This document shows, piece by piece, positions 1 through 64,000 of a stretch of DNA of 64,000 bases. The translations under genes were made by a program, and so were the position numbers. The stretch's first letter is position 1, and each line of letters starts with the position of its first letter. Below the pieces are notes generated by a model. It saw only the letters and a program-made list of their open reading frames with translations. It was not told the DNA's origin and made no database searches. This stretch comes from Ascidia mentula (taxonomy: Eukaryota; Chordata; Ascidiacea; Phlebobranchia; Ascidiidae): contig OX387199.1 of assembly GCA_947561715.1 (NCBI GenBank), positions 9,987,001-10,051,000 of the forward strand, read 5' to 3'.

Positions 1-446
1 TGGAACCCTTTATCTATAAACCCTGTAAATACCCCAATAGGCGCATCATCGGACATTACCGCGACATTGCACAAAATAATAACCAAATCACTGCCAGGTC
101 TATCAGCAACCCGTTTCTTACCTTTGACTCTAAATGCATCCTATCAAAACCTTTACTTTTACCCCAAATTTCATGACTTGCTTAAACTTACCCCTTACCA
201 CCCCAGCAATGACAACGAATCGATGGCATTGTGGTAAAGTTCGTCGTCGGCCTAAACAATCCCATCTTGCCAATTAACATCCTGGCAGCCCGTCGTAACC
301 ATGGCGGTTACGGCGCTGCAAACATTCCCCTCTACTCTGACCAATCACTTCTCTATTCTCTCAAACAATATTATCATCACCTCATTTTAAACTCCCCAAC
401 TACTCCGCAACTTTCCTTCATGCACCTCCTAATGAACGGGTAGATT
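1..446 (+). pseudogene. Broken partial coding frame of unknown family
   Basis: Frame 1 is open from the window edge to a TAA at 235-237 (78 codons). A second open frame, offset by one base, overlaps it from about 212 and runs to a TAG at 441-443, giving about 70 further codons. Residue composition (for example LNASYQNLYFYPKFHDLL in the first part and SLKQYYHHLILNSPTT in the second) looks protein-like across the switch, so this may be the 3' end of one coding region split by a frameshift. No family was recognised; a retroelement or host gene tail are both possible. Chance openness cannot be excluded for stretches of this length. Confidence 0.3.
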
Positions 447-547
447 TATTGTTGTTGTTTTCGTCTGAAGCTCACCTACCGGTAAATAAGCAACAAACTA
501 AGCTGGTGACTATGAGAATCAAATATTGAATTCTTATTTGCTTAGAT

Positions 548-960
548 CAGTGGTTCTCAAACTGTGGTACCCGTACCACTAGTGGTACGCGAGAGCTTTT
601 CAAGTGGTACGCGAATTAGTCTACTCTATACAATTTGCCGCACTTTGCAGAAGCCAAAACCGCTGCAAATACATGATGTCGGCTTTCTTTATTGTGTTTT
701 TGTGACGAAATAGTATCAACGTGAAAATGTTGCAGTGTTGAAGTAATTCCGACATCGTGTATTTAACTGTGCAACAATTTCACGTTGATACTACTGCGTT
801 ACAAATGCACAATAAAGAAATCCAAGCAACTGGTGATATTGGCTAAATTGTTATTCATTGGTGGTATGTCATAACAGTTATGGTATAGTAATACGGTGGT
901 ACGCAGTGTATTAAAAAACAAATGAGCGGTACGTGATTGGAAAAAGTTTGAGAAACACTG
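548..960. mobile_element. Non-autonomous hAT-like element
   Basis: The left end begins CAGTGGTTCTCAAACTGTGG. The right end, read on the other strand, begins CAGTGTTTCTCAAACTTTTT, giving imperfect terminal inverted repeats with the CAGNG start typical of hAT elements. The element is flanked by 8-bp direct repeats, GCTTAGAT at 540-547 and GCTTTGAT at 961-968 (7 of 8 match), the duplication length of hAT. At 413 bp with no coding frame it is a MITE-like derivative. The motif GTGGTACGCG recurs near the left end and a related GTGGTACGC lies near the right end. Confidence 0.85.
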
Positions 961-3803
961 GCTTTGATGATGGGCGCAGGAGTGTTCGAAATGTCTAATC
1001 TATTGAAACTCTATTAAGCTTATTTCAAACTCTGCTAATAAGTTATGTTAACCATTGTACTAATTCAGGTGATCACGCATTTGTTGTAACAAAACTTGCG
1101 GCATGTGTTCTTGTCATAACCGTCACGACCTGTTGCTAATATGATGACCCTTCGTTGTTAAGACAAACAAACCGATGCGACAAACAAACCGGGACAGGGT
1201 ATAGTGTTATTCAAACTAATTTTCGCGCATCACTGCGGTACTTCAGTTGACAAGAACGCTCCAATACGTTACAACCGTCAAGTAAACACGTTTATTGCCC
1301 TAAATCAGTAGTTCCCAATATTTAACTTTGCCGTCCTCTTTGAAATTCGCAACGGTTTCTGGCACCCCACATACATTACACAGTAAACCTCGGTTTACCT
1401 TCCCTTCATTCGCATGAAATTGTGTTGGGTTTCTCAACAAACAAACTCATTTAATAAATTTATTCATTCAAATCGAGAAATCCCACCTATAGTATACGTA
1501 AACGCAATGGTTTATTTTATTTCTGTAAACACAATCGTTTCGGCAAGAATTTTATGTTAGTTTTTAGGGATAACTGCGACTATAAGGATAAACTTTTTCA
1601 AAAGAATTCTTTACGAGGTCGCTCATAGTCTGTGGTTAATTGGCGATATCGTTCTTTTTCATCTCAAGATTTTTAACCGAAAGCTCAACGAAATAAAAAT
1701 AAAAATTAAAAATTTTTCGTCATGCGTATCTACAAACAGTTGCATGTAAGAAATAGCCATTTTTTGATGTCGATGCAGCCCTGTTTTCTTACGCCGAACT
1801 ATCAGTTTGCTGTTTACAGATTGATATTCATTTTAAGGACAGCGACACGTTCAACGACATATAACAAGATACCCATATGTATTTTTTTGCACTCATAGCT
1901 CGTATTTCATTTAAATGACTTTCAGTCCGACAAGGCCACATATGCTAAACAGTGTACGATCAACCGAAACGAATTCAGCTTATTTCAGACAAATTCTTGT
2001 TAATTGTCAAAAAAAATATATTTTCGTAGTTTTGAGACCACTGTCATTTCGGCGAAATGATTTTTTTTTGACGAAATATATTTCACGCAAGAAAGAACAC
2101 AACAAAGCCGTTAACCTGCGGTTAAGTTCATTTCATAGGTAAACATAGTGCATCATTGTTTGGCTTATTGGAAGTAATGACAGAGATTTTGTGGTGAAAA
2201 GATAGTAGGTCTGGCGGTTACATGGCTTTGGGGTGCGCTTTTACTGCCTTGTTGGCAGGGAAAGTCTATGAAACAAAACGCACTAAATCAATTAATAAAC
2301 GTGATCTCCTAATTCTCTAGGTCATTTTAGAAGTCCTGCAGAAGATAATAATATTTATGAATTTTTATCATTTGTAAGCATTGACAAAATCGCAACAGAT
2401 AAACTTTAGTGTCCATCTCCTGTGATTTTCCATGCGATCAAGAATTAATCGCCGCTGTAAAACCGCACGTTAAAGCCATCTTATTGCCAGACGTTTGTTG
2501 CCGTTAATTCCACACGTTTTTCTTCGCCAAAACGTAAAATTTCGTGCTATATACTTATATTCTACGACAATTTCTGCTTTGCCTAAACGTAAATTTTTTT
2601 CCGCAAAAAGGATTTTTCGCTGCTATACATGCGTTTTATTGACAAACTCATGTTTAAACCAATGCATTTTCAGCCAATCTTTTCCTACAGCATTGTGACA
2701 TCAGACCTATTGTTGACGCGAAGTCGGAACCACGACTGGGTGTCAAATATAGCTATTGCCTTTGTATTCTGTGTGAGAAAAGTTCGGCGGTTCGATAGAT
2801 CCCAAAAATTGTTGTCATATTTATTGTGTTTTATGTGAACAACTATATATTAGTCTCACTGGATTGAAAGTCATTTCAAAGTAATGCGAACTGTGAGTGC
2901 CCAAAAAACGCTACATTGTTTCTTAGTGCTCTTGGCTACATTTGAGGCGAGTTTTAAAAAAATGAACCAGGCTCACACTTTAAGCCGTACGACTTGTTAT
3001 TTACCATAGGCATATTTTTGCGTTACAGGCAAACGACGATTGTCTATTTCACTGCTTTTAGCTGGAAGTTGTCAGTTATGGAGATGGATAAGAAATTTTG
3101 TTGTGATAGTGTACCGGAAGGTTACTGAGGTAAAAATTCGTCGTTTCGGTATATTTTCCAAAGTTGTTGCTAATGAAACTGCGTGGTATGTGTACAGATA
3201 CGTATCAGTTGTACTGGACTAAAAGTCATGTAGTTGAAAAACGAAATATTCTCGGCACTGAACATTTTCAACTTTTGGTCAAACACATTGTCTGGAATGT
3301 GCACTTGCTTATATGCTACAAACATTTCGCTGCATTTCAACCGATCATGAAGTCATAGTATGCAGTTTGGGAGAAGCGTTATTGTGATATACAAAGAAAA
3401 ATGAATGTCAATGCCACTGTGAGGTATCAAAAATGAGTTTTTTCGTCATATTCCGCAGCAACATGTAATTTTTTGGGTATTTATGTGCAGTATTCCGTGA
3501 CGAAATCTAGGGAAAATTTGTTTTTATTTTGCTGAAATGAAAACGTTGTATTTTTATCAATGTATTGTAAGATCTTTAAATTTTTCTTGGGCGTTCTGTC
3601 CTAACAATTTATTTGTTTTGGCAAAGAAATGTTTGTAATATTCACCACGTGAAATGTATCTGTCGAGCATTGTATGATAGATGTTTTTCTTTCCTGCCAG
3701 AAAAATATATGCCTACCTATACTTACTCATGCATAAATAATTTTCCTTGAAAAAAATTGAATTTTGTTTTCATATTTGTCTCGTCTTGTTTAATACTGAG
3801 ACA
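961..3803. other. No recognised gene; AT-rich intergenic sequence
   Basis: Several open frames of 60-75 codons occur here (for example 1915-2142, 2495-2838, 3040-3358), but none has a recognisable motif, consistent splice sites or a homologue I know. A stretch near 1306 (CAGTAGTTCCCAATATTT) resembles the end of a decayed hAT-like element, but no partner end or target duplication was found. Confidence 0.4.
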
Positions 3804-4537
3804 GTGTACGCCAGGGTTGCCAGGGTGGCGGTATTCCCGCCCAATTGGGCTGGTTTTCAACATCGAGTTGCGGGTTATTTTTACGAGTTGCGGGTTGCGG
3901 TTTATTGGGCGGGTTCGCCAATGACATTTTCAACCCCTATAATCACGCATTCTGGCACTAATGTCTCATACCAACAGTAAACCAATGCGTTCATTTCCCG
4001 ACAAACGAAACAATCGTACGGCGCAGAGAGTAATAATGCGTTCAGAGAAACACGCAGTGGGTGGGTGGGTTCGACAGAAACTTGAACCATGCAACTGGAG
4101 TTGTTTTTGCAAAGCAGCAATGGTGCGGAGAAAATGTTATTTTTGCAAACAAATTTAAAAAATATAGTAACCAATGAACTGAGGATTACTTGAGGAAACA
4201 ATGCAGTCAAGAGGACTTTCGTAGTGTTTAAATTTTGCCATAATGCTTACAGCTTCCACGTTTGATCGCTTTACGCACGCGTATGACGAAACTACGACAT
4301 ACAGATGTACGAGATTTTGTAGTTGTAAAAATACATGTTTTAATTGATTGCGTTTTTTAAAGTTGTTAGTTTCAGTTATATTATGACCCAAATTCATCGA
4401 ATATTGCAATGTTTTTGCTATGTATTAATGCTCCTTGCAATTGAAGAAAACGTAATAGGTAGCGCCATGGTCAGAAACAAATGTGAAAAAACGTAACCGC
4501 TGTAGGTTACAGCTACCGAGTGCGACAATTCACTAAC

Positions 4538-6854
4538 GGTAGATGCTAAAGAACCACCCCACAGCTAGGTCGGCAATTGTGATCATAGAAATCGTGCAAA
4601 TATGTGGCACATCGGTTTCGGTAAAGAGTAAACAAACACCTGTCAAATTATTTTGGTAGCATTATTTAAATCCCAATTAATTTGAAAACATTTACCGAAC
4701 CAGCATTTAATGCCGAAATAACACTAGTACCTTGCAGGCCTCACGTGGGGATATCACAGCATAGTATACTCTTTATGCTATGGTCACAGAATGAACGGCG
4801 GGTAAGTAATCACGTATACAAGGTCTTTTTTGTAGCGTGCGATTGCGTTTGTGTAATTTTAACGATTTGCATTATCCTATAATAAAAATAATTTGTTTAA
4901 CTGTACGTTGTGAGTTTTCTTTATTTGTTAATTTAGAAAAGTTAAGATAAACACTTTTTTTACACTATAAGTTTGGACATCTAATACTATGATTCTAACA
5001 CATGTGGTGTTAGTGTCCGATAATACCCCTGACTGCAAAGGTGTCTTTCCTACTAATATAGCGTAGTAAGCTATTGGTTTATAAATACTAATCAACTTTG
5101 TTTCTGTTTCAGAGTCAGATAGAAATAGAACAAAATGTGAGTGTATATTCTTTCCTACTAATGGTGTAGTAATCCATTTCCTTTTGTTTCTAGAAAGATG
5201 CAAAAAGACTTGCAAGTATAGAATGTGTATTTCGCAGTATGCACACACCATGAACTTTGCATCCGTAAGCAATACTGTTAAACATACTAAACTGTGTTAA
5301 TGTTGTTGATAATAAGCCAGGAATTTTCAGAAAATATGCAGAAGTATGTCAAATAATTTCCTGGACTAATGTTTTCTATATTTTGTAGGAGGATGATCAG
5401 ACCGCTGTAAGTGCAACAAACATTCTGTGAAGTTTTTGTGCTATTTATTGGAAAAGTTCTCTTTTTATTGGAAAAAATACATACATTTTTTTTATTGTTT
5501 TACAGAAAAAAATCATCAATAAATAAGATATGATTTACTTATGGGTTGTGATTTGCAAGTATTAAACAAGATGTTAGTATTAATTAGTCGATGTTTGCAC
5601 AGAATTTCCAACCATGGCTTAGGGAGCCATCCTGCATGTGGTTGTTGGGCATTTTTGGTAACCCAGAACCTTCGCCATGGCCATATCAAACTGGGTATTT
5701 CATAAACTGTTCACATAATTGCATTTAAAAGCGAACAGGCTAATTGGCAACCACACAAAGTGTTCAGGTACATCACAATGTAATGACCTAACGGTCAACC
5801 ACATTCATACATAAGGGAATTTCAATTTTGTCATGAACCTCATCCCTGTGCACAACATTGAGCCTTTTCAGACTCTTTTGGTTGGTTGACCACACTTGTG
5901 TTCAATAGGCCACTGCCCTAGCACAATAATCAATGTATTTATAAAATAAAATTGTATTTACACTGAACAAACAAAGTATTTATCGTCCTTCGCATATTGT
6001 GGTGAATAATCAACACACTTTTATGTGAAACCATTGTTTGCATCGAGTGCATTCAATCCAAACAACTTCTGAAGAGTCAACACCTTCATCTTTGCATGAT
6101 TTACAAATGTCTTTGTTGCATTATCAAGACATTTGCCAGCAATAAAGTTTAGGGTTTGCAATCTGTACCTTTAAACAAAACCATTTTGTTGTAAGATCAA
6201 TAGGTTGTGGAAATCCAGCAGCCTTAACATCAAAAAGATTGAAAAAATTATCTCATTATTATTTAGTATTCCAAACTTGTACACACTTCCCCAATGACAT
6301 GACCTGAATGATCGTCATCCCTTGGTAAGCGAATGCTGCAAGCCAGTTCTTTCACCAACCATACATTATTGATCATCTTGCTCTTGATAATTTCATCTCT
6401 GATGGATGACTATAAAGAAGGAATATGGATTAGTGCATATAAGTTTTATTGTTTAAACACATTTTATTGTTTCACAATGCAACATTGTTACAAAACCTCA
6501 TTGAAAAAACACATGATTCTTACAAATTGAAACATGACTCTTACAAATTGCGATTGAAATATAAACCACACAAACGCAATCGCACGCTACAAAAAAGACC
6601 TTGTATACGTGATTACTTACCCGCCGTTCATTATGTGATATCCCCACATGAGGCCTGCAAGGTACTAGTGTTATTTCGGCATTAGATGCTGGTTCAGTAA
6701 ATGTTTTCAAATTACTTGAGATTTAAATAATGCTACCAAAATAATTTGACAAGTGTTTGTTTATTCTTTACCGAAACCGATGTGCCACATATTTGCACGA
6801 TTTCTATGATCACAATTGCCGACCTAGCTGTGGGGTGGTTCTTTAGCATCTACC
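4538..6854. mobile_element. Long-TIR DNA transposon, Mutator/Merlin-like, nested
   Basis: Both ends start GGTAGATGCTAAAGAACCAC and form inverted repeats of about 320 bp (4538 to about 4855 and about 6535 to 6854). Perfect 9-bp target duplications TTCACTAAC lie at 4529-4537 and 6855-6863. Long TIRs starting GG with a 9-bp duplication fit Mutator-like elements best; Merlin-like is an alternative. The left TIR carries an extra stretch of roughly 30 nt near 4758-4788 that the right TIR lacks, bounded by repeated TCACAG. The interior (4860-6530) contains degenerate coding sequence, including a PHD-finger remnant, but no transposase that I could recognise. A shorter relative lies at 13710-13980. 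Confidence 0.75.
5961..6396 (-). pseudogene. Decayed PHD-finger gene inside the nested transposon
   Basis: Read on the minus strand, a frame near 6396-6270 gives NNVWLVKELACSIRLPRDDD, and a separate one near 6225-6165 gives FDVKAAGFPQPIDLTTKW, probably separate exons. At 6114-6010 it gives a PHD-finger core with KDICKSCKDEG, then WIECTRCKQWFH and a following Cys: the CxxC, WxxCxxC and WFH pattern that binds two zinc ions. The frame then stops at 6010-6012. One missing base would restore the expected continuation (VDYSPQYAKDDKYFVC) down to 5961, so this copy is broken. PHD fingers read histone tails; here it could belong to a transposon accessory protein or to a captured host gene. The parent gene was not identified. 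Confidence 0.5.
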
Positions 6855-7277
6855 TTCACTAACAGTTGTCGATTTCAAGCTAAGTCAGAGTAAAATTGGG
6901 CTGGTTTTGGGCTTGTTTCAGAAATTTCTTGTTTGGGCGGTTTTTGGGCTAGTTTTGACAAGGCGTTGGGCGGTTTTTGAAAATTTTACCTGGCAACACT
7001 GGTGTACGCTGTTCAGACGCTAAAGCATAGGCAGCAAAGAAAGCTTGTGTTCTGTGTGAAATCAACATTCACCGAAATTACAAACTTTCCAATCTGGCAT
7101 GCAAACTATGGGCAATGTTTTTCATATGTTGGTGTATTTTTTATGTGCAGAAGATTTATCTGACAGGCCTAGGCCTACTATGCAATGTTAAAAAAGGTCT
7201 TGCATGAAAGATTTACCTTTTTGCACACAATTTGTAAATTCGTTAGCAATCAGCACAAAAAATAAACTAATAAATAC

Positions 7278-7446
7278 ATCATGAGGTTTTTAGGCTTGGC
7301 AGCCCAGGCAATGCAGCCTAGCTGGATCAGCCACTTTTTCCTGATAATTAGAAGCGAGATATGAAAAATCAAGCTCCCGGTGATGTTTGAACTCACGACC
7401 CTGGGCTAACCAGGCCCAACGCTCTACCAACTGAGCTACAGAAGCT
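7278..7446 (-). mobile_element. tRNA-derived SINE
   Basis: On the minus strand, 7445-7372 forms a tRNA-like head. Its A box is TAGCTCAGTTGGTAGAGC and its B box region GAGTTCAAACATCAC. The acceptor stem pairs (with G-U wobbles) between GCTTCTG and CGGGAGC, and a 7-nt anticodon loop CTGGTTA would read GGT (threonine-type). One extra base between the D-arm and the anticodon stem, plus an attached body of about 90 bp (7278-7371), argue for a SINE over a functional tRNA. The body is shared with the copy at 7534-7626. Confidence 0.7.
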
Positions 7447-7533
7447 CAGTGGTTTCAGGGGGTATACTGTGGCCAAGGTACACTGGTGCGCAAGCGCACA
7501 ACTTGCCAAGCAACCTTCACATTACATGTATGT

Positions 7534-7626
7534 GATTTTTCAAATCTCGCTCCGACTTGTCAGGAAAAAGTGGCTGATCCAGCTAGGCTGCATTGCCTGG
7601 GCTGCCAAGCCTGAAAACCTCATGAT
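7534..7626 (+). repeat. SINE body, inverted relative to 7278-7446
   Basis: This stretch matches the reverse complement of 7278-7371, including GGAAAAAGTGGCTGATCCAG and GGGCTGCCAAGCCT. No A/B box tRNA head was seen upstream, so it is a 5'-truncated or headless relative. The two copies face each other and could form a hairpin in RNA or single-stranded DNA. Confidence 0.7.
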
Positions 7627-8060
7627 CGCCAAGCAAGGACCTGCGCAGTTGGGCGATCCCGCCTATCATGCCATTGCATGTAATATTACTGCGCTAATAA
7701 ATACATTTTATACATGCAAACCTTTCGCTTAGTGAATGTTCATTTTGCAGCCAAACCCAACATTTTTCCTGTAACAATGTATTAAAATTTTGAAAATGTG
7801 CAGTGAGAATAAATCCATGTTTGCTTTACGTCATCCTTGAAATCAAACCAAGAATTTCCTGTATTTTTTATTTCTTTGGTGTCAGAGTTATATGATTGCA
7901 TCTTATTAAATTTATATGTGTTGACTCAAGTTATGGCACAATGTAATATTTGTCTCCTTTTTAAATGGTGTTTGATGCAAAATTTGTTATCAAATAGGTT
8001 TTGTAGGTGTGAAGTATATCTGGCTGCGTAATTCAAAGAATTATCAAAGTAGTAAACAAT

Positions 8061-11000
8061 ATGGACGAAACATCAATACGGAAACGTAATGTTGAGCAAC
8101 CAAGTGACAAGGAGGTAAACAAACTTTTCACTTGTCGTGACATATTCACAAAAATGTACTATAGCAGTGATGTTCAACCGGTGTTCTGCGGAACACCAGT
8201 GTTTCGTGAGAGATCGCCAGGTGTTCCGCAAGAAATTTATTAGTTTTACTGATGTTCCGTGGAACACGGGTCAGAAATCACTTGTTCACACAAAGGGCGT
8301 AAATAGTTTTATGAAAATTATCCACTATCACCAGTTTGAATGTTCCATCGTGAATTGCTTCATTTAATTTTGTGTAACAATAAGACTCGTTTTGTAATAA
8401 TAATAATGTAATTACGCGAGCCTGTTGCTGGTTTAGTATAATGCCGCAATACTTCCAACAGTTTGGTGTTCCGCAAGATTATTTTCATAAAAAAGTGTTT
8501 CGTGGCTCAAAAAGGTTGAAAAATACTGTACTATAGGACTTTGATATTCTCACTGATTCAAGTCAAACAAAAACAGAACTACCAACAGTACCACCGAAAG
8601 ATCAAACACCTGAGTTTATGAAAGAGGCATTGAAGGTCAAAAACTTTGTTGTTTTTAATACATATGTACTTCACTTAAATGTAATGTTTTATTTGCTGTG
8701 ATCTATAACTCTGTGTAAGTTTGTCTTTTCACAACTGGTTCTATTTCAGGACCTTCCCCCAAAGTGGAAAAATTGGTGGGTAAGAGGCCTTTTTACTGCT
8801 GTGATGTTTGGCTTTTTTGCCATTCTTATCTACATTGGTCCAATTGCATTTGTGCTCAGTGTAAGTTTTGTATTCATTCTGTTTTTTCAAAAAATTGACA
8901 TAATTGCCTACCAAAATTTTTTTCTTTTCCAAAGATCATTCTCTGTCAAGTTAAGTGTTTTCATGAGATTATCACTATTGGACACCAGGTATATTTGTTT
9001 TATTGGTGTCATGATTTTAATAATAAAGTTTTAATGTGAATTGCCTGTTCAGGTTTATAAGTCATATGATCTGCCATGGTTTCGAACTTTGAGTTGGTAT
9101 TTTCTGATATGTTCCAACTACTTTTTTTATGGAGAGACATTGGTGGAGCATTTTGCTGCACTTATACAAAGTGAGGTAAAATACAAACAAGTTTACATAT
9201 GTTTACTGCATTGGAGTTGTATAAGTATTGAATGAACGTTTTACAGCGGTACTAGTAAGCGTGTTATCCAGTGGTGGATTAAAAAAATGACTGCAACTGA
9301 TGTTGTTAATGAAATGTATTTATCTTTCAGGTTTATCTAAGTTTTCTGGCCAGATACCATAGAATGATTTCTTATATGGGTTATTTACTTGGTTTTATGA
9401 TGTTTGTACTAAGCCTGGTGAAGAAACGTTACCGCCTTCAATTCTTTATGGTAATGAGTATAACTATCTTTAGTTTTACCTCCTGACTATAACAAAAAGC
9501 AATGTTTAGCATCATTATTACCAAAGATAATTTAGTTATTTGAATTCTTATTTCCCTATGCTTATATATCTCTTCGTAAATGTACAATGGACTGTCTGAT
9601 AAAGCTTATAGAATGCAAGGCAATCACAATAATAATGTTAATAAAAAAAGTTGTTTTTAATTAGGTTATTCGATACACTATGTATACACAATCACTGTGT
9701 TTCATAAGATGTGTTTTAGTTTGGATGGACCCATGTTACACTTCTTATTATTGTCACACAATCTCATTTGCTCATACAAAACATGTTGGAAGGTTTAATC
9801 TGGCTTATAGTTCCCGTCTCCATGGTTATTTGCAACGACATTATGGCTTACATTTGTGGCTTCTTCTTTGGAAGAACCCCTTTGATTAAGGTAGCATTTC
9901 TTACATTATGCAAATATAATTACTCTTGAATCGTGACTGTCAAGTATGTTTGTGTAATTGTCTTCCAGCTTTCACCAAAGAAAACATGGGAAGGGTTCAT
10001 TGGTGGAGCAATTTTTACTGTTATCTTTGGATGGTTTGTAAGTATTGCTGTAATTGGTTTTAGATTACACATAAGGCTATTTTATCAAATGTTAACTTTG
10101 TGCATACGCATTGTTCTTGCAGTTCTCTGGTTTTTTGGCCCAGTTCCCATACCTTACATGTCCAAGCGATGTTTCAACAAGTTTGAATGTTGACATTGAC
10201 TGTCAACCATTGACAACCTTCATATTGCAAGAATATGAGGTTCCATTGTTTATCAGAGTACTCCTGAAAATGGTTGGTATTACATCAAAGCTTTAATGCT
10301 GCTCTTACGTTGATTTACATTGGATTTGTCATTGTATGGACTATTATTTATATGGACTACTTTTATTGTTATAAATGTTATAAAGAGTATATTAACTTCC
10401 AAGCAGTAATAGTAAGTGGTCAAGGCCAATTTATCTTGCATATGTTTAGGTATTCTTGGATCGAGCAACCGTTCAAATGTATCCTTTTCAACTTCATTGC
10501 CTAAGCTTTTCCATCTTTAGTTCATCTATTGCTCCATTTGGGGGTTTCTTTGCCAGCGGCTTCAAGAGGGCTTTCAAAATTAAGGTAAGCAACCACAGAG
10601 GACTTGGAATATTAATATTTTAATGAAGATGAAAATATTGATTTCTTAGCATTGTTCATGATAAAGAAATACTTTCAGCAATGACATGATAAGCATAGTG
10701 ATGGTGCAATCAATAAAATTACAATTAAGTTGGAATTATTTTTTAAATTGTATGTACAGGATTTTGGTGACATAATTCCTGGACATGGTGGACTTATGGA
10801 CCGGTTTGATTGTCAATATTTGATGGCGACTTTTGTCAATGTTTACCTTTCCACCTTTATCAAGTAGGTAACACTCATACATAAAGAGCTTGTATTATTT
10901 GTTATTCCACAGTCATGAACTTAACATGCTTGTAAACAATTAACAAATGGTTTATTCACAAAGTGAGAAAATAATTTTGTTCTTTGTTTTTCATGATATG

Positions 11001-11942
11001 TAAATTACAATCAGCCGTCTCAATACATTGTGATTTAGATGTTAGTATTTTAGTATTTAACCTGTATGTGATTGACTCTAATGACACTTTGCATTTTCCA
11101 CATATATGTATTAGGGTATATATTTGGGTTAATTAACCTGCTGAAAGTACATGTTTGCTATAAATTTTGTATTGTGTATTTTCAGAACCCAGGCGAGCCT
11201 GTCAATCAAATTTATTACACTTTTATAATTAAATTCACATACCTTAATAAGTTGCAGCGCGCATTATATTGTTGATCATTTGCTACTCTATCATGGGCTT
11301 ACCAAATTACTTCTCGAGCGATTACGTCATTTGTTATGCAGGAAGTGTGTTAGCTTGCAATCAATGCAGGAACACTGTATTTTGACATAGTCTTTTAAAT
11401 ATTAGTTCAAAGCGAATGCATTTACCTCTGTTCCACAATTTTGGTTTTGTTGCGCAGTATTTTTGCAAACCAGTGGTAATATGCCAAAGCGACATCCCAC
11501 TTTTTTTCTTCAGAATTCCCTCACCAAAGAAGCTCTTTCCTATTATTGCTGCCATGAATCCCAAGGAACAACTGGCACTCTTTACCGAATTAAAAGATTA
11601 TCTTACAAGCAAGGTTTGTCATCAATACACATGGGAGTTGTAACCATGCGGTATTAGGTATCAGCGCATGGATAAGAATTAAAACTTAAACGAGTTACAT
11701 TTGGTGCGGTTAACATTTACGTAAAAAAAAAACCTGAAAATAAGGTTTGTATTTTTTTTTGTAACGTGAAATTAACCGCACTTTCGCACCCCTCGAAGAA
11801 TGTGTCAAATAGCTGAGGGGCGTGTTCGGACACCAAAACACCCCCATATATCCGTCACTGAAAGTGTACACTACTTACATAAATCTACATTAACCACCGT
11901 AGCACAGAATCTTTTTGTTCCTTGTAGGGTATTTTAAAGTAA
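8061..11942 (+). CDS. CDS2: Phosphatidate cytidylyltransferase (CDP-diacylglycerol synthase)
   Basis: This integral ER/inner-membrane enzyme makes CDP-diacylglycerol from phosphatidic acid and CTP, the precursor of phosphatidylinositol and cardiolipin. Thirteen exons were joined by GT-AG sites with continuous frame: 8061-8114, 8537-8635, 8750-8860, 8935-8988, 9053-9175, 9331-9450, 9720-9890, 9969-10037, 10123-10272, 10450-10584, 10760-10863, 11514-11613, 11928-11942. The product is about 434 residues (human CDS2 is about 445). Visible family blocks are [38 protein letters not shown] (residues 245-257) and the family signature [20 protein letters not shown] followed by GLMDR (residues 353-377). 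Hydrophobic segments occur throughout. The last exon encodes only GILK before TAA. All signature residues are present, so the gene looks functional. CDS1 versus CDS2 orthology is not resolvable by eye. Confidence 0.96.
8165..8528. mobile_element. hAT-like MITE in intron 1 of the CDS gene
   Basis: Termini CAGTGATGTTCAACC and, on the other strand, CAGTATTTTTCAACC form imperfect inverted repeats. Perfect 8-bp duplications TACTATAG lie at 8157-8164 and 8529-8536. Subterminal GTGTTCCGC/GGAACACC motifs repeat. There is no coding frame. The right-hand duplication ends in the AG used as the splice acceptor of exon 2 (exon starts 8537). Confidence 0.88.
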
Positions 11943-13081
11943 AGGCTACATGTCTGCATCCACCCTAAGAAGCCACAACGTACTTGTCTTGAAATGTGGA
12001 CGTGTGAGCGTTCAGCTCGCATAACTTTTTGTTTCATGTTGTTATCACTTGTTGTACGCGTATGACGTCACCGTTTGTTCATCGCTATGCATTTGTCACA
12101 GTTACTTCGGCATCAGCTTCAGGTGATTAAGTTTGTTTACGCGTCGCATAGGCACAAGCCCACGGCAGTCAACTGTTTGTACATGGTGTCTTGTTTTTAT
12201 GTGCCGGTTATTTTTTAAGGCAGCTTCGCCCTTGGGTTTTATACGATTGACATTGTACATCTCTACATTTAAACGGAAATCTGGTTTCCTGTTCATCAAA
12301 TTATGCTTGGTGTTTATTTCTTTTTATTCTTATTTTACAACAATTGCTACCAGTGATCACTGTTGTCTTTGCGATTATTTAACAGCTGCATTGGGTAGAT
12401 AAGCAACTATATAAAAATAGGATATTCCATGTGAATTCTACATGTTAATATCATGTATCCTCTCTTTAAGCATTCGCAAATAAATTTTGTAAAATATTTG
12501 GACCTACCCCAAAGTTGCTACGTTACATGTACGTTTCGTCCACTGCGTTTAAATGACCTCCGTCATTGTATTATATTTTTGTCGTCTCGATGTTGTTGCA
12601 CATGAAGCCCCAATGTTGTCATCCACCGCACATGAAGCATTTATTTTTATTTGTAATTGTGTACATATTCAAAATATTTCAGTTGCGTATTTAAATTACT
12701 GGCTATTTGAAAGCACTTCTCTGCATTGCTGCGAAGGAAATCTGCAAAAATCGGACGGAGATACTGCTGGTGGTGACAATCAAAACAACCGTGTATCGTT
12801 TAATGAAACTGTACAGTTTGGTCTGAAAGTAGTCTTGAACAACCGTATATTAAGAAGCGAAAAATCGTTTGTTAAGAAAATAAAGTTGGCGAGATTGCTG
12901 CCCACGAACTCTGTGGTAGTTGTACGACGTGGAGGCAATCTCATTCAAACGCTACTTTTTAGAAAGCAATTAACTGCTGGAATATGTCAACAAAACGTTG
13001 GGTAGGCGGGGCGGTCGAATCCAACTAGTTGTCCAGAACAGCGTTGTTAATCTGTACACGTCATAACGCACGTTGGACATT
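11943..13081. other. Intergenic region between CDS and eIF5A-like genes
   Basis: This separates two convergent genes. A 150-codon plus-strand frame (12553-13005) is the longest feature. It shows no known motif and no supporting splice or homology evidence, and one frame of this length is expected by chance in 64 kb of AT-rich DNA. A possible polyadenylation signal AATAAA lies near 12478 on the plus strand, rather far from the CDS stop. Confidence 0.4.
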
Positions 13082-15476
13082 TTAGTTTACATATGTCACT
13101 TTTTCTTCACCCATCGCCTTCATCATAATTATCTAAAAACACAATGTTCGCTGAAAAACGATAAATTATTCCATTTTCACTCCTTTGCTTGCGTTAAGTT
13201 GGTATTGGACATGTAACTAACTAGTACAAATACGTGCTTTACATAACAGGAACTAAATGGAGGACGTATGTAAAGTATTGATGACGAATACAAACCAAAA
13301 TTACACACAAACAGTGATTGACGATCAGCGTCAGTGTGTTCTTTTATTTTGAAGTCTTGCAGAAATATTAATTTTACCATAAATGGCACTGTCAGTTTTG
13401 GAGCTAAAGAAGGAATAAAAATAAATAAATACGTATACTAACCATCGCGTGACGAGTTTGATGAAAAGCGCGTTGAATCGTTTCGCCGAGTTCTCCCTCA
13501 GGTAGTTTTTTGGTTTTAACATCACTTTCCATACTGGACTGAACACCATTCAAATGCATGACACCTTCAACCAGATTTGTAAGCTAAACACCAAAAACGT
13601 AAATATCAGATAAACACACGAAAAAAATAATTTGGGCCACATCAGTTGGCAACCTTGTTTTCAACATTTTTTGTCCTCGTTTCATAAAATAGACACACCT
13701 TACTAAATTGGTGGATTCTAAAGAACCACTTCACAGCTAGGTCGGCATTCGTGATCCTCATATAAGTCTTTGAAACATAGAAATCTGTGCGAAGTTAACG
13801 TTCAGGTGCTAACAAAGCAACCACCCGTTATTTTTGGTCGTATATTTAAATTAAAATACTACAGTAAATTGTTCATAACCAGCACAATCATCTTTCGCTC
13901 AGATTTCTATGTTACACACACGTATATTGAGGATAACAAATGTCGACGTATAGCTGTGAAGTGGTTCTTTGCCATCTACCTAATGAATTCAAGGATGAAT
14001 TTTTGAAAAGTTTGAAATGACAAACAATTTGACAATTTACCTCATACTCCTTTAATGAAATATTTGGAACATTTACGGTGTGAGTTGAGGGGAAAATGTC
14101 GAAATAACTCTCTCCAGTAAACATGTCAATCCCAGTTAAATGAACCTATACACAATCATAGTGAAAATCCCCTAAACAAACTCCTAATTTGTTGTACCCT
14201 ACGCCTCCTGTGCAACTTCATCACAATACGACCAAAAGCATGGTTACGATTTGAAAGTTTTTAAACTGTCCTCGATGAAATATTTGACGTTTGAAATATT
14301 TTAGCAAAGATTTTTCAGTTTTCATTTATTTATAAACAACTGCAATAAATAAATATTTCCTATTCCATTTCGGCTCTGTAAGCAAACACCGCCGTTCCAG
14401 CATTGGTTAATTTAAATACCGCATAGGGGTATATTTTTTATTTTGTTTTATTGTGCCTTTTGAATTAGGACAAATCCTTTTGTCAAGTGGTTCCCAACAT
14501 TTTTGTTTAAATCAAAAAAGACGCGGAACCCATTTTTGGTTTCTCGACAAATCTGCTTCCGTTGAGATTCTATTCTAGGAAAGTACGCTGCGTTTTATTT
14601 TGCCACATAATATGACTGTAGTGTGTTGCTATAATATAAACTTGTTTTCAGACATTTTGTAAAATAAATATTCGTTATTTATCAATTGTATAACACGCAT
14701 ATGCTAGTTTGCTGCGGATGTAAGGTTGAAAACCATTGCCTCATTCCATAAACTATACCGAGACAACAGTCGTTCTTCCAGCATAGATAATTTTTTTTTG
14801 AGATAAATCGACCGAATGTCGGTAGAATTGCGAAACCCCACAATGAGACTAAGGTGCGAAAAACTTGGGGCTATTATTCTTCTCATTGAGCAGACGTTTC
14901 GAATACCACTGTGCTCATCATCAGTGCTAATTCGGAAATTTAGTTGCCCCGAGGTGCGCACAGAGGAAGGCAACTGAGCAGACAAAAACAACAGCACGAT
15001 TGAAACACATCACGTGACAGTATCGGAGGTCTATGACAGTGACGTCATCATTTCAGATGTGCCAGGCTGAAAAGATGACCTATAGGTGTTAAAGAGGTAG
15101 AGTGATCTGGTGCTAACATCAACGTTTAGGAATAGTTTGGGGTGTGTCATGTAAAGCCTTTCCAAAATTAATAGTTTGGTTTTTACAGTGCAACTAAGTA
15201 AAATTTTGGGTAAGTTTGTGTTAACAGTATGGCCTGATTTATTGCTAACCTTAATAAGACATACAGTTGCTTCTTAGAGCTATTTAAAATTTAAACAAAC
15301 CAAAAGAATTCTGGATTGGCAAATACCGTACTGACCTTAGAATGGCCGTGTTTACCATTCTGTATACTTGACATTTCCGAAATCTTACATGGTCTATTTT
15401 TGAGTATTACATATCCACCCTTTTTCAAAGCAGATGCAGAAACAGGATAGAAATCAAGATTTCCATGTGTGTCCAT
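13082..15476 (-). CDS. EIF5A: Divergent eIF5A-like translation factor
   Basis: eIF5A binds the ribosomal E-site and relieves stalls; it works only after one lysine is converted to hypusine. Four exons on the minus strand join in phase 0: 15476-15336, 14145-14041, 13583-13443, 13132-13082. The product is 145 residues (human 154). The hypusine loop is present (NGKHGHSK, modifiable Lys at residue 42), preceded by [20 protein letters not shown] as in eIF5A. It is followed by [35 protein letters not shown] and the C-terminal KAMGEE. The intron after HSK falls at the place corresponding to human HAK. Intervening residues differ widely from the normally very conserved family, so this may be a specialised paralogue. 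Intron 1 (1.19 kb) contains a decayed hAT-like end near 14484; intron 2 contains a MITE. A 5' noncoding exon may exist upstream. Confidence 0.88.
13710..13980. mobile_element. Short MITE related to the 4538-6854 transposon
   Basis: Ends GGTGGATTCTAAAGAACCAC and, on the other strand, GGTAGATGGCAAAGAACCAC match the TIRs of the longer element, as does the following CAGCTAGGTCGGCA. Imperfect 9-bp flanks TACTAAATT (13701-13709) and TAATGAATT (13981-13989) agree at 7 of 9 positions. It has no coding capacity. It lies in intron 2 of the eIF5A-like gene without touching splice sites. Confidence 0.75.
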
Positions 15477-15994
15477 ATTTAAAGTTATAACTTAGGCAAT
15501 ATGAAAGAAAATGTAATTTAGTGCTCAAAAACTTTTGCTTACATTTAAAAGTACCAATATATAAATTAACGATACACTGATACGTTTATTATTGCACTTT
15601 ATACAAACTTGTGTTGATCACTTGATCAAAAACAACTTTTACGCGACAGCTGTTAAGCGACTACACAACAATTTGTTGCAGGCTGCATCTTTTAAGTGGA
15701 AAAAGAATGTAGGTGCACAAAATTATAAATCAACGTTATGAATAACAACAGAGATTGAATTAATTGCTTCGTTGCAGTCTCCGTAATTTTTGTACCCATG
15801 AAATTGCGACCCCTCTCAAATCTGTCTCAAAAACTGTCTTTCAAACAGGCTTAAATGTCTGTCATGAATAAACTGTAGGATTAAGTATAGGCCACAACCG
15901 GCCATTAAAATAGAAACTACTGCATGACCACTTCCTTTTTTTCGGTTTCAAACTTTCAAAACTTGACAACTGATAGTTTACTTGGCATTATACT

Positions 15995-16396
15995 TTAACA
16001 ACATGCAAGTTTCGAGTAGAATTGGACATTGGCATTAAAACCGTGCACAGCTAAACACAGCGGAAATACTGAATAACGCTTCCACGTAAACCGAGCTCTG
16101 AAGCGTGGGAAAATGGCAAGAAAACTGAAACAAGGCACATCGATTTATATGGTAATAAACTACAATAACAATTATACTGGTTCATTGCTTTAAACTTACC
16201 ACTCTGATTTACAATTCTGTGGTTTGATTTTTCTACCGCATAAATAAAGGCTAAATCCCGTATTTGTGTTTCTGAGACAAACCTTCATGTATCTTTCATC
16301 CACAATATTTGAAAACAACGTAAATTTTTTTCTGGGATTGCATTTTGGTAGAGTTTGCCTCATGCACCGACCACGACAACGCAAGCTTTTGGACAT
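15995..16396 (-). CDS. Unidentified two-exon Cys-rich protein
   Basis: A minus-strand exon (16396-16200, 65 codons plus two bases) ends at a good donor (TG|GTAAGT). It joins across a 75-nt intron to an exon at 16124-15995 that starts after TTTCAG and ends at TAA, giving 108 residues. The intron length matches other short introns here. Visible stretches are KKFTLFSNIVDERYMKVCL, TGFSLYLCGRKIKPQNCKSE and, after the junction, CFLAIFPRFRARFTWKRYS. The spacing of SLYLC, CKSEC and RYS loosely recalls the second half of an FGF trefoil domain, but several expected residues are absent and no signal peptide is visible. More 5' exons are likely (an open frame lies at 16396-16593). Function is not assigned. 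Confidence 0.32.
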
Positions 16397-16634
16397 TACA
16401 CTTTCCGGCAATTCAGTGTGCGTTGCGCAACTCCGATCCCACGCATATTAGTCAGCTCTTGTAACTGCGATGCATTTCCTCCGCTCTTGTGCGACAAATT
16501 TAATGGACTATTCAACTTGAAGTGATGTTCTCGCACAAAATACTTATCACCTACACCATATCCATAGTAAAACCCGCCATTCGTTGCAAGCACTACTTAC
16601 AATAAACCGCCAATAAACCCAGTAACGGAAAAGA

Positions 16635-16899
16635 AATGACAGTATGATAGCATCTTACCATCAGTGAACATGGGTTATTGTCACACGATTGTTGTTGAGT
16701 GTGGAAATCCACCGAAGCTTCATTTCTACCGTGACCTCCAAACATTTTTTGGTCACTGTCCAAAACAATCTTGTACCTTCGGACGGTGGCATCAGCTTTC
16801 TTTTGCAGTTATGTAAAAACTGTGGGGAAAGGAAAAATGTCAGTACATTTAAAAAACTATACGACGGCATTTGGCAAATTCGACAAACAATTATATACG
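16635..16899. pseudogene. Chimeric fragment: GBE exon 14 joined to channel-gene segment
   Basis: Positions 16635-16780 read identically to the stretch of the branching-enzyme units that covers exon 14 and its flanks (23142-23290 region of unit 1). Positions 16780-16899 match 19663-19782, the part of the channel gene after its fourth membrane segment, with about seven differences. The join is about four bases beyond the exon-14 acceptor and shares one base. Both pieces keep their plus-strand orientation, but their order is reversed relative to the main loci. No open product spans the join in the original frames. Confidence 0.85.
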
Positions 16900-17880
16900 C
16901 AAGCACAGTATGCCTGTAATTGGACATTATAGTGGATTGTTGTGGCAGAGACAGAGTTAATACAGCTAACTTGGCGTGCAAAATAAAAGTGATTTGATTT
17001 GACCATCCATGCTGAAGAGAAGCATAAGCTAATTAAGTACGCCTCTTTTCAAAAAGACAACTTTTATGCTTCTATACGATTACAACATGGTCAAAGTGTC
17101 TCTGCAAAACTTATTCTCGGGACAAAGACTAACCTTTGGCGCCTATTCCACAAGGTAGGCGTGTTTGTGAATTTGAAACTTGCGTTCGCAGGGAAGAGGT
17201 AGTTAAAAACGTTGTTTTTTATAGTGTCCATAGTTCAAAATCATTTGGGTGGATGTTCATGTGCATATAGTTGTTTAACTGCTATGATTATGTACTGCTA
17301 TTTTTGTTGCTAGGCATAGTACTTATTGGGAATTGCTCTTCTGGCACAAAATGTTTATTGAAACCGACGTTCCGTCTACCATCCGGCGAAACTTCCATAG
17401 CGTAATGTCACACAATAATGCATCAAGCGCATAAACACTAAAAATGCTATGATTATCTTTTGGCATTTTGTTAATGCAGTTCATACAGCAGCTGATTCGC
17501 TCAGGTTGTGTTTTGCTTTTTGTTTTTAATCCGAAAAATTGAATTTATAAGCATGTGGAGTTAGCTGTTTAAAAGAACTCTTTATTGCAGCATTGTAAAA
17601 CAGATTCCGTGAAAGATCTGTCGTATTTTTAATCTTTGGATAAAGTATTGTGTGGTTTGTCATAATTTGTTTAACACGAAAAACTTCCAAATCAATTAGG
17701 AAAGACGATTTCAGACTGTACGCAGATGAAAGCAGAAAGGGTATTCTCTAGCACTTTGTACGGACATTTTCAGAGCGCCGAAAAGAAAATGCTTTACAGT
17801 TTGTTGAACAACGTGCGTGCATATTCAGTAAACCAGCTTCACAAATCTGAAAAAAATTGGTAATTTTTTCCATTACTACA
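16900..17880. other. Upstream region of the channel gene; no gene recognised
   Basis: A 67-codon frame (16999-17202) has no known motif. A TGA at 17848-17850 is in frame with and just upstream of the channel-gene start, which bounds its coding region on the 5' side. Sequence is AT-rich with no clear TATA box or repeat. Confidence 0.4.
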
Positions 17881-20031
17881 ATGGCCTTAATAGATCTTCA
17901 GGGCGGTGTGCTTTCAGCTCACAAAATTAAACCTTGGTGGGAAACTCTCTGTACTTTTACGTATGTAGCTGTGAATGGTACAAGCTTAGTTGTATTGTTG
18001 AAAGCAAATACTAACTCATTGTGGTGCCACCATATTGATCCCAATGCAACCAAAGGGTTTGAAGGAATCAAAATTTATTATGTAAATGAACAATGCAAAC
18101 AGGAGGCCAACTTTTTTCAGCTCAATTTCTGGTGGATTTTAATGCTAGTTTCAATTTGTTTGTACGCAGTCATGCATTTTTGGGAACATATACCCCAAGT
18201 GATTAACGAAGTTGCCAGGTTCAGGAAGTTGTTTGATGCTGTATCGAAGTTTGGAAATTCGACTGACGTGCTTATCATGTTGGTTACCACACCAAATTCG
18301 CATAATTCGCCATATTTTGAGCGTCAGAAAAGAGGTATGAGCAGAATGATTGCAAAATGTTTTTTGAAACGATCTGAACTTCAAAACAATTTGGTAGGAC
18401 CAACAGAGACTGACAAACTGCTTGATGAAGTTCACAAAGATATTGTTCGTCACCTCCATGCCTTTCCCCACCTACGCCCAAACACAACCAAAGTCAAAAA
18501 AGGTCCAGTGTGTTACTTAGGAGAAAAAGGAAAAGTATATGCTCGGGATTTACCGATTAATGACCTAACCGAAGAACCTGTTAATGAGCTTCTGTATTTG
18601 TTAGATAGTTGGGAGGAAGACATGTCACTGAGTTTGGGAACTTTGATAAGAAAAGTATGTAACAAAGAATCAATTCCTAAAATTCCTTTGTCGACCCCCC
18701 TGAAAACCTTGCGAAACTTGTCAAAAACAAAAGAGAAAAATGGAGACAAGCAAAATCAAACCGACAGAGTACAGTCATTGAGTCAGCTTTTGGCTCTTCG
18801 CCAAATTGAGAGTATTCGAAAATTGAAAGAAAAGTTTTGTGATCTCCCCGAAAAAAGGAAAGAAGTTGTCGAAAGCATTCAGAAAGATGCCACAACCTTA
18901 CTGAAGCTATTACACAATGAAAGCGACAGGGAAGTGTTTCGACAAACACTCAACCCAACTCAACGAAGCAACTCAAAAACGGAAGTAAATAAACAATACA
19001 AAATGTACAAAAATACTCTTTTAGATAATGCAAAGTACGAATGCAACAAAGTATTCAAACCAGGAGACAGCAGTCTTATCTTGACACATCTTAACAGCAA
19101 TAAAGTAAGTACGAAAAGGCAGTTGTCGGAGTTGATTGAGTGTTTAAACGATTCTCAAGTTGTTGATGGCCTGGAGGCCATTAGAAAAATGTCACCATTA
19201 GATCAGCTGCAAAACCTCCCAGAAGGGAAGAAAATCAAAGATTTGATTACCGATAAAAGTTTGTTGGACCAAGTTAGAATTGTAGAAGGATTTAAACAAC
19301 TTGTCTCCCTCAGGCAGATAGTAACCATTAGCGAATGGAATGCGAAAGAAGACGATTATCAGTCTGCGATCAAAAAAAAAGTACAAAACCAAATAAAAAG
19401 TGAACAAAAATTTAATAGCAAATCTTGGTATTTTTTCAGAAATTTTGGATCCTTTTTGTGTACACTAATAGCAGTTGGACTGATTTTGCTTTTCCTTCGC
19501 ACCTCAGAACCGACTTTTGTCTGCAATCGGGCTTACAAATGTATCTACCATTCATTTAGAACACAACACATGGTTGCCCTTGCACAAAGCATTTTAATGA
19601 GCATTCAATGTATCGTCTTTGTTGTTCTTTTACTGGTCTTTCGGTTGCAAAGCAACGATCCGGACGGTGGCATCAACTTTCTTTTGCGGTTATGTGAAAA
19701 CAGTGGGGAAAAGAAAAATGTCAAGACATTTAAAAAACTATACGACGGCATTTGGCAAATTCGACAAACAATTATATACGGATTGCGCAAAAGTATGATT
19801 TCAGCGGCGTCTGTCGGAGATATTGACTTCTTTCAATTTTATTTGGAGATCACTGGTGATGACATCAATGCATTTCTTTGTAGTAATTTTGTGCAAAACA
19901 ACACAAGCGATGATGTTGGAAATACAGTTTCTCTACTTAAAAGATTAGAGACAATACTTCCAAAAAAAACAGATTGTTCAATTTACCATCAAGGGTTAAG
20001 TCGTAATCGACTCGCAAGAAAGATGACATGA
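17881..20031 (+). CDS. LRRC8/pannexin-like four-TM protein lacking LRRs
   Basis: A single uninterrupted frame encodes 716 residues from ATG 17881; the frame extends 24 nt further up but without an ATG. The N-terminus KIKPWWETLCTF resembles the pannexin-like domain of LRRC8 volume-regulated anion channel subunits (ILKPWWDVF). Predicted membrane segments are about 22-41, 82-99, 521-540 and 566-588. The first extracellular loop has Cys49 and Cys72 (YVNEQC, cf. LRRC8 YINEQC) and a possible glycosylation site Asn55. The second loop has Cys548 and Cys554. The cytosolic loop between TM2 and TM3 is about 420 residues, far longer than in LRRC8. After TM4 only about 128 residues remain and no leucine-rich repeats are seen. 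Topology implies a large-pore channel subunit; activity is inference. Confidence 0.6.
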   Translation: MALIDLQGGVLSAHKIKPWWETLCTFTYVAVNGTSLVVLLKANTNSLWCHHIDPNATKGFEGIKIYYVNEQCKQEANFFQLNFWWILMLVSICLYAVMHFWEHIPQVINEVARFRKLFDAVSKFGNSTDVLIMLVTTPNSHNSPYFERQKRGMSRMIAKCFLKRSELQNNLVGPTETDKLLDEVHKDIVRHLHAFPHLRPNTTKVKKGPVCYLGEKGKVYARDLPINDLTEEPVNELLYLLDSWEEDMSLSLGTLIRKVCNKESIPKIPLSTPLKTLRNLSKTKEKNGDKQNQTDRVQSLSQLLALRQIESIRKLKEKFCDLPEKRKEVVESIQKDATTLLKLLHNESDREVFRQTLNPTQRSNSKTEVNKQYKMYKNTLLDNAKYECNKVFKPGDSSLILTHLNSNKVSTKRQLSELIECLNDSQVVDGLEAIRKMSPLDQLQNLPEGKKIKDLITDKSLLDQVRIVEGFKQLVSLRQIVTISEWNAKEDDYQSAIKKKVQNQIKSEQKFNSKSWYFFRNFGSFLCTLIAVGLILLFLRTSEPTFVCNRAYKCIYHSFRTQHMVALAQSILMSIQCIVFVVLLLVFRLQSNDPDGGINFLLRLCENSGEKKNVKTFKKLYDGIWQIRQTIIYGLRKSMISAASVGDIDFFQFYLEITGDDINAFLCSNFVQNNTSDDVGNTVSLLKRLETILPKKTDCSIYHQGLSRNRLARKMT

Positions 20032-20197
20032 TCCCTATTCAAGCGACAAAAACATATTTGAAATAATTAAACTTTATATTTTGTCTTCATGACAAGTAGC
20101 AGATAAATATTTTATATAAAAACAAAGCGTCCAACAACTGGCTTATACTAGATGTGGTTTGCACGGAAGTTAAATAGCGAAATTGATTTTTCTGATT

Positions 20198-20203
20198 AAT
20201 AAA
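20198..20203 (+). terminator. Polyadenylation signal of the channel gene
   Basis: AATAAA about 167 nt after the TGA/TAA end of the channel coding frame, in AT-rich sequence. Position and consensus fit a 3' UTR end; no RNA evidence. Confidence 0.45.
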
Positions 20204-20767
20204 CTACCTGACATCAAACCGAGGCTTATTTCTTCATTAAAATGCATCACACGTGCAGTAATTTGATATTGCAGGAATGAAGACAAAGGTCAAAAGAATC
20301 GGGGGATGAAGACAATTTTCCAGATTTTTTTGACCTTACTGAGAAATAACGTAGTCATATTATTGTCTGGCACTTTACTAAAACGAAATCTTTTTTATCC
20401 TCGTATCCTTTTATAATCAATGTCTGTGAGCTGATATTTTTTGCTCCACACATCAACCGTTAGCTACTGTAAATTCAGGAAAAATCTAGAGTTTAAATAA
20501 TATCTTTATTCCCGCGAAACAAAATTTGAACGCAATTGGCGATAAACGTGCTTTCAACAAGCGCTAATGCAAACTTAACCGAAAAATAAATGATGTTGAG
20601 TCATTTTCAAGAATTGAAGCTCTAATGCACAACAAAACACGACATCGACCGCAGGAAATCCACAACTTTTTCAAAATCAAAATTTATTGTTTATCGGGGA
20701 TGTATTGTGCTTGGAACCTTCACCTGAAAGGTTGGTCAGTATTATTTATTACAACCCACAACGAACG
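20204..20767. other. Gap between channel gene and array; no gene seen
   Basis: Single-copy sequence with no recognised gene or repeat. The match to the array units begins abruptly at about 20768 (AAGTTCGCTCTTA), marking the left edge of the tandem array. Confidence 0.5.
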
Positions 20768-22698
20768 AAGTTCGCTCTTAAAGGGATTGTAAAGCAATAA
20801 AGTGAGATTGGCAAGGATTAGGATAATAATTTTCAATACAAAGAGACTTGATTATTCAACAATGTTCACAGCTTACCACTACATGAACATAACAGGAAGG
20901 AATAAGTTTAAATGACAATGTAATTCAACTAGAATGGTCTGAAATCATTTGTGATGCGAATTTAATTCAATATCACAAAGATTAAAATACGGGTGATGCG
21001 TTTGGTCGGAATTCAACCAAAAGTACGCTTACACTTTCTCTTATTCAATAATATGATGGGTTTTGGCAATAATGTAAGGTAAACCTCATAAACTTAATGT
21101 CACCTCAACAAAATTTCAGGAATGAAAAAACTACTTTCACAAAACAAACCTTTGTACTTGGACGAGTTCCGAGTTATTCAAGGCCGCTCTTGTTGTCTGA
21201 ATAACGAAAAAAGTGACAAAATCATTTCCGTATTACGCACAAACGTACTCCTGCTGTCGTAAAGATTTGGCGACTTTCCTGGCAAAAACGTTTATTTTAC
21301 ATTCGATGCTTCGGTCGGTGTGCAGCTGACCTTTCTCACAAACGATGGTGATTAGCAGATTATTTCAGTCGCTCGTGCAATTTGTTCGTAATTGCGTTTT
21401 AGTTTGTGTTACAAATAAGTTTTTTGTGTGCAAACTATTCCGGTTTTCGATAGACTAGTAGGTCGATGAACAGAAATTATTGTTCCGCAAATATTTAAAT
21501 ATTCAAAAATGTGTATCATCAGCTTTTCTGGATTGTCGAATAGTCATTGCTTACATAATATTGATATAATATTTTAACAAACCGCAAACCAGTCGCTTCT
21601 ACTGAGATCGTGGTTGCGACAGCATATAACCAAGCAACGTACGAATTTGTCTTTTTCAGTCCGAGTCGAAATGAGCTCGTTCGCGACTATTTTTCTTGTA
21701 ATATCCACGTGGTAATATTTGCGTTTGCAATACCTAAGTTTCCCCTTGTAACATTCCGCGGGTAAAATCAAGGTCTTGCAAACACTTTTCATTCTATCAT
21801 AGGTAAGCTTGCTTGACAACTTTCCTCGAGTGCCCATAGGATTTAGCACTTAGTGTCTGTTTGATCACATGCCAACAGCACAACCCTCGCAGCGGGAGCT
21901 GCCCGCACATCTGTATTTCCACAAAAGTAAGTTTGGCCGGCGGTAAAAGACCAACTTGTATTCCTCTGTCACAATGTAACGTACATACGACGTAACAAAG
22001 CGATCAGTGACGCACGGAGGTCCATTTTTGGTTGAATAGGAACGGGTGCTTGTGCTGGTGCTAGGTCCAATTTGAGCGTGTTTGAAGGAATTTTTAGTGG
22101 ATTTAGGGGCTGTTTAAAATCATCAGAGTGTTTGTAATACTGGATTAGACATTCTCAGTTGACATTATTTGAATTGGAAAAACACCAAGAAATGCAATTG
22201 AAATTTGCAGAGATATAAATCGTGTAGTCTACCTAATCATTTGCGTATTTCTGGCAGTGTATGTTTTACTATGCGTAATTAACATAAAACAACAAACTAG
22301 CTGATGCAAACCAAGCCTCCCACTACGGCTGTTTTGGGATATACTGTCGTCATTGTTTCATGGACGTTCGTTTCGTTGTCACGCTAGACGCACAATTGCC
22401 ATAAAGATATCCCGTCTTTAACCGTTATTGAAACTAAACTTTCGTGAAATTACTGGCCATTTAACGAGGGGTACAGGATTTCGGAATCTCCAACAAAACA
22501 TCATATCGAATTAAATCTTCACATTGAGTTTATTTTAATTCGGAACATTTACTCCAATAAAGTCCAAAAAACTGTTGTTTATTCAATAATAGCTCTGACA
22601 ACAATGCAGAAATACAAAGGTCATTTTGTGACACAAACAACAAATAAGAATTACAACAATCAACACAGCACAACAAATATGTAGTTTTGTGTGGATAT
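20768..22698. other. Spacer of unit 1
   Basis: No recognised gene. A minus-strand frame at 21574-21849 (91 codons, Cys-rich, including CLVICCRNHD and SDWFAVC) is open here and in units 2, 5 and 6 but frameshifted in units 3, 4, 7 and 8. A plus-strand splice-like pair (GTAAACC at about 21079 and TTTCAG at 21114-21119) brackets a 41-nt gap, but the frames on either side are not conserved between units. Confidence 0.4.
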
Positions 22699-22704
22699 TT
22701 TATT
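22699..22704 (-). terminator. Polyadenylation signal of GBE-like copy 1
   Basis: AATAAA on the minus strand only about 10 nt after the TGA stop (22714-22716), implying a very short 3' UTR. Equivalent signals are at 28170-28175, 33640-33645, 39111-39116, 44597-44602, 50083-50088, 55542-55547 and 61015-61020. Confidence 0.6.
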
Positions 22705-22713
22705 TGAAACCAA

Positions 22714-25700
22714 TCAATATCCCGAAGCCCGACGACCCGAAACGCTTGAAAATCCGACAGATCTGGAACGTGACGGGCTACGACCGTTTCGTTGAAATCG
22801 ATGAGAAGAGCAGCCAGAAGCATTGTAAACTGGTTGACTTCTGCCAAAACTTGCACATCTGTATGGACTCTTATCTCTTCTCGATTCGCCCAAATTCATC
22901 TCCCTCAAGCGAGTTTCACAGCTCGGCGAACGACCACGACTGTGGCTACGTTCACGACGCCACGGTGAAGTGCTCCGTGAGTTGTAGTCACGGCCGCGAT
23001 CACGACAATCATCGTATCCATAATAAACCCGATTGGCATTCACGTCGTTGGACCAATGAGAAAGGGCGTCGCTCGCCATTACAATAACACAACGTGACGG
23101 CAAATAAACCTTGAGCAAAATAGAAAGATTTAGTGATTCGTTTGAATGACAGTATGATAGCATCTTACCATCAGTGAACATGGGTTATTGTCACACGATT
23201 GTTGTTGAGTGTGGAAATCCACCGAAGCTTCATTTCTACCGTGACCTCCAAACATTTTTTGGTCACTGTCCAAAACAATCTTGTACCTTCAACGCGAAAG
23301 GGTGTTATTTACGACGGAACGCTAACTGTGCAAGGTATACCCAAACCATACTCACGTTCCTGATGTTCGTACACCGATTCGATAATTGGGATAACTTTTT
23401 GTAGGATGAAAGTTAAACATGAAGACCAGGCCGGCTCTTTCGAATACAATCACTTTCTCATCATCGTGTTGACGTGTAACAAGTCCCTAGGATCAATTGG
23501 ATTGTGAAAACGTGCACTGCAAGTGAATACCAACGGAAACAATAATTATCCTATACCTGAGGGGAACTTAGCCAACCAAATCGTTCTTCCAAACGGTTAA
23601 TTGCGATATCGAAATTATTGAGGTATTTGTATCTCAGCTGCTGGTCATCAGCAAGCTCAAACTGTCTTCTTGCCAGTTGGTAATTGTCTCCATTCTGTAA
23701 CGATGGAAACTCAACCCAATCTGGATGAGCGAACTCGTTGCCTACGAAAGGGTTCCTTTTGGTAAACATGTAAAAAAACGTTTACGCCAATAAAGTAATT
23801 TACCCATAAAATTCAGGTATGATTTTCCACTGAAGGCATTTGTGATAAATCTGATCATCTTGTGGAGACTCATTCCTCTGTCCAATCTCGGTGACATTTC
23901 CCGCCGGTCCAACATACACTCATTGTCCATAAGTTGCCTTGCAATCGTCCATTGACAATCCATGCTCTGAACATTAAAATTTATAACATCAGACAATGAA
24001 TGTTCAAATCTAAAAGTTAAATCGTTAACCTGTTGGTGGTCTTCTGGGTACGTGATATATCTTTCCCCTGTCCTCCGTTCGGACAACATTTGACAAATTT
24101 CGCTCATTCCCCAGTTTTCATCCGACATTCCGTTTAATATCTGAAAACGCGAAACCCGTTAGAGTAGAAAATGACGCTCCTTGATGCTGCCATGGTTTTA
24201 CCTGCATCCATTGACTTGGAATATGCATCGATAATCTGTAATCGAAACCGAATCCACCTTGATTGACAGGACGAGTCAAACTTGGAAATTCGGTATACTC
24301 CTATACGCAGCAAAAAACACACTCTTTAAATCTTTGTTCGATTTTTTGTTGACCAAACAAAGACAAGTCCTACCTCTGCAATGGTTATGATTTTTGGATA
24401 GTATCGATGCAAAATTTTGTTTGCAAGCAATAGGTAAGCCATTGCTCCAATGTCCATGTGCATTCCGAAATATTGTCGGTAGTTATCAACAGATTGGATG
24501 TCTAAAGATCATTAAAAATTTACAAAACAAACGCTTTTTAAGTATTGCAATTGCACTAATACTGATAAGTACATTTACCAGGAATTTGATTGTGGTAGAT
24601 CATTGGCGTTACTCCATTAAACCGAAAACCGTCGAATCCAAAGTTTTCCACGTAATGACGGAGGTTGGACAGTAAAAATCGAAGAACTTCCCACCTAAAC
24701 AAGTTTTTACATGCGCCATCACACAGAGATGATTGTACGTAAACCATCGCAATGCCCCTTACTTTGTAAAGTCAAACTTTCGCGCGTCATTTTCCCTGAA
24801 ATCCCGTCTATCAGAACGGAAGAAACACTCATCAGTGCCATCAAAGCGATCTAAACTTTCCCAGCCATTCTTCGATGCGTGACTGTGCATAACATCCATC
24901 ATGACGTAAATTCCCATCCCATGTGCGACGTTTATCAACTCCCTCAGATCGTCAGGAGTCCCATATCGGCTGCGATCATAACACAAGTGTTTTTGTAAAC
25001 TACACGTAATCCTGAACTGAGGCAAAAACTCACAATTCTATCACTAAAACGTGGACTCACCTTGAGGGCGCAAAAAAGTTGGTAACTTGGTAACCAACGC
25101 TCGGATAATAAGGATGCTCCATAATTGCCATGAGAAGCACGCAGTTGTAGCCTAGATCGCGAATGCGAGGAAGAACATCTGTGGTGAACTGCTTGTAAGA
25201 AGATACTTGACAACGATCGGAGCTGATCCCAATGTGAGCTTCGTAAATGCGCAAACGTTCGGGCTTCGAAATTTGATTGTTTGCAAACTGGAAATAAAGT
25301 TTTAATTTGTTTTTCTGTTCGGCTCTCGCTTTTGACAACGTGAAGAAAAGCAAACCATATCACGTACTCGTTGACAAGATTTATTTGATGACGGATTCCA
25401 AAAGCGCCATGTAAACGTTGATCCGCACTGGGTCACGTATTTTGCCCACGGTGAAATTCTTTCCAATATCTGATTGTCTTTCGTTTCAACCACAAGCTGA
25501 AATTAAACAATTTTGTTATTTGTGTTTCTACATCAATGTCTGCGTAAAGCAAGCCATCTACCTTCAGTTCGGATAGATGGTTTATTGGGCATCTACCATC
25601 TCGATTTGGTGGCATGAACATTTCCCACTGACCATATCCGATGTCCTTGTACATTATTTTTTCCCAGTTGTCTGAACAAGCATTGTGGCTTAAATACACG

Positions 25701-26101
25701 AAGAGATTCGATTTGAAGCTACACACTCACTAAAATCTCCCATTAGGTAGACGGCCCTCGCATTGGGAACCCATTCCCTGCATTGAATTCCTCCCTCTTG
25801 TGTGAGAACAACACCGAAAGTTTCGTAACTTCGACTGAACCGATCCATTCCTTCCTCGCGTTCAATGTCCATCAGAGCCTTTTCAAACATTCCATATCTA
25901 CAACACCAATATTAGTTTTATTATTTATAGTTACTTGACCAACCTTTAGATTTAATTACAACGGTTTTGTGTTTTACTGTCTTTTATTTACCTAAGTCTA
26001 ATATCCTTTACAAAGCTTCTTAATCTTGGGTCATTTGCAAACAAGCTTTCGATTTCGGGAACTCCCCATTGTTGAAGATTGTCGTGACCTGAGAACTCCA
26101 T
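22714..26101 (-). CDS. GBE1-like: GBE1-like pseudoenzyme with RS tail, copy 1
   Basis: Glycogen branching enzyme family (GH13). The 15 exons are 26101-25992, 25897-25731, 25671-25562, 25496-25368, 25287-25061, 24969-24763, 24694-24579, 24501-24374, 24300-24202, 24140-24030, 23966-23804, 23741-23557, 23486-23356, 23286-23169, 23109-22714; introns are 59-94 nt. Product is 798 residues (human GBE1 702). A CBM48-type N-domain ([19 protein letters not shown]) is followed by GH13 region I MMDVMHSH (Asp273, His278), region [12 protein letters not shown] (Asn343), region III IITIAE (Glu398) and region IV EDHQQ (Gln467). Human catalytic Asp357, Glu412 and Asp481 align at a constant offset of 14, so nucleophile and third Asp are lost. 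NEFAHPDW and YLPSR follow; residues 681-798 are an Arg/Ser-rich tail. Private residues: Val31, Phe508, Lys614. Confidence 0.93.
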
Positions 26102-26207
26102 TTTTGCTCCACGATATGAGATTCGAATCAAAGGTTAAGTAAGCGGTTATAAAGCAGCTTGACCGAAATTTCAACGAATGTTGTGATGTAGGTATGTTGC
26201 GATGGAA

Positions 26208-26215
26208 TTTATATA
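26208..26215 (-). promoter_or_regulatory. TATA-like box upstream of GBE-like copy 1
   Basis: TATATAAA on the minus strand, about 107 nt before the ATG at 26101, which would leave a 5' UTR near 75 nt. The same box sits 17-24 nt left of each following unit start: 31682-31689, 37152-37159, 42623-42630, 48109-48116, 53595-53602 and 59055-59062. It is conserved in every complete copy, which supports separate transcription of each unit. Confidence 0.55.
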
Positions 26216-26231
26216 GGGCGTAAAAAGGAAG

Positions 26232-28169
26232 AAGTTCGCTCTTAATGGGATTGTCGGGCAATAAAGTGAGATTGGCAAGGATTAGGATAATAATTTTGAA
26301 TACAAAGAGACTTGATTATTCAACAATATTCACAGCTTACCACTACATGAACATAACAGGAAGGAATAAGTTTAATGACAATGTAATCCAACTATAATGG
26401 TCCGAAATCATTTGTGATGCGAATTTAATTCAATATCACAAAGATTAAAATGGGGGTGTGTTTGGTCGGAATTCAACCAAAAGTACGCTTACACTTTCTC
26501 TTATTCAATAATATGATGCGTTTTGGCAATAATGTAAGGTAAACCTCATAAACTTAATGTCACCTCAACAAAATTTCAGGAATGAAAAAACTACTTTCAC
26601 AAACAAACCTTTGTACTTGGACGAGTTCCGAGTTATTCAAGGCCGCTCTTATTGTCTGAATAACGAAAAAGTGACAAAATCATTTCCGTATTACGCACAA
26701 ACGTACTCCTTCTGTCGTAAAGATTTGGCGACTTTGCTGGCAAAAACGTTTATTTTACATTCGATGCTTCGGTCGGTGTGCAACTGATCTTTCTCGCAAA
26801 CGATGGTGATTAGCGCCGTAAGAATTTAGATTATTTCAGTCGCTCGTGCAATTTGTTCGTAATTGCGTTTTAGTTTGTGTTACAAATAAGTTTTTTGTGT
26901 GCAGACTATTCCGGTTTTCGATAGACTGGTAAGTCGATGAACAGAAATTATTGTTCCGCAAATATTTAAATATTCAAAAATGTGTATCATCAGCTTTTCT
27001 GGATTGTCGAATAGTCATTGCTTATATAATATTGATATAATATTTTGACAAACCGCAAACCAGTCGCTTCTACTGAGATCGTGGTTGCGACAGCATATAA
27101 CCAAGCAACGTACGAATTTGTCTTTTTCAGTCCGAGTCGAAATGAGCTCGTTCGCTACTATTTTTCTTGTAATATCCACGTTATAATATTTGCGTTTGCA
27201 ATACCTAAGTTTTCCCTTGAAACATTCGGCGGGTAAAATCAATATTTCGCAAACACTTTTCATTCTACCATAGGTAAGCTTGCTTGACAACTTTCCTCGA
27301 GTGCCCATAGGATTTAGCACTTAGTGTCAGTTTGATCACATGCCAACAGCACAACCCTCGCAGCGGGAGCTGCCCGCACATCTGTATTTCCACTAAAATA
27401 AGTTTGGCCGGCGGTAATAGACCAACATGTAATCCTCTGTCACAATGTAACGTACATACGACGTAACAAAGCGATCAGTGACGCACGGAGGTCCATTTTT
27501 GGTTGAATAGGAACGGGTGCATGTGCTGGTGCTACGTCCAACTTGAGCGTGTTTGAAGGAATTTTTAGTGGATTTAGGGGGGGTTTCAAATCATCAGAGT
27601 GTTTGTAATACAGGATTAGACATTCTCAGTTGACATTATTTGGGTTGTAAAAACACCAAGAAATGCAATTGAAATTTGCAGAGATATGAATCGTGTAGTC
27701 TACCAGATCATTTGCGTATTTTTGGCAGTGTATGTTTTACTATGCGTAATTAACATAAAACAACAAACTAGCTGATGCAAACCAAGCCTCCCACTACGGC
27801 TGTTTTGGGATATACTGTCGTCATTGTTTCATGGACGTTCGCTTCGTTGTCACGCTAGACGCACAATTGCCATAAAGGTATCCCGTCTTTAACCGTTATT
27901 GAAACTAAACTTTCGTAAAATTACTGGCCATTTAACGAGGGGTACAGGATTTCGGAATCTCCAACAAAACATCATATCGAATTAAATCTTCACATTGAGT
28001 TTATTTTAATTCGTAACATTTACACCAATAGAGTCCAATAAACTTTTGTTTATTCAATAATAGCTCTGACAACAATGCAGAAAGACAAAGGTCATTTTGT
28101 TACACAAACAACAAATAAGAATTACAACAATCAACACAGCACAACAAATATGCAGTTTCGTGTGGATAT
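26232..28169. other. Spacer of unit 2
   Basis: The counterpart of the unit-1 spacer, with its Cys-rich minus frame longer (27015-27320) because the stop differs. A plus-strand frame 26557-26787 shares its last part (YLDEFRVIQGRS) with units 3, 4, 7 and 8. Nothing identifiable. Confidence 0.4.
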
Positions 28170-28184
28170 TTTATTTGAAACCAA

Positions 28185-31100
28185 TCAATATCCCGAAGCT
28201 CGACGACCAGAAACGCCTGAAAATCCAACAGATCTGGAACGTGACGGGCTACGCCCGTTTTGTTGAAATCGATGAGAAGAGCAGCCAGAAGCATTGTAAA
28301 CTGGTTGACTTCTACCAAAACTTGCACATCTGTATGGACTCTTGTCTCTTCTCGATTCGCCCAAATTCATCTCCCTCAAGCGAGTTTCACAGCTCGGCGA
28401 ACGACCACGACTGTGGCTACGTTCACGACGCCACGGTGAAGTGCTCCGCGAGTTGTAGTCACGGCCGCGATCACGACAATCATCGTATCCATAATAAACC
28501 CGATTGGCATTCACGGTGTTGGACCAATGAGAAAGGGCGTCGCTCGCCATTACAATAACACAACGTGACGGCAAATAAACCTTGAGCAAAATAGAAAGAT
28601 TTAGTGATTCGTTTGAATGACAGTATGATAGCATCTTACCATCAGTGAACATGGGTTATTGTCACACGATTGTTGTTGAGTGTGGAAATCCACCGAAGCT
28701 TCATTTCTACCGTGACCTCCAAACATTTTTTGGTCACTGTCCAAAACAATCTTGTACCTTCAACGCGAAAGGGTGTTATTTACGACGGAACGCGAACTGT
28801 GCAAGGTATACCCAAACCATACTCACGTTCCTGATGTTCGTACACCGATTCGATAATTGGGATAACTTTGTGTAGGATGAAAGTTAAACATGAAGACCAG
28901 GCCGGCTCTTTCGAATACAATCACTTTCTCATCATCGTGTTGACGTGTAACAAGTCCCTTAAGATCAAATGGATTGTGGAAACGTGCACTGCAAGTGAAT
29001 ATACCAACGGAAAAAATAATTATCCTATACCTGAGGGGAACTTAGCCAACCAAATCGTTCTTCCAAACGGTTAATTGCGATATCGAAATTATTGAGGTAT
29101 TTGTATCTCAGCTGCTGGTCATCAGCAAGCTCAAACTGTCTTCTTGCCAGTTGGTAATTGTCTCTATTCTGTAACGATGGAAACTCAACCCAATCTGGAT
29201 GAGCGAACTCGTTGCCTACGAAAGGGTTCCTTTTGGTAAACATGTAAAAAAATGTTTACGCCAATAAAGTAATTTACCCATAAAATTCAGGTATGATTTT
29301 CCACTGAAGGCATTTGTGATAAGTCTGATCATCTTGTGGAGACTCATTCCTCTGTCCAATCTCGGTGACATTTCCCGCCGGTCCAACATGCACTCATTGT
29401 CCATAAGTTGCCTTGCAATCGTCCATTGACAATCCATGCTCTGAACATTAAAATTTATAACATCAGACAATGAATGTTCAAATCTAAAAGTTAAATCGTC
29501 AACCTGTTGGTGGTCTTCTGGGTACGTGATATATCTTTCCCCTGTCCTCCGTTCGGACAACATTTGACAAATTTCGCTCATTCCCCAGTTTTCATCCGAC
29601 ATTCCGTTTAATATCTGAAAACGCGAAACCCGTTAGAGTAGAAAATGACGCTCCTTGATGCTGCCATGGTTTTACCTGCATCCATTGACTTGGAATATGC
29701 ATCGATAATCTGTAATCGAAACCGAATCCACCTTGATTGACAGGACGAGTCAAACTTGGAAATTCGGTATACTCCTATACGCAGCAAAAAACACACTCTT
29801 TAAATCTTTGTTCGATTTTTTGTTGACCAAACAAAGACAAGTCCTACCTCTGCAATGGTTATGATTTTTGGATAGTATCGATGCAAAATTTTGTTTGCAA
29901 GCAATAGGTAAGCCATTGCTCCAATGTCCATGTGCATTCCGAAGTATTGTCGGTAGTTATCAACAGATTGGATGTCTAAAGATCATTAAAAATTTACAAA
30001 GCAAACGCTTTTTAAGTATTGCAATTGCACCAATACTGATCAGTACATTTACCAGGAATTTGATTGTGGTAGATCATTGGCGTTACTCCATTAAACCGAA
30101 AACCGTCGAATCCAAAGTTTTCCACGTAATGACGGAGGTTGGACAGTAAAAATCGAAGAACTTCCCACCTAAACAAGTTTTTACATGCGCCATCACACAG
30201 ATATGATTGTACGTAAACCATCGCAATGCCCCTTACTTTGTAAAGTCAAACTTTCGCGCGTCATTTTCCCTGAAATCCCGTCTATCAGAACGGAAGAAAC
30301 ACTCATCAGTGCCATCAAAGCGATCTAAACTTTCCCAGCCATTCTTCGATGCGTGACTGTGCATAACATCCATCATGACGTAAATTCCCATCCCATGTGC
30401 GACGTTTATCAACTCCCTCAGATCGTCAGGAGTCCCATATCGGCTGCGATCATAACACAAGTGTTTTTGTAAACTACACGTAATCCTGAACTGAGGCAAA
30501 AACTCACAATTCTATCACTAAAACGTGGACTCACCTTGAGGGCGCAAAAAAGTTGGTAACTTGGTAACCTACGCTCGGATAATAAGGATGCTCCATAATT
30601 GCCATGAGAAGCACGCAGTTGTAGCCTAGATCGCGAATGCGAGGAAGAACATCTGTGGTGAACTGCTTGTAAGAAGATACTTGACAACGATCGGAGCTGA
30701 TCCCAATGTGAGCTTCGTAAATGCGCAAACGTTCGGGCTTCGAAATTTGATTGTTTGCAAACTGGAAATAAAGTTTTAATTTGTTTTTCTGTTCGACTCT
30801 CGCTTTTGACAACGTGAAGAAAAGCAAACCATATCACGTACTCGTTGACAAGATTTATTTGAAGACGGATTCCAAAAGCGCCATGTAAACGTTGATCCGC
30901 ACTGGGTCACGTATTTTGCCCACGGTGAAATTCTTTCCAATATCTGATTGTCTTTCGTTTCAACCACAAGCTGAAATTAAACAATTTTGTTATTTGTGTT
31001 TCCACATCAATGTCTGAGTAAAGCAAGCCATCTACCTTCAGTTCGGATAGATGGTTTATTGGGCATCTACCATCTCGATTTGGTGGCATGAACATTTCCC

Positions 31101-31575
31101 ACTGACCATATCCGATGTCCTTGTACATTATTTTTTCCCAGTTGTCTGAACAAGCATTGTGGCTTAAATAGACGAAGAGATTCGATTTGAAGCTACACAC
31201 TCACTAAAATCTCCCATTAGGTAGACGGCCCTCGCATTGGGAACCCATTCCCTGCATTGAATTCCTCCCTCTTGTGTGAGAACAACACCGAAAGTTTTGT
31301 AACTTCGACTGAACCGATCCATTCCTTCCTCGCGTTCAATGTCCATCAGCGCTTTTTCAAACATTCCATATCTACAACACCAATATTAGTTATATTATTT
31401 ATAGTTACTTGACCAACCTTTAGATTTAATTACAACGGTTTTGTATTTTACTGTCTTTTATTTACCTAAGTCTGATATCCTTTTCAAAGCTTCTTAATCT
31501 TGGGTCATTTGCAAACAAGCTTTCGATTTCGGGAACTCCCCATTGTTGAAGATTGTCGTGACCTGAGAATTCCAT
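28185..31575 (-). CDS. GBE1-like: GBE1-like pseudoenzyme with RS tail, copy 2
   Basis: Same exon plan as copy 1 with every exon open. Asn at the nucleophile position and Gln at the third catalytic Asp are unchanged. Differences from the other copies seen in the reading frames are Lys62 (SYKTF instead of SYETF), Arg540 (SLQNR), Thr689 (NTVNAN) and, in the tail, RFQQN and GFSGV. Like all later copies it has Glu31 and Leu508. It is the most divergent tail in the array, yet stays in frame to the same stop. Confidence 0.93.
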
Positions 31576-31705
31576 TTTTGCTCCACGATATGAGATTCGA
31601 ATCAAAGGTTAAGTAAGCGGTTATAACGCAGCTTGACCGAGATTTCAACGAATGTTGTGATGTAGGTATGTTGCGATGGAATTTATATAGGGCGTAAAAA
31701 GGAAG

Positions 31706-33639
31706 AAGTTCGCTCTTAATGGGATTGTCGGGCAATAAAGTGAGATTGGCAAGGATTAGGATAATAATTTGGAATACAAAGAGACTTGATTATTCAACAA
31801 TGTTCACAGCTTACCACTACATGAACATAACAGGAAGGAATAAGTTTAATGACAATGTAATCCAACTATAATGGTCTGAAATCATTTGTGATGCGAATTT
31901 AATTCAATATCACAAAGATTAAAATGCGGGTGCGTTTGGTCGGAATTCAACCAAAAGTACGCTTACACTTTCTCTTATTCAATAATATGATGCGTTTTGA
32001 CAATAATGTAGATAAACCTCATAAACTTAATGCCACCTCAACAAAATGTCAGGAATGAAAAAATTACTTTCACAAAAAAAACCTTTGTACTTGGACGAGT
32101 TCCGAGTTATTCAAGGCCGCTCTTGTTGTCTGAATAACGAAAAAGCGACAAAATCATTTCCGTATTACGCACAAACGTACTCCTGCTGTCGTAAAGTTTT
32201 GGCGACTTTGCTGGCAAAAACGTTTATTTTACATTCGATGCTTCGGTCGGTGTGCAACTGATCTTTCTCTTTAGCACCATCGTGCGCCGTAAGAATTTAG
32301 ATTATTTCAGTCGCTCGTGCAATTTGTTCGTAATTGCGTTTTAGTTTGTGTTACAAATAAGTTTTTTGTGTGCAGACTATTCCCGTTTTCGATAGACTAG
32401 TAAGTCGATGAACAGAAATTATTGTTCCGCAAATATTTAAATGCTCAAAAATGTGTATCACCAGCTTTTCTGGATTGTCGAATGGTCATTGCTTATATAA
32501 TATTGACATAATATTTTAACAAACCGCAAACCAGTCGCTTCTCCTGAGATCGTGGTTGCGACAGCATATAACCAAGCAACGTACGAATTGTCTTTTTTAG
32601 TCCGAGTCGCAATGAGCTCGTTCGCTACTATTTTTCTTGTAATATCCACGTGATAATATTTGCGTTTGCAATACCTAAGTTTTCCCTTGAGACATTCCGC
32701 GGGTAAAATTAATATTTTGCAAACACTTTTCATTCTATCATAGGTAAGCTTGCTTGACAACTTTCCTCGAGTGCCCATAGGATTTAGCACTTAGTGTCAG
32801 TTTGATCACATGCCAACAGCACAACCCTCGCAGCGGGAGCTGCCCGCACATCTGTATTTCCACTAAAGTAAGTTTGGCCGGCGGTAAAAGACCAACTTGT
32901 ATTCCTCTGTCACAATGTAACGTACATACGACGTAACAAAGCGATCAGTGACGCACGAAGGTCCATTTTTGGTTGAATAGGAACGGGTGCTTGTGCTGGT
33001 GCTAGGTCCAATTTGAGCGTGTTTGGAGGAATTTTTAGTGGATTTAGGGGCTGTTTAAAATCATCAGAGTGTTTGTAATACTGGATTAGACATTCTCAGT
33101 CGACATTATTTGAATTGTAAAAACACCAAGAAATGCAATTGAAATTTGCAGAGATATGAATCGTGTAGTCTACCTAATCATTTGCGTATTTCTGGCAGTG
33201 TATGTTTTACTATGCGTAATTAACATAAAACAACAAACTAGCTGATGCAAACCAAGCCTCCCACTACGGCTGTTTTGGGATATACTGTCGTCATTGTTTT
33301 ATGGACGTTCGTTTCGTTGTCACGCTAGACGCACAATTGCCATAAAGATATCCCGTCTTTAACCGTTATTGAAACTAAACTTTCGTGAAATTACTGGCCA
33401 TTTAACGAGGGGTACAGAATTTCGGAATCTCCAACAAAACATCATATCGAATTAAATCTTCACATTGAGTTGATTTTAATTCGGAACATTTACTCCAATA
33501 AAGTCCAAAAAACTGTTGTTTATTCAATAATAGCTCTGACAACAATGCAGAAATACAAAGGTCATTTTGTGACACAAACAACAAATAAGAATTACAACAA
33601 TCAACACAGCACAACAAATATGTAGTTTTGTGTGGATAT
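31706..33639. other. Spacer of unit 3
   Basis: A 71-codon plus frame (32046-32261) depends on a run of eight A's. The minus Cys-rich frame (32458-32790) changes frame after ATRTKKD because one T is missing in the GAATTGTC motif. No gene recognised. Confidence 0.4.
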
Positions 33640-33654
33640 TTTATTTGAAACCAA

Positions 33655-36600
33655 TCAATATCCCGAAGCCCGACGACCCGAAACGCTTGAAAATCCGACA
33701 GATCTGGAACGTGACGGGCTACGACCGTTTCGTTGAAATCGATGAGAAGAGCAGCCAGAAGCATTGTAAACTGGTTGACTTCTACCAAAACTTGCACATC
33801 TGTATGGACTCTTATCTCTTCTCGATTCGCCCAAATTCATCTCCCTCAAGCGAGTTTCACAGCTCGGCGAACGACCACGACTGTGGCTACGTTCACGACG
33901 CCACGGTGAAGTGCTCCGTGAGTTGTAGTCACGGCCGCGATCACGACAATCATCGTATCCATAATAAACCCGATTGGCATTCACGTCGTTGGACCAATGA
34001 GAAAGGGCGTCGCTCGCCATTACAATAACACAACGTGACGGCAAATAAACCTTGAGCAAAATAGAAAGATTTAGTGATTCGTTTGAATGACAGTATGATA
34101 GCATCTTACCATCAGTGAACATGGGTTATTGTCACACGATTGTTGTTGAGTGTGGAAATCCACCGAAGCTTCATTTCTACCGTGACCTCCAAACATTTTT
34201 TGGTCACTGTCCAAAACAATCTTGTACCTTCAACGCGAAAGGGTGTTATTTACGACGGAACGCGAACTGTGCAAGGTATACCCAAACCATACTCACGTTC
34301 CTGATGTTCGTACACCGATTCGATAATTGGGATAACTTTGTGTAGGATGAAAGTTAAACATGAAGACCAGGCCGGCTCTTTCGAATACAATCACTTTCTC
34401 ATCATCGTGTTGACGTGTAACAAGTCCCTTAAGATCAAATGGATTGTGGAAACGTGCACTGCAAGTGAATATACCAACGGAAAAAATAATTATCCTATAC
34501 CTGAGGGGAACTTAGCCAACCAAATCGTTCTTCCAAACGGTTAATTGCGATATCGAAATTATTGAGGTATTTGTATCTCAGCTGCTGGTCATCAGCAAGC
34601 TCAAACTGTCTTCTTGCCAGTTGGTAATTGTCTCCATTCTGTAACGATGGAAACTCAACCCAATCTGGATGAGCGAACTCGTTGCCTACGAAAGGGTTCC
34701 TTTTGGTAAACATGTAAAAAAACGTTTACGCCAATAAAGTAATTTACCCATAAAATTCAGGTATGATTTTCCACTGAAGGCATTTGTGATAAGTCTGATC
34801 ATCTTGTGGAGACTCATTCCTCTGTCCAATCTCGGTGACATTTCCCGCCGGTCCAACATGCACTCATTGTCCATAAGTTGCCTTGCAATCGTCCATTGAC
34901 AATCCATGCTCTGAACATTAAAATTTATAACATCAGACAATGAATGTTCAAATCTAAAAGTTAAATCGTCAACCTGTTGGTGGTCTTCTGGGTACGTGAT
35001 ATATCTTTCCCCTGTCCTCCGTTCGGACAACATTTGACAAATTTCGCTCATTCCCCAGTTTTCATCCGACATTCCGTTTAATATCTGAAAACGCGAAACC
35101 CGTTAGAGTAGAAAATGACGCTCCTTGATGCTGCCATGGTTTTACCTGCATCCATTGACTTGGAATATGCATCGATAATCTGTAATCGAAACCGAATCCA
35201 CCTTGATTGACAGGACGAGTCAAACTTGGAAATTCGGTATACTCCTATACGCAGCAAAAAACACACTCTTTAAATCTTTGTTCGATTTTTTGTTGACCAA
35301 ACAAAGACAAGTCCTACCTCTGCAATGGTTATGATTTTTGGATAGTATCGATGCAAAATTTTGTTTGCAAGCAATAGGTAAGCCATTGCTCCAATGTCCA
35401 TGTGCATTCCGAAGTATTGTCGGTAGTTATCAACAGATTGGATGTCTAAAGATCATTAAAAATTTACAAAGCAAACGCTTTTTAAGTATTGCAATTGCAC
35501 CAATACTGATAAGTACATTTACCAGGAATTTGATTGTGGTAGATCATTGGCGTTACTCCATTAAACCGAAAACCGTCGAATCCAAAGTTTTCCACGTAAT
35601 GACGGAGGTTGGACAGTAAAAATCGAAGAACTTCCCACCTAAACAAGTTTTTACATGCGCCATCACACAGATATGATTGTACGTAAACCATCGCAATGCC
35701 CCTTACTTTGTAAAGTCAAACTTTCGCGCGTCATTTTCCCTGAAATCCCGTCTATCAGAACGGAAGAAACACTCATCAGTGCCATCAAAGCGATCTAAAC
35801 TTTCCCAGCCATTCTTCGATGCGTGACTGTGCATAACATCCATCATGACGTAAATTCCCATCCCATGTGCGACGTTTATCAACTCCCTCAGATCGTCAGG
35901 AGTCCCATATCGGCTGCGATCATAACACAAGTGTTTTTGTAAACTACACGTAATCCTGAACTGAGGCAAAAACTCACAATTCTATCACTAAAACGTGGAC
36001 TCACCTTGAGGGCGCAAAAAAGTTGGTAACTTGGTAACCAACGCTCGGATAATAAGGATGCTCCATAATTGCCATGAGAAGCACGCAGTTGTAGCCTAGA
36101 TCGCGAATGCGAGGAAGAACATCTGTGGTGAACTGCTTGTAAGAAGATACTTGACAACGATCGGAGCTGATCCCAATGTGAGCTTCGTAAATGCGCAAAC
36201 GTTCGGGCTTCGAAATTTGATTGTTTGCAAACTGGAAATAAAGTTTTAATTTGTTTTTCTGTTCGACTCTCGCTTTTGACAACGTGAAGAAAAGCAAACC
36301 ATATCACGTACTCGTTGACAAGATTTATTTGAAGACGGATTCCAAAAGCGCCATGTAAACGTTGATCCGCACTGGGTCACGTATTTTGCCCACGGTGAAA
36401 TTCTTTCCAATATCTGATTGTCTTTCGTTTCAACCACAAGCTGAAATTAAACAATTTTGTTATTTGTGTTTCCACATCAATGTCTGAGTAAAGCAAGCCA
36501 TCTACCTTCAGTTCGGATAGATGGTTTATTGGGCATCTACCATCTCGATTTGGTGGCATGAACATTTCCCACTGACCATATCCGATGTCCTTGTACATTA

Positions 36601-37045
36601 TTTTTTCCCAGTTGTCTGAACAAGCATTGTGGCTTAAATAGACGAAGAGATTCGATTTGAAGCTACACACTCACTAAAATCTCCCATTAGGTAGACGGCC
36701 CTCGCATTGGGAACCCATTCCCTGCATTGAATTCCTCCCTCTTGTGTGAGAACAACACCGAAAGTTTCGTAACTTCGACTGAACCGATCCATTCCTTCCT
36801 CGCGTTCAATGTCCATCAGCGCTTTTTCAAACATTCCATATCTACAACACCAATATTAGTTATATTATTTATAGTTACTTGACCAACCTTTAGATTTAAT
36901 TACAACGGTTTTGTATTTTACTGTCTTTTATTTACCTAAGTCTGATATCCTTTTCAAAGCTTCTTAATCTTGGGTCATTTGCAAACAAGCTTTCGATTTC
37001 GGGAACTCCCCATTGTTGAAGATTGTCGTGACCTAAGAATTCCAT
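33655..37045 (-). CDS. GBE1-like: GBE1-like pseudoenzyme with RS tail, copy 3
   Basis: All 15 exons are open and splice sites conserved. A private change makes residue 4 Leu (MEFLGHD, from CTAAGAAT on the plus strand at 37033-37040). The active-site substitutions are present. Intron-10 donor is of the GTTGAC type. Tail is identical in the translated frame to copies 1, 4, 6 and 7. Confidence 0.93.
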
Positions 37046-37175
37046 TTTTGCTCCACGATATGAGATTCGAATCAAAGGTTAAGTAAGCGGTTATAACGCA
37101 GCTTGACCGAGATTTCAACGAATGTTGTGATGTAGGTATGTTGCGATGGAATTTATATAGGGCGTAAAAAGGAAG

Positions 37176-39110
37176 AAGTTCGCTCTTAATGGGATTGTCG
37201 GGCAATAAAGTGAGATTGGCAAGGATTAGGATAATAATTTGGAATACAAAGAGACTTGATTATTTAACAATGTTCACAGCTTACCACTACATGAACATAA
37301 CAGGAAGGAATAAGTTTAATGACAATGTAATCCAACTATAATGGTCTGAAATCATTTGTGATGCGAATTTAATTCAATATCACAAAGATTAAAATGCGGG
37401 TGCGTTTGGTCGGAATTCAACCAAAAGTACGCTTACACTTTCTCTTATTCAATAATATGATGCGTTTTGACAATAATGTAAGGTAAACCTCATAAACTTA
37501 ATGCCACCTCAACAAAATGTCAGGAATGAAAAAATTACTTTCACAAAAAAAACCTTTGTACTTGGACGAGTTCCGAGTTATTCAAGGCCGCTCTTGTTGT
37601 CTGAATAACGAAAAAGCGACAAAATCATTTCCGTATTACGCACAAACGTACTCCTGCTGTCGTAAAGTTTTGGCGACTTTGCTGGCAAAAACGTTTATTT
37701 TACATTCGATGCTTCGGTCGGTGTGCAACTGATCTTTCTCTTTAGCACCATCGTGCGCCGTAAGAATTTAGATTATTTCAGTCGCTCGTGCAATTTGTTC
37801 GTAATTGCGTTTTAGTTTGTGTTACAAATAAGTTTTTTGTGTGCAGACTATTCCCGTTTTCGATAGACTAGTAAGTCGATGAACAGAAATTATTGTTCCG
37901 CAAATATTTAAATGCTCAAAAATGTGTATCACCAGCTTTTCTGGATTGTCGAATGGTCATTGCTTATATAATATTGACATAATATTTTAACAAACCGCAA
38001 ACCAGTCGCTTCTCCTGAGATCGTGGTTGCGACAGCATATAACCAAGCAACGTACGAATTGTCTTTTTTAGTCCGAGTCGCAATGAGCTCGTTCGCTACT
38101 ATTTTTCTTGTAATATCCACGTGATAATATTTGCGTTTGCAATACCTAAGTTTTCCCTTGAGACATTCCGCGGGTAAAATTAATATTTTGCAAACACTTT
38201 TCATTCTATCATAGGTAAGCTTGCTTGACAACTTTCCTCGAGTGCCCATAGGATTTAGCACTTAGTGTCAGTTTGATCACATGCCAACAGCACAACCCTC
38301 GCAGCGGGAGCTGCCCGCACATCTGTATTTCCACTAAAGTAAGTTTGGCCGGCGGTAAAAGACCAACTTGTATTCCTCTGTCACAATGTAACGTACATAC
38401 GACGTAACAAAGCGATCAGTGACGCACGAAGGTCCATTTTTGGTTGAATAGGAACGGGTGCTTGTGCTGGTGCTAGGTCCAATTTGAGCGTGTTTGGAGG
38501 AATTTTTAGTGGATTTAGGGGCTGTTTAAAATCATCAGAGTGTTTGTAATACAGGATTAGACATTCTCAGTTGACATTATTTGGGTTGTAAAAACACCAA
38601 GAAATGCAATTGAAATTTGCAGAGATATGAATCGTGTAGTCTACCTAATCATTTGCGTATTTCTGGCAGTGTATGTTTTACTATGCGTAATTAACATAAA
38701 ACAACAAACTAGCTGATGCAAACCAAGCCTCCCACTACGGCTGTTTTGGGATATACTGTCGTCATTGTTTCATGGACGTTCGTTTCGTTGTCACGCTAGA
38801 CGCACAATTGCCATAAAGATATCCCGTCTTTAACCGTTATTGAAACTAAACTTTCGTGAAATTACTGGCCATTTAACGAGGGGTACAGAATTTCGGAATC
38901 TCCAACAAAACATCATATCGAATTAAATCTTCACATTGAGTTTATTTTAATTCGGAACATTTACTCCAATAAAGTCCAAAAAACTGTTGTTTATTCAATA
39001 ATAGCTCTGACAACAATGCAGAAATACAAAGGTCATTTTGTGACACAAACAACAAATAAGAATTACAACAATCAACACAGCACAACAAATATGTAGTTTT
39101 GTGTGGATAT
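37176..39110. other. Spacer of unit 4
   Basis: Same variant type as unit 3 (frames 37517-37732 and 37929-38261), except that near 38553-38585 it carries the ACAGGATT and TTGGGTTG variants shared with units 2 and 8, another sign of patchwork exchange. Confidence 0.4.
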
Positions 39111-39125
39111 TTTATTTGAAACCAA

Positions 39126-42100
39126 TCAATATCCCGAAGCCCGACGACCCGAAACGCTTGAAAATCCGACAGATCTGGAACGTGACGGGCTACGACCGTT
39201 TCGTTGAAATCGATGAGAAGAGCAGCCAGAAGCATTGTAAACTGGTTGACTTCTGCCAAAACTTGCACATCTGTATGGACTCTTATCTCTTCTCGATTCG
39301 CCCAAATTCATCTCCCTCAAGCGAGTTTCACAGCTCGGCGAACGACCACGACTGTGGCTACGTTCACGACGCCACGGTGAAGTGCTCCGTGAGTTGTAGT
39401 CACGGCCGCGATCACGACAATCATCGTATCCATAATAAACCCGATTGGCATTCACGTCGTTGGACCAATGAGAAAGGGCGTCGCTCGCCATTACAATAAC
39501 ACAACGTGACGGCAAATAAACCTTGAGCAAAATAGAAAGATTTAGTGATTCGTTTGAATGACAGTATGATAGCATCTTACCATCAGTGAACATGGGTTAT
39601 TGTCACACGATTGTTGTTGAGTGTGGAAATCCACCGAAGCTTCATTTCTACCGTGACCTCCAAACATTTTTTGGTCACTGTCCAAAACAATCTTGTACCT
39701 TCAACGCGAAAGGGTGTTATTTACGACGGAACGCGAACTGTGCAAGGTATACCCAAACCATACTCACGTTCCTGATGTTCGTACACCGATTCGATAATTG
39801 GGATAACTTTGTGTAGGATGAAAGTTAAACATGAAGACCAGGCCGGCTCTTTCGAATACAATCACTTTCTCATCATCGTGTTGACGTGTAACAAGTCCCT
39901 TAAGATCAAATGGATTGTGGAAACGTGCACTGCAAGTGAATATACCAACGGAAAAAATAATTATCCTATACCTGAGGGGAACTTAGCCAACCAAATCGTT
40001 CTTCCAAACGGTTAATTGCGATATCGAAATTATTGAGGTATTTGTATCTCAGCTGCTGGTCATCAGCAAGCTCAAACTGTCTTCTTGCCAGTTGGTAATT
40101 GTCTCCATTCTGTAACGATGGAAACTCAACCCAATCTGGATGAGCGAACTCGTTGCCTACGAAAGGGTTCCTTTTGGTAAACATGTAAAAAAACGTTTAC
40201 GCCAATAAAGTAATTTACCCATAAAATTCAGGTATGATTTTCCACTGAAGGCATTTGTGATAAGTCTGATCATCTTGTGGAGACTCATTCCTCTGTCCAA
40301 TCTCGGTGACATTTCCCGCCGGTCCAACATGCACTCATTGTCCATAAGTTGCCTTGCAATCGTCCATTGACAATCCATGCTCTGAACATTAAAATTTATA
40401 ACATCAGACAATGAATGTTCAAATCTAAAAGTTAAATCGTCAACCTGTTGGTGGTCTTCTGGGTACGTGATATATCTTTCCCCTGTCCTCCGTTCGGACA
40501 ACATTTGACAAATTTCGCTCATTCCCCAGTTTTCATCCGACATTCCGTTTAATATCTGAAAACGCGAAACCCGTTACAGTAGAAAATGACGCTCCTTGAT
40601 GCTGCCATGGTTTTACCTGCATCCATTGACTTGGAATATGCATCGATAATCTGTAATCGAAACCGAATCCACCTTGATTGACAGGACGAGTCAAACTTGG
40701 AAATTCGGTATACTCCTATACGCAGCAAAAAACACACTCTTTAAATCTTTGTTCGATTTTTTGTTGACCAAACAAAGACAAGTCCTACCTCTGCAATGGT
40801 TATGATTTTTGGATAGTATCGATGCAAAATTTTGTTTGCAAGCAATAGGTAAGCCATTGCTCCAATGTCCATGTGCATTCCGAAGTATTGTCGGTAGTTA
40901 TCAACAGATTGGATGTCTAAAGATCATTAAAAATTTACAAAGCAAACGCTTTTTAAGTATTGCAATTGCACCAATACTGATCAGTACATTTACCAGGAAT
41001 TTGATTGTGGTAGATCATTGGCGTTACTCCATTAAACCGAAAACCGTCGAATCCAAAGTTTTCCACGTAATGACGGAGGTTGGACAGTAAAAATCGAAGA
41101 ACTTCCCACCTAAACAAGTTTTTACATGCGCCATCACACAGATATGATTGTACGTAAACCATCGCAATGCCCCTTACTTTGTAAAGTCAAACTTTCGCGC
41201 GTCATTTTCCCTGAAATCCCGTCTATCAGAACGGAAGAAACACTCATCAGTGCCATCAAAGCGATCTAAACTTTCCCAGCCATTCTTCGATGCGTGACTG
41301 TGCATAACATCCATCATGACGTAAATTCCCATCCCATGTGCGACGTTTATCAACTCCCTCAGATCGTCAGGAGTCCCATATCGGCTGCGATCATAACACA
41401 AGTGTTTTTGTAAACTACACGTAATCCTGAACTGAGGCAAAAACTCACAATTCTATCACTAAAACGTGGACTCACCTTGAGGGCGCAAAAAAGTTGGTAA
41501 CTTGGTAACCAACGCTCGGATAATAAGGATGCTCCATAATTGCCATGAGAAGCACGCAGTTGTAGCCTAGATCGCGAATGCGAGGAAGAACATCTGTGGT
41601 GAACTGCTTGTAAGAAGATACTTGACAACGATCGGAGCTGATCCCAATGTGAGCTTCGTAAATGCGCAAACGTTCGGGCTTCGAAATTTGATTGTTTGCA
41701 AACTGGAAATAAAGTTTTAATTTGTTTTTCTGTTCGACTCTCGCTTTTGACAACGTAAAGAAAAGCAAACCATATCACGTACTCGTTGACAAGATTTATT
41801 TGAAGACGGATTCCAAAAGCGCCATGTAAACGTTGATCCGCACTGGGTCACGTATTTTGCCCACGGTGAAATTCTTTCCAATATCTGATTGTCTTTCGTT
41901 TCAACCACAAGCTGAAATTAAACAATTTTGTTATTTGTGTTTCCACATCAATGTCTGAGTAAAGCAAGCCATCTACCTTCAGTTCGGATAGATGGTTTAT
42001 TGGGCATCTACCATCTCGATTTGGTGGCATGAACATTTCCCACTGACCATATCCGATGTCCTTGTACATTATTTTTTCCCAGTTGTCTGAACAAGCATTG

Positions 42101-42516
42101 TGGCTTAAATACACGAAGAGATTCGATATGAAGCTACACACTCACTAAAATCTCCCATTAGGTAGACGGCCCTCGCATTGGGAACCCATTCCCTGCATTG
42201 AATTCCTCCCTCTTGTGTGAGAACAACACCGAAAGTTTCGTAACTTCGACTGAACCGATCCATTCCTTCCTCGCGTTCAATGTCCATCAGCGCTTTTTCA
42301 AACATTCCATATCTACAACACCAATATTAGTTATATTATTTATAGTTACTTGACCAACCTTTAGATTTAATTACAACGGTTTTGTATTTTACTGTCTTTT
42401 ATTTACCTAAGTCTGATATCCTTTTCAAAGCTTCTTAATCTTGGGTCATTTGCAAACAAGCTTTCGATTTCGGGAACTCCCCATTGTTGAAGATTGTCGT
42501 GACCTGAGAATTCCAT
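39126..42516 (-). CDS. GBE1-like: GBE1-like pseudoenzyme with RS tail, copy 4
   Basis: Intact 15-exon copy. No private amino-acid change was found within exons; single-base differences fall in introns (for example near 40577 and 42128). Active-site Asn and Gln as in the other copies. Spacer to its left is of the type shared with units 3, 7 and 8. Confidence 0.93.
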
Positions 42517-42646
42517 TTTTGCTCCACGATATGAGATTCGAATCAAAGGTTAAGTAAGCGGTTATAACGCAGCTTGACCGAGATTTCAACGAATGTTGTG
42601 ATGTAGGTATGTTGCGATGGAATTTATATAGGGCGTAAAAAGGAAG

Positions 42647-44596
42647 AAGTTCGCTCTTAATGGGATTGTCGGGCAATAAAGTGAGATTGGCAAGGATTAG
42701 GATAATAATTTGGAATACAAAGAGACTTGATTATTCAACAATGTTCACAGCTTACCACTACATGAACATAACAGGAAGGAATAAGTTTAATGACAATGTA
42801 ATCCAACTATAATGGTCTGAAATCATTTGTGATGCGAATTTAATTCAATATCACAAAGATTAAAATGCGGGTGCGTTTGGTCGGAATTCAACCAAAAGTA
42901 CGCTTACACTTTCTCTTATTCAATAATATGATGCGTTTTGACAATAATGTAAGGTAAACCTCATAAACTTAATGCCACCTCAACAAAATGTCAGGAATGA
43001 AAAAATTACTTTCACAAAAAAAAACCTTTGTACTTGGACGAGTTCCGAGTTATTCAAGGCCGCTCTTGTTGTCTGAATAACGAAAAAGTGACAAAATCAT
43101 TTCCGTATTACGCACAAACGTACTCCTGCTGTCGTAAAGATTTGGCGACTTTGCTGGCAAAAACGTTTATGTTACATTCGATGCTTCGGTCGGTGTGCAA
43201 CTGACCTTTCTCACAAACGATGGTGATTAGCGCCATCGTGCGCCGAAAGAATTTAGATTATTTCAGTCGCTCGTGCAATTTGTTCGTAATTGCGTTTTAG
43301 TTTGTGTTACAAATAAGTTTTTTGTGTGCAGACTATTCCCGTTTTCGATAGACTATTAAGTCGATAAACAGAAATTATTGTTCCGCAAATATTTAAATAT
43401 TCAAAAATGTGTATCATCAGCTTTTCTGGATTGTCGAATAGTCATTGCTTATATAATATTGATATAATATTTTAACAAACCGCAAACCAGTCGCTTCTAC
43501 TGAGATCGTGGTTGCGACAGCATATAACCAAGCAACGTACGAATTTGTCTTTTTTAGTCCGAGTCGCAATGAGCTCGTTCGCTACTATTTTTCTTGTAAT
43601 ATCCACGTTATAATATTTGCGTTTGCAATACCTAAGTTTTCCCTTGAAACATTCCGCGGGTAAAATCAATATTTCGCAAACACTTTTCATTCTACCATAG
43701 GTAAGCTTGCTTGACAACTTTCCTCGAGTGCCCATAGGATTTAGCACTTAGTGTCAGTTTGATCACATGCCAACAGCACAACCCTCGCAGCGGGAGCTGC
43801 CCGCACATCTGTATTTCCACTAAACTAAGTTTGGCCGGCGGTAAAAGACCAACTTGTATTCCTCTGTCACAATGTAACGTACATACGACGTAACAAAGCG
43901 ATCAGTGACGCACGGAGGTCCATTTTTGGTTGAATAGGAACGGGTGCTTGTGCTGGTGCTAGGTCCAATTTGAGCGTGTTTGGAGGAATTTTTAGTGGAT
44001 TTAGGGGCTGTTTAAAATCATCAGAGTGTTTGTAATACTGGATTAGACATTCTCCGTTGACATTATTTGAATTGTAAAAACACCAAGAAATGCAATTGAA
44101 ATTTGCAGAGATATGAATCGTGTAGTCTACCTAATCATTTGCGTATTTCTGGCAGTGTATGTTTTACTATGCGTAATTAACATAAAACAACAAACTAGCT
44201 GATGCAAACCAAGCCTCCCACTACGGCTGTTTTGGGATATACTGTCGTCATTGTTTCATGGACGTTCGTTTCATTGTCACGCTAGACGCACAATTGCCAT
44301 AAAGATATCCCGTCTTTAACCGTTATTGAAACTAAACTTTCGTAAAATTACTGGCCATTTAACCAGGGATACAGGATTTCGGAATCTCCAACAAAACATC
44401 ATATCGAATTAAATCTTCACATTGAGTTTATTTTAATTCGGAACATTTACTCCAATAAAGTCCAAAAAACTGTTGTTTATTCAATAATAGCTCTGACAAC
44501 AATGCAGAAATACAAAGGTCATTTTGTGACACAAACAACAAATAAGAATTACAACAATCAACACAGCACAACAAATATGTAGTTTTGTGTGGATAT
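42647..44596. other. Spacer of unit 5
   Basis: The A run of the plus frame has nine A's here, which breaks the frame seen in units 3, 4, 7 and 8. Minus Cys-rich frame 43472-43747 is open. Longer than other spacers, which accounts for the 5486-bp period. Confidence 0.4.
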
Positions 44597-44611
44597 TTTA
44601 TTTGAAACCAA

Positions 44612-47600
44612 TCAATATCCCGAAGTCCGACGACCCGAAACGCTTGAAAATCCGACAGATCTGGAACGTGACGGGCTACGACCGTTTCGTTGAAATCGAT
44701 GAGAAGAGCAGCCAGAAGCATTGTAAACTGGTTGACTTCTGCCAAAACTTGCACATCTGTATGGACTCTTATCTCTTCTCGATTCGCCCAAATTCATCTC
44801 CCTCAAGCGAGTTTCACAGCTCGGCGAACGACCACGACTGTGGCTACGTTCACGACGCCACGGTGAAGTGCTCCGTGAGTTGTAGTCACGGCCGCGATCA
44901 CGACAATCATCGTATCCATAATAAACCCGATTGGCATTCACGTCGTTGGACCAATGAGAAAGGGCGTCGCTCGCCATTACAATAACACAACGTGACGGCA
45001 AATAAACCTTGAGCAAAATAGAAAGATTTAGTGATTCGTTTGAATGACAGTATGATAGCATCTTACCATCAGTGAACATGGGTTATTGTCACACGATTGT
45101 TGTTGAGTGTGGAAATCCACCGAAGCTTCATTTCTACCGTGACCTCCAAACATTTTTTGGTCACTGTCCAAAACAATCTTGTACCTTCAACGCGAAAGGG
45201 TGTTATTTACGACGGAACGCGAACTGTGCAAGGTATACCCAAACCATACTCACGTTCCTGATGTTCGTACACCGATTCGATAATTGGGATAACTTTGTGT
45301 AGGATGAAAGTTAAACATGAAGACCAGGCCGGCTCTTTCGAATACAATCACTTTCTCATCATCGTGTTGACGTGTAACAAGTCCCTTAAGATCAAATGGA
45401 TTGTGGAAACGTGCACTGCAAGTGAATATACCAACGGAAAAAATAATTATCCTATACCTGAGGGGAACTTAGCCAACCAAATCGTTCTTCCAAACGGTTA
45501 ATTGCGATATCGAAATTATTGAGGTATTTGTATCTCAGCTGCTGGTCATCAGCAAGCTCAAACTGTCTTCTTGCCAGTTGGTAATTGTCTCCATTCTGTA
45601 ACGATGGAAACTCAACCCAATCTGGATGAGCGAACTCGTTGCCTACGAAAGGGTTCCTTTTGGTAAACATGTAAAAAAACGTTTACGCCAATAAAGTAAT
45701 TTACCCAAAAAATTCAGGTATGATTTTCCACTGAAGGCATTTGTGATAAGTCTGATCATCTTGTGGAGACTCATTCCTCTGTCCAATCTCGGTGACATTT
45801 CCCGCCGGTCCAACATGCACTCATTGTCCATAAGTTGCCTTGCAATCGTCCATTGACAATCCATGCTCTGAACATTAAAATTTATAACATCAGACAATGA
45901 ATGTTCAAATCTAAAAGTTAAATCGTCAACCTGTTGGTGGTCTTCTGGGTACGTGATATATCTTTCCCCTGTCCTCCGTTCGGACAACATTTGACAAATT
46001 TCGCTCATTCCCCAGTTTTCATCCGACATTCCGTTTAATATCTGAAAACGCGAAACCCGTTAGAGTAGAAAATGACGCTCCTTGATGCTGCCATGGTTTT
46101 ACCTGCATCCATTGACTTGGAATATGCATCGATAATCTGTAATCGAAACCGAATCCACCTTGATTGACAGGACGAGTCAAACTTGGAAATTCGGTATACT
46201 CCTATACGCAGCAAAAAACACACTCTTTAAATCTTTGTTCGATTTTTTGTTGACCAAACAAAGACAAGTCCTACCTCTGCAATGGTTATGATTTTTGGAT
46301 AGTATCGATGCAAAATTTTGTTTGCAAGCAATAGGTAAGCCATTGCTCCAATGTCCATGTGCATTCCGAAGTATTGTCGGTAGTTATCAACAGATTGGAT
46401 GTCTAAAGATCATTAAAAATTTACAAAACAAACGCTTTTTAAGTATTGCAATTGCACTAATACTGATAAGTACATTTACCAGGAATTTGATTGTGGTGGA
46501 TCATTGGCGTTACTCCATTAAACCGAAAACCGTCGAATCCAAAGTTTTCCACGTAATGACGGAGGTTGGACAGTAAAAATCGAAGAACTTCCCACCTAAA
46601 CAAGTTTTTACATGCGCCATCACACAGAGATGATTGTACGTAAACCATCGCAATGCCCCTTACTTTGTAAAGTCAAACTTTCGCGCGTCATTTTCCCTGA
46701 AATCCCGTCTATCAGAACGGAAGAAACACTCATCAGTGCCATCAAAGCGATCTAAACTTTCCCAGCCATTCTTCGATGCGTGACTGTGCATAACATCCAT
46801 CATGACGTAAATTCCCATCCCATGTGCGACGTTTATCAACTCCCTCAGATCGTCAGGAGTCCCATATCGGCTGCGATCATAACACAAGTGTTTTTGTAAA
46901 CTACACGTAATCCTGAACTGAGGCAAAAACTCACAATTCTATCACTAAAACGTGGACTCACCTTGAGGGCGCAAAAAAGTTGGTAACTTGGTAACCAACG
47001 CTCGGATAATAAGGATGCTCCATAATTGCCATGAGAAGCACGCAGTTGTAGCCTAGATCGCGAATGCGAGGAAGAACATCTGTGGTGAACTGCTTGTAAG
47101 AAGATACTTGACAACGATCGGAGCTGATCCCAATGTGAGCTTCGTAAATGCGCAAACGTTCGGGCTTCGAAATTTGATTGTTTGCAAACTGGAAATAAAG
47201 TTTTAATTTGTTTTTCTGTTCGACTCTCGCTTTTGACAACGTAAAGAAAAGCAAACCATATCACGTACTCGTTGACAAGATTTATTTGAAGACGGATTCC
47301 AAAAGCGCCATGTAAACGTTGATCCGCACTGGGTCACGTATTTTGCCCACGGTGAAATTCTTTCCAATATCTGATTGTCTTTCGTTTCAACCACAAGCTG
47401 AAATTAAACAATTTTGTTATTTGTGTTTCCACATCAATGTCTGAGTAAAGCAAGCCATCTACCTTCAGTTCGGATAGATGGTTTATTGGGCATCTACCAT
47501 CTCGATTTGGTGGCATGAACATTTCCCACTGACCATATCCGATGTCCTTGTACATTATTTTTTCCCAGTTGTCTGAACAAGCATTGTGGCTTAAATACAC

Positions 47601-48002
47601 GAAGAGATTCGATTTGAAGCTACACACTCACTAAAATCTCCCATTAGGTAGACGGCCCTCGCATTGGGAACCCATTCCCTGCATTGAATTCCTCCCTCTT
47701 GTGTGAGAACAACACCGAAAGTTTCGTAACTTCGACTGAACCGATCCATTCCTTCCTCGCGTTCAATGTCCATCAGCGCTTTTTCAAACATTCCATATCT
47801 ACAACACCAATATTAGTTATATTATTTATAGTTACTTGACCAACCTTTAGATTTAATTACAACGGTTTTGTATTTTACTGTCTTTTATTTACCTAAGTCT
47901 GATATCCTTTTCAAAGCTTCTTAATCTTGGGTCATTTGCAAACAAGCTTTCGATTTCGGGAACTCCCCATTGTTGAAGATTGTCGTGACCTGAGAATTCC
48001 AT
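44612..48002 (-). CDS. GBE1-like: GBE1-like pseudoenzyme with RS tail, copy 5
   Basis: Intact frame with three private changes: His350 (PMIHHNQ) just after region II, Leu522 (NFLG for NFMG) next to the active-site NEF motif, and Thr795 near the C-terminus. Changes close to the ancestral active site fit relaxed constraint on catalysis. Its spacer is nearly identical to that of unit 6, suggesting these two units duplicated recently. Confidence 0.93.
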
Positions 48003-48132
48003 TTTTGCTCCACGATATGAGATTCGAATCAAAGGTTAAGTAAGCGGTTATAACGCAGCTTGACCGAGATTTCAACGAATGTTGTGATGTAGGTATGTTG
48101 CGATGGAATTTATATAGGGCGTAAAAAGGAAG

Positions 48133-50082
48133 AAGTTCGCTCTTAATGGGATTGTCGGGCAATAAAGTGAGATTGGCAAGGATTAGGATAATAATTTGGA
48201 ATACAATGAGACTTGATTATTCAACAATGTTCACAGCTTACCACTACATGAACATAACAGGAAGGAATAAGTTTAATGACAATGTAATCCAACTATAATG
48301 GTCTGAAATCATTTGTGATGCGAATTTAATTCAATATCACAAAGATTAAAATGCGGGTGCGTTTGGTCGGAATTCAACCAAAAGTACGCTTACACTTTCT
48401 CTTATTCAATAATATGATGCGTTTTGACAATAATGTAAGGTAAACCTCATAAACTTAATGCCACCTCAACAAAATGTCAGGAATGAAAAAATTACTTTCA
48501 CAAAAAAAAACCTTTGTACTTGGACGAGTTCCGAGTTATTCAAGGCCGCTCTTGTTGTCTGAATAACGAAAAAGTGACAAAATCATTTCCGTATTACGCA
48601 CAAACGTACTCCTGCTGTCGTAAAGATTTGGCGACTTTGCTGGCAAAAACGTTTATGTTACATTCGATGCTTCGGTCGGTGTGCAACTGACCTTTCTCAC
48701 AAACGATGGTGATTAGCGCCATCGTGCGCCGAAAGAATTTAGATTATTTCAGTCGCTCGTGCAATTTGTTCGTAATTGCGTTTTAGTTTGTGTTACAAAT
48801 AAGTTTTTTGTGTGCAGACTATTCCCGTTTTCGATAGACTATTAAGTCGATAAACAGAAATTATTGTTCCGCAAATATTTAAATATTCAAAAATGTGTAT
48901 CATCAGCTTTTCTGGATTGTCGAATAGTCATTGCTTATATAATATTGATATAATATTTTAACAAACCGCAAACCAGTCGCTTCTACTGAGATCGTGGTTG
49001 CGACAGCATATAACCAAGCAACGTACGAATTTGTCTTTTTTAGTCCGAGTCGCAATGAGCTCGTTCGCTACTATTTTTCTTGTAATATCCACGTTATAAT
49101 ATTTGCGTTTGCAATACCTAAGTTTTCCCTTGAAACATTCCGCGGGTAAAATCAATATTTCGCAAACACTTTTCATTCTACCATAGGTAAGCTTGCTTGA
49201 CAACTTTCCTCGAGTGCCCATAGGATTTAGCACTTAGTGTCAGTTTGATCACATGCCAACAGCACAACCCTCGCAGCGGGAGCTGCCCGCACATCTGTAT
49301 TTCCACTAAACTAAGTTTGGCCGGCGGTAAAAGACCAACTTGTATTCCTCTGTCACAATGTAACGTACATACGACGTAACAAAGCGATCAGTGACGCACG
49401 GAGGTCCATTTTTGGTTGAATAGGAACGGGTGCTTGTGCTGGTGCTAGGTCCAATTTGAGCGTGTTTGGAGGAATTTTTAGTGGATTTAGGGGCTGTTTA
49501 AAATCATCAGAGTGTTTGTAATACTGGATTAGACATTCTCCGTTGACATTATTTGAATTGTAAAAACACCAAGAAATGCAATTGAAATTTGCAGAGATAT
49601 GAATCGTGTAGTCTACCTAATCATTTGCGTATTTCTGGCAGTGTATGTTTTACTATGCGTAATTAACATAAAACAACAAACTAGCTGATGCAAACCAAGC
49701 CTCCCACTACGGCTGTTTTGGGATATACTGTCGTCATTGTTTCATGGACGTTCGTTTCATTGTCACGCTAGACGCACAATTGCCATAAAGATATCCCGTC
49801 TTTAACCGTTATTGAAACTAAACTTTCGTAAAATTACTGGCCATTTAACCAGGGGTACAGGATTTCGGAATCTCCAACAAAACATCATATCGAATTAAAT
49901 CTTCACATTGAGTTTATTTTAATTCGGAACATTTACTCCAATAAAGTCCAAAAAACTGTTGTTTATTCAATAATAGCTCTGACAACAATGCAGAAATACA
50001 AAGGTCATTTTGTGACACAAACAACAAATAAGAATTACAACAATCAACACAGCACAACAAATATGTAGTTTTGTGTGGATAT
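48133..50082. other. Spacer of unit 6
   Basis: Nearly identical to the unit 5 spacer, including nine A's and the open minus frame 48958-49233. Differs at a few positions (for example AGGGGTAC at about 49852 versus AGGGATAC in unit 5). Confidence 0.4.
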
Positions 50083-50097
50083 TTTATTTGAAACCAA

Positions 50098-53000
50098 TCA
50101 ATATCCCGAAGCCCGACGACCCGAAACGCTTGAAAATCCGACAGATCTGGAACGTGACGGGCTACGACCGTTTCGTTGAAATCGATGAGAAGAGCAGCCA
50201 GAAGCATTGTAAACTGGTTGACTTCTGCCAAAACTTGCACATCTGTATGGACTCTTATCTCTTCTCGATTCGCCCAAATTCATCTCCCTCAAGCGAGTTT
50301 CACAGCTCGGCGAACGACCACGACTGTGGCTACGTTCACGACGCCACGGTGAAGTGCTCCGTGAGTTGTAGTCACGGCCGCGATCACGACAATCATCGTA
50401 TCCATAATAAACCCGATTGGCATTCACGTCGTTGGACCAATGAGAAAGGGCGTCGCTCGCCATTACAATAACACAACGTGACGGCAAATAAACCTTGAGC
50501 AAAATAGAAAGATTTAGTGATTCGTTTGAATGACAGTATGATAGCATCTTACCATCAGTGAACATGGGTTATTGTCACACGATTGTTGTTGAGTGTGGAA
50601 ATCCACCGAAGCTTCATTTCTACCGTGACCTCCAAACATTTTTTGGTCACTGTCCAAAACAATCTTGTACCTTCAACGCGAAAGGGTGTTATTTACGACG
50701 GAACGCGAACTGTGCAAGGTATACCCAAACCATACTCACGTTCCTGATGTTCGTACACCGATTCGATAATTGGGATAACTTTGTGTAGGATGAAAGTTAA
50801 ACATGAAGACCAGGCCGGCTCTTTCGAATACAATCACTTTCTCATCATCGTGTTGACGTGTAACAAGTCCCTTAAGATCAAATGGATTGTGGAAACGTGC
50901 ACTGCAAGTGAATATACCAACGGAAAAAATAATTATCCTATACCTGAGGGGAACTTAGCCAACCAAATCGTTCTTCCAAACGGTTAATTGCGATATCGAA
51001 ATTATTGAGGTATTTGTATCTCAGCTGCTGGTCATCAGCAAGCTCAAACTGTCTTCTTGCCAGTTGGTAATTGTCTCCATTCTGTAACGATGGAAACTCA
51101 ACCCAATCTGGATGAGCGAACTCGTTGCCTACGAAAGGGTTCCTTTTGGTAAACATGTAAAAAAACGTTTACGCCAATAAAGTAATTTACCCATAAAATT
51201 CAGGTATGATTTTCCACTGAAGGCATTTGTGATAAGTCTGATCATCTTGTGGAGACTCATTCCTCTGTCCAATCTCGGTGACATTTCCCGCCGGTCCAAC
51301 ATGCACTCATTGTCCATAAGTTGCCTTGCAATCGTCCATTGACAATCCATGCTCTGAACATTAAAATTTATAACATCAGACAATGAATGTTCAAATCTAA
51401 AAGTTAAATCGTTAACCTGTTGGTGGTCTTCTGGGTACGTGATATATCTTTCCCCTGTCCTCCGTTCGGACAACATTTGACAAATTTCGCTCATTCCCCA
51501 GTTTTCATCCGACATTCCGTTTAATATCTGAAAACGCGAAACCCGTTACAGTAGAAAATGACGCTCCTTGATGCTGCCATGGTTTTACCTGCATCCATTG
51601 ACTTGGAATATGCATCGATAATCTGTAATCGAAACCGAATCCACCTTGATTGACAGGACGAGTCAAACTTGGAAATTCGGTATACTCCTATACGCAGCAA
51701 AAAACACACTCTTTAAATCTTTGTTCGATTTTTTGTTGACCAAACAAAGACAAGTCCTACCTCTGCAATGGTTATGATTTTTGGATAGTATCGATGCAAA
51801 ATTTTGTTTGCAAGCAATAGGTAAGCCATTGCTCCAATGTCCATGTGCATTCCGAAGTATTGTCGGTAGTTATCAACAGATTGGATGTCTAAAGATCATT
51901 AAAAATTTACAAAACAAACGCTTTTTAAGTATTGCAATTGCACTAATACTGATAAGTACATTTACCAGGAATTTGATTGTGGTAGATCATTGGCGTTACT
52001 CCATTAAACCGAAAACCGTCGAATCCAAAGTTTTCCACGTAATGACGGAGGTTGGACAGTAAAAATCGAAGAACTTCCCACCTAAACAAGTTTTTACATG
52101 CGCCATCACACAGAGATGATTGTACGTAAACCATCGCAATGCCCCTTACTTTGTAAAGTCAAACTTTCGCGCGTCATTTTCCCTGAAATCCCGTCTATCA
52201 GAACGGAAGAAACACTCATCAGTGCCATCAAAGCGATCTAAACTTTCCCAGCCATTCTTCGATGCGTGACTGTGCATAACATCCATCATGACGTAAATTC
52301 CCATCCCATGTGCGACGTTTATCAACTCCCTCAGATCGTCAGGAGTCCCATATCGGCTGCGATCATAACACAAGTGTTTTTGTAAACTACACGTAATCCT
52401 GAACTGAGGCAAAAACTCACAATTCTATCACTAAAACGTGGACTCACCTTGAGGGCGCAAAAAAGTTGGTAACTTGGTAACCAACGCTCGGATAATAAGG
52501 ATGCTCCATAATTGCCATGAGAAGCACGCAGTTGTAGCCTAGATCGCGAATGCGAGGAAGAACATCTGTGGTGAACTGCTTGTAAGAAGATACTTGACAA
52601 CGATCGGAGCTGATCCCAATGTGAGCTTCGTAAATGCGCAAACGTTCGGGCTTCGAAATTTGATTGTTTGCAAACTGGAAATAAAGTTTTAATTTGTTTT
52701 TCTGTTCGACTCTCGCTTTTGACAACGTAAAGAAAAGCAAACCATATCACGTACTCGTTGACAAGATTTATTTGAAGACGGATTCCAAAAGCGCCATGTA
52801 AACGTTGATCCGCACTGGGTCACGTATTTTGCCCACGGTGAAATTCTTTCCAATATCTGATTGTCTTTCGTTTCAACCACAAGCTGAAATTAAACAATTT
52901 TGTTATTTGTGTTTCCACATCAATGTCTGAGTAAAGCAAGCCATCTACCTTCAGTTCGGATAGATGGTTTATTGGGCATCTACCATCTCGATTTGGTGGC

Positions 53001-53488
53001 ATGAACATTTCCCACTGACCATATCCGATGTCCTTGTACATTATTTTTTCCCAGTTGTCTGAACAAGCATTGTGGCTTAAATACACGAAGAGATTCGATT
53101 TGAAGCTACACACTCACTAAAATCTCCCATTAGGTAGACGGCCCTCGCATTGGGAACCCATTCCCTGCATTGAATTCCTCCCTCTTGTGTGAGAACAACA
53201 CCGAAAGTTTCGTAACTTCGACTGAACCGATCCATTCCTTCCTCGCGTTCAATGTCCATCAGCGCTTTTTCAAACATTCCATATCTACAACACCAATATT
53301 AGTTATATTATTTATAGTTACTTGACCAACCTTTAGATTTAATTACAACGGTTTTGTATTTTACTGTCTTTTATTTACCTAAGTCTGATATCCTTTTCAA
53401 AGCTTCTTAATCTTGGGTCATTTGCAAACAAGCTTTCGATTTCGGGAACTCCCCATTGTTGAAGATTGTCGTGACCTGAGAATTCCAT
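50098..53488 (-). CDS. GBE1-like: GBE1-like pseudoenzyme with RS tail, copy 6
   Basis: Intact 15-exon copy without private exon substitutions that I could see. Intron-10 donor is the GTTAAC type shared with copies 1 and 8, although its spacer groups with unit 5. This mismatch of markers is direct evidence of exchange between units. Catalytic-site substitutions as elsewhere. Confidence 0.93.
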
Positions 53489-53618
53489 TTTTGCTCCACG
53501 ATATGAGATTCGAATCAAAGGTTAAGTAAGCGGTTATAACGCAGCTTGACCGAGATTTCAACGAATGTTGTGATGTAGGTATGTTGCGATGGAATTTATA
53601 TAGGGCGTAAAAAAGAAG

Positions 53619-55541
53619 AAGTTCGCTCTTAATGGGATTGTCGGGCAATAAAGTGAGATTGGCAAGGATTAGGATAATAATTTGGAATACAAAGAGACTT
53701 GATTATTCAACAATGTTCACAGCTTACCACTACATGAACATAACAGGAAGGAATAAGTTTAATGACAATGTAATCCAACTATAATGGTCTGAAATCATTT
53801 GTGATGCGAATTTAATTCAATATCACAAAGATTAAAATGCGGGTGCGTTTGGTCGGAATTCAACCAAAAGTACGCTTACACTTTCTCTTATTCAATAATA
53901 TGATGCGTTTTGACAATAATGTAAGGTAAACCTCATAAACTTAATGCCACCTCAACAAAATGTCAGGAATGAAAAAATTACTTTCACAAAAAAAACCTTT
54001 GTACTTGGACGAGTTCCGAGTTATTCAAGGCCGCTCTTGTTGTCTGAATAACGAAAAAGCGACAAAATCATTTCCGTATTACGCACAAACGTACTCCTGC
54101 TGTCGTAAAGTTTTGGCGACTTTGCTGGCAAAAACGTTTATTTTACATTCGATGCTTCGGTCGGTGTGCAACTGATCTTTCTCTTTAGCACCATCGTGCG
54201 CCGTAAGAATTTAGATTATTTCAGTCGCTCGTGCAATTTGTTCGTAATTGCGTTTTAGTTTGTGTTACAAATAAGTTTTTTGTGTGCAGACTATTCCCGT
54301 TTTCGATAGACTAGTAAGTCGATGAACAGAAATTATTGTTCCGCAAATATTTAAATGCTCAAAAATGTGTATCACCAGCTTTTCTGGATTGTCGAATGGT
54401 CATTGCTTATATAATATTGACATAATATTTTAACAAACCGCAAACCAGTCGCTTCTCCTGAGATCGTGGTTGCGACAGCATATAACCAAGCAACGTACGA
54501 ATTGTCTTTTTTAGTCCGAGTCGCAATGAGCTCGTTCGCTACTATTTTTCTTGTAATATCCACGTGATAATATTTGCGTTTGCAATACCTAAGTTTTCCC
54601 TTGAGACATTCCGCGGGTAAAATTAATATTTTGCAAACACTTTTCATTCTATCATAGGTAAGCTTGCTTGACAACTTTCCTCGAGTGCCCATAGGATTTA
54701 GCACTTAGTGTCAGTTTGATCACATGCCAACAGCACAACCCTCGCAGCGGGAGCTGCCCGCACATCTGTATTTCCACTAAAGTAAGTTTGGCCGGCGGTA
54801 AAAGACCAACTTGTATTCCTCTGTCACAATGTAACGTACAAAGCGATCAGTGACGCACGAAGGTCCATTTTTGGTTGAATAGGAACGGGTGCTTGTGCTG
54901 GTGCTAGGTCCAATTTGAGCGTGTTTGGAGGAATTTTTAGTGGATTTAGGGGCTGTTTAAAATCATCAGAGTGTTTGTAATACTGGATTAGACATTCTCA
55001 GTCGACATTATTTGAATTGTAAAAACACCAAGAAATGCAATTGAAATTTGCAGAGATATGAATCGTGTAGTCTACCTAATCATTTGCGTATTTCTGGCAG
55101 TGTATGTTTTACTATGCGTAATTAACATAAAACAACAAACTAGCTGATGCAAACCAAGCCTCCCACTACGGCTGTTTTGGGATATACTGTCGTCATTGTT
55201 TTATGGACGTTCGTTTCGTTGTCACGCTAGACGCACAATTGCCATAAAGATATCCCGTCTTTAACCGTTATTGAAACTAAACTTTCGTGAAATTACTGGC
55301 CATTTAACGAGGGGTACAGAATTTCGGAATCTCCAACAAAACATCATATCGAATTAAATCTTCACATTGAGTTTATTTTAATTCGGAACATTTACTCCAA
55401 TAAAGTCCAAAAAACTGTTGTTTATTCAATAATAGCTCTGACAACAATGCAGAAATACAAAGGTCATTTTGTGACACAAACAACAAATAAGAATTACAAC
55501 AATCAACACAGCACAACAAATATGTAGTTTTGTGTGGATAT
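53619..55541. other. Spacer of unit 7
   Basis: Unit 3 type with a private 12-nt deletion at about 54840 (ACGTACAAAGCG, where other units carry an extra TACGACGTAACA), explaining the shorter 5460-bp period. Frames 53960-54175 and 54372-54704 as in unit 3. Confidence 0.4.
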
Positions 55542-55556
55542 TTTATTTGAAACCAA

Positions 55557-58500
55557 TCAATATCCCGAAGCCCGACGACCCGAAACGCTTGAAAATCCGA
55601 CAGATCTGGAACGTGACGGGCTACGACCGTTTCGTTGAAATCGATGAGAAGAGCAGCCAGAAGCATTGTAAACTGGTTGACTTCTACCAAAACTTGCACA
55701 TCTGTATGGACTCTTATCTCTTCTCGATTCGCCCAAATTCATCTCCCTCAAGCGAGTTTCACAGCTCGGCGAACGACCACGACTGTGGCTACGTTCACGA
55801 CGCCACGGTGAAGTGCTCCGTGAGTTGTAGTCACGGCCGCGATCACGACAATCATCGTATCCATAATAAACCCGATTGGCATTCACGTCGTTGGACCAAT
55901 GAGAAAGGGCGTCGCTCGCCATTACAATAACACAACGTGACGGCAAATAAACCTTGAGCAAAATAGAAAGATTTAGTGATTCGTTTGAATGACAGTATGA
56001 TAGCATCTTACCATCAGTGAACATGGGTTATTGTCACACGATTGTTGTTGAGTGTGGAAATCCACCGAAGCTTCATTTCTACCGTGACCTCCAAACATTT
56101 TTTGGTCACTGTCCAAAACAATCTTGTACCTTCAACGCGAAAGGGTGTTATTTACGACGGAACGCGAACTGTGCAAGGTATACCCAAACCATACTCACGT
56201 TCCTGATGTTCGTACACCGATTCGATAATTGGGATAACTTTGTGTAGGATGAAAGTTAAACATGAAGACCAGGCCGGCTCTTTCGAATACAATCACTTTC
56301 TCATCATCGTGTTGACGTGTAACAAGTCCCTTAAGATCAAATGGATTGTGGAAACGTGCACTGCAAGTGAATATACCAACGGAAAAAATAATTATCCTAT
56401 ACCTGAGGGGAACTTAGCCAACCAAATCGTTCTTCCAAACGGTTAATTGCGATATCGAAATTATTGAGGTATTTGTATCTCAGCTGCTGGTCATCAGCAA
56501 GCTCAAACTGTCTTCTTGCCAGTTGGTAATTGTCTCCATTCTGTAACGATGGAAACTCAACCCAATCTGGATGAGCGAACTCGTTGCCTACGAAAGGGTT
56601 CCTTTTGGTAAACATGTAAAAAAACGTTTACGCCAATAAAGTAATTTACCCATAAAATTCAGGTATGATTTTCCACTGAAGGCATTTGTGATAAGTCTGA
56701 TCATCTTGTGGAGACTCATTCCTCTGTCCAATCTCGGTGACATTTCCCGCCGGTCCAACATGCACTCATTGTCCATAAGTTGCCTTGCAATCGTCCATTG
56801 ACAATCCATGCTCTGAACATTAAAATTTATAACATCAGACAATGAATGTTCAAATCTAAAAGTTAAATCGTCAACCTGTTGGTGGTCTTCTGGGTACGTG
56901 ATATATCTTTCCCCTGTCCTCCGTTCGGACAACATTTGACAAATTTCGCTCATTCCCCAGTTTTCATCCGACATTCCGTTTAATATCTGAAAACGCGAAA
57001 CCCGTTACAGTAGAAAATGACGCTCCTTGATGCTGCCATGGTTTTACCTGCATCCATTGACTTGGAATATGCATCGATAATCTGTAATCGAAACCGAATC
57101 CACCTTGATTGACAGGACGAGTCAAACTTGGAAATTCGGTATACTCCTATACGCAGCAAAAAAACACACTCTTTAAATCTTTGTTCGATTTTTTGTTGAC
57201 CAAACAAAGACAAGTCCTACCTCTGCAATGGTTATGATTTTTGGATAGTATCGATGCAAAATTTTGTTTGCAAGCAATAGGTAAGCCATTGCTCCAATGT
57301 CCATGTGCATTCCGAAGTATTGTCGGTAGTTATCAACAGATTGGATGTCTAAAGATCATTAAAAATTTACAAAGCAAACGCTTTTTAAGTATTGCAATTG
57401 CACCAATACTGATAAGTACATTTACCAGGAATTTGATTGTGGTAGATCATTGGCGTTACTCCATTAAACCGAAAACCGTCGAATCCAAAGTTTTCCACGT
57501 AATGACGGAGGTTGGACAGTAAAAATCGAAGAACTTCCCACCTAAACAAGTTTTTACATGCGCCATCACACAGATATGATTGTACGTAAACCATCGCAAT
57601 GCCCCTTACTTTGTAAAGTCAAACTTTCGCGCGTCATTTTCCCTGAAATCCCGTCTATCAGAACGGAAGAAACACTCATCAGTGCCATCAAAGCGATCTA
57701 AACTTTCCCAGCCATTCTTCGATGCGTGACTGTGCATAACATCCATCATGACGTAAATTCCCATCCCATGTGCGACGTTTATCAACTCCCTCAGATCGTC
57801 AGGAGTCCCATATCGGCTGCGATCATAACACAAGTGTTTTTGTAAACTACACGTAATCCTGAACTGAGGCAAAAACTCACAATTCTATCACTAAAACGTG
57901 GACTCACCTTGAGGGCGCAAAAAAGTTGGTAACTTGGTAACCAACGCTCGGATAATAAGGATGCTCCATAATTGCCATGAGAAGCACGCAGTTGTAGCCT
58001 AGATCGCGAATGCGAGGAAGAACATCTGTGGTGAACTGCTTGTAAGAAGATACTTGACAACGATCGGAGCTGATCCCAATGTGAGCTTCGTAAATGCGCA
58101 AACGTTCGGGCTTCGAAATTTGATTGTTTGCAAACTGGAAATAAAGTTTTAATTTGTTTTTCTGTTCGACTCTCACTTTTGACAACGTGAAGAAAAGCAA
58201 ACCATATCACGTACTCGTTGACAAGATTTATTTGAAGACGGATTCCAAAAGCGCCATGTAAACGTTGATCCGCACTGGGTCACGTATTTTGCCCACGGTG
58301 AAATTCTTTCCAATATCTGATTGTCTTTCGTTTCAACCACAAGCTGAAATTAAACAATTTTGTTATTTGTGTTTCCACATCAATGTCTGAGTAAAGCAAG
58401 CCATCTACCTTCAGTTCGGATAGATGGTTTATTGGGCATCTACCATCTCGATTTGGTGGCATGAACATTTCCCACTGACCATATCCGATGTCCTTGTACA

Positions 58501-58948
58501 TTATTTTTTCCCAGTTGTCTGAACAAGCATTGTGGCTTAAATACACGAAGAGATTCGATTTGAAGCTACACACTCACTAAAATCTCCCATTAGGTAGACG
58601 GCCCTCGCATTGGGAACCCATTCCCTGCATTGAATTCCTCCCTCTTGTGTGAGAACAACACCGAAAGTTTCGTAACTTCGACTGAACCGATCCATTCCTT
58701 CCTCGCGTTCAATGTCCATCAGCGCTTTTTCAAACATTCCATATCTACAACACCAATATTAGTTATATTATTTATAGTTACTTGACCAACCTTTAGATTT
58801 AATTACAACGGTTTTGTATTTTACTGTCTTTTATTTACCTAAGTCTGATATCCTTTTCAAAGCTTCTTAATCTTGGGTCATTTGCAAACAAGCTTTCGAT
58901 TTCGGGAACTCCCCATTGTTGAAGATTGTCGTGACCTGAGAATTCCAT
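55557..58948 (-). CDS. GBE1-like: GBE1-like pseudoenzyme with RS tail, copy 7
   Basis: Intact 15-exon copy. One extra A in the run at about 57162-57167 lies in intron 8 just upstream of the exon-9 acceptor and does not affect the frame. A C-to-T-type change near 58175 lies in intron 4. Asn343 and Gln467 equivalents are present, tail open to the shared stop. Confidence 0.93.
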
Positions 58949-59078
58949 TTTTGCTCCACGATATGAGATTCGAATCAAAGGTTAAGTAAGCGGTTATAAC
59001 GCAGCTTGACCGAGATTTCAACGAATGTTGTGATGTAGGTATGTTGCGATGGAATTTATATAGGGCGTAAAAAGGAAG

Positions 59079-61014
59079 AAGTTCGCTCTTAATGGGATTG
59101 TCGGGCAATAAAGTGAGATTGGCAAGGATTAGGATAATAATTTGGAATACAAAGAGACTTGATTATTCAACAATGTTCACAGCTTACCACTACATGAACA
59201 TAACAGGAAGGAATAAGTTTAATGACAATGTAATCCAACTATAATGGTCTGAAATCATTTGTGATGCGAATTTAATTCAATATCACAAAGATTAAAATGC
59301 GGGTGCGTTTGGTCGGAATTCAACCAAAAGTACGCTTACACTTTCTCTTATTCAATAATATGATGCGTTTTGACAATAATGTAAGGTAAACCTCATAAAC
59401 TTAATGCCACCTCAACAAAATGTCAGGAATGAAAAAATTACTTTCACAAAAAAAACCTTTGTACTTGGACGAGTTCCGAGTTATTCAAGGCCGCTCTTGT
59501 TGTCTGAATAACGAAAAAGTGACAAAATCATTTCCGTATTACGCACAAACGTACTCCTGCTGTCGTAAAGTTTTGGCGACTTTGCTGGCAAAAACGTTTA
59601 TTTTACATTCGATGCTTCGGTCGGTGTGCAACTGATCTTTCTCTTTAGCACCATCGTGCGCCGTAAGAATTTAGATTATTTCAGTCGCTCGTGCAATTTG
59701 TTCGTAATTGCGTTTTAGTTTGTGTTACAAATAAATTTTTTGTGTGCAGACTATTCCCGTTTTCGATAGACTAGTAAGTCGATGAACAGAAATTATTGTT
59801 CCGCAAATATTTAAATGCTCAAAAATGTGTATCACCAGCTTTTCTGGATTGTCGAATGGTCATTGCTTATATAATATTGACATAATATTTTAACAAACCG
59901 CAAACCAGTCGCTTCTCCTGAGATCGTGGTTGCGACAGCATATAACCAAGCAACGTACGAATTGTCTTTTTTAGTCCGAGTCGCAATGAGCTCGTTCGCT
60001 ACTATTTTTCTTGTAATATCCACGTGATAATATTTGCGTTTGCAATACCTAAGTTTTCCCTTGAAACATTCCGCGGGTAAAATTAATATTTTGCAAACAC
60101 TTTTCATTCTATCATAGGTAAGCTTGCTTGACAACTTTCCTCGAGTGCCCATAGGATTTAGCACTTAGTGTCAGTTTGATCACATGCCAACAGCACAACC
60201 CTCGCAGCGGGAGCTGCCCGCACATCTGTATTTCCACTAAAGTAAGTTTGGCCGGCGGAAAAAGACCAACTTGTATTCCTCTGTCACAATGTAACGTACA
60301 TACGACGTAACAAAGCGATCAGTGACGCACGGAGGTCCATTTTTGGTTGAATAGGAACGGGTGCATGTGCTGGTGCTACGTCCAATTTGAGCGTGTTTGG
60401 AGGAATTTTTAGTGGATTTAGGGGGGGGTTTAAAATCATCAGAGTGTTTGTAATACAGGATTAGACATTCTCAGTTGACATTATTTGGGTTGTAAAAACA
60501 CCAAGAAATGCAATTGAAATTTGCAGAGATATGAATCGTGTAGTCTACCTAATCATTTGCGTATTTCTGGCAGTGTATGTTTTACTATGCGTAATTAACA
60601 TAAAACAACAAACTAGCTGATGCAAACCAAGCCTCCCACTACGGCTGTTTTGGGATATACTGTCGTCATTGTTTCATGGACGTTCGTTTCGTTGTCACGC
60701 TAGACGCACAATTGCCATAAAGATATCCCGTCTTTAACCGTTATTGAAACTAAACTTTCGTGAAATTACTGGCCATTTAACGAGGGGTACAGAATTTCGG
60801 AATCTCCAACAAAACATCATATCGAATTAAATCTTCACATTGAGTTTATTTTAATTCGGAACATTTACTCCAATAAAGTCCAAAAAACTGTTGTTTATTC
60901 AATAATAGCTCTGACAACAATGCAGAAATACAAAGGTCATTTTGTGACACAAACAACAAATAAGAATTACAACAATCAACACAGCACAACAAATATGTAG
61001 TTTTGTGTGGATAT
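59079..61014. other. Spacer of unit 8
   Basis: Left half is unit 3 type (frames 59420-59635 and 59832-60164). From about 60330 it switches to variants otherwise seen in unit 2 (GTGCATGTGC, CTACGTCC, ACAGGATT), so it looks recombinant. Confidence 0.4.
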
Positions 61015-61029
61015 TTTATTTGAAACCAA

Positions 61030-64000
61030 TCAATATCCCGAAGCCCGACGACCCGAAACGCTTGAAAATCCGACAGATCTGGAACGTGACGGGCTACGAC
61101 CGTTTCGTTGAAATCGATGAGAAGAGCAGCCAGAAGCATTGTAAACTGGTTGACTTCTGCCAAAACTTGCACATCTGTATGGACTCTTATCTCTTCTCGA
61201 TTCGCCCAAATTCATCTCCCTCAAGCGAGTTTCACAGCTCGGCGAACGACCACGACTGTGGCTACGTTCACGACGCCACGGTGAAGTGCTCCGTGAGTTG
61301 TAGTCACGGCCGCGATCACGACAATCATCGTATCCATAATAAACCCGATTGGCATTCACGTCGTTGGACCAATGAGAAAGGGCGTCGCTCGCCATTACAA
61401 TAACACAACGTGACGGCAAATAAACCTTGAGCAAAATAGAAAGATTTAGTGATTCGTTTGAATGACAGTATGATAGCATCTTACCATCAGTGAACATGGG
61501 TTATTGTCACACGATTGTTGTTGAGTGTGGAAATCCACCGAAGCTTCATTTCTACCGTGACCTCCAAACATTTTTTGGTCACTGTCCAAAACAATCTTGT
61601 ACCTTCAACGCGAAAGGGTGTTATTTACGACGGAACGCGAACTGTGCAAGGTATACCCAAACCATACTCACGTTCCTGATGTTCGTACACCGATTCGATA
61701 ATTGGGATAACTTTGTGTAGGATGAAAGTTAAACATGAAGACCAGGCCGGCTCTTTCGAATACAATCACTTTCTCATCATCGTGTTGACGTGTAACAAGT
61801 CCCTTAAGATCAAATGGATTGTGGAAACGTGCACTGCAAGTGAATATACCAACGGAAAAAATAATTATCCTATACCTGAGGGGAACTTAGCCAACCAAAT
61901 CGTTCTTCCAAACGGTTAATTGCGATATCGAAATTATTGAGGTATTTGTATCTCAGCTGCTGGTCATCAGCAAGCTCAAACTGTCTTCTTGCCAGTTGGT
62001 AATTGTCTCCATTCTGTAACGATGGAAACTCAACCCAATCTGGATGAGCGAACTCGTTGCCTACGAAAGGGTTCCTTTTGGTAAACATGTAAAAAAACGT
62101 TTACGCCAATAAAGTAATTTACCCATAAAATTCAGGTATGATTTTCCACTGAAGGCATTTGTGATAAGTCTGATCATCTTGTGGAGACTCATTCCTCTGT
62201 CCAATCTCGGTGACATTTCCCGCCGGTCCAACATGCACTCATTGTCCATAAGTTGCCTTGCAATCGTCCATTGACAATCCATGCTCTGAACATTAAAATT
62301 TATAACATCAGACAATGAATGTTCAAATCTAAAAGTTAAATCGTTAACCTGTTGGTGGTCTTCTGGGTACGTGATATATCTTTCCCCTGTCCTCCGTTCG
62401 GACAACATTTGACAAATTTCGCTCATTCCCCAGTTTTCATCCGACATTCCGTTTAATATCTGAAAACGCGAAACCCGTTAGAGTAGAAAATGACGCTCCT
62501 TGATGCTGCCATGGTTTTACCTGCATCCATTGACTTGGAATATGCATCGATAATCTGTAATCGAAACCGAATCCACCTTGATTGACAGGACGAGTCAAAC
62601 TTGGAAATTCGGTATACTCCTATACGCAGCAAAAAACACACTCTTTAAATCTTTGTTCGATTTTTTGTTGACCAAACAAAGACAAGTCCTACCTCTGCAA
62701 TGGTTATGATTTTTGGATAGTATCGATGCAAAATTTTGTTTGCAAGCAATAGGTAAGCCATTGCTCCAATGTCCATGTGCATTCCGAAGTATTGTCGGTA
62801 GTTATCAACAGATTGGATGTCTAAAGATCATTAAAAATTTACAAAACAAACGCTTTTTAAGTATTGCAATTGCACTAATACTGATAAGTACATTTACCAG
62901 GAATTTGATTGTGGTAGATCATTGGCGTTACTCCATTAAACCGAAAACCGTCGAATCCAAAGTTTTCCACGTAATGACGGAGGTTGGACAGTAAAAATCG
63001 AAGAACTTCCCACCTAAACAAGTTTTTACATGCGCCATCACACAGAGATGATTGTACGTAAACCATCGCAATGCCCCTTACTTTGTAAAGTCAAACTTTC
63101 GCGCGTCATTTTCCCTGAAATCCCGTCTATCAGAACGGAAGAAACACTCATCAGTGCCATCAAAGCGATCTAAACTTTCCCAGCCATTCTTCGATGCGTG
63201 ACTGTGCATAACATCCATCATGACGTAAATTCCCATCCCATGTGCGACGTTTATCAACTCCCTCAGATCGTCAGGAGTCCCATATCGGCTGCGATCATAA
63301 CACAAGTGTTTTTGTAAACTACACGTAATCCTGAACTGAGGCAAAAACTCACAATTCTATCACTAAAACGTGGACTCACCTTGAGGGCGCAAAAAAGTTG
63401 GTAACTTGGTAACCAACGCTCGGATAATAAGGATGCTCCATAATTGCCATGAGAAGCACGCAGTTGTAGCCTAGATCGCGAATGCGAGGAAGAACATCTG
63501 TGGTGAACTGCTTGTAAGAAGATACTTGACAACGATCGGAGCTGATCCCAATGTGAGCTTCGTAAATGCGCAAACGTTCGGGCTTCGAAATTTGATTGTT
63601 TGCAAACTGGAAATAAAGTTTTAATTTGTTTTTCTGTTCGACTCTCGCTTTTGACAACGTGAAGAAAAGCAAACCATATCACGTACTCGTTGACAAGATT
63701 TATTTGAAGACGGATTCCAAAAGCGCCATGTAAACGTTGATCCGCACTGGGTCACGTATTTTGCCCACGGTGAAATTCTTTCCAATATCTGATTGTCTTT
63801 CGTTTCAACCACAAGCTGAAATTAAACAATTTTGTTATTTGTGTTTCCACATCAATGTCTGAGTAAAGCAAGCCATCTACCTTCAGTTCGGATAGATGGT
63901 TTATTGGGCATCTACCATCTCGATTTGGTGGCATGAACATTTCCCACTGACCATATCCGATGTCCTTGTACATTATTTTTTCCCAGTTGTCTGAACAAGC
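61030..64000 (-). CDS. GBE1-like: GBE1-like pseudoenzyme with RS tail, copy 8 (cut by window)
   Basis: Exons 3-15 are present and open. The first base of exon 3 is at 63990, and exons 1 and 2 lie beyond the window edge. Region II reads GFRFNGV and region IV EDHQQ, as in the other seven. Its markers combine the GTTAAC intron-10 donor with a spacer of the unit 3/4/7 type. Confidence 0.92.

Follow-up and report, generated by a model that had tools for sequence, protein, structure and literature searches.

The window analysed here, a 64,000-nucleotide stretch of Ascidia mentula DNA, carries a tandem series of genes for a protein related to the glycogen branching enzyme GBE1, in which two of the three catalytic residues have been replaced. 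It raises the question of what such a protein does, and why a genome should hold so many copies of its gene.

Array layout and gene structure

The array portion within the window spans positions 20768..64000 (no strand assigned to the region as a whole) and consists of 5.46–5.49 kb repeat units in tandem, the first starting at 20768. Copy 1 of this GBE-like pseudoenzyme gene, with 15 exons and 798 codons, was located at 22714..26101 on the minus strand. It is followed on the same strand by copy 2 (28185..31575), copy 3 (33655..37045), copy 4 (39126..42516), copy 5 (44612..48002), copy 6 (50098..53488) and copy 7 (55557..58948). Copy 8 (61030..64000, minus strand) is cut by the window end, with exons 3–15 inside the window, and is complete in the genome. 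The array runs past the window end, to C52:10,185,999, and genome-wide it holds 31 full-length genes and two fragments in approximately 178 kb, a copy number given as assembled, which may differ in the animal. A previous sequence-only reading had described eight tandem genes; the tandem arrangement was borne out, while the figure of eight was a count set by the window edge and not the total. Pairwise differences among the first eight units amount to 0.1–2.0%. Since the units differ from one another and diversity varies by site class, the array is no mere repetition of a single string, and an assembly artefact or chance could be ruled out.

All 31 full genes are oriented on the minus strand, and each comprises 798 codons in 15 exons. 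The 15-exon model with GT-AG introns yielded 798 amino acids in copies 1–7, and a single non-consensus splice site was present in the transferred gene model of copy 18. A TATA box (TATATAAAT) was found 114–116 nt 5' of the ATG (26207..26215, minus strand, in copy 1), and an AATAAA polyadenylation signal 10 nt 3' of the stop codon (22699..22704, minus strand, in copy 1), both in 31/31 full genes. Internal stops were absent in 28 of the 31 and present in three; the sequence-only reading had described reading frames and both control signals as preserved. The protein contains CBM48, GH13 and C-terminal domains (Pfam PF02922, PF00128 and PF02806, all above cut-off), to which a basic Ser/Arg-rich C-terminal tail has been added. 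In copy 1 the last exon (22714..23109, minus strand) encodes the end of the C domain and this tail. An RS domain was considered for the tail and rejected, as SR/RS dipeptides numbered 12 against a shuffle mean of 9.5 (p 0.22).

Catalytic residues and a tunicate pseudoenzyme clade

The Asp-Glu-Asp triad of glycogen branching enzyme (GH13_8, EC 2.4.1.18) was absent in 31/31 full genes. The nucleophile position holds Asn and the second catalytic Asp is replaced by Gln in all of them, while the acid/base Glu is retained throughout. In copy 1 these residues are N343 (24616..24618), E398 (24374..24376) and Q467 (24033..24035), all on the minus strand. Each stands 14 residues before human D357, E412 and D481, the triad named for human GBE1 in PMC4581599, with the human numbering verified on macaque GBE1; the offset reported in the sequence-only reading was thus reproduced. 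The motifs DGFRFNGV and EDHQQ each occurred eight times in the raw six-frame translation of the window, so that a splice model is unnecessary to see them, and the earlier observation of Asn in region II and Gln in EDHQQ held for the eight window copies, Asn and Gln standing at these two positions in all 31 genes. The exact string GFRFNGV, present in all eight window copies, is found in 29/31 genes across the genome; copies 31 and 32 read GFRLNRV, with the Asn still there. Region I reads DVMHSH in the window protein, with Asp and His kept as had been claimed. D/D/E/D was found at these columns in 114 of the 121 rows examined, a count that includes the over-long predictions P0001, P0006 and P0009. 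These losses strongly support the earlier non-catalytic reading as a prediction from sequence, and the array protein would accordingly be expected to be catalytically inactive.

A separate canonical GBE1 with an intact triad, whose presence had been proposed as a check, was found in the same genome on another contig (C1). Its introns after TIAE and after SHDQ lie at the same two places as in the array gene. Because both codons fall within exons and the canonical gene with these shared introns has Asp, no splice model restores Asp, and such a model was ruled out, the motifs being present in the raw translation as well. PF00128 matches on C70 were considered as a possible canonical GBE1 and rejected. 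L009 and L010, which lie there, were matched by neither the array protein nor P0007, and C70 therefore probably holds another GH13 gene. The own-genome search scored 64 of 314 candidates and may have missed a further weak GBE relative.

Phylogenetic analysis of 33 rows placed the array gene with Ciona and Clavelina GBE-like members in one clade (support 100/100), on which the loss of the nucleophile appears as one change of state. Statements on homologues refer to the best 120 of 7289 and the best 120 of 7236 rows. Among these matches, all seven clade members have lost the nucleophile Asp and kept the acid/base Glu, the region I Asp and the region II Arg. The nucleophile position is occupied by Asn followed by Gly in five members and by Cys or Arg in two. 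The second Asp was lost in 6/7 members, and region I His291 is Gln or Glu in six, the window gene alone keeping His. At 200 columns near-invariant in non-tunicate GBEs, the seven members showed 50–67 departures and canonical tunicate GBEs 1–5; this comparison used 147 canonical rows with P0001, P0006 and P0009 left out, gaps were counted as departures, and the N-termini of P0008 and P0031 are short. The tree favoured a duplication after the split from Styela (96/88), and an AU test did not reject the canonical tunicate GBEs as a single clade (p 0.208). The tails differ between the species of the clade. Literature searches did not find a published description of this array or pseudoenzyme.

Selection, fold and the glucan cleft

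Comparison of the copies revealed purifying selection at the protein level. Diversity was 0.0066 in the coding sequence, against 0.0148 for introns and 0.0225 for the 3' flank, based on the 26 units matching end to end in one piece. Across 31 of the 33 copies, with the two fragments dropped and two multi-base codon variants omitted, 59 nonsynonymous and 41 synonymous variants gave a pN/pS of 0.37 (p 3e-6); the tail taken alone gave 0.36 (p 0.021). This dN/dS-type check, proposed with the claim that the copies are maintained, upheld it, and a pseudogene array was ruled out by the constraint, the 28/31 genes free of internal stops and the control signals in 31/31. A few copies carry changes at family-conserved positions (H278R in three, G344R in two, P81H in one). 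Private changes were common to neighbours, namely the stop at 757 (copies 21 and 22), R781P (24–27) and G344R (31 and 32), as expected from local duplication.

The best PDB match of the array protein was human GBE1 (4bzy), over residues 13–679. The predicted structure of the Ciona relative matches the fold of human GBE1; its loops at 231–246, 478–483 and 533–542 and its tail are of low confidence. The window gene matches eight of the ten acarbose-contacting residues of the non-catalytic cleft of human GBE1, and E63, W91, P93, G120, W332, E333 and R336 of this cleft are kept in 7/7 clade members. Among cleft positions near-invariant in canonical GBEs, 5/6 are kept in all seven members against a background of 98/195 columns, which is no clear excess. 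Glycogen binding by the array protein is plausible. The branching enzymes tested in PMC13011383 are described there as having extremely low affinity for intact oyster glycogen.

Possible roles of the array and known systems

The explanation that we consider best, at somewhat better than an even chance, is that the array encodes a non-catalytic alpha-glucan-binding protein derived from a duplicated GBE1, kept by selection and amplified for dose. GBE1 would have been duplicated in an ascidian ancestor, and one daughter would have lost its nucleophile once and been retained by purifying selection as a non-catalytic alpha-glucan binder. Amplification to approximately 31 tandem genes would have followed in Ascidia mentula, most simply because much protein is needed; copy number and selection point to such a high dose, and expression would then be high. 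None of these observations points specifically to the decoy role also suggested in the sequence-only reading. Glycogen chains may be held by the CBM48/barrel cleft and perhaps by the inert barrel groove too, and the basic tail may serve as a tether between molecules of this protein, or from it to other molecules or to membranes. The protein could thus coat, pack or position glycogen, with branching left to the canonical GBE1. Non-catalytic effects of ISA1/ISA2 on polyglucan form provide a precedent (PMC12510319). Several observations count against this explanation: the three genes with stops, the few conserved positions changed, the species-variable tails, the weak affinity for oyster glycogen, the cleft retention near background, and a copy number that may have risen without selection for dose.

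A structural or storage protein derived from an enzyme, soluble, inactive and produced in bulk, with an optical, packing or reserve role and glucan binding incidental, would accommodate 31 near-identical genes whose sequences have lost catalysis and kept fold and constraint. The S-crystallins, GSTs recruited to the lens of cephalopods (PMC13218726), are the model for this reading, and a Ciona GBE-like gene was down in both Onecut perturbations of a photoreceptor study (PMC8012850). A purely structural role needs no retained glucan cleft, and we regard this reading as rather unlikely. It is unlikely, too, that the array is the chordate S-crystallin counterpart in the specific sense of a branching enzyme that lost catalysis in an ascidian ancestor and was amplified in a single lineage to make bulk glycogen-protein material (a refractive, packing or reserve matrix) in a dedicated tissue. 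Glycogen may be present in ascidian lens cells, and a lens role for the array is at most a weak lead.

The dead paralogue might instead tune branching, as ISA2 does with ISA1, either by pairing with glycogen synthase or the canonical GBE1 or by occupying glucan chains. Shared fold and architecture, the retained cleft and the maize precedent (PMC12510319) are in keeping with such a regulator; according to PMC4581599 human GBE1 is monomeric, and a regulator seldom needs 31 genes, so we hold this role to be quite improbable. That a modest conserved role persists in an array grown by unequal crossing-over, its copy number unselected, fits the private changes common to neighbouring copies and the three copies with stops. 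Constraint across copies and control signals in 31/31 genes would be needless in a mostly idle array, and this origin seems very unlikely. The acid/base Glu, region I Asp and region II Arg of all seven members, and the Gly after Asn in all five Asn-bearing ones, would suit chemistry persisting by an altered mechanism or by Asn-Gly deamidation at the nucleophile. Against this stand the second Asp and His291, each lost in 6/7 members, the Cys or Arg nucleophile of two members, the Arg replacing that Gly in copies 31 and 32, and the Arg at the His291 position in 3/31 copies; persisting chemistry is thus highly improbable.

Under the glucan-binding explanation, a sister gene of GBE1 would have lost its branching chemistry once and persisted in three or more lineages of ascidians, one of which now has approximately 31 genes. 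The loss of key catalytic residues from so many maintained copies suggests a changed function for the protein, probably glycogen binding or structure building in large amounts. The array protein may thus be a natural case in which glycogen binding has been uncoupled from branching, by which the role of the non-catalytic parts of branching enzymes and of large gene dose becomes testable. In Ciona and Clavelina, the proteins annotated as GBE-like have probably lost the function implied by that label.

GH13 pseudoenzymes are a kind already known. The GBE-like paralogues of Ciona (P0003, P0004, P0008 and P0031) and Clavelina (P0002 and P0005) are annotated as branching enzymes and share with the array gene its clade, the lost nucleophile and the kept Glu, whereas the window gene retains His291 and has its own tail. 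Canonical metazoan GBE1 (GH13_8; human 4bzy) has the same CBM48, GH13 barrel and C domain, and that of the same genome has the same two intron places; the array differs in two replaced catalytic residues, the Ser/Arg-rich tail and 31 tandem genes. S-crystallins are multi-copy. Like the array they are co-opted enzyme relatives, with activity kept or not (PMC13218726), although they have a GST fold and a known lens use. Plant ISA2 is likewise a GH13 paralogue whose catalytic site is not functional, as is predicted for the array protein, and it is kept for a non-catalytic effect on polyglucan (PMC12510319), but it is a relative of debranching enzymes and binds ISA1.

Catalytic positions and the canonical GBE1 of the same genome

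Raw six-frame translation of the window revealed the motifs DGFRFNGV and EDHQQ eight times each. In the array protein, Asn 343, Glu 398 and Gln 467 correspond to D357, E412 and D481 of human GBE1, the canonical glycogen branching enzyme, so that both the 14-residue offset and the replacement of two of the three catalytic residues (343 and 467 changed, 398 kept) described in the sequence-only reading hold. The same Asn/Glu/Gln combination was present in all 31 full-length genes of the array. The region I His was kept in the window gene and was replaced by Arg in 3 of the 31 copies. Region II of copies 31 and 32, which lie past the window on contig C52, reads GFRLNRV, an additional change beside the lost nucleophile.

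When a Phallusia GBE1 was used as a query against the Ascidia mentula genome (64 of 314 candidates scored), the array and one further locus, C1:25694243-25698912, could be identified. In this second gene the motif DGFRFDGV is present, TIAE precedes DVSGMPG and YAESHDQ precedes ALVGDK; as in the array gene, one intron follows TIAE and another follows SHDQ. The exons of this gene matched the Phallusia protein at 75–94%, which probably places the animal close to Phallusia among the ascidians. A separate canonical GBE1, the presence of which the earlier reading had left to be checked, is thus encoded in this genome. Since the motifs of this gene are canonical with introns at the same two places, splicing error could be ruled out as the source of the changed residues. 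Branching in this animal can be supplied by this normal gene, as it carries the DGFRFDGV, TIAE and SHDQ motifs.

Architecture, integrity and surroundings of the array

The array begins at window position 20768 and ends at C52:10,185,999, a total span of 178,232 bp that extends past the window (C52:9987001-10051000) in a 195.8-Mb assembly of 79 contigs; of twelve probes past 10,185,000, the first one matched and the other eleven did not. The units are arranged head-to-tail at 5.46–5.49 kb each, with a single gene on the minus strand. The previously counted eight genes are correct for the window, but the whole array consists of 31 full-length genes and 2 fragments. Mean protein identity between copies was 99.2%, with 25 distinct sequences among the 31, and private changes were common to adjacent copies (21-22, 24-27 and 31-32), which fits local duplication. 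The array also holds a 2272-bp insertion (C52:10069127-10071398) that has terminal inverted repeats of 212 bp and, inside, a series of ~105-bp repeats; the ends of the insertion match window 4538-4932 and 6563-6854, and it is probably a non-autonomous DNA transposon.

A 15-exon model was made on copy 1 and transferred to the other copies. It gave GT-AG introns and a CDS of 2397 nt (798 amino acids) in copies 1-7, copy 8 being truncated by the window end, and the CDS length was 2397 nt in 31 of 31 full genes. The reported preservation of reading frames stands for the 28 genes without an internal stop and fails in copies 21 and 22, both with the same stop in the tail (codon 757), and in copy 27 (codon 79). 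The TATA box (114–116 nt upstream of the ATG) and AATAAA (10 nt past the stop codon) were preserved in every full gene, as had been claimed. Nucleotide diversity across 26 complete units was lowest in the CDS (0.0066), intermediate in introns (0.0148) and highest in the 3' flank (0.0225); at codon positions 1, 2 and 3 it was 0.0042, 0.0039 and 0.0117. Comparison of the 31 genes revealed constraint, with 59 distinct nonsynonymous (two of them stops) versus 41 synonymous variants at 1902 versus 492 sites (ratio 0.37, p 3e-6); the ratio was 0.36 (p 0.021) in the tail alone and 0.21 in copies 1-7 (12 nonsynonymous, 15 synonymous). Taken together, the copies show the pattern of constrained protein-coding genes.

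To the left of the array, window 16635-16899 contains 146 bp that are 100% identical to array-gene exon 14 with a few intron bases on each side, directly followed by 120 bp with 94% identity to 19661-19780; this mosaic of two neighbouring stretches resembles filler DNA left by the repair of a break. Adjoining the array, an ORF of 724 codons (17857-20031, plus strand) runs without interruption; it contains hydrophobic stretches and gave no Pfam match above the cut-off. An exon-like ORF at 9930-10193 (plus strand) matched Pfam CTP_transf_1 (PF01148, E 4.5e-9), which indicates a phosphatidate cytidylyltransferase-like gene. A tRNA-Thr (GGT) gene lies at 7371-7446 on the minus strand, and the 94 bp abutting its edge (7278-7371) are repeated inverted at 7533-7626 with 94% identity.

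Tunicate paralogues and the predicted fold

The array protein contains CBM48, alpha-amylase and alpha-amylase C domains in Pfam, and its top PDB match by sequence was human GBE1. Among 121 rows (the query and the best 120 of 7289 relatives above threshold), 114 carried D/D/E/D. The seven exceptions comprised the window gene and six tunicate proteins, from Clavelina lepadiformis, Ciona savignyi and C. intestinalis (two per species); at the nucleophile position, five of the seven have N, one has C and one has R. These seven formed one clade (support 100/100), requiring a single change of nucleophile state. In the tree the duplication postdates the divergence from Styela (support 96/88), with the alternative left unrejected by the AU test (p 0.208). 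A profile search with the seven members suggested no further member by name or rank among the best 120 matches listed; 36 proteins new to that search were counted as canonical in the one alignment by which they were checked.

At 200 columns that are near-invariant in GBEs from outside the tunicates, departures numbered 1–5 in the six canonical tunicate GBEs and 50–67 in the seven pseudoenzyme members. D481 and the region I His291 were each lost in six of the seven. At some columns a single new residue is fixed in all seven (e.g. Leu at 236, Asp at 547), and such changes look more like re-use than decay. As described in PMC4581599, a non-catalytic cleft of human GBE1 made of N62, E63, W91, P93, Y119, G120, K121, W332, E333 and R336 binds acarbose and maltoheptaose. 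E63, W91, P93, G120, W332, E333 and R336 were kept in all seven members, and the window gene matched 8 of the 10 residues. The cleft thus appears intact, yet its retention is not clearly in excess of the rest of the protein, since all seven kept 5 of 6 near-invariant cleft columns versus 98 of 195 near-invariant columns overall. The structure predicted for P0004, a Ciona member of the clade (mean pLDDT 75.7, pTM 0.81; tail 711-786 below 50) aligned to human GBE1 (4bzy_A) with a TM score of 0.95 normalised by 4bzy_A and 0.77 by the query, which includes the tail.

The array protein carries a tail of 116 residues past the C domain, with 24 Ser and 23 Arg and a pI of 10.9 versus 5.9 in the remainder. 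Its identity as an RS domain was rejected, because SR/RS dipeptides (12 versus 9.5 from composition, p 0.22) were not in excess. A 97-residue tail rich in Gly, Asn, Ser and Tyr is present in one Ciona member, and the Clavelina tails are short.

Proposed function of the array product

The array product is most likely a non-catalytic glucan-binding protein. GBE1 would have been duplicated, and the duplicate would have lost branching, retained the fold and the glucan cleft, and been kept as a glucan-binding protein; its gene would then have been amplified in the A. mentula lineage, most simply for dose. Strong glycogen binding is disfavoured by PMC13011383, in which all branching enzymes tested bound intact oyster glycogen with extremely low affinity. 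A bolder and less likely reading is that the product has a bulk structural role. The sole lead for it, from PMC8012850 (Table 1), is a Ciona GBE-like gene, possibly one of the pseudoenzyme paralogues, whose log2 fold change was -1.27 in one Onecut perturbation and -1.11 in the other. No description of this pseudoenzyme family was found among the openly licensed papers listed on branching enzymes in ascidians, Ciona or tunicates, as pseudoenzymes, or as inactive proteins with CBM48 and GH13. For the proposed glucan-binding role, a parallel is offered by maize ISA1/ISA2, a known case of non-catalytic control of polyglucan form, as outlined in PMC12510319.
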